A stretch of DNA of 64,000 nt from Boothiomyces macroporosus (Eukaryota > Chytridiomycota > Chytridiomycetes > Rhizophydiales > Terramycetaceae): contig JADGKB010000027.1 of NCBI GenBank assembly GCA_027604185.1, forward strand, positions 62,001 to 126,000. Reading direction: 5' to 3'. The notes under the pieces were generated by a model that saw only the letters and a list, made by a program, of their open reading frames with translations, was not told where the DNA came from and did no database searches. Position numbers and translations under genes: made by a program. This document shows, in pieces, positions 1 through 64,000 of this stretch; the first letter of the stretch is position 1; the number at the start of each line of letters is the position of its first letter.

Positions 1-1
1 T

Positions 2-1177
2 GAAACGTTTGACCATGTATATCTCCAAGAGCAGCAGAGAATAAATCATTTTCGAAACCACTACGAAGTACGTGGTTTTAATACTAGCTGACAAGAAAAG
101 ATTTGCTCGTTAAAAATGTCAAACGCATGATTAAAACGGTGGAAAAAGAATATGGGAAACAAGAAGCCCAAAAGTTTGAATTTATATCTACTTCTTATGT
201 TCTTCCACAGGAGCATGCCCTCTTTCAGGAAGAATTCAAAAGGACACCTGGAGGGATTTGGATAATGAAGCCGGTCGGTAAAGCACAAGGAAAGGGGATA
301 TTCCTAATCAACAAAATGAGTCAGATTTCCAGCTGGAAAAAAGACCCAAGGATTAAAGGAAAGGGAGATGATGAAAGTCCAGAAGCTTACATTGTACAGA
401 GGTACATTGAAAATCCGTACTTGATTGGAGGCAAGCCATAATTAACAAAGGCAAAAAGTTTGATATCAGAGCATATGTATTAGTCACATCGTATTATCCT
501 CTAGTAGTTTACATACACCGAAACGGATTCTGCAGATTTTCAAACTCTCAATTTTCAATGAACGTTAAAGATATTTCAAACATGTATATTCATGCGACAA
601 ATGTTGCCATCCAAAAACATAATCCTAATTATGACGGCGACAAGGGATGCAAATGGTTACTAAGAAATTTAAAGACTTTTTTGGTAACCAAACACGGGAC
701 AAAAAAGATTGACGAGCTGTTTACAGAAATGGAAGCCTTAGTGGTGCGTAGCCTAATGAGTGTGCAAAAAGTAATGATCAATGACAAGCATTGCTTTGAG
801 CTTTACGGATACGATATTTTAATTGATGATAATTTGAAACCGTGAGTTGTATTGACGATAGATGGCTACTGGAAGTGAATGCGTCGCCATCATTGAGCGC
901 AGAAACACAATTTGACTATGACTTAAAGTATGCAATGCTCAATGACGCATTCAATGTGGTAGATTTAGAAAGAAAGTAAATATCGCATAATGCTAGATAC
1001 CAGGACAAGAATAAGTTGCGAACCAGAGTAGGCGGGTTTGATCTCGTTTATAATGATGGGCCGGTGAAGCATGAAAGGACGAGCAGCTATTCATCCTATC
1101 TTGGATGCTACCAACCTATTCCTAGGGCTCCCAGAGTAAAGAAGCGATTTGCTGCCAGAGAAAGGGCAAATAACTAA
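2..1177 (+). CDS. TTLL9: Tubulin polyglutamylase TTLL9-like (5' end cut by window)
   Basis: Tubulin-tyrosine-ligase-like ATP-grasp enzyme that adds glutamate chains to tubulin, typically in cilia and basal bodies. The exons join to 364 codons and match animal TTLL9 closely: [14 protein letters not shown] at the start, [18 protein letters not shown] (ATP-binding lysines), [46 protein letters not shown] (metal/ATP site) and the family tail [13 protein letters not shown]. Introns are at 68-87, 431-450 (GC-AG), 842-861 and 976-996, that is 20, 20, 20 and 21 nt. The N-terminus lies upstream of the window. Presence of this gene argues for a flagellated life stage; another TTLL class is possible but TTLL9 fits best. 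Confidence 0.93.
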
Positions 1178-1253
1178 TAAAATACAATAGTGTTTCACTT
1201 TATGCGGCGCAAAACTTTTTGACCTCAACAAATTTTTCGCACAAGTTATCGAG

Positions 1254-1448
1254 ATGTTTAAATTTTTACTAGGAGTAGCTGTTGGTATCTATATCGCTCA
1301 AGAATATTCCGACAAGGTAATCAGTGGCTGACCAAAGATGCCACCAATCAAATTGGTTGTCCAAAAGGTGGTAGAAATGGTTTCGAAAGAAGTTCAAACC
1401 GCCAAGGACGACAAGAGTGAAAAGAAGGACGCACCAAAAGAAGAATAA
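1254..1448 (+). CDS. STMP1-like mitochondrial microprotein (57 aa)
   Basis: A two-exon gene too short for normal gene finding. Exon 1 (1254-1316) encodes MFKFLLGVAVGIYIAQEYSD and K; a 21-nt intron at 1317-1337 follows; exon 2 (1338-1448) encodes a charged 36-residue tail. The N-terminal membrane helix with FLLG, VG, Y.AQ.Y resembles the animal short transmembrane mitochondrial protein 1 (STMP1/C7orf73), which has FLLG...VGMYLAQNYD at the same place. In animals STMP1 is an inner-membrane protein linked to respiratory complexes; the same role here is inference. The stop codon overlaps an AATAAA signal, and the convergent TBC1D19 gene ends only 11 bp away. Confidence 0.72.
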
Positions 1449-1459
1449 ATTCTGTTATA

Positions 1460-2778
1460 TTAGTTTCGCTCAATTACAAGAAAATGTTCTATTAATGGCA
1501 CCCACTTTAGCATTGACAAGTCATTGAAACAATTCTGGATTAATATTTCATTACCATAACTTCGGACCGAGATTTGCAGTTGAGCAAAAAGTCTCTTCTA
1601 AAGTCAAATATCGCAACCGCAGTAAGGGAAAGAATATCCAGAGAATCATATCCAATTATCCTGTCCCATAACAGCAGCACTTGGTCGCAGTCCAGTATAC
1701 CAACAAATGCGTACAAGATCCATTTAAAAGCAATTTCTAGAGGGCTGCAGTCTAAATTATGAGATAAATGGAAGAATAACTGTGCATCATGCTCTTTAAA
1801 GACATTTTCAAACAAGATTGATAGATAGAGGATAGATCCCTTCTTGTTGCATGGTATGTGTAGCTGGTGGAAATATCTGGTTAGCTTCATAGTACCTCAC
1901 ATACATTTCCCTGAATAGCAAATAAGCCTCCCCAGCATCAGTGAATAAATAGCACAGGGGCATTACGTACAATGATATTCCCCAAAAGGGATACATTCCA
2001 TTTGGAACCACTTGATACGTGTCCAAATCTTGTTTGAGTTTGAGTTACCTCTTTGTTCCAAATAATCAAGCCTGATATTATCCTTGATCCAGTCATCTCT
2101 GCTCCAATATAACAACACGTCTCGTATCATTTCTTCAAATACAAAATAACCATCGTCGTGCTGTGCATGTTTGGCATCAACTTGAATTATCCTGTCAATC
2201 ATTAAATCGTACATGGCGACTTTTTTGTTTAATGTATGCATAATTCTTTTCACCTAGTATTAGCAATGGCTACATGCGATGGGTAGTACTGCGCTATTTC
2301 CGATCTTAACACGATGCTCCATAATTCCGGACGCATACTAGAAGGAATTCCTTTTTTACAATATTTTTGTATTTGATGTGCTGATTGATTGACTAGCAAC
2401 TGTTCTCCTTCCGCGGTATGTTTTTGTACGAAATTCAAATCCAAAAGACATTCTTGATCCTGTAAGCCTATTTGAGGCACTATTGGATGTAAATCTCTGT
2501 ATTTTTCTTTTAATACAGCCAAGCTATCTGTATGCAATTGAATCGAAAAGGCGGACCAGATTCCCGGAGTGCTTGTTAATGATATTTTACTGTAACGGGG
2601 ATGAGCATTTGATGTTTTTCAGAGCGTCAAATAGATCCATATCGTCGTATAGACATATTTTTACGTGCTGTGCGTCCCATACTTTGGATGGGAAAATATT
2701 GTATGGGATACAAATGTTTGAAATCGCATCGCTTAATATTTCTTCTTTGTTTGCTATAAAAGACTGTTGCTCCTGCAT
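1460..2778 (-). CDS. TBC1D19: TBC1D19-type Rab-GAP domain protein
   Basis: A 406-aa TBC-domain protein, a class that stimulates GTP hydrolysis by Rab GTPases in membrane traffic. Six exons, with introns at 2572-2590, 2254-2273, 2029-2048, 1877-1895 and 1535-1554. Residues shared with animal TBC1D19 include DDGYFVFEEMIRDVLLYWSR, YPFWGISLYVMPLCYLF, LFREMYVRY, ILFENVFKEHDAQLFFHL, LEIAFKWILYAFVG, QVLLLWDRIIGYDSLDIL and the C-terminal LSMLKWVPLIEHFL. The usual catalytic TBC finger arginine and glutamine motifs are not obvious, as in animal TBC1D19, so GAP activity is uncertain. Start taken at the ATG at 2778 (MQEQQSF), 17 bp after the upstream gene's stop. Confidence 0.88.
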
Positions 2779-2795
2779 GTTGCGCTTAATTAAAG

Positions 2796-3319
2796 TCAAA
2801 GTACTTCTCTAACAACAGGTGAATTAATTTCCATCGCCATTCGCTCCAATCTTCGCCTAACCATTGCCTCTAGCTTTGAATTGGCAGCTGTAATTGAAGA
2901 TATCAGTTCAGTATGACAATTGTTAGAAATATATACTTGAAACCATCATGATTGGATCCGGAAAGTTCTTCTGCTCGTATTAATTGTATTTTATGGTGAG
3001 TCAAGATATGGTTTTCTATTAATTGACGCATATGTGTTTGCTCTATAAAAAGGTTTTGCATCCGTCCTTCGAAATCTGCAGTGACATCCTTTTCTTGCAG
3101 TATAGTTTCCTTTAATTACGATAAAAATACGAGTATTCTAGATCTGTTTGACCAATATGATGATGTATATTTCAATTCGTTTACCCATTTCTGCATGTCT
3201 AATTCTGAAAAAGTTTGAAACGCGTTTATTACTCTTGGCGAGCAAAAATTCAAGTCGATAGAAACAAATACTTTATTCAATTGGGCTCTGGTCTGTATTC
3301 GGACCTGCAGCAAATGCAT
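2796..3319 (-). CDS. Unrecognised protein, start uncertain
   Basis: Three exons (3319-3131, 3109-2937, 2916-2796) give at least 160 aa from the first in-frame ATG; the frame stays open upstream to about 3550 but that part lies antisense to ASF1. The protein is helical and charged (QKWVNELKYTSSYWSNRSR, then ILETILQEKDVTADFEGR) with a basic end MVRRRLERMAMEI. I do not recognise a family. The intron at 3110-3130 is normal (21 nt, GT-AG). The second, 2917-2936, must be removed to keep the frame but ends in TTG, giving a GT-TG intron. It lies head-to-head with ASF1 and tail-to-head with TBC1D19. An unseen 5' exon is possible. Confidence 0.55.
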
Positions 3320-3481
3320 TGAAACGGAAAGCTTCACGTCCTCGCATAATTTCAAGGAACCGAAAGCGAGCCCGTCAATTCTGTCTGGATACCATATCAA
3401 AACAAAAATTTCTTCTTTTGGAACCCAAACGCTTTGTCCTACTGTTTGAGACTTGTCCAGAAAGAGATTGAAATATTTTTC

Positions 3482-4096
3482 ATGTCGCTTGTAAATCTTG
3501 TTAATGTTGAAATTCTGAATAATCCAAGTGGTTATTTCGACAATTTTCAATTTGAAATCACTTTTGAAGTTCTCTCTGAATTACAAGAAGGTAAGCGGTG
3601 GTAACCGTAGATCTGGAATTTAAAGTTATTTATGTTGGCTCAGCAGAAAGCACAAACAATGATCAAGTGCTAGAGTCAGTAATGGTGGGACCAGGTATTT
3701 CATATGTAATCGTAGTTCCTGTTGGAGTCAGCAAATTCGTTTTAGAAGCACCAGCTCCAAAGGTGGAGCTAATTCCAGAATCTGATATCGTTGGTCTAAC
3801 GGTAATATCTAATTTATATAGGTCATGCTGTTGAGTTGCTTCTATAGAGACAAGGAATTTATCAGAGTTGGTTACTATGTCAATAACGATTATGTGGACC
3901 CAGAGTTGAGAGAAAATCCACCTAGTTCACCAGATTTCAGTAAGCTGTGTCGAAGTATTCTCGCTGAAAAACCAAGAGTAGCTTGTTCTCATATTAGGTA
4001 ACTAGGTTCCCAATCCCATGGGATAATTTGGAGGAGAAACAAGAAGAAAAAGTGCAAGACCAAGACATGTCCGAAGTAATGAATATTGAAGTCTAA
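3482..4096 (+). CDS. ASF1: Histone chaperone ASF1
   Basis: A 184-aa H3-H4 chaperone that hands histones to CAF-1 or HIRA in chromatin assembly. Exons 3482-3590, 3611-3801, 3822-3978 and 3999-4096; all three introns are exactly 20 nt. The immunoglobulin-like ASF1 core is clear: VEILNNPSGYFDNFQFEITF, DLEFKVIYVGSAES, DQVLESVMVGP, DIVGLTVMLLSC, FIRVGYYVNNDYVDPELREN and VTRFPIPWDN. The conserved acidic and VGP loop residues that contact H3 are present. After the core there is only a short acidic tail (about 24 residues, EEKQEEKVQDQD), much shorter than in budding yeast. Start at the ATG giving MSLVNLVNVEIL. Confidence 0.96.
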
Positions 4097-4404
4097 TTCA
4101 GATTGAACCAGCCGAGTAAATATCTAATAAACAAGTTGAAAATCCTGGAAAGAATATTTCGTCCGTAAAGTAGGCGTGATTGCTCTACATCCATATTAAG
4201 ATGGCGCACTAGAAACCGGATCAAAGTGACTCACTAGCTCCCTCAGAATCAATCGCATTAAGTGTGGAATCTTAATACTCTTTGGTTGGTTTCAAGAAAT
4301 TTCTCGAGTTTTCTTGGGGTTTCGGAAAAATGACTGGGCAAAAATCTCGAACATTCGGAGAGAGTATAAAAAGGCAATGCAGGCTGGCAGCGATATAAAA
4401 GAGT
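4097..4404 (+). promoter_or_regulatory. Heat-shock-type promoter with HSE array and TATA box
   Basis: The 308-bp gap before the gene at 4405 carries a heat shock element: alternating TTC and GAA units every 5 nt at 4291 (TTC), 4296 (GAA), 4301 (TTC), 4306 (GAG, one mismatch) and 4311 (TTC), with another TTC at 4321. A second smaller cluster, GAA-TTC-AGA with the same 5-nt spacing, sits at 4349-4361. A TATAAA box follows at 4365-4370, about 40 bp before the ATG. This is the textbook binding arrangement for trimeric HSF1. That the gene is heat induced is inference. Confidence 0.8.
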
Positions 4405-5682
4405 ATGCCACTTTATTATTTCAATCCAGCAGAATACGCGCCATCGCCATACGAACTGTATCAAGAACAGCTCAGAGCTGGTCGTTATCGCCAGATGCAA
4501 GAGCAGATGTACCAGGAAAGACTTCGCCAAGCTTACTTGGAACGGCTATACGAACAAAAACTCCAAGAACGATTGGAACAAATCTATCGTCAAAAGGCTC
4601 AAGAGGAATTGGAGCAATTAGTAGAAGCCAGGGTAAACCAACAACTGGCTCAAATGGGACTCTATCAGCCTGCTCGTCAACCAGTACGTCAAGCTGTTCA
4701 ACCAACTGACATCTATTACTATCCACAAGAAAGAAAGCAACCAGAATACCAAGTTTATTTGCGCTCTGGCCAAACTACTCCAACTCGCAGCCAACCAACC
4801 CACATTCCTATTGAAGCAAAGCAAGAAGTACCAAAACCAGTTAAACAAGAACCACAATATGTTAAAATATTTGTTCAATCTCCACAAGAATCTCAAAAGG
4901 AATGCTGTGAACCAAAGGAAAAGGCAAAGTGCTGCAAAGCAAGGTGTGACTCCAAATACAAGTGCCAAAAAGCAAAATCTGCAAGAAAAGCTTCTGAAAG
5001 GAATGTGGATGCAGTAAAGTCCTCAATTAACTCTGTGTTTGATGTTATCGAGCATCTGATGAACCAAACACAAGAATCCCAACAGAAACAAGAATCCCAA
5101 GAGTCTCAGAAACAAGAACAGCAGCAACCAAAGCAAACATCAAAGCCAATTAAAATACACATTGAAGACAAGAATGAAGAGCCACTTTCAATGATTGAAA
5201 AGCTAAGAAGAAACTCTGAAGTTCTACTAGAGCCAAAGGAATCCCTTAACGAAGTTGCTTCTGATGCTGAAACCCACGAAGATATCAAGGACGATGCTTC
5301 CGATACCTCCAACTTGTCAATGATTGAAAGATTAAAGGTTAAATCTGAAGCTATTTTGGAACAAAAGCAAGATGCCGCTCCAAAAGAACCTGAAATTCCA
5401 GTTGAAGAAATCCAAATTGCTGATGTTCCAGACACCAAAGACACTCTGGCTGTGGAGGATCAAAGTGCAAAAGTTGCTGAAACCGTGACTGCTACAGAAC
5501 CACAAGCTGAATCCAATGATAACTCTGAAAAGAAAGTAGAACCTGAACATGTCGAGATTCAAAAGCCAATTGAAAAACACGGAAGCAAAGATACGCTGAT
5601 GGAAGAAAACATGGAAGATTTACATATCCACAGTCCAAGATCTACAACGTCAGATACTTTTGAAATGGTTGCTAATGTTTAA
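4405..5682 (+). CDS. Putative heat-inducible coiled-coil, low-complexity protein
   Basis: A 425-aa intronless ORF. Residues 1-80 are a tyrosine/glutamine/arginine-rich amphipathic stretch (MPLYYFNPAEYAPSPYELYQ, then repeated QERL and QEQL units) predicted as coiled coil. The middle is Q/K/E-rich with a small cysteine cluster (KECCEPKEKAKCCKARCDSK). Two copies of a short motif, SMIEKLRRNSEVLLEPK and SMIERLKVKSEAILEQK, lie about 50 residues apart. No enzyme fold is visible. Some fungal BAG-domain or Hsp-related proteins start with a similar Y-rich, R/Q-rich segment, so a chaperone cofactor is possible but not shown. The promoter with heat shock elements is the best functional clue. Confidence 0.7.
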   Translation: MPLYYFNPAEYAPSPYELYQEQLRAGRYRQMQEQMYQERLRQAYLERLYEQKLQERLEQIYRQKAQEELEQLVEARVNQQLAQMGLYQPARQPVRQAVQPTDIYYYPQERKQPEYQVYLRSGQTTPTRSQPTHIPIEAKQEVPKPVKQEPQYVKIFVQSPQESQKECCEPKEKAKCCKARCDSKYKCQKAKSARKASERNVDAVKSSINSVFDVIEHLMNQTQESQQKQESQESQKQEQQQPKQTSKPIKIHIEDKNEEPLSMIEKLRRNSEVLLEPKESLNEVASDAETHEDIKDDASDTSNLSMIERLKVKSEAILEQKQDAAPKEPEIPVEEIQIADVPDTKDTLAVEDQSAKVAETVTATEPQAESNDNSEKKVEPEHVEIQKPIEKHGSKDTLMEENMEDLHIHSPRSTTSDTFEMVANV

Positions 5683-5858
5683 TAAAAAAGTTGTTTAAAG
5701 TTTCTGGACACCAAATCCTTGAAATTCGATCAAAAACGTATATATCCAGGAATTCGTATTTCTACAATTCGAGTTGGTTTGCCTCAACTCCAAGATCTTG
5801 AGTATTCCGTAATCGGAGTTTGATCACCATCGGAAAATCTATCTTTTTCACTTTTGAA

Positions 5859-7276
5859 ATGGAAAATGACATTCTGGCCACAGTTATAGAATATTGTAAA
5901 AACTTGGGGGGAAAAGAAAAAGAGTTGCTTTTACAAGAAACGATATCATTGGATAAAGTTTCCGGTCAGAACCATTTGCAGGAGTTGCTCCGACAGGCAT
6001 CTACGATGGATACCCTGTATTTGAATGAAAAACTGAATCCAAAGTATCTGGGAGTCTTAAAGATCATTTTAAAAGAAAGCAACTCCCTGGAGCGATTGAT
6101 TATCGACGGGTCATTTAATTCATTCAAACTAATAGAGTTCATTTTCACTAATTGTAAGATGCTGGCTGTATTCGATATTATCAGTATTCATGCGCTAATT
6201 TAGATCTAAGCGGACATCCTACCTTTGGAATTTGTGGGATTAATTGGGGTTTAGGGACAATGGTGAAATTAGAAATTCATGCTTGTGAACTTCACCAAAT
6301 GTACGATGGCAAAAGTGCTTTTCATGTGCTATGCAATGGATTAAAGGGAAATGAATACATATCAGAACTGTGCATTACTCACTGCTTTTTATCAGATGTT
6401 CATTGCAACGATATGGTGGAACTACTGTCCACCACCAAATGCGTTTCTGCATTGGTAATATATGGAAACAATTTCCAAGCTGAATCGGTAAAAGCTATAT
6501 GTAGCGCAATTCAATATTCAAATACAATCAGAAAACTCGATCTTTCACAAAAGCACATGGACACCCAAAGCCTCGCTTATTTATTTAAATTTGTAGAAGA
6601 ATATCAGAATTTAGAAGGGCTGGCACTATTTGAAGTGAACATTGAAGACGAAGCAATGGAATTACTTGTGTCAATGTTGGAAAAGTGTAAACTGACATCT
6701 TTGAACTGCTTAGGCTCAAAAGCATCCATCAATGGATTTCATTTACTCACACAAACGATTGCTCGCCATGATTACTTGGAAGAGGTAGATTTAACGGACA
6801 TCGATACAGGTGACGACTACCTCCAATGTAAATACGTTGGGGAAATGATTAGAACAAACAAGACAATATACAAGCTGGTATTTGAAAACTTTGACACTCT
6901 CTACATTGACGAAATCATCAATGGCTTGAAAGAAAATTATTATTTAAGCGGAATCAATCAAGAAGACGAAGACAATGAGGATATTTACTTGATAAAATAT
7001 ACAGAAAGAAACAAGATGATTCAAAACAAGGCAGCATTGGATTTCATTCGTGCAGCAAGAGGTTTAATAATCACACCTATTCCAAATGATCTGAAACTGT
7101 TCATTTGCAATTATTTAGCTGTTGCATGTATGATTCCGAAATCTAAACAAAAACTGCTCGTTTCAACGCTACTCAGTGTTGGGTCGATAGGGTTGTTAGT
7201 TGGTGAAGAAGAGTTTTCTAGAGAATTGTTGTTTGAGGCTTGCGCAAGGTATCAGAACGAGATCAAACAAGTGTAA
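5859..7276 (+). CDS. Leucine-rich-repeat (RNI-like) protein
   Basis: A 465-aa two-exon gene with one 20-nt intron at 6184-6203. The chain carries ribonuclease-inhibitor-type LRR units, for example YISELCITHCFLSDVHCNDM, IRKLDLSQKHMDTQSLAYL, YQNLEGLALFEVNIEDEAM and YLEEVDLTDIDTGDDYLQ, each with the L..L.L pattern and a following helix. The C-terminal third is not LRR and has a hydrophobic patch (KLFICNYLAVACMI, LLSVGSIGLL) of unclear role. No F-box or kinase is seen. The family is too general to assign a function. The start is the ATG of MENDILATVIEY; an earlier in-frame codon is TTG. The 3' end is 26 bp from the convergent dynein gene. Confidence 0.8.
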
Positions 7277-7302
7277 ATATTAAATATAATGCAAACATTT
7301 TA

Positions 7303-9056
7303 TTAGGCGTTTTGGTATTCTCTAATGATTTTAACAAAATTTTGAGTATCGTCTGGTTTAGGTTTGATCAGCTAAGATTAGTGATATTTTACATGTCCAA
7401 CTTCGTAAATTTGGATACTGCCGTCTAAAGACCCACATGCAACTTTGTTTCCCAGCTTATCCCATGCCAGTTTGTTGTATCCACGTTCACTAGGTGACTG
7501 AATTGATGAGATTGGAATTTCGGAATTGATCAAGTTGAATAGATCCAAATTCCCTGAGCCGTCTACGCTTGCAAAAACTGATGGATGGGTTGGGCACCAT
7601 TTTACATCTGCGATAAAGTCCCTAGATTCTTCAAATGATTTGATTGGCTTTATAGTAGATGATGATTTGTACTGTTGCGTATTCCACAGCTTTATGGTCC
7701 AATCAAACGAGCTTGATAAAATTAGATTCTGAAAATCTGGATGCATAGACGGATGGGGATCTAAAGCACTTACACTGCTCTTATGGTCTTCGTATGATAC
7801 ATTTGAATCAATTCCAGCTTTGATTCCAGCTCTTTCGAACCTATTTACTTGATAAATGTTTCCCTTTTCGGAGCCAACATACAAAACTGAGGTTTCTGAA
7901 TTCAAGAAAGCGTGGCAAGTAACTGATACATCATCTGCCATGTTTATGTCTGGCGATAAAGTGATTTCAATCAATTCTTGAGGGTTGGCCAATGTATCCA
8001 ATTGCCAAGTACAAATAACTCCATCTGTTGATATGGAAACCAAATTATGAGCGTTTTGTGTCCCAACTATCGACATTGAATATACAGGATGAGAATGTCC
8101 AGGAGAGGATAACGATGTTGATAAAACTGGTGTATTCTTTGCTCTTGTGTCCCATATTAATACTTGGCCAGAGTAAGTTCCTCCTATTACCAAAGAAGGA
8201 TGAAATGGAGAGAATTTGGCGGTGGTTACATCCGACTAAGTTAGAAATGGTTACTTGTGCATGCAAAATGAATTCAGGTCGTTCTGAAAGGTGCATATTC
8301 CATACTAATACCAAACCATCAGATTCATTAATATTGGTAACGTTCTTGTTGTAAGATCCTAGACATAGTTCAGGGAAAAGAGTTGACCAATCCAAGTCAG
8401 TTACCTGTCTATTTCTAGTCCACCGGTCATGCTGAAATTGTTTGTAGAGCTTGATTCCTGAAATATTCTTTTCCTGAGATATTCCCTGGGTGTAATCAAT
8501 TAAAAAGTCGTACTCCTCTTCCAATGCACGCTCCATAATCTTGGACGACTTTTCGAAAAACTCTGTAAATTCCACTGAATTGAGAAGGTTCAATTTCTCT
8601 GTTTCCGTCAATTCTGCAACTGGGCTTAAAACATCCTCTTGAGCTGGGATTTCTACTTGCACTTTTTCAGTAATAAGTTCCTTGGCCTCAGCAGCGACAG
8701 GGATATCGTCCGTTTGCATTTCTTTCGAGTACATTACTCTTTCCTCTGGTAGAAAGTCAAATACGCCAATGCTTTCGATTGACAATTCCCTTGTTATTTG
8801 CACTGGTTTTGGTTGCGGTTCTTCTGGGAAGAGTTGCTCACTGCTGTCTCTCAGACTGTTGAAGGATTTCCATTCTTCCCCAGGAGGGCCAATCAATGAA
8901 TTTACCAAATCTTCTACTTCTTTTCCAGTGATCTCGTTAGTAACTAATTACTGATGCGAATGAAGTCGCTGATTCCGATCGCATTAATTTCGCCTGTTTC
9001 AACTGGAGGAGCCTCTCTCTCTTCTTTTCAATTTCCTTTTTCCTTTCGCTTTCCAT
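7303..9056 (-). CDS. DYNC1I: Cytoplasmic dynein 1 intermediate chain
   Basis: A 564-aa WD40 subunit that links dynein heavy chain to light chains and dynactin. Exons 9056-8952, 8932-8255, 8235-7393 and 7371-7303; introns 19, 19 and 21 nt. The N-terminal charged helix (MESERKKEIEKKRERLLQLK) is the p150Glued/NudE-binding region, followed by a light-chain-binding segment around YSKEMQTDDI (LC8/Tctex-type KxMQT site). The C-terminal half has WD repeats with strong identity to animal DYNC1I: LVIGGTYSGQVLIWDTR, HPVYSMSIVGTQNAHNLVSI, SSSFDWTIKLW, VKWCPTHPSVFASVDGSG. It is the cytoplasmic and not an axonemal intermediate chain. Its ATG lies 25 bp from that of CstF64 on the other strand. Confidence 0.95.
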
Positions 9057-9081
9057 GATTTCAGCTTTTAATTTTTTTCTA

Positions 9082-9888
9082 ATGTCAAGTAAATCTGGGA
9101 GTAAATCGGTATTCGTTGGGAATATCCCTTACGACATGACTGAGACGCAACTCAGTGAAATCTTTTCAGAAGTTGGACAAGTGTTGGATATGCGATTCGT
9201 GTTTGACAAAGAAACAGGAAGACCAAAAGGGTTTGGATTTTGTACATTTCAAGATGCAGAAACAGCAGCAAGTGCTATCAGAAACCTAAACAAGTACGCC
9301 ATCAATGGTAGAGAGCTGAAGGTTGCTTATGCGGACAAGGATAACGATGCCCCAGTACAGAAGGAAGAAACCATGGATGTTCTTGGAGTTATTAAATCCA
9401 TCTCACCAATGGAGATAACAGCGATACTTGCTAATTTGAAAGGAATGATACAGAAAGATCCTAACCAGGCGACTGCCCTTCTCGCTTCAGATCCACCTTT
9501 GGCTTTTGCTGTATTCCAAGCACTCCTAACTATGAACCTTGTAGACCAACAATCAAAGCAAGTACTATGTTTATTAATTGCAGAAAATATTACAGTCAAA
9601 GTTCCACACGAACAGCACATACCAACCTCCAATTCAGCAAATGCCTCCTCCAGCCATGCAACCACCAATGGTTTCCATGCAGCCAGTAGGCATGCCTTAT
9701 GGACAAGTGCATCCAATGCAAGCTCAGCAAGTGCAGGATCAGCAAAAGGTAACTCTTTGTTAAGTAAGCAATTATTGTTACAAATCGTCAATCTAACGCC
9801 AGAGCAAATACAGGCATTCCCTCCAGAGGAAAGGCACAAGATATTGCAATTACGAGCGCAGCTACTCGGTGGTGCAGCTCCTCAATAA
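9082..9888 (+). CDS. CSTF2: Cleavage stimulation factor 64 kDa subunit (CstF64/Rna15)
   Basis: A 254-aa pre-mRNA 3'-end processing factor that binds GU/U-rich downstream elements. Exons 9082-9561, 9584-9748, 9769-9888; introns 22 and 20 nt. One N-terminal RRM (SVFVGNIPYDMTETQLSEIF, RNP1 PKGFGFCTF), the hinge that binds CstF77/symplekin (VDQQSK region), a short M/P/Q-rich linker (PPPAMQPPMVSMQPVGMPYG) and the small C-terminal three-helix domain (IVNLTPEQIQAFPPEERHKI). An in-frame ATG at 9055 overlaps the dynein start on the other strand; 9082 is preferred. The two introns together total 42 nt, so a transcript keeping both is still open. The stop overlaps AATAAA. Confidence 0.95.
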   Translation: MSSKSGSKSVFVGNIPYDMTETQLSEIFSEVGQVLDMRFVFDKETGRPKGFGFCTFQDAETAASAIRNLNKYAINGRELKVAYADKDNDAPVQKEETMDVLGVIKSISPMEITAILANLKGMIQKDPNQATALLASDPPLAFAVFQALLTMNLVDQQSKQVLCLLIAENITVKVPHEQHIPTSNSANASSSHATTNGFHAASRHALWTSASNASSASAGSAKGNSLLSKQLLLQIVNLTPEQIQAFPPEERHKILQLRAQLLGGAAPQ

Positions 9889-9996
9889 AAATAATAGTAA
9901 CCAAGTAGCTGATATTGAATTAATCCTTTGTTTATGAATTGAATCCTTATACATTTGAAAAGCAATTTTTTCCTTACTTTGTAAAGCAATCGTGAA

Positions 9997-12387
9997 ATGG
10001 AGTTTTTGTTTGGCAAAGCGGAAAAAGTAGCTCCAGATGCTTCATCGACTATCGACAAGCTATGTGACAGGGTAAGGGATTCCACTCTATTGGAAGATCG
10101 CCGTAGTGCAGTTCAAGGATTGCGGGGACTGGCTAGAGATTGGCAGGTGGTAATTCACTCGTAATATTAGCAAGTTGGGACTAAAGGAATGCCGGCATTA
10201 ACCACTGTATTACAAAATGATCGCATGGATGTTGAAATAATTAAACTCACATTGGAGACTTTGAATATACTTTGTTCCAACAATGGAGAAGATGAAATGG
10301 GGAAAACTTTGACAGAGATATTCGTAAAGGACCCACAGAATATCTCGCTGCTACTGGATATTCTAGCAGAGGTAGATTTCTATGTTCGATTCAATTGCGT
10401 TCAGCTCATTACCACTCTCTTTAACAATGTTGGAAACGCTTTACACGAGGGAATATTGACCAGTCCTCTAGGAATTTCCAGATTGATTGATTTGCTGGAT
10501 GATCGTCGTGAAATTATCCGAAATGGCAAGATTCGTGTTAACTGTAGATGGATTATTGCTCTTGATATCCCTCACAGCCAACAATGCAGATATTCAGAAA
10601 ATTGTTGCGTTCGAGAATGCCTTTGAAAGGCTATTCTCAATCATCTTTGACGAAGGATCGATAGAGGGGGATATTATTGTACAGGACTGCTTGCAATTGA
10701 TGCACAATCTGTTGAAGCACAATGCTTCCAATCAGAACCTCTTTAGGGAAACCAGTTGTATCAAAATGATTCCAAGGTTGCTGATGTACAAAGATGCTAA
10801 TGGCCAAGCGTACAGTATCGCACAAAGCAGAGAGGAGCTATCTGAACAGAAAATTGCCAATATTACGTCAGTGTTGGACTTGATACGTATATTAGTCGAA
10901 GGAAATAACCAAAATACCACCATCAATCAGAATTTGTTTGGACAATCTAACATGGTTGCAACTTTGTTTGAACTTGGAATGACAACACATATGCCTTTAA
11001 ACATTCGTATCCAAGCACTTTTGGCAGTTGGAGATGTTATTAAACTCCATGAAATTAACCGTGACCGATTTTCAAGATGCAGCGTAAAAATGTCTATACA
11101 AGCGGAACACTCTGGATTGCCAAATCAAAAACCTCCACCAGGAACGTTAACTCAAAGTGCAATGGCTCTTGTCCAAACAGCGATGGAAAAGAATCCGTTT
11201 GGCTTAAGAAGTGCTGCGACTTATGCTTTTAGATGTTTTATCGAAGATAACATGGAAGGACAAATTGCAATATCTACTTCCTTGAAACCTGCAAGCAACT
11301 CTGAAACGGGTAGTTTAATTATTTCCAATTTGCTTGATCTAACAACTGCAAGGAAAGATCCTTGGGTCGTATGGTTTGCTTCCAATATGCTTTTACACTC
11401 ATTACATAGAAATTTACATTCGCAAGACCTTGCATTGTCTGTCATATTCCAAGAGCATGGAGGTTATTTGCATTAACAATAGAAAGCATTTCACTGATCC
11501 ACAAAGTTTGTTACACACTTTTATGTGCAGGAAGAGACAATTTAGATGCAAAAGTTCAAATTGCATTACTTTCGTTACTGGCAGTTTGGTTGTTTGAAAA
11601 TACCAAAGTTGTAAAAGAATTTTTGTCGGAAGGATCAAACATTCAATACGTAAACAATATTAATTTAGTTGGTTGAACAAATTAATCATGCCTCTGGCAT
11701 AGACCCAGTCGTTCAAGGTTTAGCTGCTTTTCTGTATGGATTGGTATTTGAATTCAATGACGACAGCGAATCAGCTTTTACAAGGTTTGCATTCAGTTAA
11801 CCATAGAGCAAATCTCCAAAATGTCGTCAGTAGCCGTATTGGTGTTGACATATTTTTATCAAAAGTCCAGAGACTGAAGGAATCAAAATATTATTTATCA
11901 AAAGACGACGACTTTGAAAATCCATTTGACCCTGTATTCCTGGAATTCTTAAAGACTCACCTGGATCAAATTACAAGATCGGTAACAGTCTACAAGGCGC
12001 GGGTGGCATCCAGCAAGCCAAAACCTACTGGTATTGAGCAATTAACCAAGAAAATGGAATCGACAATCAAAACAAACTCAACACGTTGGCAAAGTCATTG
12101 CAAGATAGAGATGCGGAAATTGCTTTGCTACGTAAAGAGTTGGAACAGCTGAAATACGTAAAGAGATCTCCAGTAATCTTTTCTAACCATAGTCACCACA
12201 GCCAGCACAAACAGGGCGAGAAATAGAGCTATTGAGACAGCAGTTGATGGAAAAAGATGAAAAAGTAAAAGAAATCGAGGCAGAGCAAGAAGACTTACTC
12301 CTCTGTTTGGCAGACCAGGAGATTGAGATTCAAAACTTGAAAGAACGGCTAAAAAAGTATGGTGAAGTCTTTGAAGATGACGAATAA
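9997..12387 (+). CDS. USO1: Golgi vesicle tethering factor p115/Uso1
   Basis: A 748-aa tether that docks COPII vesicles at the ER-Golgi. Eight exons; introns at 10150-10170, 10526-10547 (GC-AG), 11463-11482, 11650-11668, 11785-11806, 12031-12050 and 12173-12192. The armadillo-repeat globular head is conserved: EDRRSAVQGLRGLARDW, then IVAFENAFERLFSII and QDCLQLMHNLLKHNASNQN, as in human p115. The C-terminus is a coiled coil ending in the family motif LLLCLADQEIEIQNLKERLK and an acidic tail EDDE, but the coil is short, so the protein is smaller than human p115 (about 960 aa) and far smaller than yeast Uso1. Confidence 0.95.
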
Positions 12388-12806
12388 AATCCATAGTACA
12401 TCCAACTTATTTCGCTGTTTACTGGGTCAATCATGATTTTGATGTATTCGTTTTCCTTGGAGCCAGTTATCATTGAATATCTATGAAATTTCGCTATCAA
12501 GTACTTTTATCAGTGCAAGCTGTTAATCTGAGTGCATTTCTCAAATTTAATAGCCTCCAAGATCGAGATGAGACCCACTTTTCTTGATACAGGGTAGTTG
12601 TGTTTGCATGCAGTTTAGCATTCTTAAAGAATTCCAAAATAACGGCACAGCTTAGTTGCAGACAAACCAAAACACGCAAATATTCAACATTAGCTCAATC
12701 TTGGAAAGCGGCAGATGGAAAATGACTCTCCCAAGATATTGAAGCTGCTCCAACGGAGAATTTGAGGATAAAGTGCACAGCTGTGGAAAATTTTCCCACA
12801 CTTCTC
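12388..12806. other. Intergenic stretch without a convincing gene
   Basis: This 419-bp gap separates USO1 from the peroxiredoxin gene. Fragments are open on both strands (a plus-strand run starting MKFRYQVLLSVQAVNL near 12482 and a minus-strand run with NAKLHANTTTLYQEKW near 12600), but I could not join any of them with the 19-24 nt intron rule into an ATG-to-stop gene. It may hold a small multi-exon gene, or only the 3' UTR and promoter. A weak CT-rich tract lies before the peroxiredoxin start. Confidence 0.4.
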
Positions 12807-13406
12807 ATGGTCAAGGCTAAAGCAGAAAAAGAAGCACCAGTAGCAACCCGATCTTCATCAAGACTTCAAGGAAAGACTGTTGAAGAACCAGTGGCAAAGA
12901 AAGTAAAGAAGGCTCCTGTAAAGGATGCTGAAGAAGAAGCTCCAGAAGAAAAACCAAGCAAGCACTTGAAGATCGGAGATCATATCCCCTCGATTGAATT
13001 AGAAACTGAAGATGGCGAAACTGTTGATTTGTTGGAGGTTGCCAAAGAATCCGGAGTAGTAGTCTTCTTTTATCCAAAAGCATCTACTCCTGGATGTACC
13101 ACTCAGGGCTGTACGTACAGGGATCATCACGCCAGCTTCGCGGATCTTGGATACAAGGTTTATGGGTGTTCCGCTGATTCTGTGAAAAGTCAATTGAATT
13201 TCAAAACAAAGCAAAACTTCAATTATTCCCTCTTTAGCGATCCTAAATTTAAACTGATTGGTGCAATTGGCGCAAAGGCCCCTGGCAACAAAGTAACTAG
13301 ATCGCGATTGGTGCTTGAAAAGGGAGGGAAAATCTTGGATATCCAGATCAAGGTTTCCCCAAAGAGCGATACTGCTGACGCATTGGAATTCATTAAAGGA
13401 TTGTAA
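12807..13406 (+). CDS. Nuclear-type peroxiredoxin Q/BCP (Dot5-like)
   Basis: A 199-aa intronless thiol peroxidase of the PrxQ/BCP class that reduces hydroperoxides using thioredoxin. The peroxidatic site is FFYPKASTPGCTTQGCTYRD, with the peroxidatic cysteine in PGCT and the resolving cysteine five residues later, the usual alpha-helix-2 arrangement. About 60 N-terminal residues form a lysine/alanine/glutamate-rich tail with a nuclear-signal-like KKVKKAPVK, as in yeast nuclear Dot5. The core begins LKIGDHIPSIELETEDG. Start is the ATG at 12807 (MVKAKAEK); an upstream in-frame TTG is not used. Nuclear location is inferred from the tail. Confidence 0.9.
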   Translation: MVKAKAEKEAPVATRSSSRLQGKTVEEPVAKKVKKAPVKDAEEEAPEEKPSKHLKIGDHIPSIELETEDGETVDLLEVAKESGVVVFFYPKASTPGCTTQGCTYRDHHASFADLGYKVYGCSADSVKSQLNFKTKQNFNYSLFSDPKFKLIGAIGAKAPGNKVTRSRLVLEKGGKILDIQIKVSPKSDTADALEFIKGL

Positions 13407-13490
13407 AGATAATAAATAGTCTGCCTTTGAAATGTGGCTGTGATGATAATTGGGAATTCTTTACAAAAAAAGAGAACTCTTCAAAAGTTT

Positions 13491-14838
13491 ATGAATACAA
13501 GTACTGGCTCTCAAGCGAAACCAAATTCAAACGTCAAACCGCAATTCAAAATTAAGCAACGGAAGGTGAGTGCGATCTAATTCCAGAGAGAACTAGTATC
13601 GAAATTCGAACCTGAACAATTTAGAGACAAATTAATTGCATTATTACCTGAAAACGAAAATGAAATTGAAGCCTATAGTAGCGTGTTGGAAGAGAATGAA
13701 TCAAAACTGGACTTTAAAAAGTATATCGAGCCTTTCTTTGAGATTTTTGTATTCGGAGGGTTAATGGGTAAATTAGTGAATAACAATAGGACCTGGTGGG
13801 ATGATATCTGAAAAGGGGATTAATCCGTTTAGTATTTTTTCAGCAGATGACACTATCGAATCAATCAAGCCTCGTGTTTTGATTTTGGTGTAAAGATTCT
13901 TTAAAGTAGGAAATTGGCAAGGAGGTTAAAGTACATTCCAAAGATGTTGGAAGAACGCCTTTCTGCGTTTCTGTTGTACATCAACAAATTTGGGGAGAAC
14001 TGGAGAAAGTTGGCGATTGCATGTGCATTATTCACTACTCAAGGGCTAGTACCCATTTCAATCTTGGAAAGCACCCTTAAAGATCATTTAATCAACTCAG
14101 GCACTCTTTAATCTAATCAATAGGGAGTAGTTTATCTTTCTTGACCTTGTATCTCCAAGTTTTTCTCAAGGATCAATCAATTAGTCAATTGACGTCCTCA
14201 TTGCGCAAAGCCCAATTCTATGGAAGATTGATTGAATTTTTTCCACAAAGCAAAAGGTCAGACGATGCTTTATATAAGCATTTGGACGAATGTGGGTTGA
14301 AAGAAGTTTCAGATTATTGCAAAAAGCAACAAAAGCACGAAATCAAAACGCAATTGGCGTTGGAATTGAATGAAATGACTTTGCATGGGAATATTTCTAA
14401 AGTAATATATAGTAACACTAGGTCACTCCCTTCCTTAAAGAAAAGATGAAAGTGTACAAATGGAGTGAAAATGAAGTTCCACCACTATTGTGGGATAATT
14501 TGGTAAACCAACTTGACTATTCTCGCTTGGATCAAGTTGAAAATGGAATCATTAAATTGATCAACTTGTGGAGCCCGGTACTAAAATCATTTTGCTCCAT
14601 GTCAAAATCCGAATTGACGCTGTTGCTGAAAATCCAGGCTTGCGTTTATGAAAATGCCAAAATTTTAAGGTATTTCAAGGTCATTGTTGAACAATTGCAC
14701 AAGAATGGTGTCCTTTCCGACAGCTGCATTCTTTATTGGTATGAAAAAGGTGCTGCACCCCAAGGAAAAACTGTATTGCTCAAGCAAATGGAACCATTCG
14801 CGACCTGGCTAGGAGAACAAGAAAGCGATGATGAATAA
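13491..14838 (+). CDS. BZW: BZW/eIF5-mimic protein (5MP) with W2 domain
   Basis: A 413-aa translation regulator of the basic-leucine-zipper-and-W2 family, which competes with eIF5 for eIF2/eIF3 and tightens start-codon choice. Six exons; introns 13566-13586, 13768-13789, 13890-13909, 14101-14123 (GC-AG, 23 nt) and 14402-14421. The length matches human BZW (419 aa). Diagnostic stretches: GGLMGPGGMISEKG, FSADDTIESIKPRV, LARRLKYIPKMLEERL, then in the W2 HEAT domain ISQLTSSLRKAQFYGRLIEF, CGLKEVSDYCKKQQ and the end AILYWYEKG-like ILYWYEKGAAPQGKTVLLKQ with an acidic tail ESDDE that binds eIF2-beta. Confidence 0.94.
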
Positions 14839-14923
14839 ATAGTTCTTTTCCTATGTTTGGATTTGCAAATTGAAAGCTGCTATTTCAAGTGATCAATAGT
14901 ACTGAAAATGAATTTATTAAGGT

Positions 14924-15850
14924 TCAAAATACCCAGTTTCCACTGTAAACTTGGATGTTGTTGATCAAGAAATAGGCTTCTGTGAGGGAAGTTGCGGAAT
15001 TCTTTATATAGTCATTGCAAGTTCCAAGGTTTGGACAATAAATAGAAAACGTTGTTCCCGCATAGTCCCCACAAAAAGTCAAATTAATGATAAAGTACAA
15101 GTCTCTAAAATATCCAGCGGAGCAGGTAGGAGAAAATTTGTAACTTACAATAGGCGGCCCCCATAATGAAGGTGTAGGCTGCCCAATCTGGATATCATTT
15201 GGTATATTGTTGCGAGTAAATTGCCAATATTTAATATAGCCTGTGCTGGTAGGCACCCATTCTAAAACTACCACTCCACCACCAAGGTTGTTGAATCCAG
15301 TTCCAAATGTGTTTGCTTGTTGAACTATCGTTTGGCATCCAGCATTATTAGTAATATCGCAAGTATTTCCGTTCATGAAACAGCCGCTGGTGGTATGAAG
15401 TGAAAAGACGTTTGTACCAGTGCCGTGTACACCTTCTATGATATCTATTTCTCCTTTAAAAGGCCAAGGTGGGGCTGTCATCCAAATTGCAGGCCATGAA
15501 CCGCAGCCAGCTGGCAGATGAGCAACATCAAAGATAAACAAACCTCCTAAAAATGTTTGAATAGAGTTGATTCTAACGCTGTTTGGAATGCCACTTATTG
15601 CGTCGTGTTTTGCGGCAATCTTGACTTGAGCGTTGATTGGATCGTACGTAATCAATCCCAAGCTCTTTGCTGTCGGTCCATCTACATAGTTTACCTGTCC
15701 ATTAGAAGGGTCTGGTGCGGAAAAGAAACTGAACCCGTCTCCGTTGGCGATTTGTAAAGCGCTATACTGTCTTTGAAGGGTATAAGTGTACCCCAATACA
15801 TGAGTGCATAACAAAAATATGACGTTCATGTTCAACATTTTTCGAAACAT
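14924..15850 (-). CDS. Secreted GH16 endo-beta-1,3(4)-glucanase
   Basis: An intronless glycoside hydrolase family 16 enzyme expected to cleave mixed-linked or beta-1,3-glucans. A signal peptide (MNVIFLLCTHVLGYTY core) precedes the jelly-roll domain. The catalytic signature EIDIIEG carries the nucleophile and acid/base glutamates in the ExDxxE arrangement, preceded by GSWPAIWMTAPPWPFKG and followed by NVFSLHTTSGC, as in fungal GH16 proteins. A second conserved block is LTFCGDYAGTTF. The frame stays open to an ATG at 15916, but starts at 15850 or 15838 give a better signal peptide. Role could be remodelling its own wall or digesting food or host walls. Confidence 0.9.
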   Translation of the reverse strand: MFRKMLNMNVIFLLCTHVLGYTYTLQRQYSALQIANGDGFSFFSAPDPSNGQVNYVDGPTAKSLGLITYDPINAQVKIAAKHDAISGIPNSVRINSIQTFLGGLFIFDVAHLPAGCGSWPAIWMTAPPWPFKGEIDIIEGVHGTGTNVFSLHTTSGCFMNGNTCDITNNAGCQTIVQQANTFGTGFNNLGGGVVVLEWVPTSTGYIKYWQFTRNNIPNDIQIGQPTPSLWGPPIVSYKFSPTCSAGYFRDLYFIINLTFCGDYAGTTFSIYCPNLGTCNDYIKNSATSLTEAYFLINNIQVYSGNWVF

Positions 15851-16062
15851 GTTTGTTTTAATATAGCGCGTGTCTGAAGCTCCGATTGAGGCGGACTGAC
15901 AATAACCACTATGCATGATAGCGACTAGCGAGTAAATTTATCTTATTGCGTGTCCATGCGCATACATTTTAATCTGGGATATTAAAACTGTCACCAAATT
16001 AAAAACCAAATTTTTCCTTTTTCGATGGACGAGTAACCTCCGTTAATAATAGAAAGTTAGGG

Positions 16063-16379
16063 TCAAAGAGACCGCATACTCCCAGTAAACAAAAGTAAAT
16101 TCGTTATAACAAAGGCAAATACCATTGGCGGCGGGAATCGTCCATTCAATCCACATAAGCAATTCGTATGGATGTTTGGTGTATAATACCAATCCGCATC
16201 CCGAAGGATCAAAGCAGGCAGTACTTGAGTTTAATGTAGATGGAATATGATGATGCACAGCAGAAATATGTAGAGAATGAATTGAAAAACGCACAGTCGT
16301 TTGGAGCAAGTTGGATAGTTGCCCCCAAAGCCAGCATAGGAAATGCTATTATACCAGTAATGCCAAGGAAATAAAACAT
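16063..16379 (-). CDS. Tentative small secreted/membrane protein
   Basis: An ATG at 16379, only 3 bp past the Mis12 stop, opens a signal-like sequence MFYFLGITGIIAFPMLALGA followed by a cysteine-containing stretch. The frame closes unless a 35-nt intron (16224-16258) is removed; this gives 93 aa with a second hydrophobic segment near the end (PPMVFAFVITNLLLFTG). That intron is longer than all others here, so the model is doubtful. No family is recognised. It may instead be a short single-exon protein or noncoding. Confidence 0.3.
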
Positions 16380-16382
16380 TTA

Positions 16383-17206
16383 TTAACGATCAACAAGAAC
16401 AGCATTAACTTGTTCAAGTGCTTTTGCAGATCCAATCATTAGTGCGTCCCTATATTCGCTAGTGATGTCCCAAGCAGATAGCGGATTAGCGTCTTCGCCT
16501 TTGCGCTTCTTTAGATGGTGCATGATTTCTGAATCAACATATCTGGTATTTGGAACGGTAGAGAAGTTAGACCAGTCCAAATCGCCTGTTCGTTGTTCAA
16601 TAGTATTCATAAGTTTATCTGACGATTCATAATCCGAGTTTAACTTAGAGATCGTGTCAGACACTGGTTCCAATTCAGCTTGCTGCGCAATTTCATGCAT
16701 CTCCAGCAACTTTTGATTCAAATCCCGTAATTGAGCAAGTTGCTGATCTACTATTTCTTCATGTTCCTTTAGTTTAAGAGATAAATATCGTTGCTGGATT
16801 ATAAACAAGTTACTGCTATCCGTTTAGCCCTGCTTTCATCCAAAGCCAGACCAATTATTTCTTCATCATGCTCCGTGATATTGAAATCATATCCCTGTAT
16901 TAGCAACTATTACTTGGTAGTGAGGCAGTATATATGGCTTTCTGAAATTAAAGACGTTGTTCAATACAAATAATTCAAATCTATCGAATCTCGCATCAAT
17001 AGACTGTTCAGCCAACGATTCTATCTCGGCCATTTCCTATATAAAATATAACGTACACGTTGAGTTTCCTTTAAACCGATTTTATCTTCAAGTTGGATTT
17101 CAAGGTTGTAGAGTGATTTCTGCAGCGAGCTGTTTGCGATTTCCAATACTTTGTCAAAGAAATGAATAGGTGCGAATCCTAAATGTTCTACAAGCTGTTC
17201 AGTCAT
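16383..17206 (-). CDS. MIS12: Kinetochore protein Mis12/Mtw1
   Basis: A 254-aa coiled-coil subunit of the MIND/Mis12 complex that joins the inner kinetochore to Ndc80. Four exons with introns at 17037-17056, 16895-16913 and 16794-16813. The N-terminus TEQLVEHLGFAPIHFFDKVL matches the Mtw1 head (TEHLGYPPISLVDDII), and ESLAEQSIDARFDRFELFVL with the following NNV matches Mtw1 ESLLENSVDKNFDKLELYVLRNV. Long helices follow (LKEHEEIVDQQLAQLRDLNQ). The length is close to fungal Mtw1. The stop is 3 bp from a possible downstream start. Confidence 0.9.
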
Positions 17207-17247
17207 TGGAGATTAAGAAAAGATTTTGGACAAGTGAAAAATATTTA

Positions 17248-19536
17248 TTACCAGTCAGACCCTGCGACTCTAAATAGCTCTGCATATTCAAAGTATTTTC
17301 TAAGTTAAAACAATCTTACGTAATATTGCGGTAAGTGGATTGAGGGACATTCAAAGCAACGAGTGCGTTCTGTACTTTTGCCAGTCCGTTGATGCTAATC
17401 AGTTTGAAAATGCTACTAGCTACAGGACTTGGATACACCTCTTCATTAAAAGTACGGTCGAGACAACTAACTAACCGAACCACACATTGAAGACACGGAG
17501 TAATGTTCCCTTCCTCAGCGTGCAGCTTTGTCACTGTTAACAAAGCTTGGGTAGACAATCGCTGATCTAGCGATATCTTTAGCGCATCTTTTGCATCCTC
17601 TATCTTGTGAAGACGGAGAGACAGGTTTGCAAATATTTCCCACTCTGCAGCTGTTTTGCGATGGGTAGAAATGTTCATATTCGACGTAGACGCGGTGGTA
17701 GCAGTTTGAAGTTCTTTTTTGTACAGCCCCAATTCCTATCGTCAGTATCAATTACTTGTTTAAGTGCAGTAAAGATTCTGAGATCGTTATATAGAACCAT
17801 GAATAAGTTATCAAGCCATTTTTCACACAGTCTTTTGTGTTTGAAAGTGAAATTTACACCAGTGAATGGTAATCTTGGATTATTAGCAACTCTAGTAGCT
17901 CCTGGTTGCTCGAAAGCATTCTTCAAGTTTGGATTAGCACTTGCTTTCTTTACAAGATCGTCGATCGCAATTCTTCCCTTCTTTTTAGGTGAAGTGTCGC
18001 TATTGTTATCATCCAAAGAAATGTTTTCCATTGTAAGCTCTTCTTCCTCATCTTGTTTTGAAAGTTGGGTAGTAACATTCTGACTTTCTTCTTCAGCAAT
18101 GGCACGATGTATTCTATACTCGTCCTCCATAACAAACACTTTTGATCGATATTTCAACAATTCATCCCAGCCAACTTTGTGCGCAATCTTGGTCAAGATT
18201 TTATAAGCTCTGCTGAATGTTCCTCTCAGAGTTAAAGACGGAAGTCTTTTCAATTCTGGATGAACTTCTGCTTCGCGAGGGTCGTTTTCTTCAGCCAAAG
18301 TACCGTGGTGATTTGGTCCTGTTTTTGGATCGTAAGGAACAGTTAATGTTGCAGGATCGGGCTTGAGGGGTAAATGAACTCTAGCGGGTGCTGGTAGTCT
18401 ATGAGCATCTTTTTCAGTAAAGGTAAACATTGGACAAGAATTTAAAGAGAGCAAAGCAGACTCGTAGTCTTCAATCTCCATGTAAATCTCTGCCAACTTT
18501 TCCCAGACAATGTATTCGGATGGAGCTCTAGTTACTGCTAATTTGGCAAGCCTTAGAGCTTTGTCGTATTGTTTCTGCATTAAAGTGGTTATACCTTTGT
18601 GCACAAAAAACCAGCCTGAACAATCAACAAATAGTATGGAACTGGGAATTTTTGACTTGCTTCGTACATTACTTTTACTGCTTTCAACTCTTCATCTGCC
18701 ATCTTAATTATGAAATACCTGATCCCAAGTATGTTTGCGCGAGAACCGCTCCAACTTCAGGATCTTCTACAAATAAAGTTGAAAAGAACGCCGAAGCATC
18801 GTGCAATCTTCCTGCATTAGTAAAATATTTCAATATTCCATCTACCAAATGATTTGAAGATACTGTAGGAACTTGAACTTCTGACTTTGATCCCAATTGC
18901 CAGCCTTTGAAATATTCTGCTGCGGCAGCTTCTAAAAATCTCTTTTCCAATTTGATAGTTGGGAGTGGATCAAGCTTCCTTAATCCCAAAAGAGGTTCAA
19001 CACCTTCTTCCATCTGGTCGTCATGGATTGCTCTCAATACAGCTGATACATAGGTTTCTTGCCATATCGCAGCAGTGTTTGTAATTTCATGTTTGTCTCC
19101 TCTTAAATCAATCACGTATGCTTCAACTCCCCCAGGAATTTTAATATCTACACGTAAATCTACTCTTGAAAATGCATTGAAACAGCAGTATGTCCCTCCT
19201 GTAATTTTCCATGGATTTGCTTTTCCTCCTGCGAGCCCCTTTTGTTAATCATATTTACAAGCATATAAGTAAGCGAGTTTAAATACGCTGAAAACGTTGC
19301 TGATGAAGACGCATCAACACCGAGTACAAAGTGATAAGAGCCAATCTTGATTAGTCTATCGTTACTTGTGAGATTGTTGATTTGGGATTCGTCTTTACAA
19401 CATGACACAAATCTGGTGGTCCTAATTCCCTAAAAGTTGTCAATGATTCCGTTCTAGCTTGAAGACATTCTCCCAGCGTGGTTTCAAAAAATTCTGGAAC
19501 TCCTCTCAAGACACATGGATCCGCTTGTATTACCAT
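17248..19536 (-). CDS. ChAP family exomer cargo adaptor (Bud7/Bch1-like)
   Basis: A 721-aa Chs5-Arf1-binding protein, part of the fungal exomer that carries chitin synthase and other cargo from the trans-Golgi to the surface. Seven exons; introns 19346-19365, 19239-19258, 18696-18718, 18575-18594, 17736-17755 and 17300-17319. Hallmarks: RELGPPDLCHVV, YHFVLGVDASSSATFSAYLN, PGGVEAYVIDLRG, TPR-like region APSEYIVWEKLAEIYMEIED with ALLSLNSCPMFT, GWDELLKYRSKVFVMEDEYR, LPFTGVNFTFKHKRLCEKWL and the C-terminal INGLAKVQNALVALNVP. Exomer ChAPs are essentially fungal, which is a main reason to place this genome with fungi. Confidence 0.93.
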
Positions 19537-21498
<1,962 letters not shown>

Positions 21499-21512
21499 AC
21501 AGATAAGCAAAA

Positions 21513-22649
21513 TTATGTATTTTTAAACTCTTCAACTACAATAGGCCGTTTCTCAAATGAGGCTTCCATGATATTCGATTCTTTCAGCGAGTTTTCAGCT
21601 GGCTTGTCATTCTTTCTTGGGATAATAGCTACATAAGTCTTTGGGAATATTCCAATTCTGCCTTCTTGCGAACGTCCTCTCCACCAATCACATGGTTGGT
21701 TTGTTTGAGGATCAACTTTGGACAAGATTGCGATTAAATCTCCTTTTTTGAACGGTAGATCGGTGGGCTCCATGGATTGAAAGTCATACAAAGCTTTGCA
21801 AAATTCCAAGTTGCTGATATCCGCTGGTCCAATTTGAGCTGGTGGTAGTGCTGGTTTATTCTTTTCCAGGTGCTTGATCAGGCGTGATATTAACCATGGG
21901 AGACCAATTACCATTCCCAAAAATACAATTAATGGTTTCTTTGATGGTTTTGGTCCTTGTTTTGCAAAATCTTTAAACGAGTCTGAATTCAATTCACTTG
22001 GATCTATTGGTGGTTGTTTGCCAACTGCCCGGTATAAGAATCGCTTTGCAGAATTGTATAATGCAATGATGGAGAATACTTGGCCTAAATAGTTTCGAAG
22101 GTGGCCAAATTGTTCTGCCACACCAATCATTGCCATAAACGAGGAATGGGTTGCGAAAAATGTAGATTCGAGCATCTGTGCAAATCCACCAAAGCTTTGA
22201 ACAATTTGGTCCAGCACTTGGAAAGTAGATTGGGTAGACTGCTCCATTCTTTGTGTGAGGGACATGTCCCCGTCAGGCCCCATCATCATTGGTCTTCTCA
22301 TACCATACATGCTATTTCCATACACTCCTCCTCCATACATTCCGCTGCCATAAGAATTATATCCTCCATATCCAAATCTATTCATTCCCCCACCATAGGA
22401 GTTGTAACCTCCATATCCGCCGTAGCCTGAATTATAACCACCATAGCCAGAATTATAATTATTATATCCTGTACCGTAGCCGGTATTTCCATAGGAATTG
22501 AAACCACCTGAAATTAACACTGAATTACGATTTGCTAGTGATGTGGGTCTTGTTGGTAACTCGGGCTGGGGTTCAGTGTTACCTGAAATAGGCAATGGAG
22601 CGCTAGTTGCTGGTTGACTAGTTTCCCAAGGTTTTTGTGGACTTTGCAT
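21513..22649 (-). CDS. PEX13: Peroxisomal docking protein PEX13
   Basis: A 378-aa intronless peroxisomal membrane protein that forms the PEX5/PEX7 docking and import pore. The N-terminal third is a glycine/tyrosine/asparagine-rich YG-repeat (YNSGYGGYNSGYGGYGGYNS), the phase-separating segment of known PEX13 proteins. Two membrane segments follow (around LGQVFSIIALYNSAKRFLYR and PLIVFLGMVIGLPWLI), then an SH3 domain ALYDFQSMEPTDLPFKKGD with CDWWRGR and GIFPKTYV that binds PEX14 and PEX5. Only 14 bp separate it from the convergent aspartate kinase. With PEX16 in the same window it shows that peroxisomes are retained. Confidence 0.94.
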   Translation of the reverse strand: MQSPQKPWETSQPATSAPLPISGNTEPQPELPTRPTSLANRNSVLISGGFNSYGNTGYGTGYNNYNSGYGGYNSGYGGYGGYNSYGGGMNRFGYGGYNSYGSGMYGGGVYGNSMYGMRRPMMMGPDGDMSLTQRMEQSTQSTFQVLDQIVQSFGGFAQMLESTFFATHSSFMAMIGVAEQFGHLRNYLGQVFSIIALYNSAKRFLYRAVGKQPPIDPSELNSDSFKDFAKQGPKPSKKPLIVFLGMVIGLPWLISRLIKHLEKNKPALPPAQIGPADISNLEFCKALYDFQSMEPTDLPFKKGDLIAILSKVDPQTNQPCDWWRGRSQEGRIGIFPKTYVAIIPRKNDKPAENSLKESNIMEASFEKRPIVVEEFKNT

Positions 22650-22946
22650 TCAAAGTTTTTTGATAGAAAAATCACAAGACGAGATGGGGCGTGATGAAAC
22701 TCTCTTCGGGCGAGTCATTTGGATCTCTGCAGATAATGAATTCAAACAAGAAAACATTGGAATTACCGCAGATTGAAATTATTGCCACTGCTGGAATTTG
22801 AATATCAGCCCAGATGCACTTTCACAAGGGATGTTTCCTGTGAAGAAACTTGGGAATCTCGTCAAACTAATGCGAGATTCTGGAGAGTGAATTTTACCTG
22901 CTGTTCATTTCTCCGTATAGAAAGTTAAATTTTTTGATTTCACTCC

Positions 22947-24922
22947 ATGACAATCTTTGACACTTCACCGCTAAAGGACTACTCGAAAAGGGATCTGCTC
23001 AAAGTTTTGGACTCTGTAATTCACTCTAATCCCAGGTCAGAGGACGGAAATGTCTGGTAATTGATCAAACAGTCGGCGGTCCTCTCAGTTTATTTACAGA
23101 TTTTGGACTTTTAAAAGTATAACCAACTAATGCAGGATCACGGAGTCGAGAAGATATATTACCTTTCTGAAGCGCCAATTGACAGCGATGGAATTAGTTT
23201 GATCTACCTCACCCGTCCAAATCTACTAAACATGAAATGGATCGCAAGTAATTGATAATTTACAAGATCATGTGAAAGCGAATTCAAAAAGTAAAAACAA
23301 AGTTGATCATTCAATATATTTCGTTCCGAGGCGGACATTGCTATGTGATACTTTTCTGGAACAGGAAGGTGTGAAAGGTGATGTGAGTATTGGAGAGTTT
23401 CACATGGACATTATACCTTTAGAAGATAATCTTTTGTCCCTAGAAATGGAAGATTCGTTCAAAGAATTGTACTTGGATGGAGATACGTCCATTATTCACA
23501 TGCTTACAAATGCAATAATGAAGTTTCAGATACTGTATGGGTTCTTTCCTCGAATAGTAGGGAAGGGTGATGCATCATATGTAATCTTTTACTAATATTT
23601 GTTATTGGCAGAAATGTTGGACTCTTCGAGATTGGCGTATTTGACAGATGCTGGATCAAAGGAAACTTTGGGAGAGTCCGATTTCGACTCCCTACTAATC
23701 TTTGATCGGACGGTAGATATGATTACACCAATGAGAACCCAGCTTACATATGAAGGGTTAATTGATGAATTGTATACAATTAAAAGTACTTTTGTGGAAT
23801 TGGATGCCTCATTTTTCACCCCAAAAGGCTCTGCCAGCTCTATAAATACAAAGCCCAAAAAGGTATTACTCAGCGGTGCAGACACTGTATTTGCCCAGAT
23901 TAGGGATCAATCTTTTGAAAGTAAGTGAAACTGACATAGTGGTTTCCGATGTGCTAAATCAAATTACAAAACATATTCAGACTGAAGAAGATGTACTTTT
24001 GGTCTAACGTTAGTCTCGTCTAGGGTTGAAAACACCGTCCGAACTAAAAGAATTTGCTGCAAAATTGGGTAATTTACAAGCTCAACGACAATCGCTTGGA
24101 ACTCGTAAATCCGTGTTAATATAGATCAAAGGCTATACGAAAGAGTTCTTCAGTTTGCTGGAGAACCTCCTGTTCAAAGACAATGGGATTGGGAACGAGA
24201 GCTTTGTGCAAGAAATATGGACAATAGCTTTTTTGAATTCTTGGAAGATGTCGTGCTTGCTAATGAAGCATTCACTACTCCATTAAAAATTGCTTGCATA
24301 TACTCCATTGTGAACAACGGGTTTAAACAGAAGCAGTTTGATCAATTTAGAAGAGATTTCTGTCATGCTTATGGTCCAAAGCATTTGCTCACCTTCCAAA
24401 ATCTGGAAAAGCTTGGGTTATTAAAAGTGCATTCCAGTTCTGCCAAAAACTCTTTTTCTCAAATATCCAAATCACTTAAACTGATCAATGATTACACCTC
24501 AAAATTAGAAAATAACGACGTCTCTTATGTATACGCAGGGTTTGCTCCAATCTCTATCAGGTTGATTCAGATTGCGTCAAATACATTCAATGGCTCTGAT
24601 TCACAAAACCTTGGAGTAACGTGGAAAAATGCAGAAGATACACTATCATTACTTCCAGGAAAAACTTTTGAAAAGTCGATCATTCCAAATGCAGCGAAAG
24701 AGTTTAGATCTAAAAGTAGCAATTACTAACAATAGAGCGCAATGGCCCAATTTATACTCTGATAGTGTTTATTGGGGGTTGCACCCTCTCGGAAATATCT
24801 GCAATCAGGAAACTTGGCCAGAATGGTAATTCTATACTCATTTAGATAACCGCAAATACATTGTATTGACTACATCTGTTGTGAATGGTAGTAGAATGTT
24901 AAAATCACTGGTAATTGAATAA
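22947..24922 (+). CDS. VPS33: Vacuolar SM protein VPS33
   Basis: A 598-aa Sec1/Munc18 protein, core of the HOPS/CORVET tethers that template SNARE assembly at endosome and vacuole. Ten exons; introns 23016, 23117, 23249, 23581, 23921, 23993, 24105, 24716 and 24826 (start positions), 19-21 nt each. Conserved blocks: RKCLVIDQTVGGPLSLFTDF, HGVEKIYYLSE, IYFVPRRTLLCD, SLEMEDSFKELYLDGDTSII, LLIFDRTVDMITPMRTQLTY followed by EGLIDELY, LLTFQNLEKLGLLK, VSYVYAGFAPISIRLIQ and YTLIVFIGGCTLSEISAI. The intron at 23581-23601 must be removed (in-frame TAA) but ends TTG. Otherwise all GT-AG. Confidence 0.95.
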
Positions 24923-25697
24923 ACTGCACTCGATATCAATCTGTATTCTTTCTCTCTGCTTCCTGGTTCATCATGGAATTGTAGCTACGTTTGGTGCTAG
25001 TTCCATTTCTAATTGCGAACATTATCACTTGGTTTGAGCTCGATATTCCTAAACATTTGATAAATTGATATGGTAACCTTTACCCATCTTGCCTTAAACT
25101 GCATATTCGTTTCATAGTCGGCAGTAGACACTACACCAGCATTTTTACAACGTCGAGTGTGCGATGGAAATTAATCCATTGTAATCAAATGTTAATTAGT
25201 CACCGTGTATTTGGGTATCTCACTGATGTTCAATCGCAAGAACATTAAAATCACCCACATAATGAAACTTGCTACATCAAGATGTAACTTAAAAAGCAAT
25301 CTCGAGTGATCTTGAAACTTGATCGCTTACTGGCTCTTTAGAAAGCGGCTCCCAGTTTTTTCTGTTTCATAAAATAGGCATGTTGCGGCCCACATTACAA
25401 CAATAGTCTCAAACATAACTTCGAACTCAAGAAAAGTTGGGCTCGAAATAAAGTATGAAAGTTGCTCGCATTTCTGTTACTCTGATTGAATTTGATTTGT
25501 CTAATGAAATTACCATTGACGGCCCCTTGGCGGAATCAGTTTGCCTAATCAGGGAGGTTCATCTAGCTTTTTCCCAAAAACAGAAGTGAAACAAATGTCG
25601 TGGTTTTGGAGCCAAAGAGCGGTCAAACTTTCTCATCTAGGAAAGCTGTATAAATAGATCACTTCTGTAGCAAATCAATACATCATAAATTATTAGA
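24923..25697. other. 775-bp intergenic region, promoter of the secreted hydrolase
   Basis: One of the longest gaps in the window. No ORF with an ATG and family resemblance, no tRNA cloverleaf and no repeat were found on either strand. A clear TATAAATA box lies at 25649-25656, about 42 bp upstream of the ATG at 25698, so the downstream part is the promoter of the secreted hydrolase. The rest has no feature I can name. Confidence 0.5.
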
Positions 25698-27146
25698 ATG
25701 ATTGGATTATTTATTTCTGCTCTTTTATCTGTTCCAGCACTTGCTGTTGGTGAAAACTGCCAAGCACCATCGACATTGTGGGAACAACACATGTGCCAAG
25801 TTGCTACTAATCCAACAAAGTATCAAGCACTATGCACTCCTAAAAGACAGTTTCCAGGATCTGCTACCTCTTATGATTCATTGCCAGCAGGTTCCGTAAA
25901 TGGAGTTGTTGTAATGTACCACGGATTTACTGCTTGCCCTGACGCCTTTAATGAAATGGCTGCTACTCTCAACCAAGCTGGTTATATTACTGTAATTCCT
26001 CTTCTTCCAGGACAAGGTGTTAAACTAGGATTTGGATGCGATGTCGCTGGAACCTGTGTCCCATCTGGTGTCAACCCATCGTTTTTACCTCAAGGAAAGC
26101 AAGGATACTATGATTTCGTCAGCCACGTCAATGACATTGTAAACCAAGAACTATCATTTATTCCGGCTGCTGCTAAAGCAGATAATTTCCAAGTTACTGC
26201 TCTTGGCCTTTCTTTAGGTGGGGCTCTTACCTTGGCAGCTGCTCAACAACCAAACTCTCCAATCCAAAAAATTATGAATGTTAACCCATATATGGTTTCA
26301 GCTGTCCCTAACCTTGACTTTATGATTGAAAATTGTTTGACTCAAAGTGATCCGGCTGGATGCATTACTTCCAACTTTTTTAAACCACAAGTCGCCAACA
26401 TTACTTCTTTGCCTCATGTCTTTGGATTTGCCCTACCATTCATTAATGCCGCTGCTACTCAAAGTGAAAACTTGGCTGCAAAGCTTTTGCAGGCAACAGT
26501 TGGTAAGGAATTGGCGTTCCGTTACGATGGCTTTATGTCTGAATTCCTTAAAGCTGCCACGTTTATCGGAAACACTCCAGCTGTCTTGGGAACTGCTCCA
26601 TTCAAGACTCCTTATGGATGGGGTCAAGGATGTATCAACGAAGCACCAACTCGTGGTGGATATTGCGAATTTCATATCAGTGATTTGTTTGTTCTTCAAG
26701 CCTTCACTTCTTCCGTAATGGGCGGTTTGGATAAAATCCCAAACACCATTCAATATGCTGATATTCACTCTGATATGGATGGCGCATCTAGAGACTCTGT
26801 CTCCTTCACTATTGTGTCCAAACTTCAATCACAAGGTATCCACGCATCCAGATGTCACTTTCCACTTCAATGCTCATTATCCAAGATGGAATTCAGCGAT
26901 AACCTTTGTGGTGCTCCTCACTCTTGTTTTTCTCACGCAGAAGCTGCCCATAATGCACCATTTACTTTATATTGGGAACCTTCTCTATTTTCAAACATCT
27001 TGGGATTCATTGGTGGATCAAAGACTACTGTAGGAGTTAGTGGTCCTGCTACTGACGGCTCTGTATGTTATACTACCACCACGACTATCCAAGCAGGAGC
27101 AATGTTTGACAACATTGGTACTAAATATTTGGCTAATTCACAATAA
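25698..27146 (+). CDS. Secreted alpha/beta hydrolase
   Basis: A 482-aa intronless protein with a clean signal peptide (MIGLFISALLSVPALAV, cleavage near GENC). The alpha/beta hydrolase fold shows an oxyanion loop GVVVMYHGFTACPDAFNEMA and the nucleophile elbow GLSLGGALT with the catalytic serine. Candidate acid and histidine lie in the C-terminal half (DIHSDMDGASRDSV; HAEAAHNAPF). About a dozen cysteines in the mature part fit an extracellular enzyme with disulphides. It could be a lipase, esterase or peptidase-like hydrolase; the substrate cannot be read. Codon use is smoother than in neighbouring genes and a strong TATA box is present, suggesting high expression. Confidence 0.85.
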   Translation: MIGLFISALLSVPALAVGENCQAPSTLWEQHMCQVATNPTKYQALCTPKRQFPGSATSYDSLPAGSVNGVVVMYHGFTACPDAFNEMAATLNQAGYITVIPLLPGQGVKLGFGCDVAGTCVPSGVNPSFLPQGKQGYYDFVSHVNDIVNQELSFIPAAAKADNFQVTALGLSLGGALTLAAAQQPNSPIQKIMNVNPYMVSAVPNLDFMIENCLTQSDPAGCITSNFFKPQVANITSLPHVFGFALPFINAAATQSENLAAKLLQATVGKELAFRYDGFMSEFLKAATFIGNTPAVLGTAPFKTPYGWGQGCINEAPTRGGYCEFHISDLFVLQAFTSSVMGGLDKIPNTIQYADIHSDMDGASRDSVSFTIVSKLQSQGIHASRCHFPLQCSLSKMEFSDNLCGAPHSCFSHAEAAHNAPFTLYWEPSLFSNILGFIGGSKTTVGVSGPATDGSVCYTTTTTIQAGAMFDNIGTKYLANSQ

Positions 27147-27270
27147 ACGCGATCCATGTTAATTGCTCTTTCAGACTCCATACGCATTATTAGCCGTCTT
27201 TTGCATTTGACATGCTGATCGCATTCATGTGTCTGTAGTTAAGTAAACTTGAAAATCAATTGTATATATA

Positions 27271-27645
27271 TTAATTCATTCCTACACAGATAAAACAGCA
27301 TATAGCACATGCTTGACATGTCTGTCTGTCACAACAACAGAGCTGGAGATTCTCTACCGTTGAATACCGTTTGCTTGGTCTGTCATCACTCGCTCCTGGT
27401 GGATATACAGGAAGCGGTTGCATTGAAGGGAGATTTTGCTGATGTGGATTGGCACTTAAATGAGGGTCACTGTATCTTCTATCCTGGGAAGGTACCACTA
27501 ATCTGTCTCCATTATAACTGTTGGGAATATCTTGATATGACCTGCTTGGTTGAATTTGAGTAGGTACAAGCATTCTTTGTGAATTTTGTACTCGTGCATG
27601 TTGAGGAGGCGGGAGTGTAGAATATTCAGGCGGCGGATCCTGCAT
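27271..27645 (-). CDS. Proline-rich CYSTM-like small membrane protein
   Basis: A 124-aa protein. The first 95 residues are a disordered proline/glutamine/serine-rich tail (MQDPPPEYSTLPPPQHARV, MQPLPVYPPGASDD). The last 25 residues are cysteine-rich and hydrophobic: LQLCCCDRQTCQACAICCFI then CVGMN, which resembles the CYSTM cysteine-rich transmembrane module of plants and fungi (stress-tolerance and plasma-membrane proteins, likely palmitoylated). The assignment rests on pattern only. The PPPEY and PPxY-like motifs could recruit WW-domain ubiquitin ligases. Start at ATG 27645; the frame is open further upstream but has no other ATG. Confidence 0.65.
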   Translation of the reverse strand: MQDPPPEYSTLPPPQHARVQNSQRMLVPTQIQPSRSYQDIPNSYNGDRLVVPSQDRRYSDPHLSANPHQQNLPSMQPLPVYPPGASDDRPSKRYSTVENLQLCCCDRQTCQACAICCFICVGMN

Positions 27646-27785
27646 ATATTGTAAAGAATTACGGTGGAATTTAAAAGCGAACTTAACTGTGTCAATTCTC
27701 AAAGAGTGCCGCAATTCTCTTTGAAACCCCCAAATGCCGAAAAACTCGAGGTTTTAAACACAACATATTTAAATATTAACTAGTA

Positions 27786-28997
27786 TTATATTCCACTATT
27801 GGCAGAGCTATTAACATGATGGTCTATCAGATCACAGGCAATAGATTGCCAAGGTATATTGACATATGTCATTGAACAGTCTAAGACTTCTGGAGCCTTG
27901 ACAGGTACTGTTTCCTGTACAAATTGACTCTTTACTACTGTTTTTAAGAATCCATATATGCTGGTGTTTTGCGGCTGCTCTTGATTTATATTAGGCTCTT
28001 GAATCGCAACTATATTAGATCAATAGTACCTTGACATTGACCTTTACCCTGTGGACCCCTCATTAAAATATACTCTGTTCGGGGACCTACCAAAGTTGGA
28101 TCCGTCAATCTCCCCCAACCTTGCTTAACTTGATGGGCAGCAGCAACACCTTTTTGCATGTAAACATCTGAAAGGGATTTAAAAGGCACTGCTCCTTGGA
28201 ACAATATAACTTTTTGGTGGTTTTTTGGAAGAGGAAATGGGTCAGTATCTTCTTCCAGCGTGATTTTTGAAACCAACTCTGTTGCTTTTACATAGGCTTC
28301 AGAAGTAGTTTCATTTGGTATAGTAACTGACAGCTCGGCACATAGATATTCTCCAGGGCCAATCTGTAAATGAAGCGAATCCATTTCAAAATCGTTTACA
28401 GTGTAATACACCAACGGATAAGAGCACTCATTCATAAGCGCATCTTTCACATCCATTCTTGACTTGTATGGTGCTGCATACACTTTTCTCGTAATTCTTT
28501 TACTTGCTATCATTGTATTCTTTTTCTGTAATTCTCCATTAGAGTTTTTCGTTTCTTCAATGTTACTCCTCGTACATATCGACACGGTTAACGTACATGG
28601 CAGCTGTGATATCAAGTTAAGGAAAAATGACTGCTTCCAGTCGATTACATCAGTTAATGCTGGGGTTTGTCCTGCTACTCTCCGCTTCACTAATACTGGG
28701 TCCTGGTCATTAATTGAACCTGTTGACGACTTGTGAGAGGGAACATACTGCCGTACAAAAAATAGCAAGTCATCAACTACCTCATGTTTTGCATCTATAA
28801 AAAATTCCATGAATAATTCAAACCACCTACATTAACCAAGTTAACCTTGGGTCGCGAGAATCCAAATCTAAATATTCGTTTGATATAAGCCTCCATGGAC
28901 TGATATTCTCTGTTGATTTTTTAATTTGAGTCGCTGTTGGCCCATGAAGATTTTCTGCCTGCAATCGAGAGAGTATTTCTCGCAAGGAGATTGACAT
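27786..28997 (-). CDS. KIAA0930 family protein (DUF2045)
   Basis: A 390-aa homologue of the uncharacterised human protein KIAA0930. Three exons (28997-28846, 28826-28030, 28009-27786); introns 19 and 20 nt. Shared features with the human protein: LLFFVRQY (human MLFYVRRK), IDWKQSFFLNLISQLPCTLT (human [20 protein letters not shown]), RKVYAAPYKSRMDVKDA, SYPLVYYTVNDFE, ILFQGAVPFKSLSDVY, ILMRGPQGKGQ, and the C-terminal block SMTYVNIPWQSIACDLIDH. It lacks the long serine-rich insertion of the human protein. No biochemical role is established for the family; soluble and cytosolic by appearance. Confidence 0.85.
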
Positions 28998-29191
28998 TGC
29001 AAAACAAAAAACAAAATTGGAAAAATAATTAACCTTTACAAGTTAAACTCAAATAAGGTTTTCAAATCCATCAACTTAATATACGGCCATAATTTTCGCC
29101 CGTTAATCAATCGCTCTGGGCTTTTTCCGCTTCCATTTCATTTAAATTGCACGCCACCGATAACGATTTTACAAAATTATTCTCATCTAAA

Positions 29192-30779
29192 ATGTCCACT
29201 GCAGTGTAAGCGATTTGGCTAATTGGTAGCGCTGATATTGGTCTCATCGGTTTAGCCGTTATGGTAAGACGAATCTGACGTTAGGGTCAAAACTTAATCT
29301 TGAACATGAACGATCACGGATTCACAGTACTCGGAATCTCACTGTAGGTTTGTGCATTTAACAGAAATACTCAAAAAGTTGACGATTTCTTGGCCAATGA
29401 AGCCAAAGGTTTGATCTTGGCTTACGATAGGAACCAAGATTGTTGGTGCCCATACCATGGAAGAATTCTGCGCCAAATTAAAGAGACCAAGAAAACTCAT
29501 GATGCTCGTCAAAGCTGGTCAGCCAGTTGATGACTTTATTGCTCAAGCATTACCCTTCTTGGAACCTGGTGACATTATTATCGATGGTGGTAACTCTCAC
29601 TACCCTGATACTATCAGAAGATGCAAAGAATTGGAAGCCAAAGGCTTCTTGTTTGTCGGAGCTGGTGTTTCCGGTGGTGAAGAAGGCGCTAGATATGGTC
29701 CATCCATTATGCCGGGTGGTTCCCCAGCTGCATGGTAAATATGATTTAAACTGTAGGCCGTTAGTTAAAGATATCTTCCAAGCCATCTCTGCTAAAACCG
29801 CTAACGGTGAACCATGTTGCGACTGGGTCGGTGAAGGTGGTTCTGGTCACTATGTAAAGATGGTACACAATGGTATCGAGTATGGTGATATGCAAATTCT
29901 TTGCGAAGCTTATTCGTTGATGAAGGATGTTTTGGGATTATCTCACGATGAAATGGGTGATATCATGGCTGAATGGAACAAGGGTGAATTGGATTGCTTC
30001 CTGGTCGAAATCACCAGAGATATTCTCAGATTCAAGGACACTGATGGAACCCCGTTGGTCGAAAAGATTCTTGACACTGCTGGACAAGTAACTCTTATTA
30101 ACAATAGAAAGGTACTGGTAAATGGACCGCCATTTCCGCATTGGATCTCGGCACTCCAGTTACTTTAATTGGCGAGGCTGTGTTTGCTCGTTGTTTGTCT
30201 GCTTTGAAGCAAGAGCGTGTACAAGCATCATCAATCCTTCAAGGACCTATTGGGGTCCACTTCCCAGGTGAAAAGAAGGCATTTATTGAAGACATTAGAT
30301 GTGCAGTTTATGCTTCAAAGATTATCTCATATGCCCAAGGATTCATGGAACTTCGTGAAGCTGCTAAAGAACAAGGCTGGAACCTCAACTATGGAGGTAT
30401 TGCTCTTATGTGGAGAGGTGGATGTATCATCAGAAGTGTGTTCCTTGGAGACATTACTAACGCTTTCAGATCAAACCCAACTCTTACCAACTTGATGCTT
30501 GATCCATTCTTCACCAAGGCTCTCCACAGATGCATTCCACACTACCGCCGTGTCGTTTCACAAGCTGTTTTACTTGGAGTTCCAGTTCCATGTCTCTCAT
30601 CTGCACTCTCTTTCTATGATGGCTACAGATCCGCAAACTTGCCAGCCAACCTTTTGCAAGCTCAACGTGATTACTTTGGTGCTCACACCTACGAACTCAA
30701 GGCAAGTCCAGGTCAATTCCACCACACCAACTGGACTGGACGTGGTGGTCGTGTAGCTTCATCCACCTATCAAGTATAA
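29192..30779 (+). CDS. GND1: 6-phosphogluconate dehydrogenase (decarboxylating)
   Basis: A 485-aa NADP-dependent enzyme of the oxidative pentose phosphate pathway, converting 6-phosphogluconate to ribulose 5-phosphate plus CO2. Seven exons; introns 29206-29229, 29264-29284, 29327-29347, 29409-29430, 29735-29756 and 30088-30107. The first exon codes for under five residues (MSTA plus two bases). Rossmann motif [15 protein letters not shown] and [11 protein letters not shown]; active site [36 protein letters not shown] with the catalytic lysine, [19 protein letters not shown] and the C-terminal tail [10 protein letters not shown] read as [12 protein letters not shown]. Very high conservation throughout. 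Confidence 0.97.
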
Positions 30780-30876
30780 AAGATTTGACATAAAATAAAT
30801 GTTTATTCTTATTGTTTAGTTCTGCTTGTGCTACAAGTGTATTCACGAAAAATGACGTACTATCTTTTTGCAAAGT

Positions 30877-32712
30877 ATGAGTGAAGCAAATCTTGAAGCA
30901 GTATGAATTGAATAATATCAGGTACCAGCTGCGGAACAAGAAGTAATCGAAGAGTCTGCCGCAGAAGAACAGGTCAGCAGCAAAGGAGAAACACCACCAG
31001 AAATTGAAGCACCAGAACAAAGTATCCAAAATTTAGATTTTCCAGTAGATGAACCTCCGCCAATAGTAGAAAAGACGATATCATACTCCAATTTGGAAGA
31101 TTCAGAGGAAAATTTACATTTGGATGACATGCTGCGAAAAATGAGCGTGGAAGAGGAAGATTTGGATAAATTTAAAAGTGAGGAACTCCAAAGTGAATTT
31201 GCTTCGCAGTGCCTGAACGATGAGGAACAGAGTCCAGAGAAATTCCCAGTGGTTCTCTTTAGCGATGACAGAATCCACCCAGAACCAATTGTGACTAGAT
31301 TGCTACATTCGCCACCGCCAGAACTATTGGGAGTGGATTTAGTGTCAGGAGACACTAACGAAGATGAGGAAAAGTTTGATATTCCATTTGGAATTACTAT
31401 GAGCAGAACAGGATCTTTGGAATCCTTGCCAACAGCTCCAGAGCATTTATTGTTTAATTTATACGATACAGAAAAGGAATTTCCTAGGATAGAGTCTCCT
31501 ACTGAAAAAGAGCCAGAAGCTACTCCAGCACCACAAGATGATGTAAAAGCAGAAGAACCAACCGAGCCTGTCAAAGAAGAAACAAAAGATGCAACGGAAG
31601 AAAAACAACCAGAAGTGGAAGTCGTCAAAATCGACAGAGAAGAGCTGATACAGCTTATTTGCAAAGATTTGGAAGTCAGAGAGAAACTGAATAGCAGAAA
31701 TACTACCCTACAGAATAAACTGGCGGATCATTTCAAGAGAAAAAGAGTACTTTCTGCTAATATAGACTGATGATGCAAGAGACGGTGAAAAAAGTATCGC
31801 GGATCAAGAACAGCGATATATGGGTTGCATGGCCTCTTTGAACGAACTCCAAACCGAATCGGATAACGTAAATATTTCCAATCAAAAAATCATTGCAGAG
31901 TATCAATCCAAATTGGAAGAAAAAGTCTTGGAAGTAAATGAAAAAGCTGAGCAGTTTTGGAAATACAAGCTCGCTATTGCTGCTGGATCTGAAAACTCTC
32001 GTACTGGAAAACCATTGGCTCCAAAAATAATCGAGCAGCTGGAAGCAGTAGAAAGAAAAAAAGAAAATGAAGTCGTTGCGGTACGATTGGAAAACATCAA
32101 GCTGAGAAATAAACTAAAGCGACAGGAACAGCTTTTACGCCAAAAAGAAGAGTTGGCAGACGGCCTTCATCTAATTGATTTTGAACAGCTAAAGATTGAG
32201 AACCAAACATACAATGAAAAAATCGAAGAAAGAAACGAGGCAAGTATTTCTAATTCAGGAATTGCTAAAGTTGAGAAAAAAGATTACCAATGTTGTTCAA
32301 GTACTGACTCATGTAAAAGAAAAACTTCAATTCGTGCATGGGGAGGTTACTGGATTGAAGCAAGAGCTTAAAGTTTTGGAAGACCAAGTGACAGCCAAAA
32401 GAGATTTGCTTCCAGTAATGAAAAATGTAATTGGTGGTAACCATAGACTAGAGACAAGCTAAGGTCCGTTAATACCTTGTTGCGCCAACAGAACGGCTTA
32501 CTTGGTAATGACAGGTTACTGCTGGACTATGGAAACAATGTGGTAATTAAAATTGATCTTAGGACAATTCTCAAATTCTCCAAAGACAGATAATTGAGTT
32601 GCAAAAGGAATATGCAAAGCTGATTGACGAATCTGTTATCATTAGAAGGAAAATCCAAAAATCGCACTTAATAAGCCAGTTGAAGAAAGGCGTTGCTCCA
32701 ATTGCAACTTGA
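30877..32712 (+). CDS. CCDC96: Cilium-associated coiled-coil protein CCDC96/CFAP184
   Basis: A 578-aa protein with an acidic disordered N-terminal half (many EE/PE runs) and a C-terminal CCDC96 coiled coil: LEVREKLNSRNTTLQNKLAD, QRYMGCMASLNELQ, LAPKIIEQLEAVERKKENEV, IDFEQLKIENQTYNEKIEER, LLKLRKKITNVVQVLTHVKE, LRSVNTLLRQQNGLLGNDRL, nearly identical to animal CCDC96. In animals and ciliates CCDC96 with CCDC113 forms a bridge on the axonemal radial-spoke/N-DRC region. Introns 30901-30921, 31747-31765, 32240-32258 (GC-AG), 32427-32446 and 32543-32562. A strong sign of a motile flagellum. Confidence 0.92.
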
Positions 32713-32737
32713 ATAAAGTAAATCTGTACCATAGTGT

Positions 32738-33316
32738 TTATTCGTCACAAGGCGGTGGGATTGGAGTGCTTGGATCGATTGGAGCGTGTTCTACCCTGCC
32801 GACATAGAAATACTTGTCGCTATTTTCATAAATCTCAATCCAGCTATTTAGAGACTATAGTCAGATTAGCCTTACCTTCATTTGTTCTTCAGTGATTCCA
32901 CGCAAATCATGGGTCAAGTGAGTTTGGAAACATCCAGTGATGAATGCTCTGGTAGCATCCTTGCCAGCAAAAAAGCTATAACCGCCTCCTTTTCCGTAAT
33001 AATTTGCACCAGCTGTAACGTCATAAACTCTTCCCTTGATTGCCAAGTAAATTGGTCTGTTTGGATCTGAGCCATCGTACAATGCTAATTGCTTGGTAGT
33101 GAATACCTTTTCTCCCTATAGTTGGATAATGGTTACCTGTGGGAATGCTTTTCTGTAGAGTGCTTTGGCTTTCAAAACACCTCCATCGAAATCAAATGTT
33201 CCCGTGGTCAGATAGCTGATTGCAAAGATTCCAATGATAAATACAAAGATGGAATACAAGATTGAACCTTTAGGTTTCTCCTGCGTTTTATGCTTTTCCT
33301 TTGCGTCAGTTGCCAT
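32738..33316 (-). CDS. Membrane cytochrome-b5-like (MAPR/PGRMC family) protein
   Basis: A 178-aa protein with an N-terminal membrane anchor (SILYSIFVFIIGIFAISYLT) and a cytochrome-b5-like haem/steroid-binding domain of the MAPR type: QLALYDGSDPNRPIYLAIKG, VYDVTAGANYYGKGGGYSFF, AGKDATRAFITGCFQTHLTH and DLRGITEEQM, then an extra C-terminal segment. MAPR proteins (Dap1, PGRMC1) bind haem through a tyrosine and support P450/sterol metabolism. Here the YYGKGG loop holds candidate tyrosines. Introns 33116-33136 and 32855-32875, both 21 nt. The variant ending HLTHDLRG is typical of a fungal subgroup rather than of PGRMC1 itself. Confidence 0.9.
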
Positions 33317-33488
33317 ACTGTGTGATTATGAAAAAAAGTAAATATTGCGTCAGCCAGTCTATCGAATGAGAATTGAAATCTGATTACTGCCAAACAGTAT
33401 CAACCTGAGCGAGCGATAATCTCCAGATGGTCTTCTTGCCGTGGTAGTTATGCGCATCTCCTAGTGTTAATTTTTCCTCAAATTGAAA

Positions 33489-33956
33489 ATGTCGTGCTGG
33501 TACCAAAGGCTGATTACACTGAATGCAAAACCAAGAGGATTCCATTTGGTTACAGATGAAATACTATCGCAACTAAAGGAGATTTCAGAAGTAAAAATGG
33601 GAATGTGCAATATCTTTATTCAACATACATCAGCATCTCTGGCAGTGAACGAAAGCTATGGTAACCTCATGCTAAAAAGATTCATCTGTTAGAGTAGATA
33701 TGGAAAATATCATGAACAAAATTGCTCCAGAAAGCGATTCGTATATTCATAATGATGAAGGACCAGATGATATGGTATCTTGAATTTAAACTAGCCCGCA
33801 CATATCAAGACCGCATTGATTGGAGTATCTCTAAACATTCCAATAAGCAATGGCAGGCTAGCCTTGGGTACTTGGCAAGGGATTTGGCTGTGTGAACATA
33901 GAGACCACGGTGGGAGAAGAAAAATAATGGTTACAATCAATGGCCAGTCTAAATAA
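33489..33956 (+). CDS. YjbQ/UPF0047 family protein
   Basis: A 142-aa protein of the YjbQ family, a small beta-sandwich trimer; the bacterial enzyme has weak thiamine-phosphate-synthase activity, its true role in eukaryotes is unclear. Three exons; introns 33661-33679 and 33775-33794. Motifs: [24 protein letters not shown] (family QHTSASL), [20 protein letters not shown] (family HDDEGPDDMPAHI) and [20 protein letters not shown] with a C-terminal RRKIMVTI. Putative metal-binding histidines are in QHTSA, HND and HIK. Start at ATG 33489. It ends 22 bp from the convergent BUD31. Confidence 0.95.
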
Positions 33957-33978
33957 TAAAATAATGCTGCAGGCTTTA

Positions 33979-34441
33979 TTAATTTCCCGATGAGCACCCT
34001 CTACAACCGCAATGCTGACATTCCACAACTTGACCTTCATTCAGCTGCGATGCTGGTATCCTGCAAATGCACACAGTCCCAAAATTTGTATCTTTTGGTT
34101 GCATACATCTTAAACAACATAATTTTTCATATCCTTGCTAGCGATTAATTATCCAATACCTTTTTCCACTTTGCAATTAGAGCAGCATCCGCATACTTTT
34201 GTTTTATACAGTAGTCATACAATTCTTTAGATATAGCGTTTCGTTTGTAATACATTTCGTAAACGTATCTGGTACGCTGATGGTGTAGCCTAAAGATTGG
34301 CCAACTGACCTCTGTTTTTCGTTTCCCTTCTGACGGTTCATTTTCCGCTTCCCGCATCTTTCTTCCTAGTTCCATCAATGTTGGCTCGATATCTTCCCAA
34401 CCGTCTGGTGGTGGTTTGGTTCCTCGTTTAACTTTTGGCAT
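33979..34441 (-). CDS. BUD31: Pre-mRNA splicing factor BUD31 (G10)
   Basis: A 146-aa zinc-binding spliceosome component, present from the activated complex onward and important for the second step in yeast. Two exons (34441-34160, 34137-33979) with a 22-nt intron. The sequence is nearly collinear with human BUD31: [60 protein letters not shown] and the cysteine-rich end [20 protein letters not shown] with CICRIP and [11 protein letters not shown]. The full set of zinc cysteines is present. It shares a 17-bp divergent promoter with PRP18, another second-step factor. Confidence 0.97.
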
Positions 34442-34458
34442 TTTTGTAGATCAAAAAA

Positions 34459-35493
34459 ATGGATTTTTTAAAGGCAAGTTTCTTTTGATATTAGGCAGAG
34501 ATTGAAAAGAAACGAAAGCAGCAACAGGAAGCCACTTCTAAACTTGGATCGAAATATGTGAAGCGTGGGGATTTGGAAAGAATGCGAGAGGAAGAGTACC
34601 TAAGGAAACAGAGAGAGATTGAAGCAAAGCGAATTGCTGAAAAAAGAAAGCTGGAAAAGGAAGTGGAGAAGGTAGCGCCAAAGAAACCAAAAGTAGAGAA
34701 AGTGGTGTTGACCTATGATAATATAACTGAAAATATACTCGTTACCAGACTACGTGCAAGGGGACAGCCAATTAAACTATTTGGAGAATCGTTCGAACAG
34801 CGCTTGGAAAGATTAAAGGAAGTAGAGTCCAAAGAAGAGCGCCATGTCCAAGTTACGTTTGCGAATTTCATGCAAGCAAAGGAAAAGGACCTTACAGACG
34901 AAATATTATTGGGGAAAACTATGGAAGAAAACATTGACAAGGACGCTGATGTAGATACCTCTCCAATATCGGTGGATTTATTGAAAGATGATAGAGAAAA
35001 GGCTCTGTATTTGATTCCTATATATCTTAAAAGGATGCTGCGTATTTGGGCGCAAGTCCTGCAAGAGAGACCTGACGAAGTGAAAAGGTCAACTGAAGGT
35101 AAACTAGCGGCGGTATTGCAGTCTCAAACCGCTGATCACTTGAAACCGTTTTTCAAGGATTTGAAAAAGGGAAGATTGCCTGAAGATGTTATCGAAAAAG
35201 TAGCAGATATCATTTACCATCTGCAAATAAGAGAATATATGCGGGCCAACGATGCTTACATGCTCTTGTCCATCGGCAACGCTGCCTGGCCAATTGGTGT
35301 TGATTCTGTTGGTATTCCTGTTTTAACTGTAGGTATTCATGAACGCAAAGAACAAGAGAAACTGAATACCTCCAAAATTGCGCATGCTTTCAATGATGAA
35401 GTGCAGCGTAAATGGATCCAAGGTATCAAGAGAATAATGACGTTCACCCAAAACCAGTGGCCACCAAAGGATGTGTCTAAGCTCATGGGTTAA
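34459..35493 (+). CDS. PRP18: Second-step splicing factor PRP18
   Basis: A 337-aa protein that stabilises exon-intron interactions in the second catalytic step of splicing. A five-codon first exon (MDFLK, 34459-34473) is joined through a 21-nt GC-AG intron at 34474-34494. N-terminal splicing-factor-motif ITENILVTRLRARGQPIKLF (human [20 protein letters not shown]) and the Prp18 helical domain: YLKRMLRIWAQVLQERPDEV, KRSTEGKLAAVLQSQTADHL, MRANDAYMLLSIGNAAWPIG, the conserved loop VGIHERKEQEKL and NDEVQRKWIQGIKRIMT. It carries a small insertion (DSVGIPVLT) before the loop. A lysine-rich N-terminal region follows the first exon. Confidence 0.97.
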
Positions 35494-36408
35494 GAATAAA
35501 CAACTTTGGTATACTCTATCATCACTGTAATCCTGATGGTCTTTGTCACTTTGCAAATGTTGGAATAGAAAGTGATCTGCCTTGATCAATCATAATTATT
35601 TCAAAATGTCAGTGAGGGAGAGTAATGGCGGTGATTGTAGCTTATTCATCACCTTACCCATTGATTTGTCATTGAAGTTTGATAAAGGGTGCCGCCCAAG
35701 TGCCTGGACTGATAAGGATTGCCAAAACAAGCCTTCTATTAGCCACCAAAAGCAAGTTATTGAGAATCAAACAGTAAAATAAATGGAACCAAGCAGTATA
35801 AATTGATTTAGAGTACCAGAGTTGTTTGCGTGTAGATTCATCATGATTTACCATAAACGGAAAACTCGAAAGATAGAGATGGAGATGAAGCTGGTTGAAT
35901 GGATATCCTCCGTCGTCTTCAAGAATGATTCCGGAACAACATCATTTAGTACAACACTCGGAACAAGTGTCTAAATTTGCTCTCTTTTTATAGCTATGAA
36001 CTAAAGGAGAATCTAAATGGAAAAAGCACATGCCATTGACCCTTGTACAACTGTGATAGCCCCAAATACATTTCATAGGCATATTTCCCATTGGAAATAT
36101 TCTTATCTTGCGATATCGGACGATTATCCATGCGATTGGAATGGCTCGGGTCCTTCCCAGAATATCATGAGACAAATGATAAAATTAAAACCAATTAAAA
36201 ATACTAACCCAGTTACTAGTATATTTGATGGCGATTGTTTAAAAGATCAAATATTTCCATGATAAACAGTCAACAGAGATCGCCAATCATTGTTGGTCTT
36301 CTGTAGCGTGGAGGCAAAAAAATAAGCTTATCACAGTTTTTATCAGACGAGGCGCGAACACTCTGAAAAACTATAAAATCCGCATTCATCCTCTTCAAAT
36401 TATTCAAA
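35494..36408. other. 915-bp stretch with no firm gene, promoter of AMT at right end
   Basis: Two short plus-strand ORFs with ATGs occur, 35606-35782 (58 aa, MSVRESNGGDCSLF) and 36017-36262 (81 aa, MEKAHAIDPCTTVI), but neither resembles a family and the opposite strand is just as open (a hydrophobic run NILVTGLVFLIGFNFIICLM near 36180-36240). No intron scheme links these pieces. The last 90 bp are the promoter of the ammonium transporter, with CTTATC at 36327-36332, TTATC at 36340-36344 (both GATA motifs) and a TATAAAAT box at 36372-36379. Confidence 0.4.
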
Positions 36409-37824
36409 ATGTCACTGAACTCTTCTCAATTAATGCCAGCGGCTATGGCCAGCAATCCTACCAACGCTGGTTCAGTACCATTTGTGGAAATTGGATATCC
36501 TAGTACCGGCTTTGTTTTAATTTCTGCTGCCTTGGTCATGGTTATGACTCCTGGAGTTGGTATTCTATACTCTGGATTGTCTAGATCAAAGAACGCTTTA
36601 ACGATTATCATGCTTACAATGTTAGCATATGCAGTGGTTGCCATTCAATGGGTCATCATGGGTTTCTCACTAACTTTCTCTGAATCTGGATCTACATTTA
36701 TCGGAAACTTTGCCTGGGCTGGTTTAGTTAACGCAGACCAACAAGGAATGGCATTAACTGCTGCAACTATCCCTATGATTGTCTTTGCTTTGTATCAAAT
36801 GCAATTTGCTACTGTTACCTTGGCTATTGTATTCGGAGGTGTTACCGAACGTGTGCGTCTCTTACCATCTATTGTATTCATGTTTCTGTGGACTACGTTG
36901 ATTTACGACCCAGTAGCTTATTGGACTTGGGGAGCTCGAGGATGGATCAAGAATATGTCATGCTTATCAACAGCAGCAGATTTATCTCAAACTCCATGTC
37001 AAGTTGGTGGAATTGACTTTGCTGGTGGTGGTCCAGTACATATGGCTTCCGGTGCTGCAGCACTTGCCTTTTGTATCTTCCTCGGAAGAAGAAAGGGAGC
37101 AGATTTTAAACCACACAACGTCAGCAACGTCTTTATTGGTACTGCTCTTGTATGGATGGGCTGGTTCGGTTTCAATGCCGGGTCTGCTCTCGATGCCACT
37201 GCCAGAGCTGGTATGGCTGGTGTGGTCACTACCGTTGCTGCCTCTGCTGGCGCATTGGGTTGGGTATTCTGTGATGCAATCAGAACAAAGAAGTTGTCAG
37301 GTATCGGATTCTGCTCTGGTGCCCTGGCTGGGTTAGTTGGAATTACTCCAGCTGCTGGATATGTTACTCCGCTAGCATCTATCTTGATTGGATTTGTTAC
37401 AGCTGTAATGTGCTACTTTTCAGTAATGGGCAAGGAGTTAATTGGATTTGATGACTCTTTGGATGCATTTGGTTTGCATGGAGTTGGTGGCTTTGTTGGA
37501 TCTATCTTGACTGCTTTGTGTGCTTCTTCATACGTCACAATGTTGGACTCTGCTGGTATTCCAGGTGGTGTGGTTGTAAATGGAAACTGGCACTTGTTGG
37601 GATACAATGTTGCTGGGTCTGTCTCCATTTTGGGGTACTCTTTCGTCGGCACTTATATCATCATCCTTGCTATCAATTATATTCCTGGACTTCACTTTAG
37701 ACAATCTGAAGAAGAGGAAATGCTGGGAGGTGACATTTGTGAAATGGGCGAAGTTGCTTACGAACTTGTACCAGCAACCAACGAAATTCCATCTATGAAG
37801 ACTGAAAAAGACGTTACCGTATAA
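36409..37824 (+). CDS. Ammonium transporter AMT/Mep, copy 1
   Basis: A 471-aa intronless eleven-helix ammonium transporter of the Amt/Mep/Rh family in the plasma membrane. Key features: twin histidine region in helices 5 and 6 (AGGGPVHMASGAAALAF; FGLHGVGGFVGSILTAL), the family motif DFAGGGPVHMASG, TERVRLLPSIVFMFLWTTLI and a cytoplasmic C-terminal tail with GEVAYELV. The WGARGWIKN segment and the NH4+ gate aromatics are present. An inverted paralogue lies at 41469-42920 (about the same length and very similar in sequence apart from the ends), so the pair looks like a local duplication. GATA motifs upstream suggest nitrogen control. Confidence 0.96.
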   Translation: MSLNSSQLMPAAMASNPTNAGSVPFVEIGYPSTGFVLISAALVMVMTPGVGILYSGLSRSKNALTIIMLTMLAYAVVAIQWVIMGFSLTFSESGSTFIGNFAWAGLVNADQQGMALTAATIPMIVFALYQMQFATVTLAIVFGGVTERVRLLPSIVFMFLWTTLIYDPVAYWTWGARGWIKNMSCLSTAADLSQTPCQVGGIDFAGGGPVHMASGAAALAFCIFLGRRKGADFKPHNVSNVFIGTALVWMGWFGFNAGSALDATARAGMAGVVTTVAASAGALGWVFCDAIRTKKLSGIGFCSGALAGLVGITPAAGYVTPLASILIGFVTAVMCYFSVMGKELIGFDDSLDAFGLHGVGGFVGSILTALCASSYVTMLDSAGIPGGVVVNGNWHLLGYNVAGSVSILGYSFVGTYIIILAINYIPGLHFRQSEEEEMLGGDICEMGEVAYELVPATNEIPSMKTEKDVTV

Positions 37825-37898
37825 ATAGATGTAATAAATTGTACCTAATCAGTTCAGTTATTAAAAGCGAGATGGAAAAAGATGAATTATATTATGAA

Positions 37899-39075
37899 TT
37901 ACTCTTCATTGCCGGATGAATACTTGTCCATTCTTACTGCTAAAGTTCTTCCACTAAGAACAGCACCATTATAAACAGCAATCGCCCTTTCAGCTTCTTC
38001 CAATGTCCCAAACTTTACCATACCATATCCTTTGGACTTTGTTGCACTTTCCATTGCGACAACAGCATGGATTGGATTAAAGCCATCTCTGAAAATATCT
38101 TTCAGATCTTGCCATCTAGCGCTGAAAGGCAACTACATTAATAAAAGATACATTGCCAACATAAATAGTAGCACCAGCAGATACTCCTGTATTTTTTTCA
38201 GAAACATCATCCAATTTTACTGTAATGATTGACCCCTGAAATTCTACACCGTTCAGCCTTTGAATTCCCAATTCTGCTTCGGCAGCAGTGGCCATTACAA
38301 TTTGCCCAGAAGCGCTTCTGCCTTCCTTATCTTGAATGACATTTGATCTAATAACAGTTCCGACGGATTTAAACAAATCCTTCAGGTCTTGCCATTGAGT
38401 GGAAATAGGAAGGTTTCCAATGTAGAGGCGATTAGAGCCCTAAGTTATTCAAAAGAGTACAGTTTCATGGGGTTTAGAACCAAATTCTTTCTTGTGTTCT
38501 TTCTTGGATTCGTTTCTGTCAGCTCGTACTTGTAATTCCCTATTGCAAAATACATACCCATCAAACATATCCTTTGCTTTTTCTGCATCAAGATTTGAAG
38601 CCATTACTACAATTCCAAATCCTTTAGATCTGCCTTGCGGGTCAGATGGTATTTCGCAGTGAACTACTCTTCCTGCCTCTTTAAACAAATCCTTAAGATC
38701 CTGCCATTGCACCGACCAATCTAAATTGCCAACATACAAAGGAGCTTCATTACTCTCTGAGCTTTTTTTGTCTGGATTAAGTCAGTGTTACGAGGAGCCT
38801 TGTCAAATCGAACTTCCAATCTCCTTCCCTCATACTCATATCCATTAAATGCTTCAATAACTGCCAAAGCATCTTCTTGCGATTTGAATGTAACTGTTCC
38901 GAATCCTTTTGACCTGCCATTCTTTTGGGCAATATTAGCTCGGTCAACAACTGCTAAATATTACATGAATATTACCGACTTGCCGGAATAGTTCCTTCAA
39001 GTCTTGCCAAGTGGCACTAAATGGCAACTAGATTAGCGATATGCGTACATTCCCGACATACAATTGTGCTGCCAT
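37899..39075 (-). CDS. Four-RRM RNA-binding protein (Gbp2/Hrb1/hnRNP-M-like)
   Basis: A 357-aa protein with four RNA recognition motifs. Six exons; introns 39028-39048, 38954-38975, 38772-38791, 38440-38460 and 38133-38151. Each RRM begins with a similar unit containing the WQDLK signature: LPFSATWQDLKELFRQVG, LDWSVQWQDLKDLFKEAG, LPISTQWQDLKDLFKSVG, LPFSARWQDLKDIFRDGF. This WQDLKD element is typical of yeast Gbp2/Hrb1 and of animal hnRNP M/MYEF2, which couple transcription, splicing surveillance and export. RNP1 motifs are RSKGFGTVTF, RSKGFGIVVM, a degenerate SASGQIVMAT and SKGYGMVKF. No RS tail as in yeast Gbp2. Confidence 0.88.
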
Positions 39076-39113
39076 TTCAGATGGTTCAAAAATAATTGAA
39101 AAAAGTTGGACAT

Positions 39114-39741
39114 TTATTTCTTTGTAGAACCAAAGCTTCCGAATCCCATGACTTCAGCAATCGCCTGATCTTCATATATATCATCCTTCTTTGCATTCTT
39201 CTTTTCCTCCTTCTTTTTCTTTTTCAACTCGGCTGCTTCCTTTATCCGCTGATCAATTAAATCCTTTGGATCTTTGATTAATACGAATTACCTATCTTTA
39301 CTGGTTTCACTTTCCTTGCTGCCAGTCTCTTTCGCACCTGTTCTACGGTACTTCTTTCAACATGAGTCGACTGTCCAGTCTTTTTTAAATCTAACTTAGA
39401 AAGTGCTTACGCATGGGACTAGTTAAATGATCTAGATATGACAGATTATCCTTAAACGTCTCGTCACACACTCTACAATGGAATCCTGGTCCTTTTAATT
39501 CTTCAGCTGCGGTTACTACTGCTGTTTTATTTACAGTTACATTCAATAGTTGTTCATCGATCGTCTGAGCGGCTCCCAGATTCAGATTTTCTTCTTCTGG
39601 TTGCTTTCTCTTTTTCAACTGCTGTTCCCGTTCTTTTGCTTTCTGTCTGTACTCATCCTTATCCCAGGTCTGTCTGAAATTGGTATCTCCGCCTTCCTAT
39701 TTTAATGTTCAAGTTACTTTTCCATAAACTCCACCTTTCAT
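39114..39741 (-). CDS. SNU23: Tri-snRNP zinc-finger protein SNU23 (ZMAT2)
   Basis: A 188-aa U1-type (C2H2) zinc-finger component of the U4/U6.U5 tri-snRNP and pre-B spliceosome, placed near the 5' splice site/U6 ACAGAGA helix. Exons 39741-39718, 39696-39411, 39390-39292 and 39271-39114; introns 21, 20 and 20 nt. Features: FRQTWDKDEYRQKAKEREQQ at the start, the finger FHCRVCDETFKDNLSYLDHL with the second histidine encoded at the exon junction (SPMHLKKTGQ), VERSTVEQVRKRLAARK and the tail AEVMGFGSFGSTKK, matching human ZMAT2. Divergent neighbour RRP1 starts 21 bp away. Confidence 0.95.
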
Positions 39742-39762
39742 TTTTTCTTTTTTTTTCAAAAA

Positions 39763-41387
39763 ATGTCGTTTGGCAAACAGCTTGCACATACCGGTAAACT
39801 GAATTTCATCTGTAGAAAAGAAAGTGAGAGATGGTGCAGTGAACGCTTTATCCGAATATTTAAAGGCGACAGAGGATATGTCAGAATTGGAGTACTTGAA
39901 ATTATGGAAAGGACTTTTTTATTGTTTCTGGATGTCAGACAAGCCGTTAATCCAGCAAGAGTTGGCAGAAAAGCTGTCAAAGTTGATTTGGGATTTGAAA
40001 ACTGATGTTGCATTTGGATACTTATCGGCATTCTGGAAAATTATTGTAAAAGAATGGTACGGGATTGACAGATTGAGGTAGAAATACTTTTAATTCAGAT
40101 TGGACAAGTATTATATGCTCTTGAGGAAATTTCATTACAATACATTTATCTGGATCGCGAAAAACAATTGGACCGCAGAGATGGTAGATAAGATGTTGGA
40201 TATATTGCAAAACGGACCGCTGAGGTAACTGGGCTGTAATGTAGTATTGATAGACCGAATGTGCCAGAATCACTAAGATATCACACTATTCAAGTGTTTT
40301 TTGAAGAATTCACCAAGGCACTGGTAGATCTAGAAGGTAATATGCCAAAAAAAGATTTGATTAGCAAGTTATTGGAGCCGTTCTTTGAATTCCTCAAATC
40401 ATCTACAAATCCAGTTGCAATAGACAATGTTTTGACCAATATCTTTGACGCTTACTGTAGCGGCAGTGGTAAACATTCTTTGACTTTAGATGAAAAGATT
40501 TGTCTTCCTTCATATATCGATGCTGACGAAATCGCCCTGGAGCTGTATAAATTACCTTCAGATGAATCTATCGCATACAAGAACAGAAAGCAGCTTGCAA
40601 ATTATTTGAGCAAGTGGGGAGATCAAGTTGGAATTCCGTTTGTACACTCCAAAACCGTTACAGGAAGAACCGTTGAGAAAGTTAAGGTCCCATTTGACGA
40701 AAAATCAATTGCTGGAGCAAAGAAAAGGAAACACGATTCATCGGAGGACTGGGAAATTGTCCAGAAAGAAGAAGTAGCAGAATATGAAGAGAATGCCAAT
40801 GCTGGACCAGAGAAGAAGAAGAAAAAAAAGGAGAAGGGCGAAGGTTCTCTGGCACCTCAAAATAAAAGCGACTCTCCAAAAAAGAAAGATGCTACTGAAA
40901 AGAGTAAAAAATCAGATTCGCCTGCGGTTAAATCCGACAAAAAGCAGCAAGTAAAGGCTGACCTACCAGTTTCTGGAGCAGAATTTTATAGCAAACCTAT
41001 CCAAAAGACTCCAGAAACCTCTCCATCCAAGACAACACCAGATGGCAAGAAACAGAAAAAGAAGAAATCGCAGGTAAATTATCCTTGATATAGTCGGAAA
41101 AGGATTTCGAAGAGCTCAATGCAAAATTAGCAAAATCCGCTGAACCAGTGGCAGTTGATTCCTCTTCTCAAACGGAAGATAAAAAGAGTGTTAGATGGGG
41201 TCCTAAGCAGGTTAAACCATTCTTCAAGAGCAGTTTGATTTGCAACCCAGAAGAAGCTAAAACTAGCCCTAAAACCGGATCTCCTGCTCCGAAAGTTTTG
41301 AAAAAGACCAACTCTCCAATCGTACTTGCAAAGAGGACTGTTCCTGCTCGTACTTCTCCTCGCAAGAAGGCAGCTGATTTCATGTGA
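39763..41387 (+). CDS. RRP1: Ribosome biogenesis protein RRP1/NNP1 (Nop52 family)
   Basis: A 513-aa nucleolar factor needed for 27S pre-rRNA processing and 60S assembly. Five exons; introns 39794-39815, 40078-40098, 40225-40244 and 41074-41093. Nop52 domain: LKLWKGLFYCFWMSDKPLIQ (human LLKVWKGLFYCMWMQDKPLL), KIIVKEWYGIDRLRLDKYYM, YHTIQVFFEEFTKALVDLEG, IDNVLTNIFDAYCSG. A long basic tail follows (many KKK and SPK runs). The last 100 residues contain KSVRW, which fits the RVxF docking consensus for protein phosphatase 1; vertebrate RRP1B binds PP1 through an equivalent site. The nucleolar-like KKKKKEKGEG run is obvious. Confidence 0.93.
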
Positions 41388-41468
41388 AGAATAAAGACAT
41401 AATATTACAGATTTTGCAATGGTTCAACATACCAGAAAAGCATTCAATTATACAAAGGTTTATTATCA

Positions 41469-42920
41469 TTAAAAGGCATCTACAGTAAAATCTGAGTCCT
41501 TCTTCATATCTAGGAGAGAAGGTGCTTCGTTATTAGAAGGTACAAGTTCGTAAGCAACTTCACCCATTTCGGCCAAGTCACCACCAACCAATTCTTCATT
41601 ATCAGAGGATCGGAACTTTAAGCCTGGAATCATATTGATAATGAAAAGGATAATAAAGGTACCTACAAAGGAGTATCCAAGAATAGATACAGATCCAGCA
41701 ATGTTGTACCCCAGCAACTTCCACTGGCCATCCATGAATGCACCTCCTGGAATTGAGGCATTGTCCAAAGCAACAACCTTCTTTGCGGCAAACAGACCAG
41801 TCAGAATAGATCCAACTAAGCCGCCAACACCGTGAAGTCCAAATGCATCCAAGGAATCGTCATACCCCAAGATTTCCTTTAATCTGATGGAGAAATTGCA
41901 AAGAACAGCAGTGACTATTCCAATGATCAGTGCAGCCCATCCAGGTACGAAACCTGCAGCAGGAGTAATACCAACTAACCCAGCCAGGGCACCAGAGCAG
42001 AAAGCAAGTCCAGAGAATTTACCACTTCTGGCATAGTCCAACAAAGTCCATGCCAAAGCACCTGATGATGCGGCAATAGTAGTAGCCATACCTGCCAATG
42101 CTGCTCTTGCAGTAGCATCAGTAGAAGATCCTGCGTTGAACCCGAACCATCCCATCCAAATAAGAGCAGTACCGATAAAAACGTTGGTCATGTTGTGTGG
42201 CTTGAATTCTTCAGCTCCCTTTCTTCTTCCCAAAAAAATACAGAATGCAAGAGCAGCTGCTCCAGATGACATGTGTACCGGACCACCACCTGCAAAGTCA
42301 AGACCGCCAATTTGGCAAGGGGTTTGAGACAAATCTGCTGCAGATGGTAGACATGACAAATTCTTGATCCATCCTCGAGCTCCCCAAGTCCAATAAGCCA
42401 CAGGGTCGTAAATTAAAGTAGTCCAGACAAACATGAATAGAATAGATGGTAAAAGTCTGACACGTTCAGTGACACCACCAAAGACAATAGCCAAGGTAAC
42501 AGTAGCAAACTGCAGTTGATATAGAGCGTATGCAATCGATGGTACAGTAGGCGCGGTCAGAGGTAATGCTTGGTCCATCACGCTATCCATCCCAGCAAGA
42601 GCAAAGTTACCAATAAAAGTTGAACCAGTTTCAGAAAAAGTCAAAGAGAAACCAAAGAGCAACCACTGAACAGTGACAACGGCGTAACACAAGCATGAAA
42701 TCATCAAAATCGTCAGAGCGTTCTTTGATCTCGATAGTCCAGAGTACAATAATCCGACAGCTGGCGTCATAATCATAACAAGCGCACTACAGACGACTAG
42801 AAATCCCGTAGAAGGGTATCCATTTTCTACAAAAGGAGTTGCTGATGCGTCTGTAGGATTGCTAGTTAATGCGTTTGGCATTAACATACTTGCATTAAGA
42901 GCTGAATCTGACTGAGACAT
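41469..42920 (-). CDS. Ammonium transporter AMT/Mep, copy 2
   Basis: A 483-aa intronless paralogue of the transporter at 36409, in opposite orientation. Same signatures: IVFGGVTERVRLLPSILFMF, DFAGGGPVHMSSGAAALAFC, FGLHGVGGLVGSILTGL (second pore histidine) and a tail GEVAYELVPSNNEAPSL. Differences cluster at the N-terminus, the loop after helix 3 (MDSVMDQALPLTAP) and the tail, which is a few residues longer. In fungi such pairs often split into high- and low-affinity or sensor and transporter forms; that is inference here. Two GATAAG motifs lie 47-66 bp upstream of the ATG. Confidence 0.96.
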   Translation of the reverse strand: MSQSDSALNASMLMPNALTSNPTDASATPFVENGYPSTGFLVVCSALVMIMTPAVGLLYSGLSRSKNALTILMISCLCYAVVTVQWLLFGFSLTFSETGSTFIGNFALAGMDSVMDQALPLTAPTVPSIAYALYQLQFATVTLAIVFGGVTERVRLLPSILFMFVWTTLIYDPVAYWTWGARGWIKNLSCLPSAADLSQTPCQIGGLDFAGGGPVHMSSGAAALAFCIFLGRRKGAEEFKPHNMTNVFIGTALIWMGWFGFNAGSSTDATARAALAGMATTIAASSGALAWTLLDYARSGKFSGLAFCSGALAGLVGITPAAGFVPGWAALIIGIVTAVLCNFSIRLKEILGYDDSLDAFGLHGVGGLVGSILTGLFAAKKVVALDNASIPGGAFMDGQWKLLGYNIAGSVSILGYSFVGTFIILFIINMIPGLKFRSSDNEELVGGDLAEMGEVAYELVPSNNEAPSLLDMKKDSDFTVDAF

Positions 42921-43478
42921 TTAATATTTTTGCTCATTTTTTCTCTCCTTTTTATGTGAAAATTCCCTTATCAATCCTTCTTATCGTCGGAACCCCTGCA
43001 AAAAATCTCATGCGGATAGCGGGGAAATAAAATCGCCACTCTTATTTCTCAATGAAAAACAAGGCTTTTCGTTTGGAATAAATTATATTTCGTTCGCTTG
43101 CAGCAAAGCTATTCATCAACTACTTTTAGTGTGATTTTCAACCTTTAAATTTGAAAATAATTTCCGCATGTGAAAACTCGAATCAATTGGCTTTCAATTC
43201 CAGCCACATTGGTGACAAAACAGTTAATCTCCAAAAATGCACGGTTCATTCCCTTAGTGATAAAGTTGGGGGAATCGTGGATATTGGAACTTGCCAAGTT
43301 GGCTATAGAGTGGAGTTATATTTGGAATACATAGCAAATCAAATCAGCACCAGCGGCCATATAATCGATGAAACACCCTAAAACTCAGGCGCACGACCTC
43401 ATGCGATAATTGGGATTTTTTCCTTATCGCGTTAGTCATGTGGCCCAAACAAGCTTATCAAAATAATTTGGAGTTTAT
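42921..43478 (-). promoter_or_regulatory. AMT copy 2 promoter and spacer with GATA motifs
   Basis: This 558-bp gap separates AMT copy 2 (starting at 42920, minus) from the 3' end of the kinesin. On the AMT coding strand GATAAG occurs at 42985-42980 and 42972-42967, 13 nt apart, the arrangement bound by AreA/Gln3-type nitrogen GATA factors. CTTATC is also found near 43426 and 43455. A plus-strand open run at 43151-43381 starts with TTG and has no ATG, so I do not call it a gene. Confidence 0.55.
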
Positions 43479-46400
43479 TCAATTTTGCTCAACAGCAACA
43501 GGAAAAGACAGATCAGCTTGCATTTGGGACTGGTTTCGCTCCTTAAGCGTCTTTGCAAGGCGGTGGTTCACGGCTACAACTTCTCTCAGCTTTGTCTTTA
43601 ATTCTTTGTTTGCATTCTTGTAATAGAAAACATCTTTTTCCAAGACTTGCGCTTCAGGTTTTGGATCCCTAGCGTTAAGCAATAGATACGGAAGGGCCTC
43701 TGTTTGTGAAACCACAGAGGTAGTCTCAATTTGCTTTTCCTTTGCCAAAGCCAGCTGTTTCTCATAGCTGCTAATGATCTTTTGAGTGCGCTTTTCCCAC
43801 TTTTCTACAGTTTGAGACAGTTCATTTATGCGTTCTTTGCTAAGACTTTCAGTAGACTCTAGCTCATGTTTCATTCCAGATAAACGCTCCAGTAACGTAT
43901 GAATCAACGATTGCTGTTGTTGACTGTTGGCATTTGGCTAAGTTAGTTTTTAATTACTACTTGAGAGATAAGTTCTAAAATTTCAGGTTCAGATTCAAAT
44001 TTGGACTTTAGCAAGCTGAAATCATGCGACTGCTCTTGGTGTGATTGTTTAATTTCAGATCGAAGCTGTGCAATCTGCAATATTAAATTTGATTTTTCTG
44101 ATTTTAATTTCACTGCCTCTTGATCTGTCAGGTGTTCGTTTTCAAGTTTTGATTCAATTTCTTCAACTCTGCTTCTGGCAAGTTGGAGCTCATTTTGCAG
44201 TTTATCATCCTAAAATTAATATAGAATTACAATGTTCTTTTTCGTATCATTATCCACATCGGCTACGTTTTCTAATGACGTATATTGGGTAGATACTTCG
44301 TCATGGTGATCATCGATTGACTTTTCGTTGTGCTTTAATGACTTAACAGAACTATTGCCGGCCAAGATGGATTGGTCTTTGACCTTCTTTGTCAGTATGC
44401 CAATCTCTTCCGTTTTGCGGTCTAATTTTTTCCTGATCATCTCTATTTTGACTTCCAAATGGCGCGTTTTCTTTGCTTCATCCTCATACTGCTTATTTAA
44501 TATCGCCGCTTCTTTTGATCTTCTACTTTCCAGCTCGTTAAACTTGTCATGGTCTGATTAATACAAAAGTACCCTCTTTGGCTTTCTTTTTCAAATTTGC
44601 AATTTGACTGGATAGTTTTTCAATTTCTTGTTGACTTTCAACAAGTCTCCTATCCCCACTGCCTTTGTCTTTCAAAGTCTTTTCCAGTTCCTTTTGCTTT
44701 TGTTTTAGCTTGGAATTTGCGGTTTCTTGTAGCTTCAGTTTCCTTTCATATTCTTCTTTGAGCTTATCCTTTTGCTATATTAATCAATAATTACACTTTC
44801 TTTTTCTACCAATTCATCTTTGGCCTTTACCAAATCCCTTTCAAGAGAATCGATTTCTCTTTCATATTTTTGGATTTGGTCTAGATGCTGATGACGCATT
44901 TTTTCACTCCTGATATTAGTTTTAGTATACTCTTTGTTTAGCTTGGATAATTCTTTGAGCAAATCTACCTTTGCTTTCGTGGCAACATTCAAATCTTCAA
45001 CATATTTTTCAGTTTGTGCGTCATTTCTGCTGGTATGAACGGGGTAGCTTTCCTCCTCTTCTTTTGATTGGGCAGCTGTTTGTGTACCAATTTCATTCAG
45101 CACCTTGATGGACATAATTTCACGTTTTTCTTCAACATTATGTCCATCGCGTAACATTTCATTCATTTCCATCAGACGGGTAATCTCTTTTGAGCTTTGT
45201 TCTGATACTGCTTCCGATTGAAGTAATTGAGTCTTTGTTCTTGACAATTCGTCTTCCATTTGGGTCAAACACTTTCGAGTCTCCCTCAATTCCATTTCCA
45301 AAGGCTTTAAATGGGCCTCTTCGTTCACTAAATGATTTTCTTCACTATGATTAGTTTTGATTACCTTCCCATTCTTTTTCTTCTATTTTGTCTGGCATGC
45401 GAATTGGAAGATGGCGCTCGAGTTGTAGCTGGAATATTGATAGGTGGAAATAGGCAGGCTGGTAAGCTGACAGTCGATTGGGAGGACCTTATTCCAGTTT
45501 CGATATTGTATTTCATCAAAACGGCACTTATTTCTTCGTAATCTTCATCTGAAGGTTGCTCTCCTGCAACAATTTTTGCACAAATACCCAAAACACTTTT
45601 TAAATCGTTTTCAACATTTTCATGGGAATTTTTCGTCTTGTTTTGTGAATTGTCTAATTCTACTTCCAATTCAATCAATTTCTTTTGAAGAACTTCATTT
45701 TCCTTTTTAACTGACTCTAAAGCTTTGATGGCATCTATATTAATGTGAAATACTTGTTCCTCGGATAGTTCTGTTCTTTAATTGATCCATAAAGAATTGC
45801 ATCCATTGGTCGTTATCAAAATCAATCATTTCAGGTTGAATTTTGACAGGGCTCTCCCCTCCTACCTCCAGTACACGTAATTTCCCCTCTAGTTGGTCAA
45901 TCTTATTTTGCATAGTGGTTCTTTCCATTGCAATTTGATCAACTATATTGAGTACTGGTTTATTCTGAATTTTCCTGGCTCGATATGCATATTTCATTGT
46001 ATTTATACTTTCATCCATGTCTTCCAGAAGGGGACTGACGCATGCTATCATAATTGTCTGCGAATTTCCTCCTAAAGAATCCTGCAATAACCTTATTAAT
46101 GAAAGCTTACCTTGTTAGCTTTGAATCTCTATAAGGAATATGGTTCTGTCTGTCATTTTCATTTGGTCTTTCACCACCCAATATACTAATGACATTACCC
46201 AATGCCAATAATCCGCTATTAATCTTGACTGATTCCTTCAACCTGACACCTTCTGCTCCTGTTCTTTTCAATCTTTCAGAGCCAGCAAGATCTACCAATT
46301 GCAGCTTGGATCTCCTGATAACAACAGACTCATTTGATTCAAAATAATTTAAAGCACCCAGTTTCTCCGAGGATGGAGCCATTTGTTCCAAGGTTATTGT

Positions 46401-47141
46401 GAAAATTGCGTGGGACCGACTAGAAAGCTGATTCATCTGAGTGTCACCTGTAGTTCTGTTCATTCCTCCGATCTCCAGACACCTATATAAAGCCTAAAAT
46501 ACTTTTCCAGCTCCTCCTTGTTATTTACTGTCTGTTCATGTACACCGTTCAAAATAATACTTCCATCCTTGGTTTCTCGGACGCTTATTTCCCTCTGAGT
46601 CGTGTTGACAGCCAACAAATCCCGAATCTATATGAAACAATACATACTTGCTCTTGATATATCTCGACAAATGAAACTTTTAGCACTGGGACATAGTCGT
46701 TTTCCTCCTCCAGTCGATTGAATATCTCGTTTATACACCTAGGGATGACTCCCAGTTTGTCCTGCTCTGTACTATGGTCATTATCTGAGCCCATAGTATA
46801 CGTTTTTCCACTGAATGTTTGTCCACTATGTCAGACTGCGAATACTATGCCAACAGGGAAGTGTTGAACCCTTCCATGAATTTAGATATGAGCGGTTTCG
46901 CCAGTTCATTGTAAATCCTTTCCTGACTATCACTTGGTCCATAAACATAGTCGTATGTGAATGATTTTTTAGTAGAGTCTTGTCCAACACCAACCACCAC
47001 TTGCGGTTCGCCTGGAATAATCTGTATACAAGTGCGAGGAATCGTTCTAGTTGGATCTGCGCCTATGATTGCTGGTCGCACCTAATATTGGTATATTTTT
47101 ACTCTTAAAGCCACCCGGACACTCGTTTCTGTTTCTGCCAT
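43479..47141 (-). CDS. Kinesin motor with long coiled-coil stalk (kinesin-4-like)
   Basis: A 1146-aa plus-end-type kinesin. Twelve exons with eleven introns of 19-23 nt (47082, 46826, 46628, 46483, 46092, 45735, 45345, 44775, 44554, 44210, 43938). N-terminal motor: VRVALRVRP, P-loop [14 protein letters not shown], switch [17 protein letters not shown], switch [60 protein letters not shown], and neck [15 protein letters not shown] ~700-residue coiled coil follows, ending [20 protein letters not shown], similar to tails of kinesin-4 members (KIF21/KIF27/FRA1). Kinesin-4 is my best guess from motor and stalk; a ciliary role is possible. Confidence 0.88.
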
Positions 47142-47186
47142 TTGATTTGGACACGAAAACAAAATCAGGAAATTCTAAATTACATT

Positions 47187-48704
47187 TTATTGGTCAAACA
47201 GAGTCTTTAGAATAGACGCAGACTCTGATTTAACTGTCGCTTCCAAATCCGCCACTTTCTCTAGAGTAAAGGTATTCCCCTCTATAAAATCAATCAGAAA
47301 CAGGAGTTGCTTTTTGAATACGGATTTGATTAAACTCAAGGAAGTTGAGAGCAACTTATTTTCCTTTTCGCAAGTCTCCATCTTGGATTTCTAAATCAAT
47401 AGCAATTACCAACTCCAAGCTTATTGCCTGTGAATCTTCTAGTTCAGTCATCATGTATTGAATCCAGTGTGGGGTAGTATAGTTGGCCATTTCGGGAGTA
47501 AACTTTCCCTTGGCTTTTAGTCTGTCAATGAACATTTCCAATTCCTCTAGAATTTCTATTTGCTCATTGTTATGTGCGATATGCATTATTGGATGGTTCT
47601 TTATATTCTTGGCGCGATCTGCATACATCAAAGTGCTAACTGTTTCGGTCAAGTCTTTAGCCAATGGACTAGAATTAGCCTCATTTACCTTATACATGCA
47701 ATCATAACCGTTTGTGATGTCCCCCCTAACGAATCTTGTAACAACCTGTGTTACCAGCATTTACCTGGTCAATTTAGAATCTCTGTAAGGAACGTGATCT
47801 TTATCGGGATTGTTATCTCCCAAAATACTGATAACTTTACCCAGCACAAGCAATCCAGTGTTAATTTTAACCGATTCTTTCAGTCGCACTCCTTCTGCTC
47901 CAGTTTTATCCATGCGCTCCGACCCTGCCAAATCAACCAATTGAAATTTTGATTTCTTTGTAATGGACGCTCCAGCTCCTCCTTTGAGGAACATCGTTTT
48001 TTCAAGGCTAATGGTAAATATTGCATGAGATCTGCTCGACTGTTGATTCATTAATGTATCACCAATTGACCGATTTCTAGTCCCCAATTCTAGTAATTCG
48101 CCAATGTCTTTTTCATTGAACACTTGTACCTCTTGTACACCCGCTAGACACTGAGTGCCTTCCTTTTCTCTCAAGATAATCCTCTTTGAATCGGTTTCTG
48201 GACATAATAAATCTCTAAACTGCGTTAGAAACAGAGAACTTGTTCTTGATAAATTTCTACAAATGTGACTGTAACTTTGCAATGAACATCATTGGAATAC
48301 GTTCCCAAAACATAAAACAGCTCCTCGACAGTACGAGGAATCAATCCTTTTTGTTCATTTCCTAGTTCCGTGTTATTTGCTAACCCCATGGTGTATGATT
48401 TCCCGCTTGAAGTTTGACCACTGAGTTAATTCAATATACTATGCCATGAGCGTAGTATTATATCCATCCAAGAAATTTGCAATCAAAGGCATCGCGATTT
48501 CGTTAAAGATGGCTTCCTGGCTGTCACTTGGTCCATACAGGTAATCGTACATGAACGACTTGTCTTTGCTCTTTACTCTGATTTCCCTTACTTTTTGGTT
48601 TAAAGCAAAGTCCGATAGTGCTTCATCTTTGTATTGAATTAATACTGGGCGGACCTATGTTATTAACCCTGTACTCTAACGGCGACATTGATGCAAGAAC
48701 TCAT
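47187..48704 (-). CDS. Short kinesin paralogue without a stalk
   Basis: A 466-aa protein that is almost only a motor domain. Seven exons; introns 48655-48674, 48421-48439, 48220-48239, 47746-47764, 47669-47688 and 47391-47409. P-loop GQTSSGKSYTMG, switch [17 protein letters not shown], switch [60 protein letters not shown] and neck YADRAKNIKNHPIMH. The C-terminus stops after about 100 residues of mixed helix (KSKMETCEKENKLL). Four intron positions coincide in position and phase with the tandem long kinesin 45 bp downstream, so the pair comes from a duplication followed by loss of the stalk in this copy, or gain in the other. Confidence 0.88.
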
Positions 48705-48836
48705 AAATTACGCGTTTGCTCAACAATGCTAAAAATGCAAAAATCAAAGCTACAGCACTCTGAACTTGGAATGACAAATTGCTCACCCCTGTAATATGGG
48801 CTGTTTTCGACTTGGGAACTTTGCCAAATTAAATAC

Positions 48837-49553
48837 ATGGACAGCAATCTCAAAATATTCTCTCAGAGTATTTTAGACAAATTAAACCCATCATCAGTGA
48901 CGACAGTATTGGGAAAACAGAATCAAGTAGTATATAGGATCATAATTGACCAAGACATTCTCTATTTGAAAATAGTAAAGGAAAGCCGAAAGAATGAAGT
49001 TGAAGTCCTGAAGCTGTTTCCATTCACACCGCGAGTAATCGAGGAATTCAAAGGGTTAGAATATTTTGGTTTTTTGCTTTCGAATGTTGGAATATCCTTG
49101 TCGACATATACCAAGTGGAATGTTTTTGAATATCGGCATTTCCTATTATTCGTGAAATCAGTAACGGAATGCTTGAATGCTATACATGAACAAGGCTTCA
49201 TTCATTTGGATATTAATCCGGGTAATATTTGTTTATTGGACAATGTTGTCAGTATTATTGATTTTGGATTGACTGAAAAAATGGAAGGCAACTGCTTGCC
49301 AGGTGGCTATAGATTTGGAATACCAAGATACAAAGCGCCAGAAATAGCAAAGAATGGCCCTTCAATTGACAAATCTGTAGACTTTTATGCACTGGGAAAA
49401 ATTATTCTGGAAATGCTGGACAAGAATGTAATCAACATGGACCAGCAACAATCACGGTTAATATTTCATCTAGCAGAACAAATGGCAGCTTCTAATCCCG
49501 CCGAAAGAATATCAGGGATTGAAATACTAAAACTGCTTAGAGAATATATTTAA
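48837..49553 (+). CDS. Small divergent protein kinase-like protein
   Basis: A 238-aa intronless kinase-fold protein. The N-lobe is degenerate with no glycine-rich loop, but a VAIK-like lysine may be in YLKIVKES. The catalytic loop reads IHLDINPGNICLL, that is HLD instead of HRD, with the catalytic aspartate and the metal asparagine kept; SIIDFGLTEK gives the DFG motif, and RYKAPEIAK the APE motif. VDFYALGKIILEML is helix F. So the catalytic residues are present and it may be active, though the missing loop and arginine are unusual. Closest flavour is the haspin/casein-kinase-like or PIF-less small kinases; no family is assigned. Confidence 0.8.
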   Translation: MDSNLKIFSQSILDKLNPSSVTTVLGKQNQVVYRIIIDQDILYLKIVKESRKNEVEVLKLFPFTPRVIEEFKGLEYFGFLLSNVGISLSTYTKWNVFEYRHFLLFVKSVTECLNAIHEQGFIHLDINPGNICLLDNVVSIIDFGLTEKMEGNCLPGGYRFGIPRYKAPEIAKNGPSIDKSVDFYALGKIILEMLDKNVINMDQQQSRLIFHLAEQMAASNPAERISGIEILKLLREYI

Positions 49554-49566
49554 ATAATGAAATTGC

Positions 49567-51031
49567 TCATTCCCAGTACCCAACAATATTTCTACCAAAG
49601 TCTAGTACCGCTAGCTGATGCTGAAATCCTTGCTCTCTACACGCAGTAATAATTTTGGTTTGGCCAGACTGAATATTGGAGATTGGGCCCATATCCATTT
49701 TAATTCTCTTTTCCAGCTTCTTCTGTTCAATGTTCCAAAGGAAAATGTCCTCCTCCCAACCACCACTGATTAGCAGTGTTCCACTGACATCTAAAGACTT
49801 GATCCACTCTGTGTGACTTACGAATATGCCTACACACTGTCCAGTTTGGAAATTCCATTCTATATTAATGATGATTACGTCGAACAACTTTATCCAGAGA
49901 TCCACTAAACAATTTATCTCCTTTGGTGGCCAAGCAAGTCACAGCTTCTTTGTGGCCTTTCAATGTTTTTTGACACTCACCAGAATAAAAGTTCCAAATC
50001 TGCATTAACTTGACTTACTTTGATATTACTATCGGTTGCCCCTGTAGCTACTAGTTTTTCGTGGTCCAACGATTGCATGCAATAAATCTCACCCTTGTGT
50101 CCTCTGTACTCGCGTACTAACTTTATAGCACATTTATCTTCGTCTTTTTTACTCTTTTGATGGAAAATCTTTTTCAATATTGATTGTTTTTTCTCTTTAG
50201 GCAATTCATGGCTGGAAAGTGATGACATGTTTGATTTTGGGTCGCGTTTGAATAGCCGCATAGTTTTATCAAACCCCGCTGTTAGTATCATATTTGAACC
50301 AAGAACGATTACACAAGACATTCCTTTGTCATGGCAACGCTTTTTCCTAGAGATTAATTCACCAGTAAAGATATTCCAGAGCGCCAAAGTACCAGAAGCG
50401 TCACCAGAAGCCAGCAAGTACTCTGATGGATTATTAAAGTCCAAGCAAAGTATTGGTGCGGAATGAGCATCCTGAAATCTTAAATCAGCATTTAACGCTG
50501 GCTTATCCCACATTTCAGTTGTGCGAGTATAAAATAATCGCAGTTTGGATAGTCTGGTACCAACAACGATCTTGTCATCGTCAAACTTGAAGCTGAATTA
50601 GAAATCATTAACCATGTAATAGCATCTGATTGATCTGTTAAAGATAACAGCCGCTTTTTATGTTTCCCTCTGATCCAATTTTCACGTCCGACTATACCTT
50701 CTATATAGATTTCTTTCCACCATCTTCCTTTATCTCCATTACATCTCTCCCATATAATTTCAATTCCTGGGCCGCAGTCAATATTTTCATGTATGCAATG
50801 CATCATCCACAGATCATAGTGGTTTGAAATTTGTCTAAAGGCCTGACATACTCCTTCGCATCTCGCTAATGATGTAGAATCCAGGTAAAGAAATATTTGC
50901 TTCCATATAGAAAATGAGAGATGTGGAAGTCTGTAAGGAACCTTAAAAATATCTACTTTGGAACTTAACGAGTATAAAGTAGAATCCCTTCCAAGAGATA
51001 AAGATTGAGTAGAGTCAAACTTTGATTTCAT
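49567..51031 (-). CDS. F-box/WD40 repeat protein
   Basis: A 468-aa protein with an N-terminal F-box-like segment (PHLSFSIWKQIFLYLDSTSL, ARCEGVCQAFRQISNHYDLW) and about six WD40 blades, for example HSAPILCLDFNNPSEYLLAS, GDASGTLALW, AGFDKTMRLF, YRGHKGEIYCMQSLDHEKLV, ATGATDSNIKIW, KGHKEAVTCLATKGDKLFSG and SGGWEEDIFLWNIE. Exons 51031-50613, 50592-50019, 49999-49879 and 49859-49567; introns 20, 19 and 19 nt. This is the architecture of SCF ubiquitin ligase substrate receptors (Cdc4/Fbw7-like), but no phosphodegron-binding arginine set could be identified by eye, so the substrate is unknown. Confidence 0.85.
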
Positions 51032-51344
51032 CTGAATTCTAGATTAGTATTTTCGTCTACAAAGAGTTCCAACTTCTCGTTGAAGAGGATTTAAATGTGC
51101 TAGCAACTCGTTTCAAGTTTACAAAGTACTGTAACGACTTATTTCTCGTGCTAGAGTTGCTCTTTATCGATGCGTTTGACGTGGTCATTTATCGTCAAAA
51201 TTATTTGCAGTAAACAAACAAGTCCTACACCACCATAGAAATCGCCAGCGTGTGGTGCAAATAACCGTAATGGTAACCAACATAAAACACATTTATTCAA
51301 CCTTTACAATCTAAAATAATTTGCTGCTTTGTACAAGTTATAAA
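51032..51344. other. Intergenic gap, nothing recognised
   Basis: 313 bp between the start of the F-box/WD40 gene and the stop of the small ORF at 51345. It should hold the promoter of the F-box gene; no TATA box, repeat, tRNA or ORF is evident. An AATAAA motif for the small minus-strand gene sits near 51290. Confidence 0.4.
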
Positions 51345-51506
51345 TCATACCCGATCCTTCAACTGCGAACTGCTTACAGCATTTTCCTTTGTGGCCAGTC
51401 TGTAGAGCAGAGATCCTTTTGTGAATTGATCTGGAGATACCGGAACGGAAGGAGCCGGTGCAAAGGGTTCGTCAAATTTTACGATAATGATAGGATGGTT
51501 GTCCAT
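51345..51506 (-). CDS. Orphan small protein (53 aa or about 61 aa)
   Basis: An ATG at 51506 opens a 53-codon frame MDNHPIIIVKFDEPFAPAPS, then VPVSPDQFTKGSLLYRLATK and a short tail ending DRV, stop at 51345. If a 24-nt intron at the stop (GTATGATTTATAACTTGTACAAAG reads as an acceptable donor and acceptor) is removed, the tail becomes QQIILDCKG, ending near 51297 just before AATAAA. No family is recognised and there is no membrane segment. The ATG context and the poly(A) signal make it more likely a real microprotein than chance, but it is unproven. Confidence 0.5.
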   Translation of the reverse strand: MDNHPIIIVKFDEPFAPAPSVPVSPDQFTKGSLLYRLATKENAVSSSQLKDRV

Positions 51507-52469
51507 TTTTAATTTTGGGGCTAATTTTTTTGTTGTACAAGATCACAAAAATCTGTGAAAGGGACTTGACTTGTGCAGAAAATACATGAGCCGGTTAGTC
51601 ATGCGTTTTAAAACTTTTCAATCTGTAGATCTTATCTTGAGTAAATTGCCTGCTATTCCGAGAGTAGAGTGCCGGCGAGAAACTTACGCAACCCCCTTTA
51701 AAAACACTTGAATCTATTACGTTTGGTAAAATAACGGAATTATTTCATTTCACGCCAATTGATTGCGCACCGCAATTGCGACATCTTAAACGAGCTGATA
51801 AAAATCCACATTACAACTCAAATATTTACCAAAAGTAACCATCTTATGAAAAAATTCACAAGCCAGTACGCAGGGTGTCCATTTTTGCACGAATCAATTG
51901 CCATCCATTCACTAATGTGCAAAGTTGACTCTCTGTAGTTTGATGCATTTACGCGATAGAATGGATAATTGAAATAAATTACTTGCCCGTTTTGACAGCA
52001 TGTATCATCAAGAATCAAATTCATTAATCGTATTAGAATCAAATTCATCAAAGGCAATCAGATTAGCAATTTCACTATTGGAACACGGATTCGATATGAC
52101 TTTTGAACCGACAGAATGGTGAAGCACATTCCAATTTCCAAACCACTTCAAATGCTTCCCTAATTTACCCTTCACGAATTTCTGTACGTAAAATAGCAAT
52201 AGTGACAGAAATGCATCAATAAATTGGTTTTTCAGCGCGTTTTATAATTTGGATATGTGGTGTAAAAACGCGTATAGATTGGCACTCGAAATTGTTGATA
52301 AGGTGACAAAAACATATATTCAGCAAATAACCAAAACATCAATGAGTATAATGCAATATGCGCTCGAGAAAGTTTTATAATTCCATTTTTGAAAATTTAT
52401 CGGAATTATTCCACCCTAGAAAAATATCTCCGAACTAAATGACGTTGTTTGCCTATTTTATCTTTTACT
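51507..52469. other. 963-bp gap with unresolved open minus-strand pieces
   Basis: Two overlapping minus-strand runs (about 52008-52199 and 51818-52057) are open; they read KFVKGKLGKHLKWFGNWNVL and YFNYPFYRVNASNYRESTLH. A near-perfect direct repeat ATGAATTTGATTCT occurs twice within 25 bp near 52010-52035. No ATG-to-stop gene with the local intron rule could be built. The right 300 bp should hold the promoter of the membrane protein gene. The composition (more T/A, many short repeats) differs from the dense neighbours. Confidence 0.4.
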
Positions 52470-54084
52470 ATGATTATCGCACTTGCTGTCGCGCTAGTTG
52501 GTGGCATTACTTTTGAAAGTGTTTGGCAAGAGAGAGACTGTGCAGGCTCCCCACAGTCAATGGCAATTTACGATGAAACGGTGGTGATGGATTCACTAGC
52601 AATACTTTCATCTTCAGACTACGTACCTCCTGTTTGCGGTTACTCTCCAGTTGCTATAAATGCTGGATGCTGCGCGTCAACATGGAAGCCTGAACTTACA
52701 GGAGGGTTTCAGAGTTGGTATGAACAGCTCGTTCCTTCTATGGATACGATATACGCTCCAGTCTCATCAAATGGGTATTCTTACTGCGCATTGTATGCTT
52801 TAGATGCGAACTCACTCTACCAGTATAAATCAATGTACACTTTGGCAAACGGTAAATGCACCATTGATGGAATCAAATGTTCACCAAAAGGGTTAGTTAC
52901 TATCTACACAGATAGCACTTGTCAAACCGTTTCAATGCAGTACCAGTTAGCGAGCTTGGCGGTATTACCTCAAAGCGTATTAGGTAATGTTACTGGAGAG
53001 TTTTTGACAATAACGAATGGAACTCAGACATTTACTTGGGTGGCCTACTCTCCAGAAATCTATTCTGTTCCCTCTACATATGCATACCTTCTCCCTTTTG
53101 AATACTTTTCCTTCACTCTCAATTATCTGGCAATGGTTTTCTCCCTTCTAAAGTGTTTCGCGATGTTATGGAGTACATTCGCGTTAGAACAACAAAAACA
53201 CTTTTAAGAATCATCAATATGGTGCTATGGTTTGTATGGGTAGTTTGCTGCTACGCATGGTATACGGTTCTATTTGAAAACAACCTTCAATGGGAAATTT
53301 TGGCAGAAATTCAATGGTTAAGCTTCAATCTTGCGACGTTTATGACATCAGCCAATACGGCAGTATTCTTTTTGGATATCAAAAGATGGTCTTCAACCCG
53401 AAATATCACAATATTTCTTTCATCCATATTCATCTATCAACTAGTTTTCGCCGGGTCCAACTACTTGGCATACTTTAAATATCAGCCAGATACTGAAGGG
53501 TTCTTTGCGTATTGGAGTTATTTTACACCAGTTTGGGTAATCCATTACTAACCTAGATCATCTCTGTTTATTTTTTCGATACAGTTCCTCAATTGGTTCT
53601 TGTGGCAACCTTAGTTCGAAATCAACAATTGCGATCAAAAGGAAGCTCCTTTCCTCTTACTTTGCTTAAATTTCTTCAATCAAATATCGCCTATACATGT
53701 CTTGTGTTTGTCCATCTTTGCAATATGACAACATTTTTGATAATTACTTACCTTACCACATACAGCCAGCTCTTGGGAAACGACCGAATCTTATTAGCAA
53801 TGGGAGGACCTCTAGTATTTGTAGACGTACTTCATTCTTTGCTCAATGCTTCCATCCTGGGCGAATTAAAGGAAATTATCTCTTCATTGACCAACAATTC
53901 AAAGAAATCAACATTTGCTTCAAGGCTTAAAAGCGCTTTTGTAAACCCAACAATTGCCAAAAGCTCTACTGCGTCCCAATCAATGGCTAGAAGTACTAAA
54001 GAAAGAGATCAAAAATCAAAGATTCAAACCACCTCTAAAGTAGCGAGGCCTTCAGATGTAGGTGAAAAATCACAAAGTGCTTGA
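52470..54084 (+). CDS. Multi-pass membrane protein with secreted cysteine-rich ectodomain
   Basis: A 523-aa protein. A signal peptide (MIIALAVALVGGITFESVW) precedes an ectodomain of about 190 residues with ten or so cysteines (VPPVCGYSP, NAGCCASTW, KCTIDGIKC, STCQTVSMQ). Then about seven hydrophobic helices: NYLAMVFSLLKCFA, MVLWFVWVVCCYAWYTVLF, LATFMTSANTAVFFLDI, ITIFLSSIFIYQLVF, PQLVLVATL, YTCLVFVHLCNMTTFLIITY, LLAMGGPLVFVDVLHSLL. The last 70 residues are a serine/lysine-rich cytoplasmic tail. Introns 53165-53187 (23 nt, less certain) and 53537-53556. Topology looks like a receptor-type 7TM protein, but no known GPCR motif is seen. Confidence 0.75.
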
Positions 54085-54146
54085 ATAAATTGAATTGCAA
54101 AAAGTTTGCAATTCCAAAATCAAAGTTTAAAAATTATTGATTTATA

Positions 54147-56057
54147 CTACTTTCTCGAAAGTGTAAGGACTTCCCCAGTAGAAATACCAGACTCAAACAG
54201 AGTTTCGGAATTTTTCAGTGCAAATCCTTGAGAACTAACGAGTTTCTGTTTGCCGGCAGCTATTCCAGAATCCTTTACTAGATTTTTCTTTAATTGCGAT
54301 ATTATAGTGTCAGGTTTTAATTGTTTGAAATTTATCGTATTGCCGTTTGGTAAATTTACAACCAGGTCAACCTACAATTAGAAATAAATTACAGGAACGT
54401 CTTTTGCTGCAGGATCGAGCTTTTGTTTCTTTGGAGGAGGTGGAGCAGGCTGCCCATATGGATATGGCATCCCTGGTACTGGCATACCGAATGGAGGTGG
54501 AGGAAATACTGGAGGGAACACTGGAGGGAATGGCACACCCTTAATAGGAGGCGGTATGATAGGTCCAGCCATTGGAGGTGGAGGGGGCTTTTTAGTTTCC
54601 CCAGACAGCATTTGCGCTTTCGCTGTAGCTGCGGCGACAGATCCTTGTCGGCCATCCCAAATGACTTTAGCTTTTGCAGCTTCTTTGCCTTTTTCCTTTT
54701 CAAAGGCGACTTTCTGGCCAACATCGATTTCACCAGCCGAACCACCAAAAATATCTGTTCTCATGCTGGCCATATTCTTCAAGTTTTGAGCTACAATATC
54801 ACCAGATACAATATTGCCACTGTCTCTGGTTTTTTCATCAAAAGCAGCCTTTTCGTCTTTCCATTTTGGATCAAGCAATTCAAGTCTTACATGCTCCGCC
54901 ATATCAGTAACTTTGACATTTTGCTTACATCTTGGACATATTTGATACGCTTCCTGAGCAGCTGCGTGTCTTCCCACTATCGTAAAGTAATAATTACCTT
55001 TTGGAACATATGTAGTTCTTTCTGGAGCAGAAACGGTTGGCTGAGATGGCTCTTCATCCTCTTCCATATCTACATCTTCATCCATCTACCATTAACAACT
55101 ACTTACCTCCATGTCATCTGGCTCTGCAGTATTTTCAACCCTAGGAGCCTCAAACTTTAACAATGACTTTCTCTGTTCCAAAGTCATACTTTCTAATTCT
55201 TCCACGCTCATTGGAGGAGGAAGAACTGCACGCTCATCAGCTTCCAAAAACTCTATGGTTTCAACAACAACAAAATCATGCCAGTCAATAGTGGCAAAAG
55301 CAACTACATTTAATTTGTTATTACTCTTTTCTTCTTCAGCTTCATGCTGTTTCCTTGCCTTTTCTTGATACTTGTAAGCTTCAAATTCAACCCTTTTCAT
55401 AATGCGATCAATAATTTGCTGTCTATTTGATGAATTTAATTCTAATAATGGAAATATGTGAGGCGGTGGAATCAATACTCTACTATATTGATCTACTAAT
55501 CTTGTAAAATATGGATATAGTGAGTGACTTGGTCTCAAGAAATCAAACTGAAAATTCTTTTGTTCTCGTTGTCCTAAATCTGTCATAAATGAAGCTCCAT
55601 TCCTTGCGACATATTGTGCTGTGAGTTTCAAAATATCCATATCCTGCTTTGTAATTGAAGGTATTTCCACTAAAAATTCATACTGCGGTGGAGGCAAAGG
55701 AATATTCGTCATCACTGGTATATCCTGATGAACCGGTGTTTGTTCAACCACTTTTTCCTCTTTCTTTTCTTGTTTCTGCGGTTTCTCTGCTTCTGAATTT
55801 AGAATGAATTTACCCATTTCCTCTTTTGCTTTCTTTACTTTCCATTGGTAATACGCAAAGTATGGATCGTTGGGAAATAGGAAACAAAACTTTTGATTGT
55901 GAGTCTCTTTTTCACGGAGCTTGTCTTCAAATCCAGGTCCGTTCTTTGCAACATGCACAGCTGTCTTATCGCAAATCACTACAGTTACCATTGAATTACG
56001 CTTGATATCTGGAGGTGGGTAAATGATATTGTCTGGCTCTTCGTCAAGAAAGTCCAT
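54147..56057 (-). CDS. SF3A1: U2 snRNP subunit SF3A1 (Prp21)
   Basis: A 622-aa component of SF3a in the 17S U2 snRNP, needed for branch-site recognition. Exons 56057-55105, 55083-54393 and 54371-54147; introns 21 nt each. Domains in order: SURP1 (DKTAVHVAKNGPGFEDKLRE), SURP2 (LKLTAQYVARNGASFMTDLG with YFTRLVDQYSRVL), the DUF3586/PRP21 core (WHDFVVVETIEFLE, LPPPMSVEELESMTLEQRK), zinc-finger-like YQICPRCKQNVKVTDMAEHV, a proline-rich stretch (PPVFPPVFPPPPFGMPVPG) and a C-terminal ubiquitin-like domain (VDLVVNLPNGNTINFKQLK), which in humans contacts U1 snRNA stem-loop 4. Complete architecture. Confidence 0.97.
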
Positions 56058-56307
56058 TTTCAGATCAAAAAAATAATTTTGGTTCAGAGATATTTTTCTA
56101 GAGAGGGGTAATATAAGGTTTTAGAGTAGATGAGAAAGTGTATAACTTTAAATTGTATGGATCTTGCTCTGAGGATAAATAAAAGTGATCAGAACACTCG
56201 CTCACTGGTTACGATTAACTATACTGTAACTGAGAGGAGGAATCGCCACCATTCGGATACATTTTTCGACATAGATAGTGTAATCAAAGGAAAATAATTT
56301 CCACACA

Positions 56308-58878
56308 ATGGCAAAAGTGCAGTGGACATCGGACGAAATACACCAAGTGTACAATGATATATGGGAAGAGAAGCTTGCGTGGTAATTATATAGTAACTGC
56401 AGGGTTGTATTGGGATACGAGGACAAGGAGAAAACTTTGATAGTGTATTTCACGATTTGATGATAGGATCAAAATGACAGGCGTGTCACTTTCAGAATTT
56501 ACAACCACGTTTAAAGAAGATGAAATAAATATGGGATATATGAGGTATAACGGAAGAGCGATATTTGTGCATTACATTCCGGCAAAGGTCGTTGGATCTA
56601 ATGATAGGAGAGCGACCGTGGAAGAGCATATTCGTTGCTACACGCCAAAAAATGCACACAGGTATTAATTGACTCATGCAGCAATTTTTCCCTCTCATTT
56701 CAGCTAAAATTACGCTAGAGTCCCTACAGCAATTTGATGCGAACTTTGTAAAGGACACTTTGGCAGGGTGTGAGCCTTTGAAGGGCAAGAAGACTGCAGC
56801 AGATGTGCGATTCACAATTATGGCTACCAATCAAGGATTAAATGAACTACTGAACATGTCTGATTCAAATCAGGAATTCGCACAGCTAATGGAAAAGAAA
56901 GAACAGCAAAAGCAATCAGCACAAAGTAGCGAGCAGTTACAAAACAAGCCAAGGGAAATTTCCACATCGGTAGTCAAGGAAAGGGATAATTCAGCATCAG
57001 TAGTTGCATCTCCCGAAAGAACTTCTGTACGGACAGACATTCCAGGTTCCGCACGCGACAGTAATACAAATACAAGCATGAGGGAGAGCGAATCAAAAAT
57101 AAAAGAAAAGACAAAGAAATCGCCCAAAACTGATCTTCCGTCAGTCAAAATACCAAATTTCCAGGCAATGTCAAAGGGATCACTTTCCAGCAAATCATCT
57201 GCAAATAATTCTTCAGAGAAAATGAATTCAGCACAAAGCGATGTGGACGATAAAGACGATCACAAATCAATGCAGATGTTTTGGGACGGAATGAAGAATA
57301 AACTTGCAATGGAACAATCCCCAACGGATACAAACAGACTAAAAACGTTTGTCACTAAATCAGCAGCACATGCACAAAACATTTTTGGAAGATCTAGCTC
57401 TTCTGAATCTTTGAAAGGGTCGAAGGCGGCCAACGCAGTAATCGCTCAGCACAAGCAAAAACAAACTGCAGTAGTTCCAAATGAATTAATTAAATTCCCA
57501 AAAGCAAGTCCCTTGAATGCGCTTTCAAAAGGAGGGAGCGCTCAAAGTTTACCAAATATGATTGAAATATCTGTCGAGCCACCATCGCCAAGCAAAGACC
57601 CTAAAGTAGCCCCAATTGTATTCAACAATGATCAAGTGCGTCTTCGAAGACACTCGGCTGACAAGCAAATGATATTAAAAAGTGAAGAACTGCCAAAGCC
57701 CAAACCAACTGTCAAAGCTATGCCATTTAAATCTAATAGAACCATTGGTAAATCACTTGAAGACATAAACATTGATGATTTACTAATGACTCCCCCAACT
57801 GCAGATTTTCCTGATGAAAACGTCCCAGAAAAGGAACCTCCGATTTCACCGAACCTTCGCAGAACTAAAACAGAATCTGGCAAGAAATCCAAAGAACAAT
57901 TTTATTTCAGAGATCCAAAAAAGCTCCCGGATTTACCAACAAAAAATATTGCAATTATAATGCAAAACAACCCAGTTCCAAATGTAAACAGACAATTCGA
58001 AAAGAAACCCCAATCCAACTTTGATCTCGACCCCAATGAAGAGTCACTGGAGTCGAAACCTACAATAACGAAAAGCCTGATGTCGTCCAAAACAGTAACC
58101 GCTTCCACCTCTAAAGAAAAACTTTCAAGCAAGGAAGAGGTAGCATCAAGGGATCGAATCAAAGAGAAAAATAATCTTTCGACTGAAAGTATTTCAAATC
58201 GTCCACCCAAAAGCGATTCAGCATCCCAAGATCCTATTCCTGAATCCCGTTCAGGTTTAAATTCGAAATCCAATTCAATGGAAAACCTAAAAACGGTGCC
58301 ATCTAGAGAAAGATTGAATTTGAGCAACACCAATTTAACAGGAAAATCAACCAACGAGTCTCCTAAAGATGAACTTAGAAGAACTCCTACGGTGCCAAAA
58401 AACCCAGATGTTGTATTTAATATCCACAAAGGCGGCCAGTTAGTAATTGACGGCTAATCTTAGAGGAGCAAGAGTGAAATTACAAGCCCATCGTCAACGC
58501 CCTCTCCTATGGAAGTCGATAAATTAAAAACTGTAAAAAGTGTAAGAATTAAATCTAAGATAGCGACAAATTCAACTACATGAACAATGGGTTCAGTATC
58601 AAGCTCCCAATGCTGAAACTGTGGAAAAGAGATGGATTCGACTCCAAAAGGGATGCCTTACCCTCTTTCTGAATGACAAAGAGGTACTGTTCAATTAACT
58701 ATAGGTATCGCCGCTGCTGCATATCTCGTTAGATCAGCCATCTGATGTTGTTGATTGCGCATACGGCAAATATCCCGGAATCTGCCTTCAAGCTCCGGAA
58801 GGATCATACAGATTCTACAGCACTGACGAAAAAAACTCCCTCAAAAGAATCATGATACTAGCCAAGAAATGGGCTTGA
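56308..58878 (+). CDS. ADF-homology + PH-domain actin-associated protein (possible frame problem)
   Basis: Six exons would give about 790 aa. Exons 1-3 (56308-56381, 56403-56444, 56467-56661) encode an ADF/cofilin-type fold (WVVLGYEDKEKTLIV, MGYMRYNGRAIFVHYIPAKV, HIRCYTPKNAH). Exon 4 (from about 56682) starts KITLESLQQFDANFVKDTLA, the last ADF helix, then a very long serine/lysine-rich disordered linker. The last exons (58464-58541, 58564-58683, 58705-58878) make a PH domain (YQAPNAETVEKRWIRLQKGC, CAYGKYPGICLQAPEGSYRF, MILAKKW). The join at 56661 is wrong by one base: a canonical 20-nt intron (56662-56681) leaves the frame out, so either a 1-nt error in a T run or a non-AG acceptor. Coactosin/drebrin-like actin regulator by inference. 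Confidence 0.75.
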
Positions 58879-59016
58879 TTTTAATTCCCTAATAAAGCAA
58901 TGTTCATAATCATTGTAATGAGTTGCTGTTGGAGTGGACAGATTCATGTCCAAAGACTGCTTGTAATCAAAGTCGGCCATACCGGCGTCAGGTGCACTTC
59001 AACTTGACATCAGAAA

Positions 59017-60120
59017 ATGAATTACGAAAATTTCATTTTGAAGAACGCACAGCATGTACAAAGCGTCGAAGCCTCCCTTCGAACTCTATCTTATTTCTTA
59101 CCTGGTAAACGGCTTCTAATTCAGGACGATTCGATAATTCTGAAATCCTTTCAGAATTTCTGTATTCAGGAACCAAATTGGTTGGATTATACCATGATTC
59201 AATTCTTGAAGTCGAAGCGCAGAAGCAGCAGCCAAAAGGTGCCAGCTCATTCAACAGATATAACAAGGGATTGTTAAAGAAAGCTAGAGTCATTTGCTGG
59301 GTGTTGACTGTAGTCAGGTCGTTTGAAACCACTGCAGAAATGGTTAGTTCCAGACTCAGCAAGGCGTTTCAGGAGAAGTTTGTCCTGGTAATTGAAATCA
59401 TAAAGTAATCACAATTTAATTATAGGGCTGCACTGCGATTGGCTCTGTTCAAAATATCGGGAAATAGAATGATTATGCACACTGTGCTGCCAGAAAGAGA
59501 CTATGACTTGGCTAAATTAGAGCCTGGAGTGGAAGCGGGATCTTGGAAAGCTGAAAGGACAAAGAAAGAGCATTTATCAGTGGATGCCTTGACAAAGGAT
59601 AACGCAGATTTTAATCCAGCAATGCAATATTTATTGTCGAAAGCCATGATTGAGCCATCGCTTGATCCACTAGAGCTGTTACCTCAATTATCTGGATTCA
59701 AGCAGGTCACAGAATATGTTTATATTTTCAGACCACTAATCTATGGTACCTTTAAAATAATGTAGTATTATGCATTCGTAAATGGGGGACCCACTCTTTT
59801 AAACCTTGGGTCATTTCAATCTTGCTGGAATTGTTCTCATTTACATCCCGATTTGACTTTGAAACCAGACACTGGTCCAAGGATTTAACACAGTTGGAAA
59901 AGTCAGAAATGAGATATAGAGTGTCTCTGTTGAGATATTATCTTCTTCGTAATCCAGTATACGAAATGTTCTCAAAGTATTTGTTTTTAACTGTAGACCA
60001 AGAATTCAAGGAATAATAGATTGGACCATCACCAAACCTCTTCTTAGCATCATTGGCAGCGTTCTCAATGATTACACTCCACTGTGGGAAAACTATCACT
60101 TTTATACGTCCAGCTTCTAG
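59017..60120 (+). CDS. PEX16: Peroxisomal membrane biogenesis protein PEX16
   Basis: A 340-aa peroxin that helps insert peroxisomal membrane proteins and recruit PEX3. Five exons; introns 59105-59124, 59405-59425, 59747-59766 and 59977-59996. Matches to animal PEX16: VQSVEASLRTLSYFLPG, GRFDNSEILSEFLYSGTKLV, FIR-like LIYVLCIRKWGTHSFKPWVI, RYRVSLLRYYLLRNPVYEMF (human [20 protein letters not shown]) and the end ITKPLLSIIGSVLNDYTPLW with ENYHFYTSSF. Only the last intron restores this final conserved block; without it the protein would stop early. Confidence 0.93.
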
Positions 60121-60164
60121 AGTCCAGTTCATTGTGTTTCAATAAATCAGTTGCAGTTTATTCG

Positions 60165-61712
60165 TTATAATGCAATAATAAGGAACAAGCACAACAAAAA
60201 GAACAGGGATAAACCAGCGACATAATAGTATTGTGAAGGTACTTTGGTTAGCAACAACTTACCCAAAAAGGTAACAATTAAACCAGAAGAGATGGCATAT
60301 AATACAACCAAGTATTTCAGATACTTGTTCCTCCTGAATATCCTGAAAGGCTCTTCATCTGCCATCAAGAAAGATAGATTAGCAAGAGTTGGATGTTGCT
60401 GCATAATATCATTCTCATCATGGTTTGCAATTTGTTGTGTAAGGATTGTAAACAGCTCTGAATCTCCTGTTTCCAACGCATTCTGTTTGAAATATTGTCG
60501 TATAGATGAATGCATCAAAAAGTCATCGTCAGAAGCATAGTAGAATGCTTCATAAAACTTTTTCTCGTGGATGGAAGGTGGGTTTGATTTCTTTGCAGTT
60601 CTTTTAACCGGACTGGTGCTTATCTGAATTGATGTTGTGTTTGACATTACTTGCTCGTTAGGAGATTTCTTTGTACGGTGCGCAATCCAATCATCAACTG
60701 TCATTGAGCCTCTTCGTTCATTGGAAAATGCCACTGACCGGATATTTCTATGTCTCTTCATACTTGTATCTATTGGAGGTGGTTTCTTGGTAATTGATAG
60801 TGGCCTTAGCGAAGGTTTTTGTTCAGCAAAAGCATCGTCAAATGAATTTCTTCTTTCAGTTACGTCTGAATGCTTTGGAACTGTAACATATTCTTTTCTG
60901 TCTTGGAGTTCGATATCGGATTCAAAGGCTTCTTTTTTGATAATGAACTTCATTGGCCCTGTGCTTCCGTTTTTAAAAGACATCAAGGAAAGGAGGTTTG
61001 GCTTTTCTTGATGGGCCAAATTGTTCCGGATACATTGAGATCTTTTTGCATTAATTGGATCAGGCTCAGGTATAATTAGGTTGACTAAAGCTTCAAATGG
61101 CGACTTGGGTTTATGTTCTTCCTTTTTGACAGGTACCGGCTTGATTACATAGTAATGAACATCACCGACGATTGTCATATTGTTTAACGGCTAGGTTAGT
61201 CACTTGTACATTTTTGGCTTTCATTCGATGCAGGAGACCTTCTTCAGGCTGCGTCCGGAACAAGACCTTGTTGATATGGTGTGCCGCATAGTAAGAGTAA
61301 TAAAATCTATCAGGATCATCTGGGTCGACAGTTGTGACTCGAGCCAGGATGAAATCTAAATCCTTTTCCGAGTGCAATTCAATCAATGATTTTAAGCTCT
61401 CTAACGTAAATGGATCTTCATTTTCCGCGTCAAGAACATCAACCAACAATGTTGGTTCAGGAGAAGGCTCGACTTCTTTATTTGGGCCAACTCTGTCATC
61501 TAGTCTTAATCTTGTATACCTGAACACCCTGGTGGTTTGCCATATATTTTGACGTATATATCAGGTTGTTCCGTATCTTTGACAGAGATTTTTATTGGTG
61601 CTGGTTTAGGAGGTACATCCTTTGTTAAAACTTGTGGTGAGGGCAAAACATTTATAGTCTGGTGAGATGGCTTTTCTATATCCAGTTCTGGAACTGTAGA
61701 GTAATTAGGCAT
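60165..61712 (-). CDS. Uncharacterised protein with two C-terminal membrane helices
   Basis: A 502-aa protein. Exons 61712-61520, 61499-61210, 61190-60165; introns 20 and 19 nt. A proline-rich N-terminus, then a conserved-looking globular part (SLIELHSEKDLDFILARVTT, DRFYYSYYAAHHINKVLFR, NNMTIVGDVHYYVIKP), a disordered basic middle (RRNSFDDAFAEQKPSLRPLS), a helical part (SDDDFLMHSSIRQYFKQNAL) and two membrane helices at the end (KYLVVLYAISSGLIVTFLGK; YYVAGLSLFFLLCLFLII) forming a hairpin, typical of ER or outer-organelle tail-inserted proteins. I do not recognise the family. It is a tail-to-head neighbour of the sorting nexin (54 bp). Confidence 0.75.
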
Positions 61713-61766
61713 AAAAATTATAGGGTGGAAACTCACAGTTATCCACGGGTAGAACGAGAACAACTT

Positions 61767-64000
61767 TTATTTTGGGAATAGTGCAAGCAGAATTTCATCA
61801 ACTATTTTGTACATCAAATGCTGGTTTAATCGGGGATTTTGGAATAGAAGATGCCATCTACTTGCTCCTCTACGCGCATTCTGTCTCCCAACCATTCCCC
61901 CAAATAATTCTGGAAAGAGAATGCTGATTTTTTGAGATGTATCGGTCATGGTAGCAATTCTCTGACTTTGAGTGCGAACAGTGAATGACTCTGTCAATTT
62001 ACCGTTTGGCCAATACGTTTCTCTAATTGAAATCATCATTGATAAAATTCTTTCTTGAGATAGAGTGTCTCGAATAGCTTCAGTCGCCTTTCTTTCAACA
62101 GTGTCACCAAAGAGTTGCTGCAAAAAGATCACCACTGCTTGTCTGCGAAGTCCTTTTAATTCAAACAATTCAATAAACAAATCTACCAATGGTTCAGCAT
62201 TTGAACTTTGGCTGTCACTTGCCAAACTATCACTCAAGTCCAATTTTTTGTCCATGACGGTGGGATCAAAGCCTTGAGGATTAGAAGGTGATTTGGCTCT
62301 CCTCAAGAGGATCGTGTCCATGGTATCATCTACTGTATGGTATACGGTTTGCAAAAACGATTTTTTCACCTGCAGTTCTGTCTTGTCATCAAAGAACTTT
62401 ACAATGTCTGGATGACAAATGAACTTTCTAAAGGTAATAGATGTGCATATTTCAACATGTTTCAAAAGATTCTACAGTGAAAACAATGTTACGGTGAGGT
62501 ATTTTTCAAAAGCCTGTCGCCTACTTTCTAAAACTAGGGTTCTTTTCTTCATAATTCCAGTGAGCAGCTTTCCCGGTAGTTCATAATTTTGCATGATTAC
62601 TGGAAATTTCGCCTTTAGCGCTTGATGAAGAGCTAAAAACTGACTATACCTCCTTGCTACCATCCACCCACTAGTAATACCTTCCGAATTGGTTTTGGAT
62701 ACTTGTATAGGATAAACTGCGTATCCTTTTCCCTCTTGTTCGATGATTTGGCTACCATCAATCTTTACAGTTATACAATCCTAATTTTAAAAATATGTTA
62801 CGGGCATGATAATATTTTCTATTTGAGATTTTTCTATACTTTGTTTTTCTGTTTCAAGCTCGTTAATCTCATACGAAATTCCTCGCTTGGCGTATTGCAG
62901 TTGCTTGTAAAGCGGAGAGGAAACATCAGTGTCCTTGATTTGCTTTTCTATATCCTCTGCATCTTTTTTCAACTTTTGGATATTCATTTCCACTTCGAAA
63001 TACTTTGCAGGCAAAATGATCATTGGAGGAAGACTTTCATTAGGAATTGACAGTGTAAGGTTTTCATCCAAAGATGCGGGAGTGTTGTCTTCCATTTCCA
63101 GTTGTATAAAGCTATCAGCATCAGTTTCTAAAGGTGGTTTTGATTCCATCATCAGTGACGAATTTTTTAAATCTTCATTGGATGCAGCCAGCTCACCACT
63201 CGACCCGAGCTGATTGTCACTTAGATTATCTTTCGATCGAGTAACAGCAGCTTTTCCATCATGGGATTTGGGCCTCATTCTAGAAAAGAATGAGGTCTTC
63301 TCGCCTTGAAGGTCTTCAACAGATTTACTGTTACCATCACGGGGTAGGTCTCTTTCGAATGCTTTTGAAAAGTCGGAAAAGAAACTTGATGGTCGCTGTT
63401 TCTTTTTCTTGACCATATCATCATTGAATATTATGTTTTGCAGTTCTTGCTCTACAACTTCTGATTGAGCTCTTGGATGAAGTGAAACTCTTGGTTCTTC
63501 TGAGCGGCCGACTCTTGAAATCCTTTTAATTGTTGATTTAAAGAATTGTTCATATAATCCAATGCCTTTCTTCTTTTGCGGATCAATATCATAGTCATCA
63601 ATATCGGCTTGTCTATCAAATTCAACAGATAATCTTTCTGGAGATTTACCCTTCTTTTTCAATGATGAGCATTTTGCCAGGAGCTTTTTCCCATGACTAC
63701 TCTTCATAAAGGCGGGAAAATGTTCAACATTCATGATGGACATGATTTCGTATACTGCTACAAGACAAGCCTTTAATCCATCTCTTGTAACTTCTGGCGG
63801 AATCGAATTAAACGGATCATATTGATCCCTATAATTTAATGTAGCTATATATTTTTCAATCGATTCAAACACTGTCTTTGATAGAAATTTGGAAATACTA
63901 GATGCTGAATCATACACCAAGTATTTTTCCCACAGAGTTCTAATTTCAATGGCAACAGTTAGCCAGTCCCACTCTGAATCTAAAGTTTCAAAGCTGTCAT
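61767..64000 (-). CDS. Sorting nexin of the SNX13/14/25-Mdm1 type (5' part outside window)
   Basis: The 3' portion (about 730 codons) of a PXA-RGS-PX-NexinC protein, endosomal or ER-contact-site. From the right edge: RGS domain (WDWLTVAIEIRTLWEKYLVY, PPEVTRDGLKACLVAVYEIM, FPAFMKSSHGKKLL), a long serine-rich linker, a coiled segment (EMNIQKLKKDAEDIEKQIKD), a PX domain (WMVARRYSQFLALHQALKAK with LPGKLLTGIM and the phosphoinositide-contacting arginines) and a C-terminal nexin domain (LIELFELKGLRRQAVVIFLQ, GASRWHLLFQNPRLNQHL). Introns 62781-62801 and 62472-62492, 21 nt each. The N-terminal PXA domain and start codon lie beyond 64000. Confidence 0.9.

Follow-up and report, generated by a model that had tools for sequence, protein, structure and literature searches.

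The window analysed here is a stretch of 64,000 nt from the 15.2-Mb genome of Boothiomyces macroporosus (Chytridiomycota, Rhizophydiales), a chytrid with swimming spores. Its genes, among them those for SF3A1 (U2 snRNP SF3a subunit 1), the second-step splicing factor Prp18 and two kinesin-4 type proteins, are interrupted by segments of about 20 nt (Table 1). Introns were called with a gene finder on 264 kb, comprising the window and twenty 10-kb regions from other contigs; the search covered coding regions and lengths up to 1000 nt, and the 264 kb that supplied the calls also served to train the coding and splice models. A first pass used a flat intron-length prior (6–200 nt) and compared GT-AG with five decoy border pairs. 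The final model required a GT or GC donor and an AG acceptor, hence the test of intron borders is the decoy comparison under the flat prior and not the raw GT and AG counts. Its length prior favours short introns, and the flat-prior runs are less biased.

Table 1. Genes and short introns discussed in the text (window coordinates; introns as predicted by the final model)
Feature	Position	Strand	Details
TTL (tubulin-tyrosine-ligase) family intron	431..450	+	20 nt, GC-AG
TTL family intron, same gene	842..861	+	20 nt, GT-AG, between KP and WLLEVN
WD40 / dynein intermediate chain-like gene	7303..9056	-	introns of 21, 19 and 19 nt
Uso1/p115 gene	9997..12387	+	7 introns, 19-22 nt
Aspartokinase gene	19981..21498	+	introns 20145-20164, 20460-20480, 21249-21267
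Prp18 gene	34459..35493	+	introns 34474-34494 (GC-AG), 35312-35332
Prp18 intron	35312..35332	+	21 nt, stop-free, within conserved Prp18 domain
Kinesin-4 type gene	43479..47141	-	11 introns, 19-21 nt
Kinesin-4 intron	46628..46647	-	20 nt, between EIYQE(Q) and IRDLL
Kinesin-4 intron	46826..46845	-	20 nt, P-loop region
Second kinesin-4 type gene	47187..48704	-	introns 47391-47409, 47669-47688, 47746-47764, 48220-48239, 48421-48439, 48655-48674
SF3A1 gene	54147..56057	-	5 introns, all 21 nt
SF3A1 intron	54372..54392	-	21 nt
SF3A1 intron	54977..54997	-	21 nt, stop-free
SF3A1 intron	55086..55106	-	21 nt
SF3A1 intron	55304..55324	-	21 nt, stop-free; 7 extra residues in deposited model
SF3A1 intron	55793..55813	-	21 nt, stop-free; insert GKFILNS in deposited model

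The final model placed 134 introns in the window, 131 of them 19–25 nt long, which agrees with an original prediction of about 120 introns of 19–24 nt with 20 and 21 nt as the commonest lengths: 26 introns measure 19 nt, 58 measure 20 nt, 34 measure 21 nt, 10 measure 22 nt, 2 measure 23 nt and 1 measures 25 nt, and the remaining three are 148, 170 and 180 nt long. The 25-nt call (1166-1190, GC donor) is doubtful, as it lies where the model fused two genes. Over the 264 kb, 455 of 479 introns fall between 16 and 25 nt with a mode of 20 nt, at least one intron is present in 103 of 128 complete gene models, and short introns reach a density of 2.2 per kb of coding sequence.

Comparison with related proteins supports the predicted junctions. 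In SF3A1 and the larger kinesin-4 type gene, all 16 junctions (5/5 and 11/11, respectively) align without gaps over six residues on each side with at least one relative, a chytrid orthologue in the case of SF3A1. The SF3A1 junction at 55304..55324 is gap-free in all five aligned orthologues, and the weakest kinesin junction, 44210-44230, has just 3 of 12 flanking residues identical. The insert GKFILNS is missing in Terramyces, and Boothiomyces sp. JEL0866 has GNFKLIS at that site. At least one published gene model, the deposited B. macroporosus SF3A1, appears to be wrong owing to short introns, two of which it retains as 7-residue inserts; it already splices the other three of the five, and public annotation thus contains such introns implicitly. 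In the kinesin, proteins of two relatives carry a 6–7-residue insert at the EIYQE(Q)/IRDLL junction, and models of three relatives start at the Met 11 residues downstream of the P-loop intron. A 7-residue insert at a matching junction was found twice in Boothiomyces sp. JEL0866, and across the two multi-intron genes compared, deposited Boothiomyces and Terramyces proteins have 7-residue inserts or lack first exons. The only inserts longer than three residues in the two closest kinesin relatives are two of 7 residues, both at predicted junctions. An insert alone is no proof of an intron, because more distant relatives have inserts of 3–12 residues, some of 7, away from junctions too.

With 35312-35332 spliced out, a 7-residue insert in Prp18 closes, the Pfam Prp18 score goes up from 173.4 bits to 183.2, and solved Prp18 (1dvk) matches at 70.1 bits instead of 58.9. 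The second kinesin-4 type gene gave a gap-free KIF4 alignment at all five junctions within the aligned segment, which covers five of its six introns. The spliced TTL family protein contains a TTL domain (285.9 bits, residues 11-300), and the Uso1 head (199.6 bits, residues 342-628 of the spliced protein) covers three junctions. Small alignment gaps lie close to two of the three aspartokinase junctions, and the product of 7303..9056 scored above cut-off for WD40 and just below it for Dynein_IC2 (23.8 bits, cut-off 25).

A chance origin of the short-intron peak is excluded by three controls. With a flat prior and bare dinucleotides, 86 of 258 GT-AG calls in the 264 kb fell at 19–24 nt, against 17, 4, 10, 10 and 6 out of 213–240 calls for the five decoy border pairs. 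With learned splice-site matrices and a flat prior, 324 of 439 calls in the 264 kb were short, against 4–14 of 113–245 when the matrices were letter-permuted. Finally, the strict consensus GTAAT-N6-8-TAAY-N1-2-TAG occurs 1873 times in the whole 15.2-Mb genome, its reversed pattern 109 times, and a version with branch spacing 14 nt longer 39 times. Every sampled 10-kb region contained 7–32 short introns, and all 21 stretches including the window were positive, which bears out the genome-wide use originally proposed. A crude motif scan gave a weak peak (89 at 19–21 nt versus 32 expected) because its donor pattern required a G at +5.

The splice signals match those of the original prediction, namely GTA/GTR donors, a TAAC/TAAT-type motif ahead of the acceptor, AG ends and a donor-to-branch distance of about 13–15 nt. 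Donors among the 479 introns are GT in 467 and GC in 11; the lone AT donor is an artefact of the edge of sampled region L003, at whose end the true sequence reads GTAATG...TAG. A G at +5 is found in 7 of 11 GC-donor introns versus 72 of 444 others, as expected if donor pairing compensates for a weak second base. Among the 455 short introns, position +3 is A in 91% and the acceptor is TAG in 300, and decoy borders show no short peak. A branch A within the consensus Y-T-A-A-Y is present in 449 of the 455; it is the 14th or 15th intron base in 373 and is followed by 5 or 6 bases to the intron end in 384. The resulting layout comprises a GTAATT-like donor of about 6 nt, a spacer of 2–3 nt, a branch stretch of 7 nt around YTAAY, complementary to U2 snRNA, and a tail of 5–6 nt with its AG end. 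The branch-motif search was seeded with TACTAAC, and the same motif was learned without a seed from introns found through GT/AG alone. Selection on total length, considered on the basis of spacing correlations (−0.66, n=455; −0.53, n=321), was dropped because the correlation stems at least partly from misplaced branch points, the donor-branch and branch-end spacings being independent in 258 introns of the four main classes (Fisher p = 0.26). In-frame stops occur in 76 of 95 introns of 21 nt, a larger share than in those of 19–20 nt (145 of 254), and a similar bias is known from Paramecium. We do not claim selection for such stops, because the gene finder may overlook stop-free in-frame introns.

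The genome contains snRNA genes above cut-off for U2 (two copies, carrying GTAGTA), U4 and U6 (AUUACAGAGA, carrying ACAGAGA), together with a U1 candidate just below it (68.8 bits, cut-off 69.5) that carries ACTTACCT; U5 was not found in this genome search, where a miss does not show absence. Genes for Prp8, Prp18, Slu7 and SF1 are present, as is a U2AF65-like gene scoring 230.7 bits, below the curated cut-off of 310.3. We accordingly rejected a loss of Prp18 or Slu7, and also an altered U1 5′ end as the cause of the missing +5 G, U1 being ordinary. Pairing of U6 AUUAC with donor GUAAU is possible in a shifted register and is not claimed.

Length, signals, independent spacings, genome-wide spread, restored reading frames and the presence of snRNA and factor genes all point the same way: the 19–22-nt segments are almost certainly true spliceosomal introns of the U2 type, and no other class was detected in coding regions. 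Judging from these sequence features, an ordinary spliceosome would remove them from mRNA in the usual two steps. Their donor consensus GTAATT differs from the U12 form. Group I and group II self-splicing introns are long, structured and hundreds of nucleotides in size, which a modal length of 20 nt does not fit. Rfam gave no match above cut-off within the window, and a scan of prokaryote genomes found no related copy.

In the coding regions of the 264 kb, nearly all introns lie below about 25 nt, which makes this an ultra-short intron genome. A second, normal-sized class could exist beside the short introns, perhaps within UTRs or at lengths beyond 1000 nt, given that 24 of the 479 final calls measure 63–200 nt and that the search covered coding regions. 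We regard this as improbable. The original prediction had staked itself against a broad tail of normal introns, and in the flat-prior runs on coding regions of the 264 kb, introns of 25–1000 nt showed no excess over decoys, neither with full matrices (120 versus 79–195) nor with donor plus 3-nt acceptor (134 versus 141–210). Long calls also have weaker sites (donor mean 4.0 versus 4.5, acceptor 3.6 versus 4.9), and some, such as 7581-7693 in region L018, open with an apparent full short intron.

It is less probable still that the segments are kept in RNA, where the protein would tolerate them as short inserts or the ribosome would bypass them. Some are indeed kept in public models, and nine short introns in the window are in-frame and stop-free; however, most segments are 19, 20 or 22 nt long and hence shift the frame, translation has no use for GT/AG borders or for a branch motif complementary to U2, and the Prp18 insert disrupts a conserved stretch. 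Sequencing or assembly errors could also split reading frames, but they would not be expected to place a branch motif at fixed spacings between GT and AG borders on all sampled contigs, and the spacing control contradicts them; we found nothing in favour of this explanation and give it practically no weight.

Spliceosomal introns of this size have counterparts elsewhere. Those of the heterotrich ciliate Stentor coeruleus (15–16 nt) and of mikrocytids (16–17 nt) are shorter, so that the earlier description of the Boothiomyces spacing as near the physical limit was too strong (PMC9505925, PMC10245619). Stentor shares a near-single genome-wide length, GT-AG borders, AT-richness, a 5-nt tail after the branch A, an ordinary U1 (ACUUACCU) and U2 (GUAGUA), and a commonest intron that begins GUAAUU with +5 G likewise missing; it differs in a branch A at position 10 instead of 14–15, a weak rather than strong branch consensus, and introns in 18% of genes (PMC9505925). 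Mikrocytids, parasites for which 224 introns are annotated and just 17–19 spliceosomal proteins identified, resemble Boothiomyces in narrow length range and conserved signals, whereas Boothiomyces has thousands of introns and genes for Prp18, Slu7, SF1 and a U2AF65-like protein (PMC10245619). The chlorarachniophyte nucleomorph, with more than 800 introns of 18–21 bp, belongs to the same length class, but it is the relict nucleus of an endosymbiont, in which about 300 genes bear introns, rather than a 15.2-Mb nuclear genome (PMC10245619). High intron density is shared with other chytrids, two of which average 3.93; the consulted sections of that study give an average of 63 bp for the short-intron fungus Cryptococcus neoformans and make no mention of fungal introns near 20 nt (Lim et al. 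2021, PMC8476143). The view that such introns are unprecedented as the general rule in a flagellated fungus holds among the matches listed in an open-access literature with few subscription papers, where no report described such introns in a chytrid or any other fungus.

If confirmed, the range of ultra-short introns, which takes in ciliates, one group of parasites and a relict nucleus, would extend to a full-sized, intron-rich fungal genome, a context that keeps the step-2 factors. Minimal donor-branch-acceptor spacing would become testable in an opisthokont spliceosome, the type with many solved structures. Should the annotation faults be general, comparative genomics of early fungi would be distorted until gene prediction is repeated with the minimum intron size set near 15 nt.

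A 20-nt intron is scarcely longer than the signals that the splicing machinery must read, and U1 at the donor and U2/SF3b at the branch would hardly fit on it side by side. For this reason we raise, as a rather doubtful proposal, that U1 is replaced by U6 at the donor as, or before, U2 docks, a hand-over that the weak U1 pairing given by T rather than G at +5 would ease. In yeast, introns with short branch-acceptor tails are not known to need Prp18 or Slu7. Nearly all tails here fall in that range, and both factors may therefore have another role. A wider reading, which we advance tentatively, is that an intron-rich fungus compressed all its introns to two independent rulers (donor-branch 13–14 nt, branch-end 5–6 nt) while keeping most introns and the tested step-2 and branch-recognition factors, that +5 G was largely lost since U1 and U2 cannot share 20 nt, and that Prp18 and Slu7 serve something other than long-tail bridging. 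Against the hand-over, the +5 G fraction shows no clear trend with length (0.17, 0.19, 0.14, 0.26 and 0.27 at 19, 20, 21, 22 and 23 nt, respectively).

Introns were called with our own gene finder, a three-periodic order-4 coding model that had learned from 91 ORFs, none shorter than 200 codons, and was run on both strands with split-codon stop checks. The 264 kb analyzed comprised the window and 20 further 10-kb regions, each on a different contig, of the 15.2-Mb genome; the contig of the window, C27, has 139,226 bases. In a first pass, all lengths from 6 to 200 nt were equally likely a priori, and the sole border requirement was GT and AG. We obtained 258 introns, 86 of which measured 19–24 nt (20 nt, 38; 21 nt, 23; 19 nt, 15), against 17, 4, 10, 10 and 6 in this range (of 213–240 calls) for five decoy border pairs. 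Between 31 and 200 nt, GT-AG yielded 152 calls versus 177–217 for the decoys, an absence of excess that gives no sign of a class of normal introns. Once the donor and acceptor matrices were learned, the prior staying flat, 324 of 439 calls fell at 19–24 nt versus 4–14 for five letter-permuted matrices, and 108 at 25–200 nt versus 101–223. Allowing lengths up to 1000 nt gave 260 of 386 at 19–24 nt (permuted, 1–9) and 120 at 25–1000 nt (79–195). When the branch part was dropped from the acceptor matrix, to avoid penalizing long introns with a remote branch, the same two classes contained 200 (2–16) and 134 (141–210) calls.

The final model, in which the length prior was also learned with 10% kept flat, called 479 introns in the 264 kb, 455 of 16–25 nt and 24 of 63–200 nt. 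The short class is distributed as follows: 16 nt, 1; 18 nt, 4; 19 nt, 96; 20 nt, 203; 21 nt, 110; 22 nt, 27; 23 nt, 11; 24 nt, 1; and 25 nt, 2. One 18-nt call at the end of L003, one of the sampled stretches, is an edge artefact. In the window, 131 of the 134 final-model introns are 19–25 nt long, which bears out the original prediction that it is rich in introns of 19–24 nt. Across the 264 kb, about 78% of the sequence was called coding, 103 of 128 complete gene models carry introns (mean of 3.16 per gene), short introns reach 2.2 per kb of coding sequence, and the median exon piece is 197.5 nt. In a genome this compact, gene limits are uncertain; for instance, model 0 joins a TTL gene to a small neighbor. 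An in-frame stop occurs in 76 of 95 introns of 21 nt versus 145 of 254 of 19–20 nt, a surplus that may stem from selection or from biased detection by the gene finder.

Predicted short introns of the window (131), as start-end and strand
Span	Introns
68-1337	68-87+, 431-450+, 842-861+, 976-996+, 1166-1190+ (doubtful), 1317-1337+
1535-2804	1535-1554-, 1877-1895-, 2029-2048-, 2254-2273-, 2572-2590-, 2785-2804-
3591-6203	3591-3610+, 3695-3715+, 3802-3821+, 3978-3997+, 6184-6203+
7372-8951	7372-7392-, 8236-8254-, 8933-8951-
9562-12192	9562-9583+, 9749-9768+, 10150-10170+, 10526-10547+, 11463-11482+, 11650-11668+, 11785-11806+, 12031-12050+, 12173-12192+
13566-16239	13566-13586+, 13768-13789+, 13890-13909+, 14101-14123+, 14402-14421+, 16033-16052+, 16095-16114+, 16221-16239+
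16794-19365	16794-16813-, 16895-16913-, 17037-17056-, 17300-17319-, 17736-17755-, 18575-18594-, 18696-18718-, 19239-19258-, 19346-19365-
20145-22528	20145-20164+, 20460-20480+, 21249-21267+, 22508-22528-
23016-24845	23016-23035+, 23117-23135+, 23248-23266+, 23921-23939+, 23993-24013+, 24105-24124+, 24716-24735+, 24826-24845+
28010-30107	28010-28029-, 28827-28845-, 29264-29284+, 29327-29347+, 29409-29430+, 29735-29756+, 30088-30107+
31747-33794	31747-31765+, 32240-32258+, 32427-32446+, 32543-32562+, 32855-32875-, 33116-33136-, 33661-33679+, 33775-33794+
34474-35332	34474-34494+, 35312-35332+
38133-39717	38133-38151-, 38440-38460-, 38772-38791-, 38954-38975-, 39028-39048-, 39272-39291-, 39391-39410-, 39697-39717-
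39794-41093	39794-39815+, 40078-40098+, 40225-40244+, 40469-40489+, 41074-41093+
43938-47102	43938-43957-, 44210-44230-, 44554-44572-, 44775-44794-, 45345-45364-, 45735-45753-, 46092-46110-, 46483-46502-, 46628-46647-, 46826-46845-, 47082-47102-
47391-48674	47391-47409-, 47669-47688-, 47746-47764-, 48220-48239-, 48421-48439-, 48655-48674-
49860-53556	49860-49878-, 50000-50018-, 50593-50612-, 50724-50742-, 53537-53556+
54372-55813	54372-54392-, 54977-54997-, 55086-55106-, 55304-55324-, 55793-55813-
56382-56681	56382-56402+, 56445-56466+, 56588-56607+, 56662-56681+
58443-59996	58443-58463+, 58542-58563+, 58684-58704+, 59105-59124+, 59405-59425+, 59746-59765+, 59977-59996+
60242-62801	60242-60262-, 61191-61209-, 61500-61519-, 62472-62492-, 62781-62801-

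On both strands of the whole genome, the consensus GTAAT-N6-8-TAAY-N1-2-TAG matches 1873 times, versus 109 for the reversed pattern and 39 when the donor-branch gap is lengthened by 14 nt; the 264 kb contain 44 strict matches versus 1 at the long spacing. Scaling the 455 short introns by 1873/44 gives an estimated genome total of about 19,000, and scaling by length about 26,000, both for an assembly that has duplicated stretches. Identical intron-like matches occur in pairs within or between contigs (C1:16455 and 18924; C2:279340 and 321936; C48:62284 and 97120; C49:12726 and C100:14321), hinting that the assembly has segmental duplications or haplotypes left uncollapsed.

Comparison with relatives, B. 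macroporosus itself being left out, placed all 16 junctions of SF3A1 (5 introns) and of the kinesin gene at 43479-47141 (11) in gap-free alignment over six residues on each side in at least one relative, the junction at 44210-44230 being weak with just 3 of 12 residues identical. In the adjacent kinesin gene (47187-48704), the five junctions of the submitted segment were all gap-free against KIF4 in an alignment judged by eye. The aspartokinase match runs full length, two of its three junctions lying a few residues from small alignment gaps and being less telling. The Prp18 intron at 35312-35332 is in frame and stop-free. Without it, the protein scores 183.2 instead of 173.4 in Pfam and matches the solved Prp18 at 70.1 instead of 58.9 bits, and a 7-residue insert in SVGIH disappears.

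Public gene models carry traces of the same introns. The best database match of our rebuilt SF3A1, with 98% identity over 100% coverage, is the deposited B. macroporosus "splicing factor 3a, subunit 1", which differs solely by a GKFILNS insert and by eight residues in place of one, indicating that two of the five introns, both of 21 nt, were retained. The next matches are Boothiomyces sp. JEL0866 (85%), with a single insert, GNFKLIS, at the site of GKFILNS, and Terramyces sp. JEL0728 (82%), with none. For the kinesin, inserts lie at two of the junctions: at one, JEL0866 carries QVITRFT and a metagenome protein (P0244) the 6-residue QVIAVN, and at the other Terramyces carries SIGISDI; inserts of 3–12 residues also occur at other places in more distant relatives. 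The JEL0866, Terramyces and Kappamyces models start at a Met 11 residues past the 20-nt intron that lies in the P-loop region; those of Batrachochytrium and Gorgonomyces do not. Judging from sequence, the inserts of the relatives would be retained introns. B. macroporosus was absent among the 120 kinesin matches listed, drawn from proteins of 0.55–1.75 times the query length, which would fit a broken gene model.

The donor has A at +3 (91%) and +4 (61%), T (47%) or G (17%) at +5 and T at +6 (52%), preceded on the exon side by A at −3 (48%) and −2 (54%) and G at −1 (47%); GTAATT is the most frequent opening hexamer (69/455). Donor pairing seems to be used, since +5 G is found in 7 of 11 GC-donor introns versus 72 of 444 others; it follows no clear trend with intron length. 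The branch motif is TAAY, with its A present in 449 of 455 introns, at base 14 in 169 and base 15 in 204, and followed by 5 bases in 200 and 6 in 184. A single TRAY motif exists in 321 introns, 258 of which fall within the four combinations of 14/15 and 5/6; in these 258 the donor-branch and branch-end choices are independent. The 455 introns end in TAG (300), CAG (100), AAG (51) or GAG (4).

Once the donor (6 nt), the 7-nt branch stretch and the tail are subtracted, 2–3 nt are left between donor and branch. Judging from known structures, U1 and U2 could hardly sit together on such introns, which would imply either sequential binding or recognition across exons, and the weak +5 position would ease the swap of U1 for U6. 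According to PMC9505925, the introns of Stentor have a 5-nt tail and a branch A at position 10, and the commonest one also has a weak +5; the 5–6-nt tail observed here is close to that of Stentor, whereas the donor-branch loop differs. The tail may thus be at the same floor in the two lineages.

We found genes for U1 (68.8 bits, 0.7 below cut-off; 5′ end ATACTTACCTG), U2 (two copies), U4, U6, Prp8, Slu7 and SF1, with Prp18 inside the window, and a U2AF65-like gene scoring 230.7 bits, below the curated 310.3, that contains its own consensus 19-nt intron (C2:122749-122767). The genome search returned no match for U5, a miss that need not mean absence. Nothing among the parts tested (U1, U2, U4, U5, U6, Prp8, Prp18, Slu7, SF1 and U2AF65-like) points to a stripped spliceosome, in contrast to what PMC10245619 describes for mikrocytids. 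The two U2 genes (on stretches L024 and L025) have diverged, with an identical branch-recognition region and different 3′ halves. U6 (L023, 1501-1606, reverse strand) carries AACAUUACAGAGA immediately before its catalytic part, and its AUUAC is complementary, in a shifted register, to GUAAU, the commonest donor start.

Boothiomyces (Chytridiomycota, Rhizophydiales, Terramycetaceae) belongs to a group that has flagellated zoospores. Ultra-short spliceosomal introns are a known kind, their setting in an intron-rich fungal nucleus being new to us; no report of such introns in fungi was found among the matches listed from the open-access literature. Since public gene models already include part of these introns, others have possibly seen them without remark.

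Two intronless ammonium transporter genes, 36409-37824 (+) and 41469-42920 (−), lie 3.6 kb apart in opposed orientation with about 72% mutual identity. Two ammonium transporters and a kinesin-4 relative also appear to share one metagenome contig of 193,165 bases, judging from equal contig size, and this neighborhood may be conserved.
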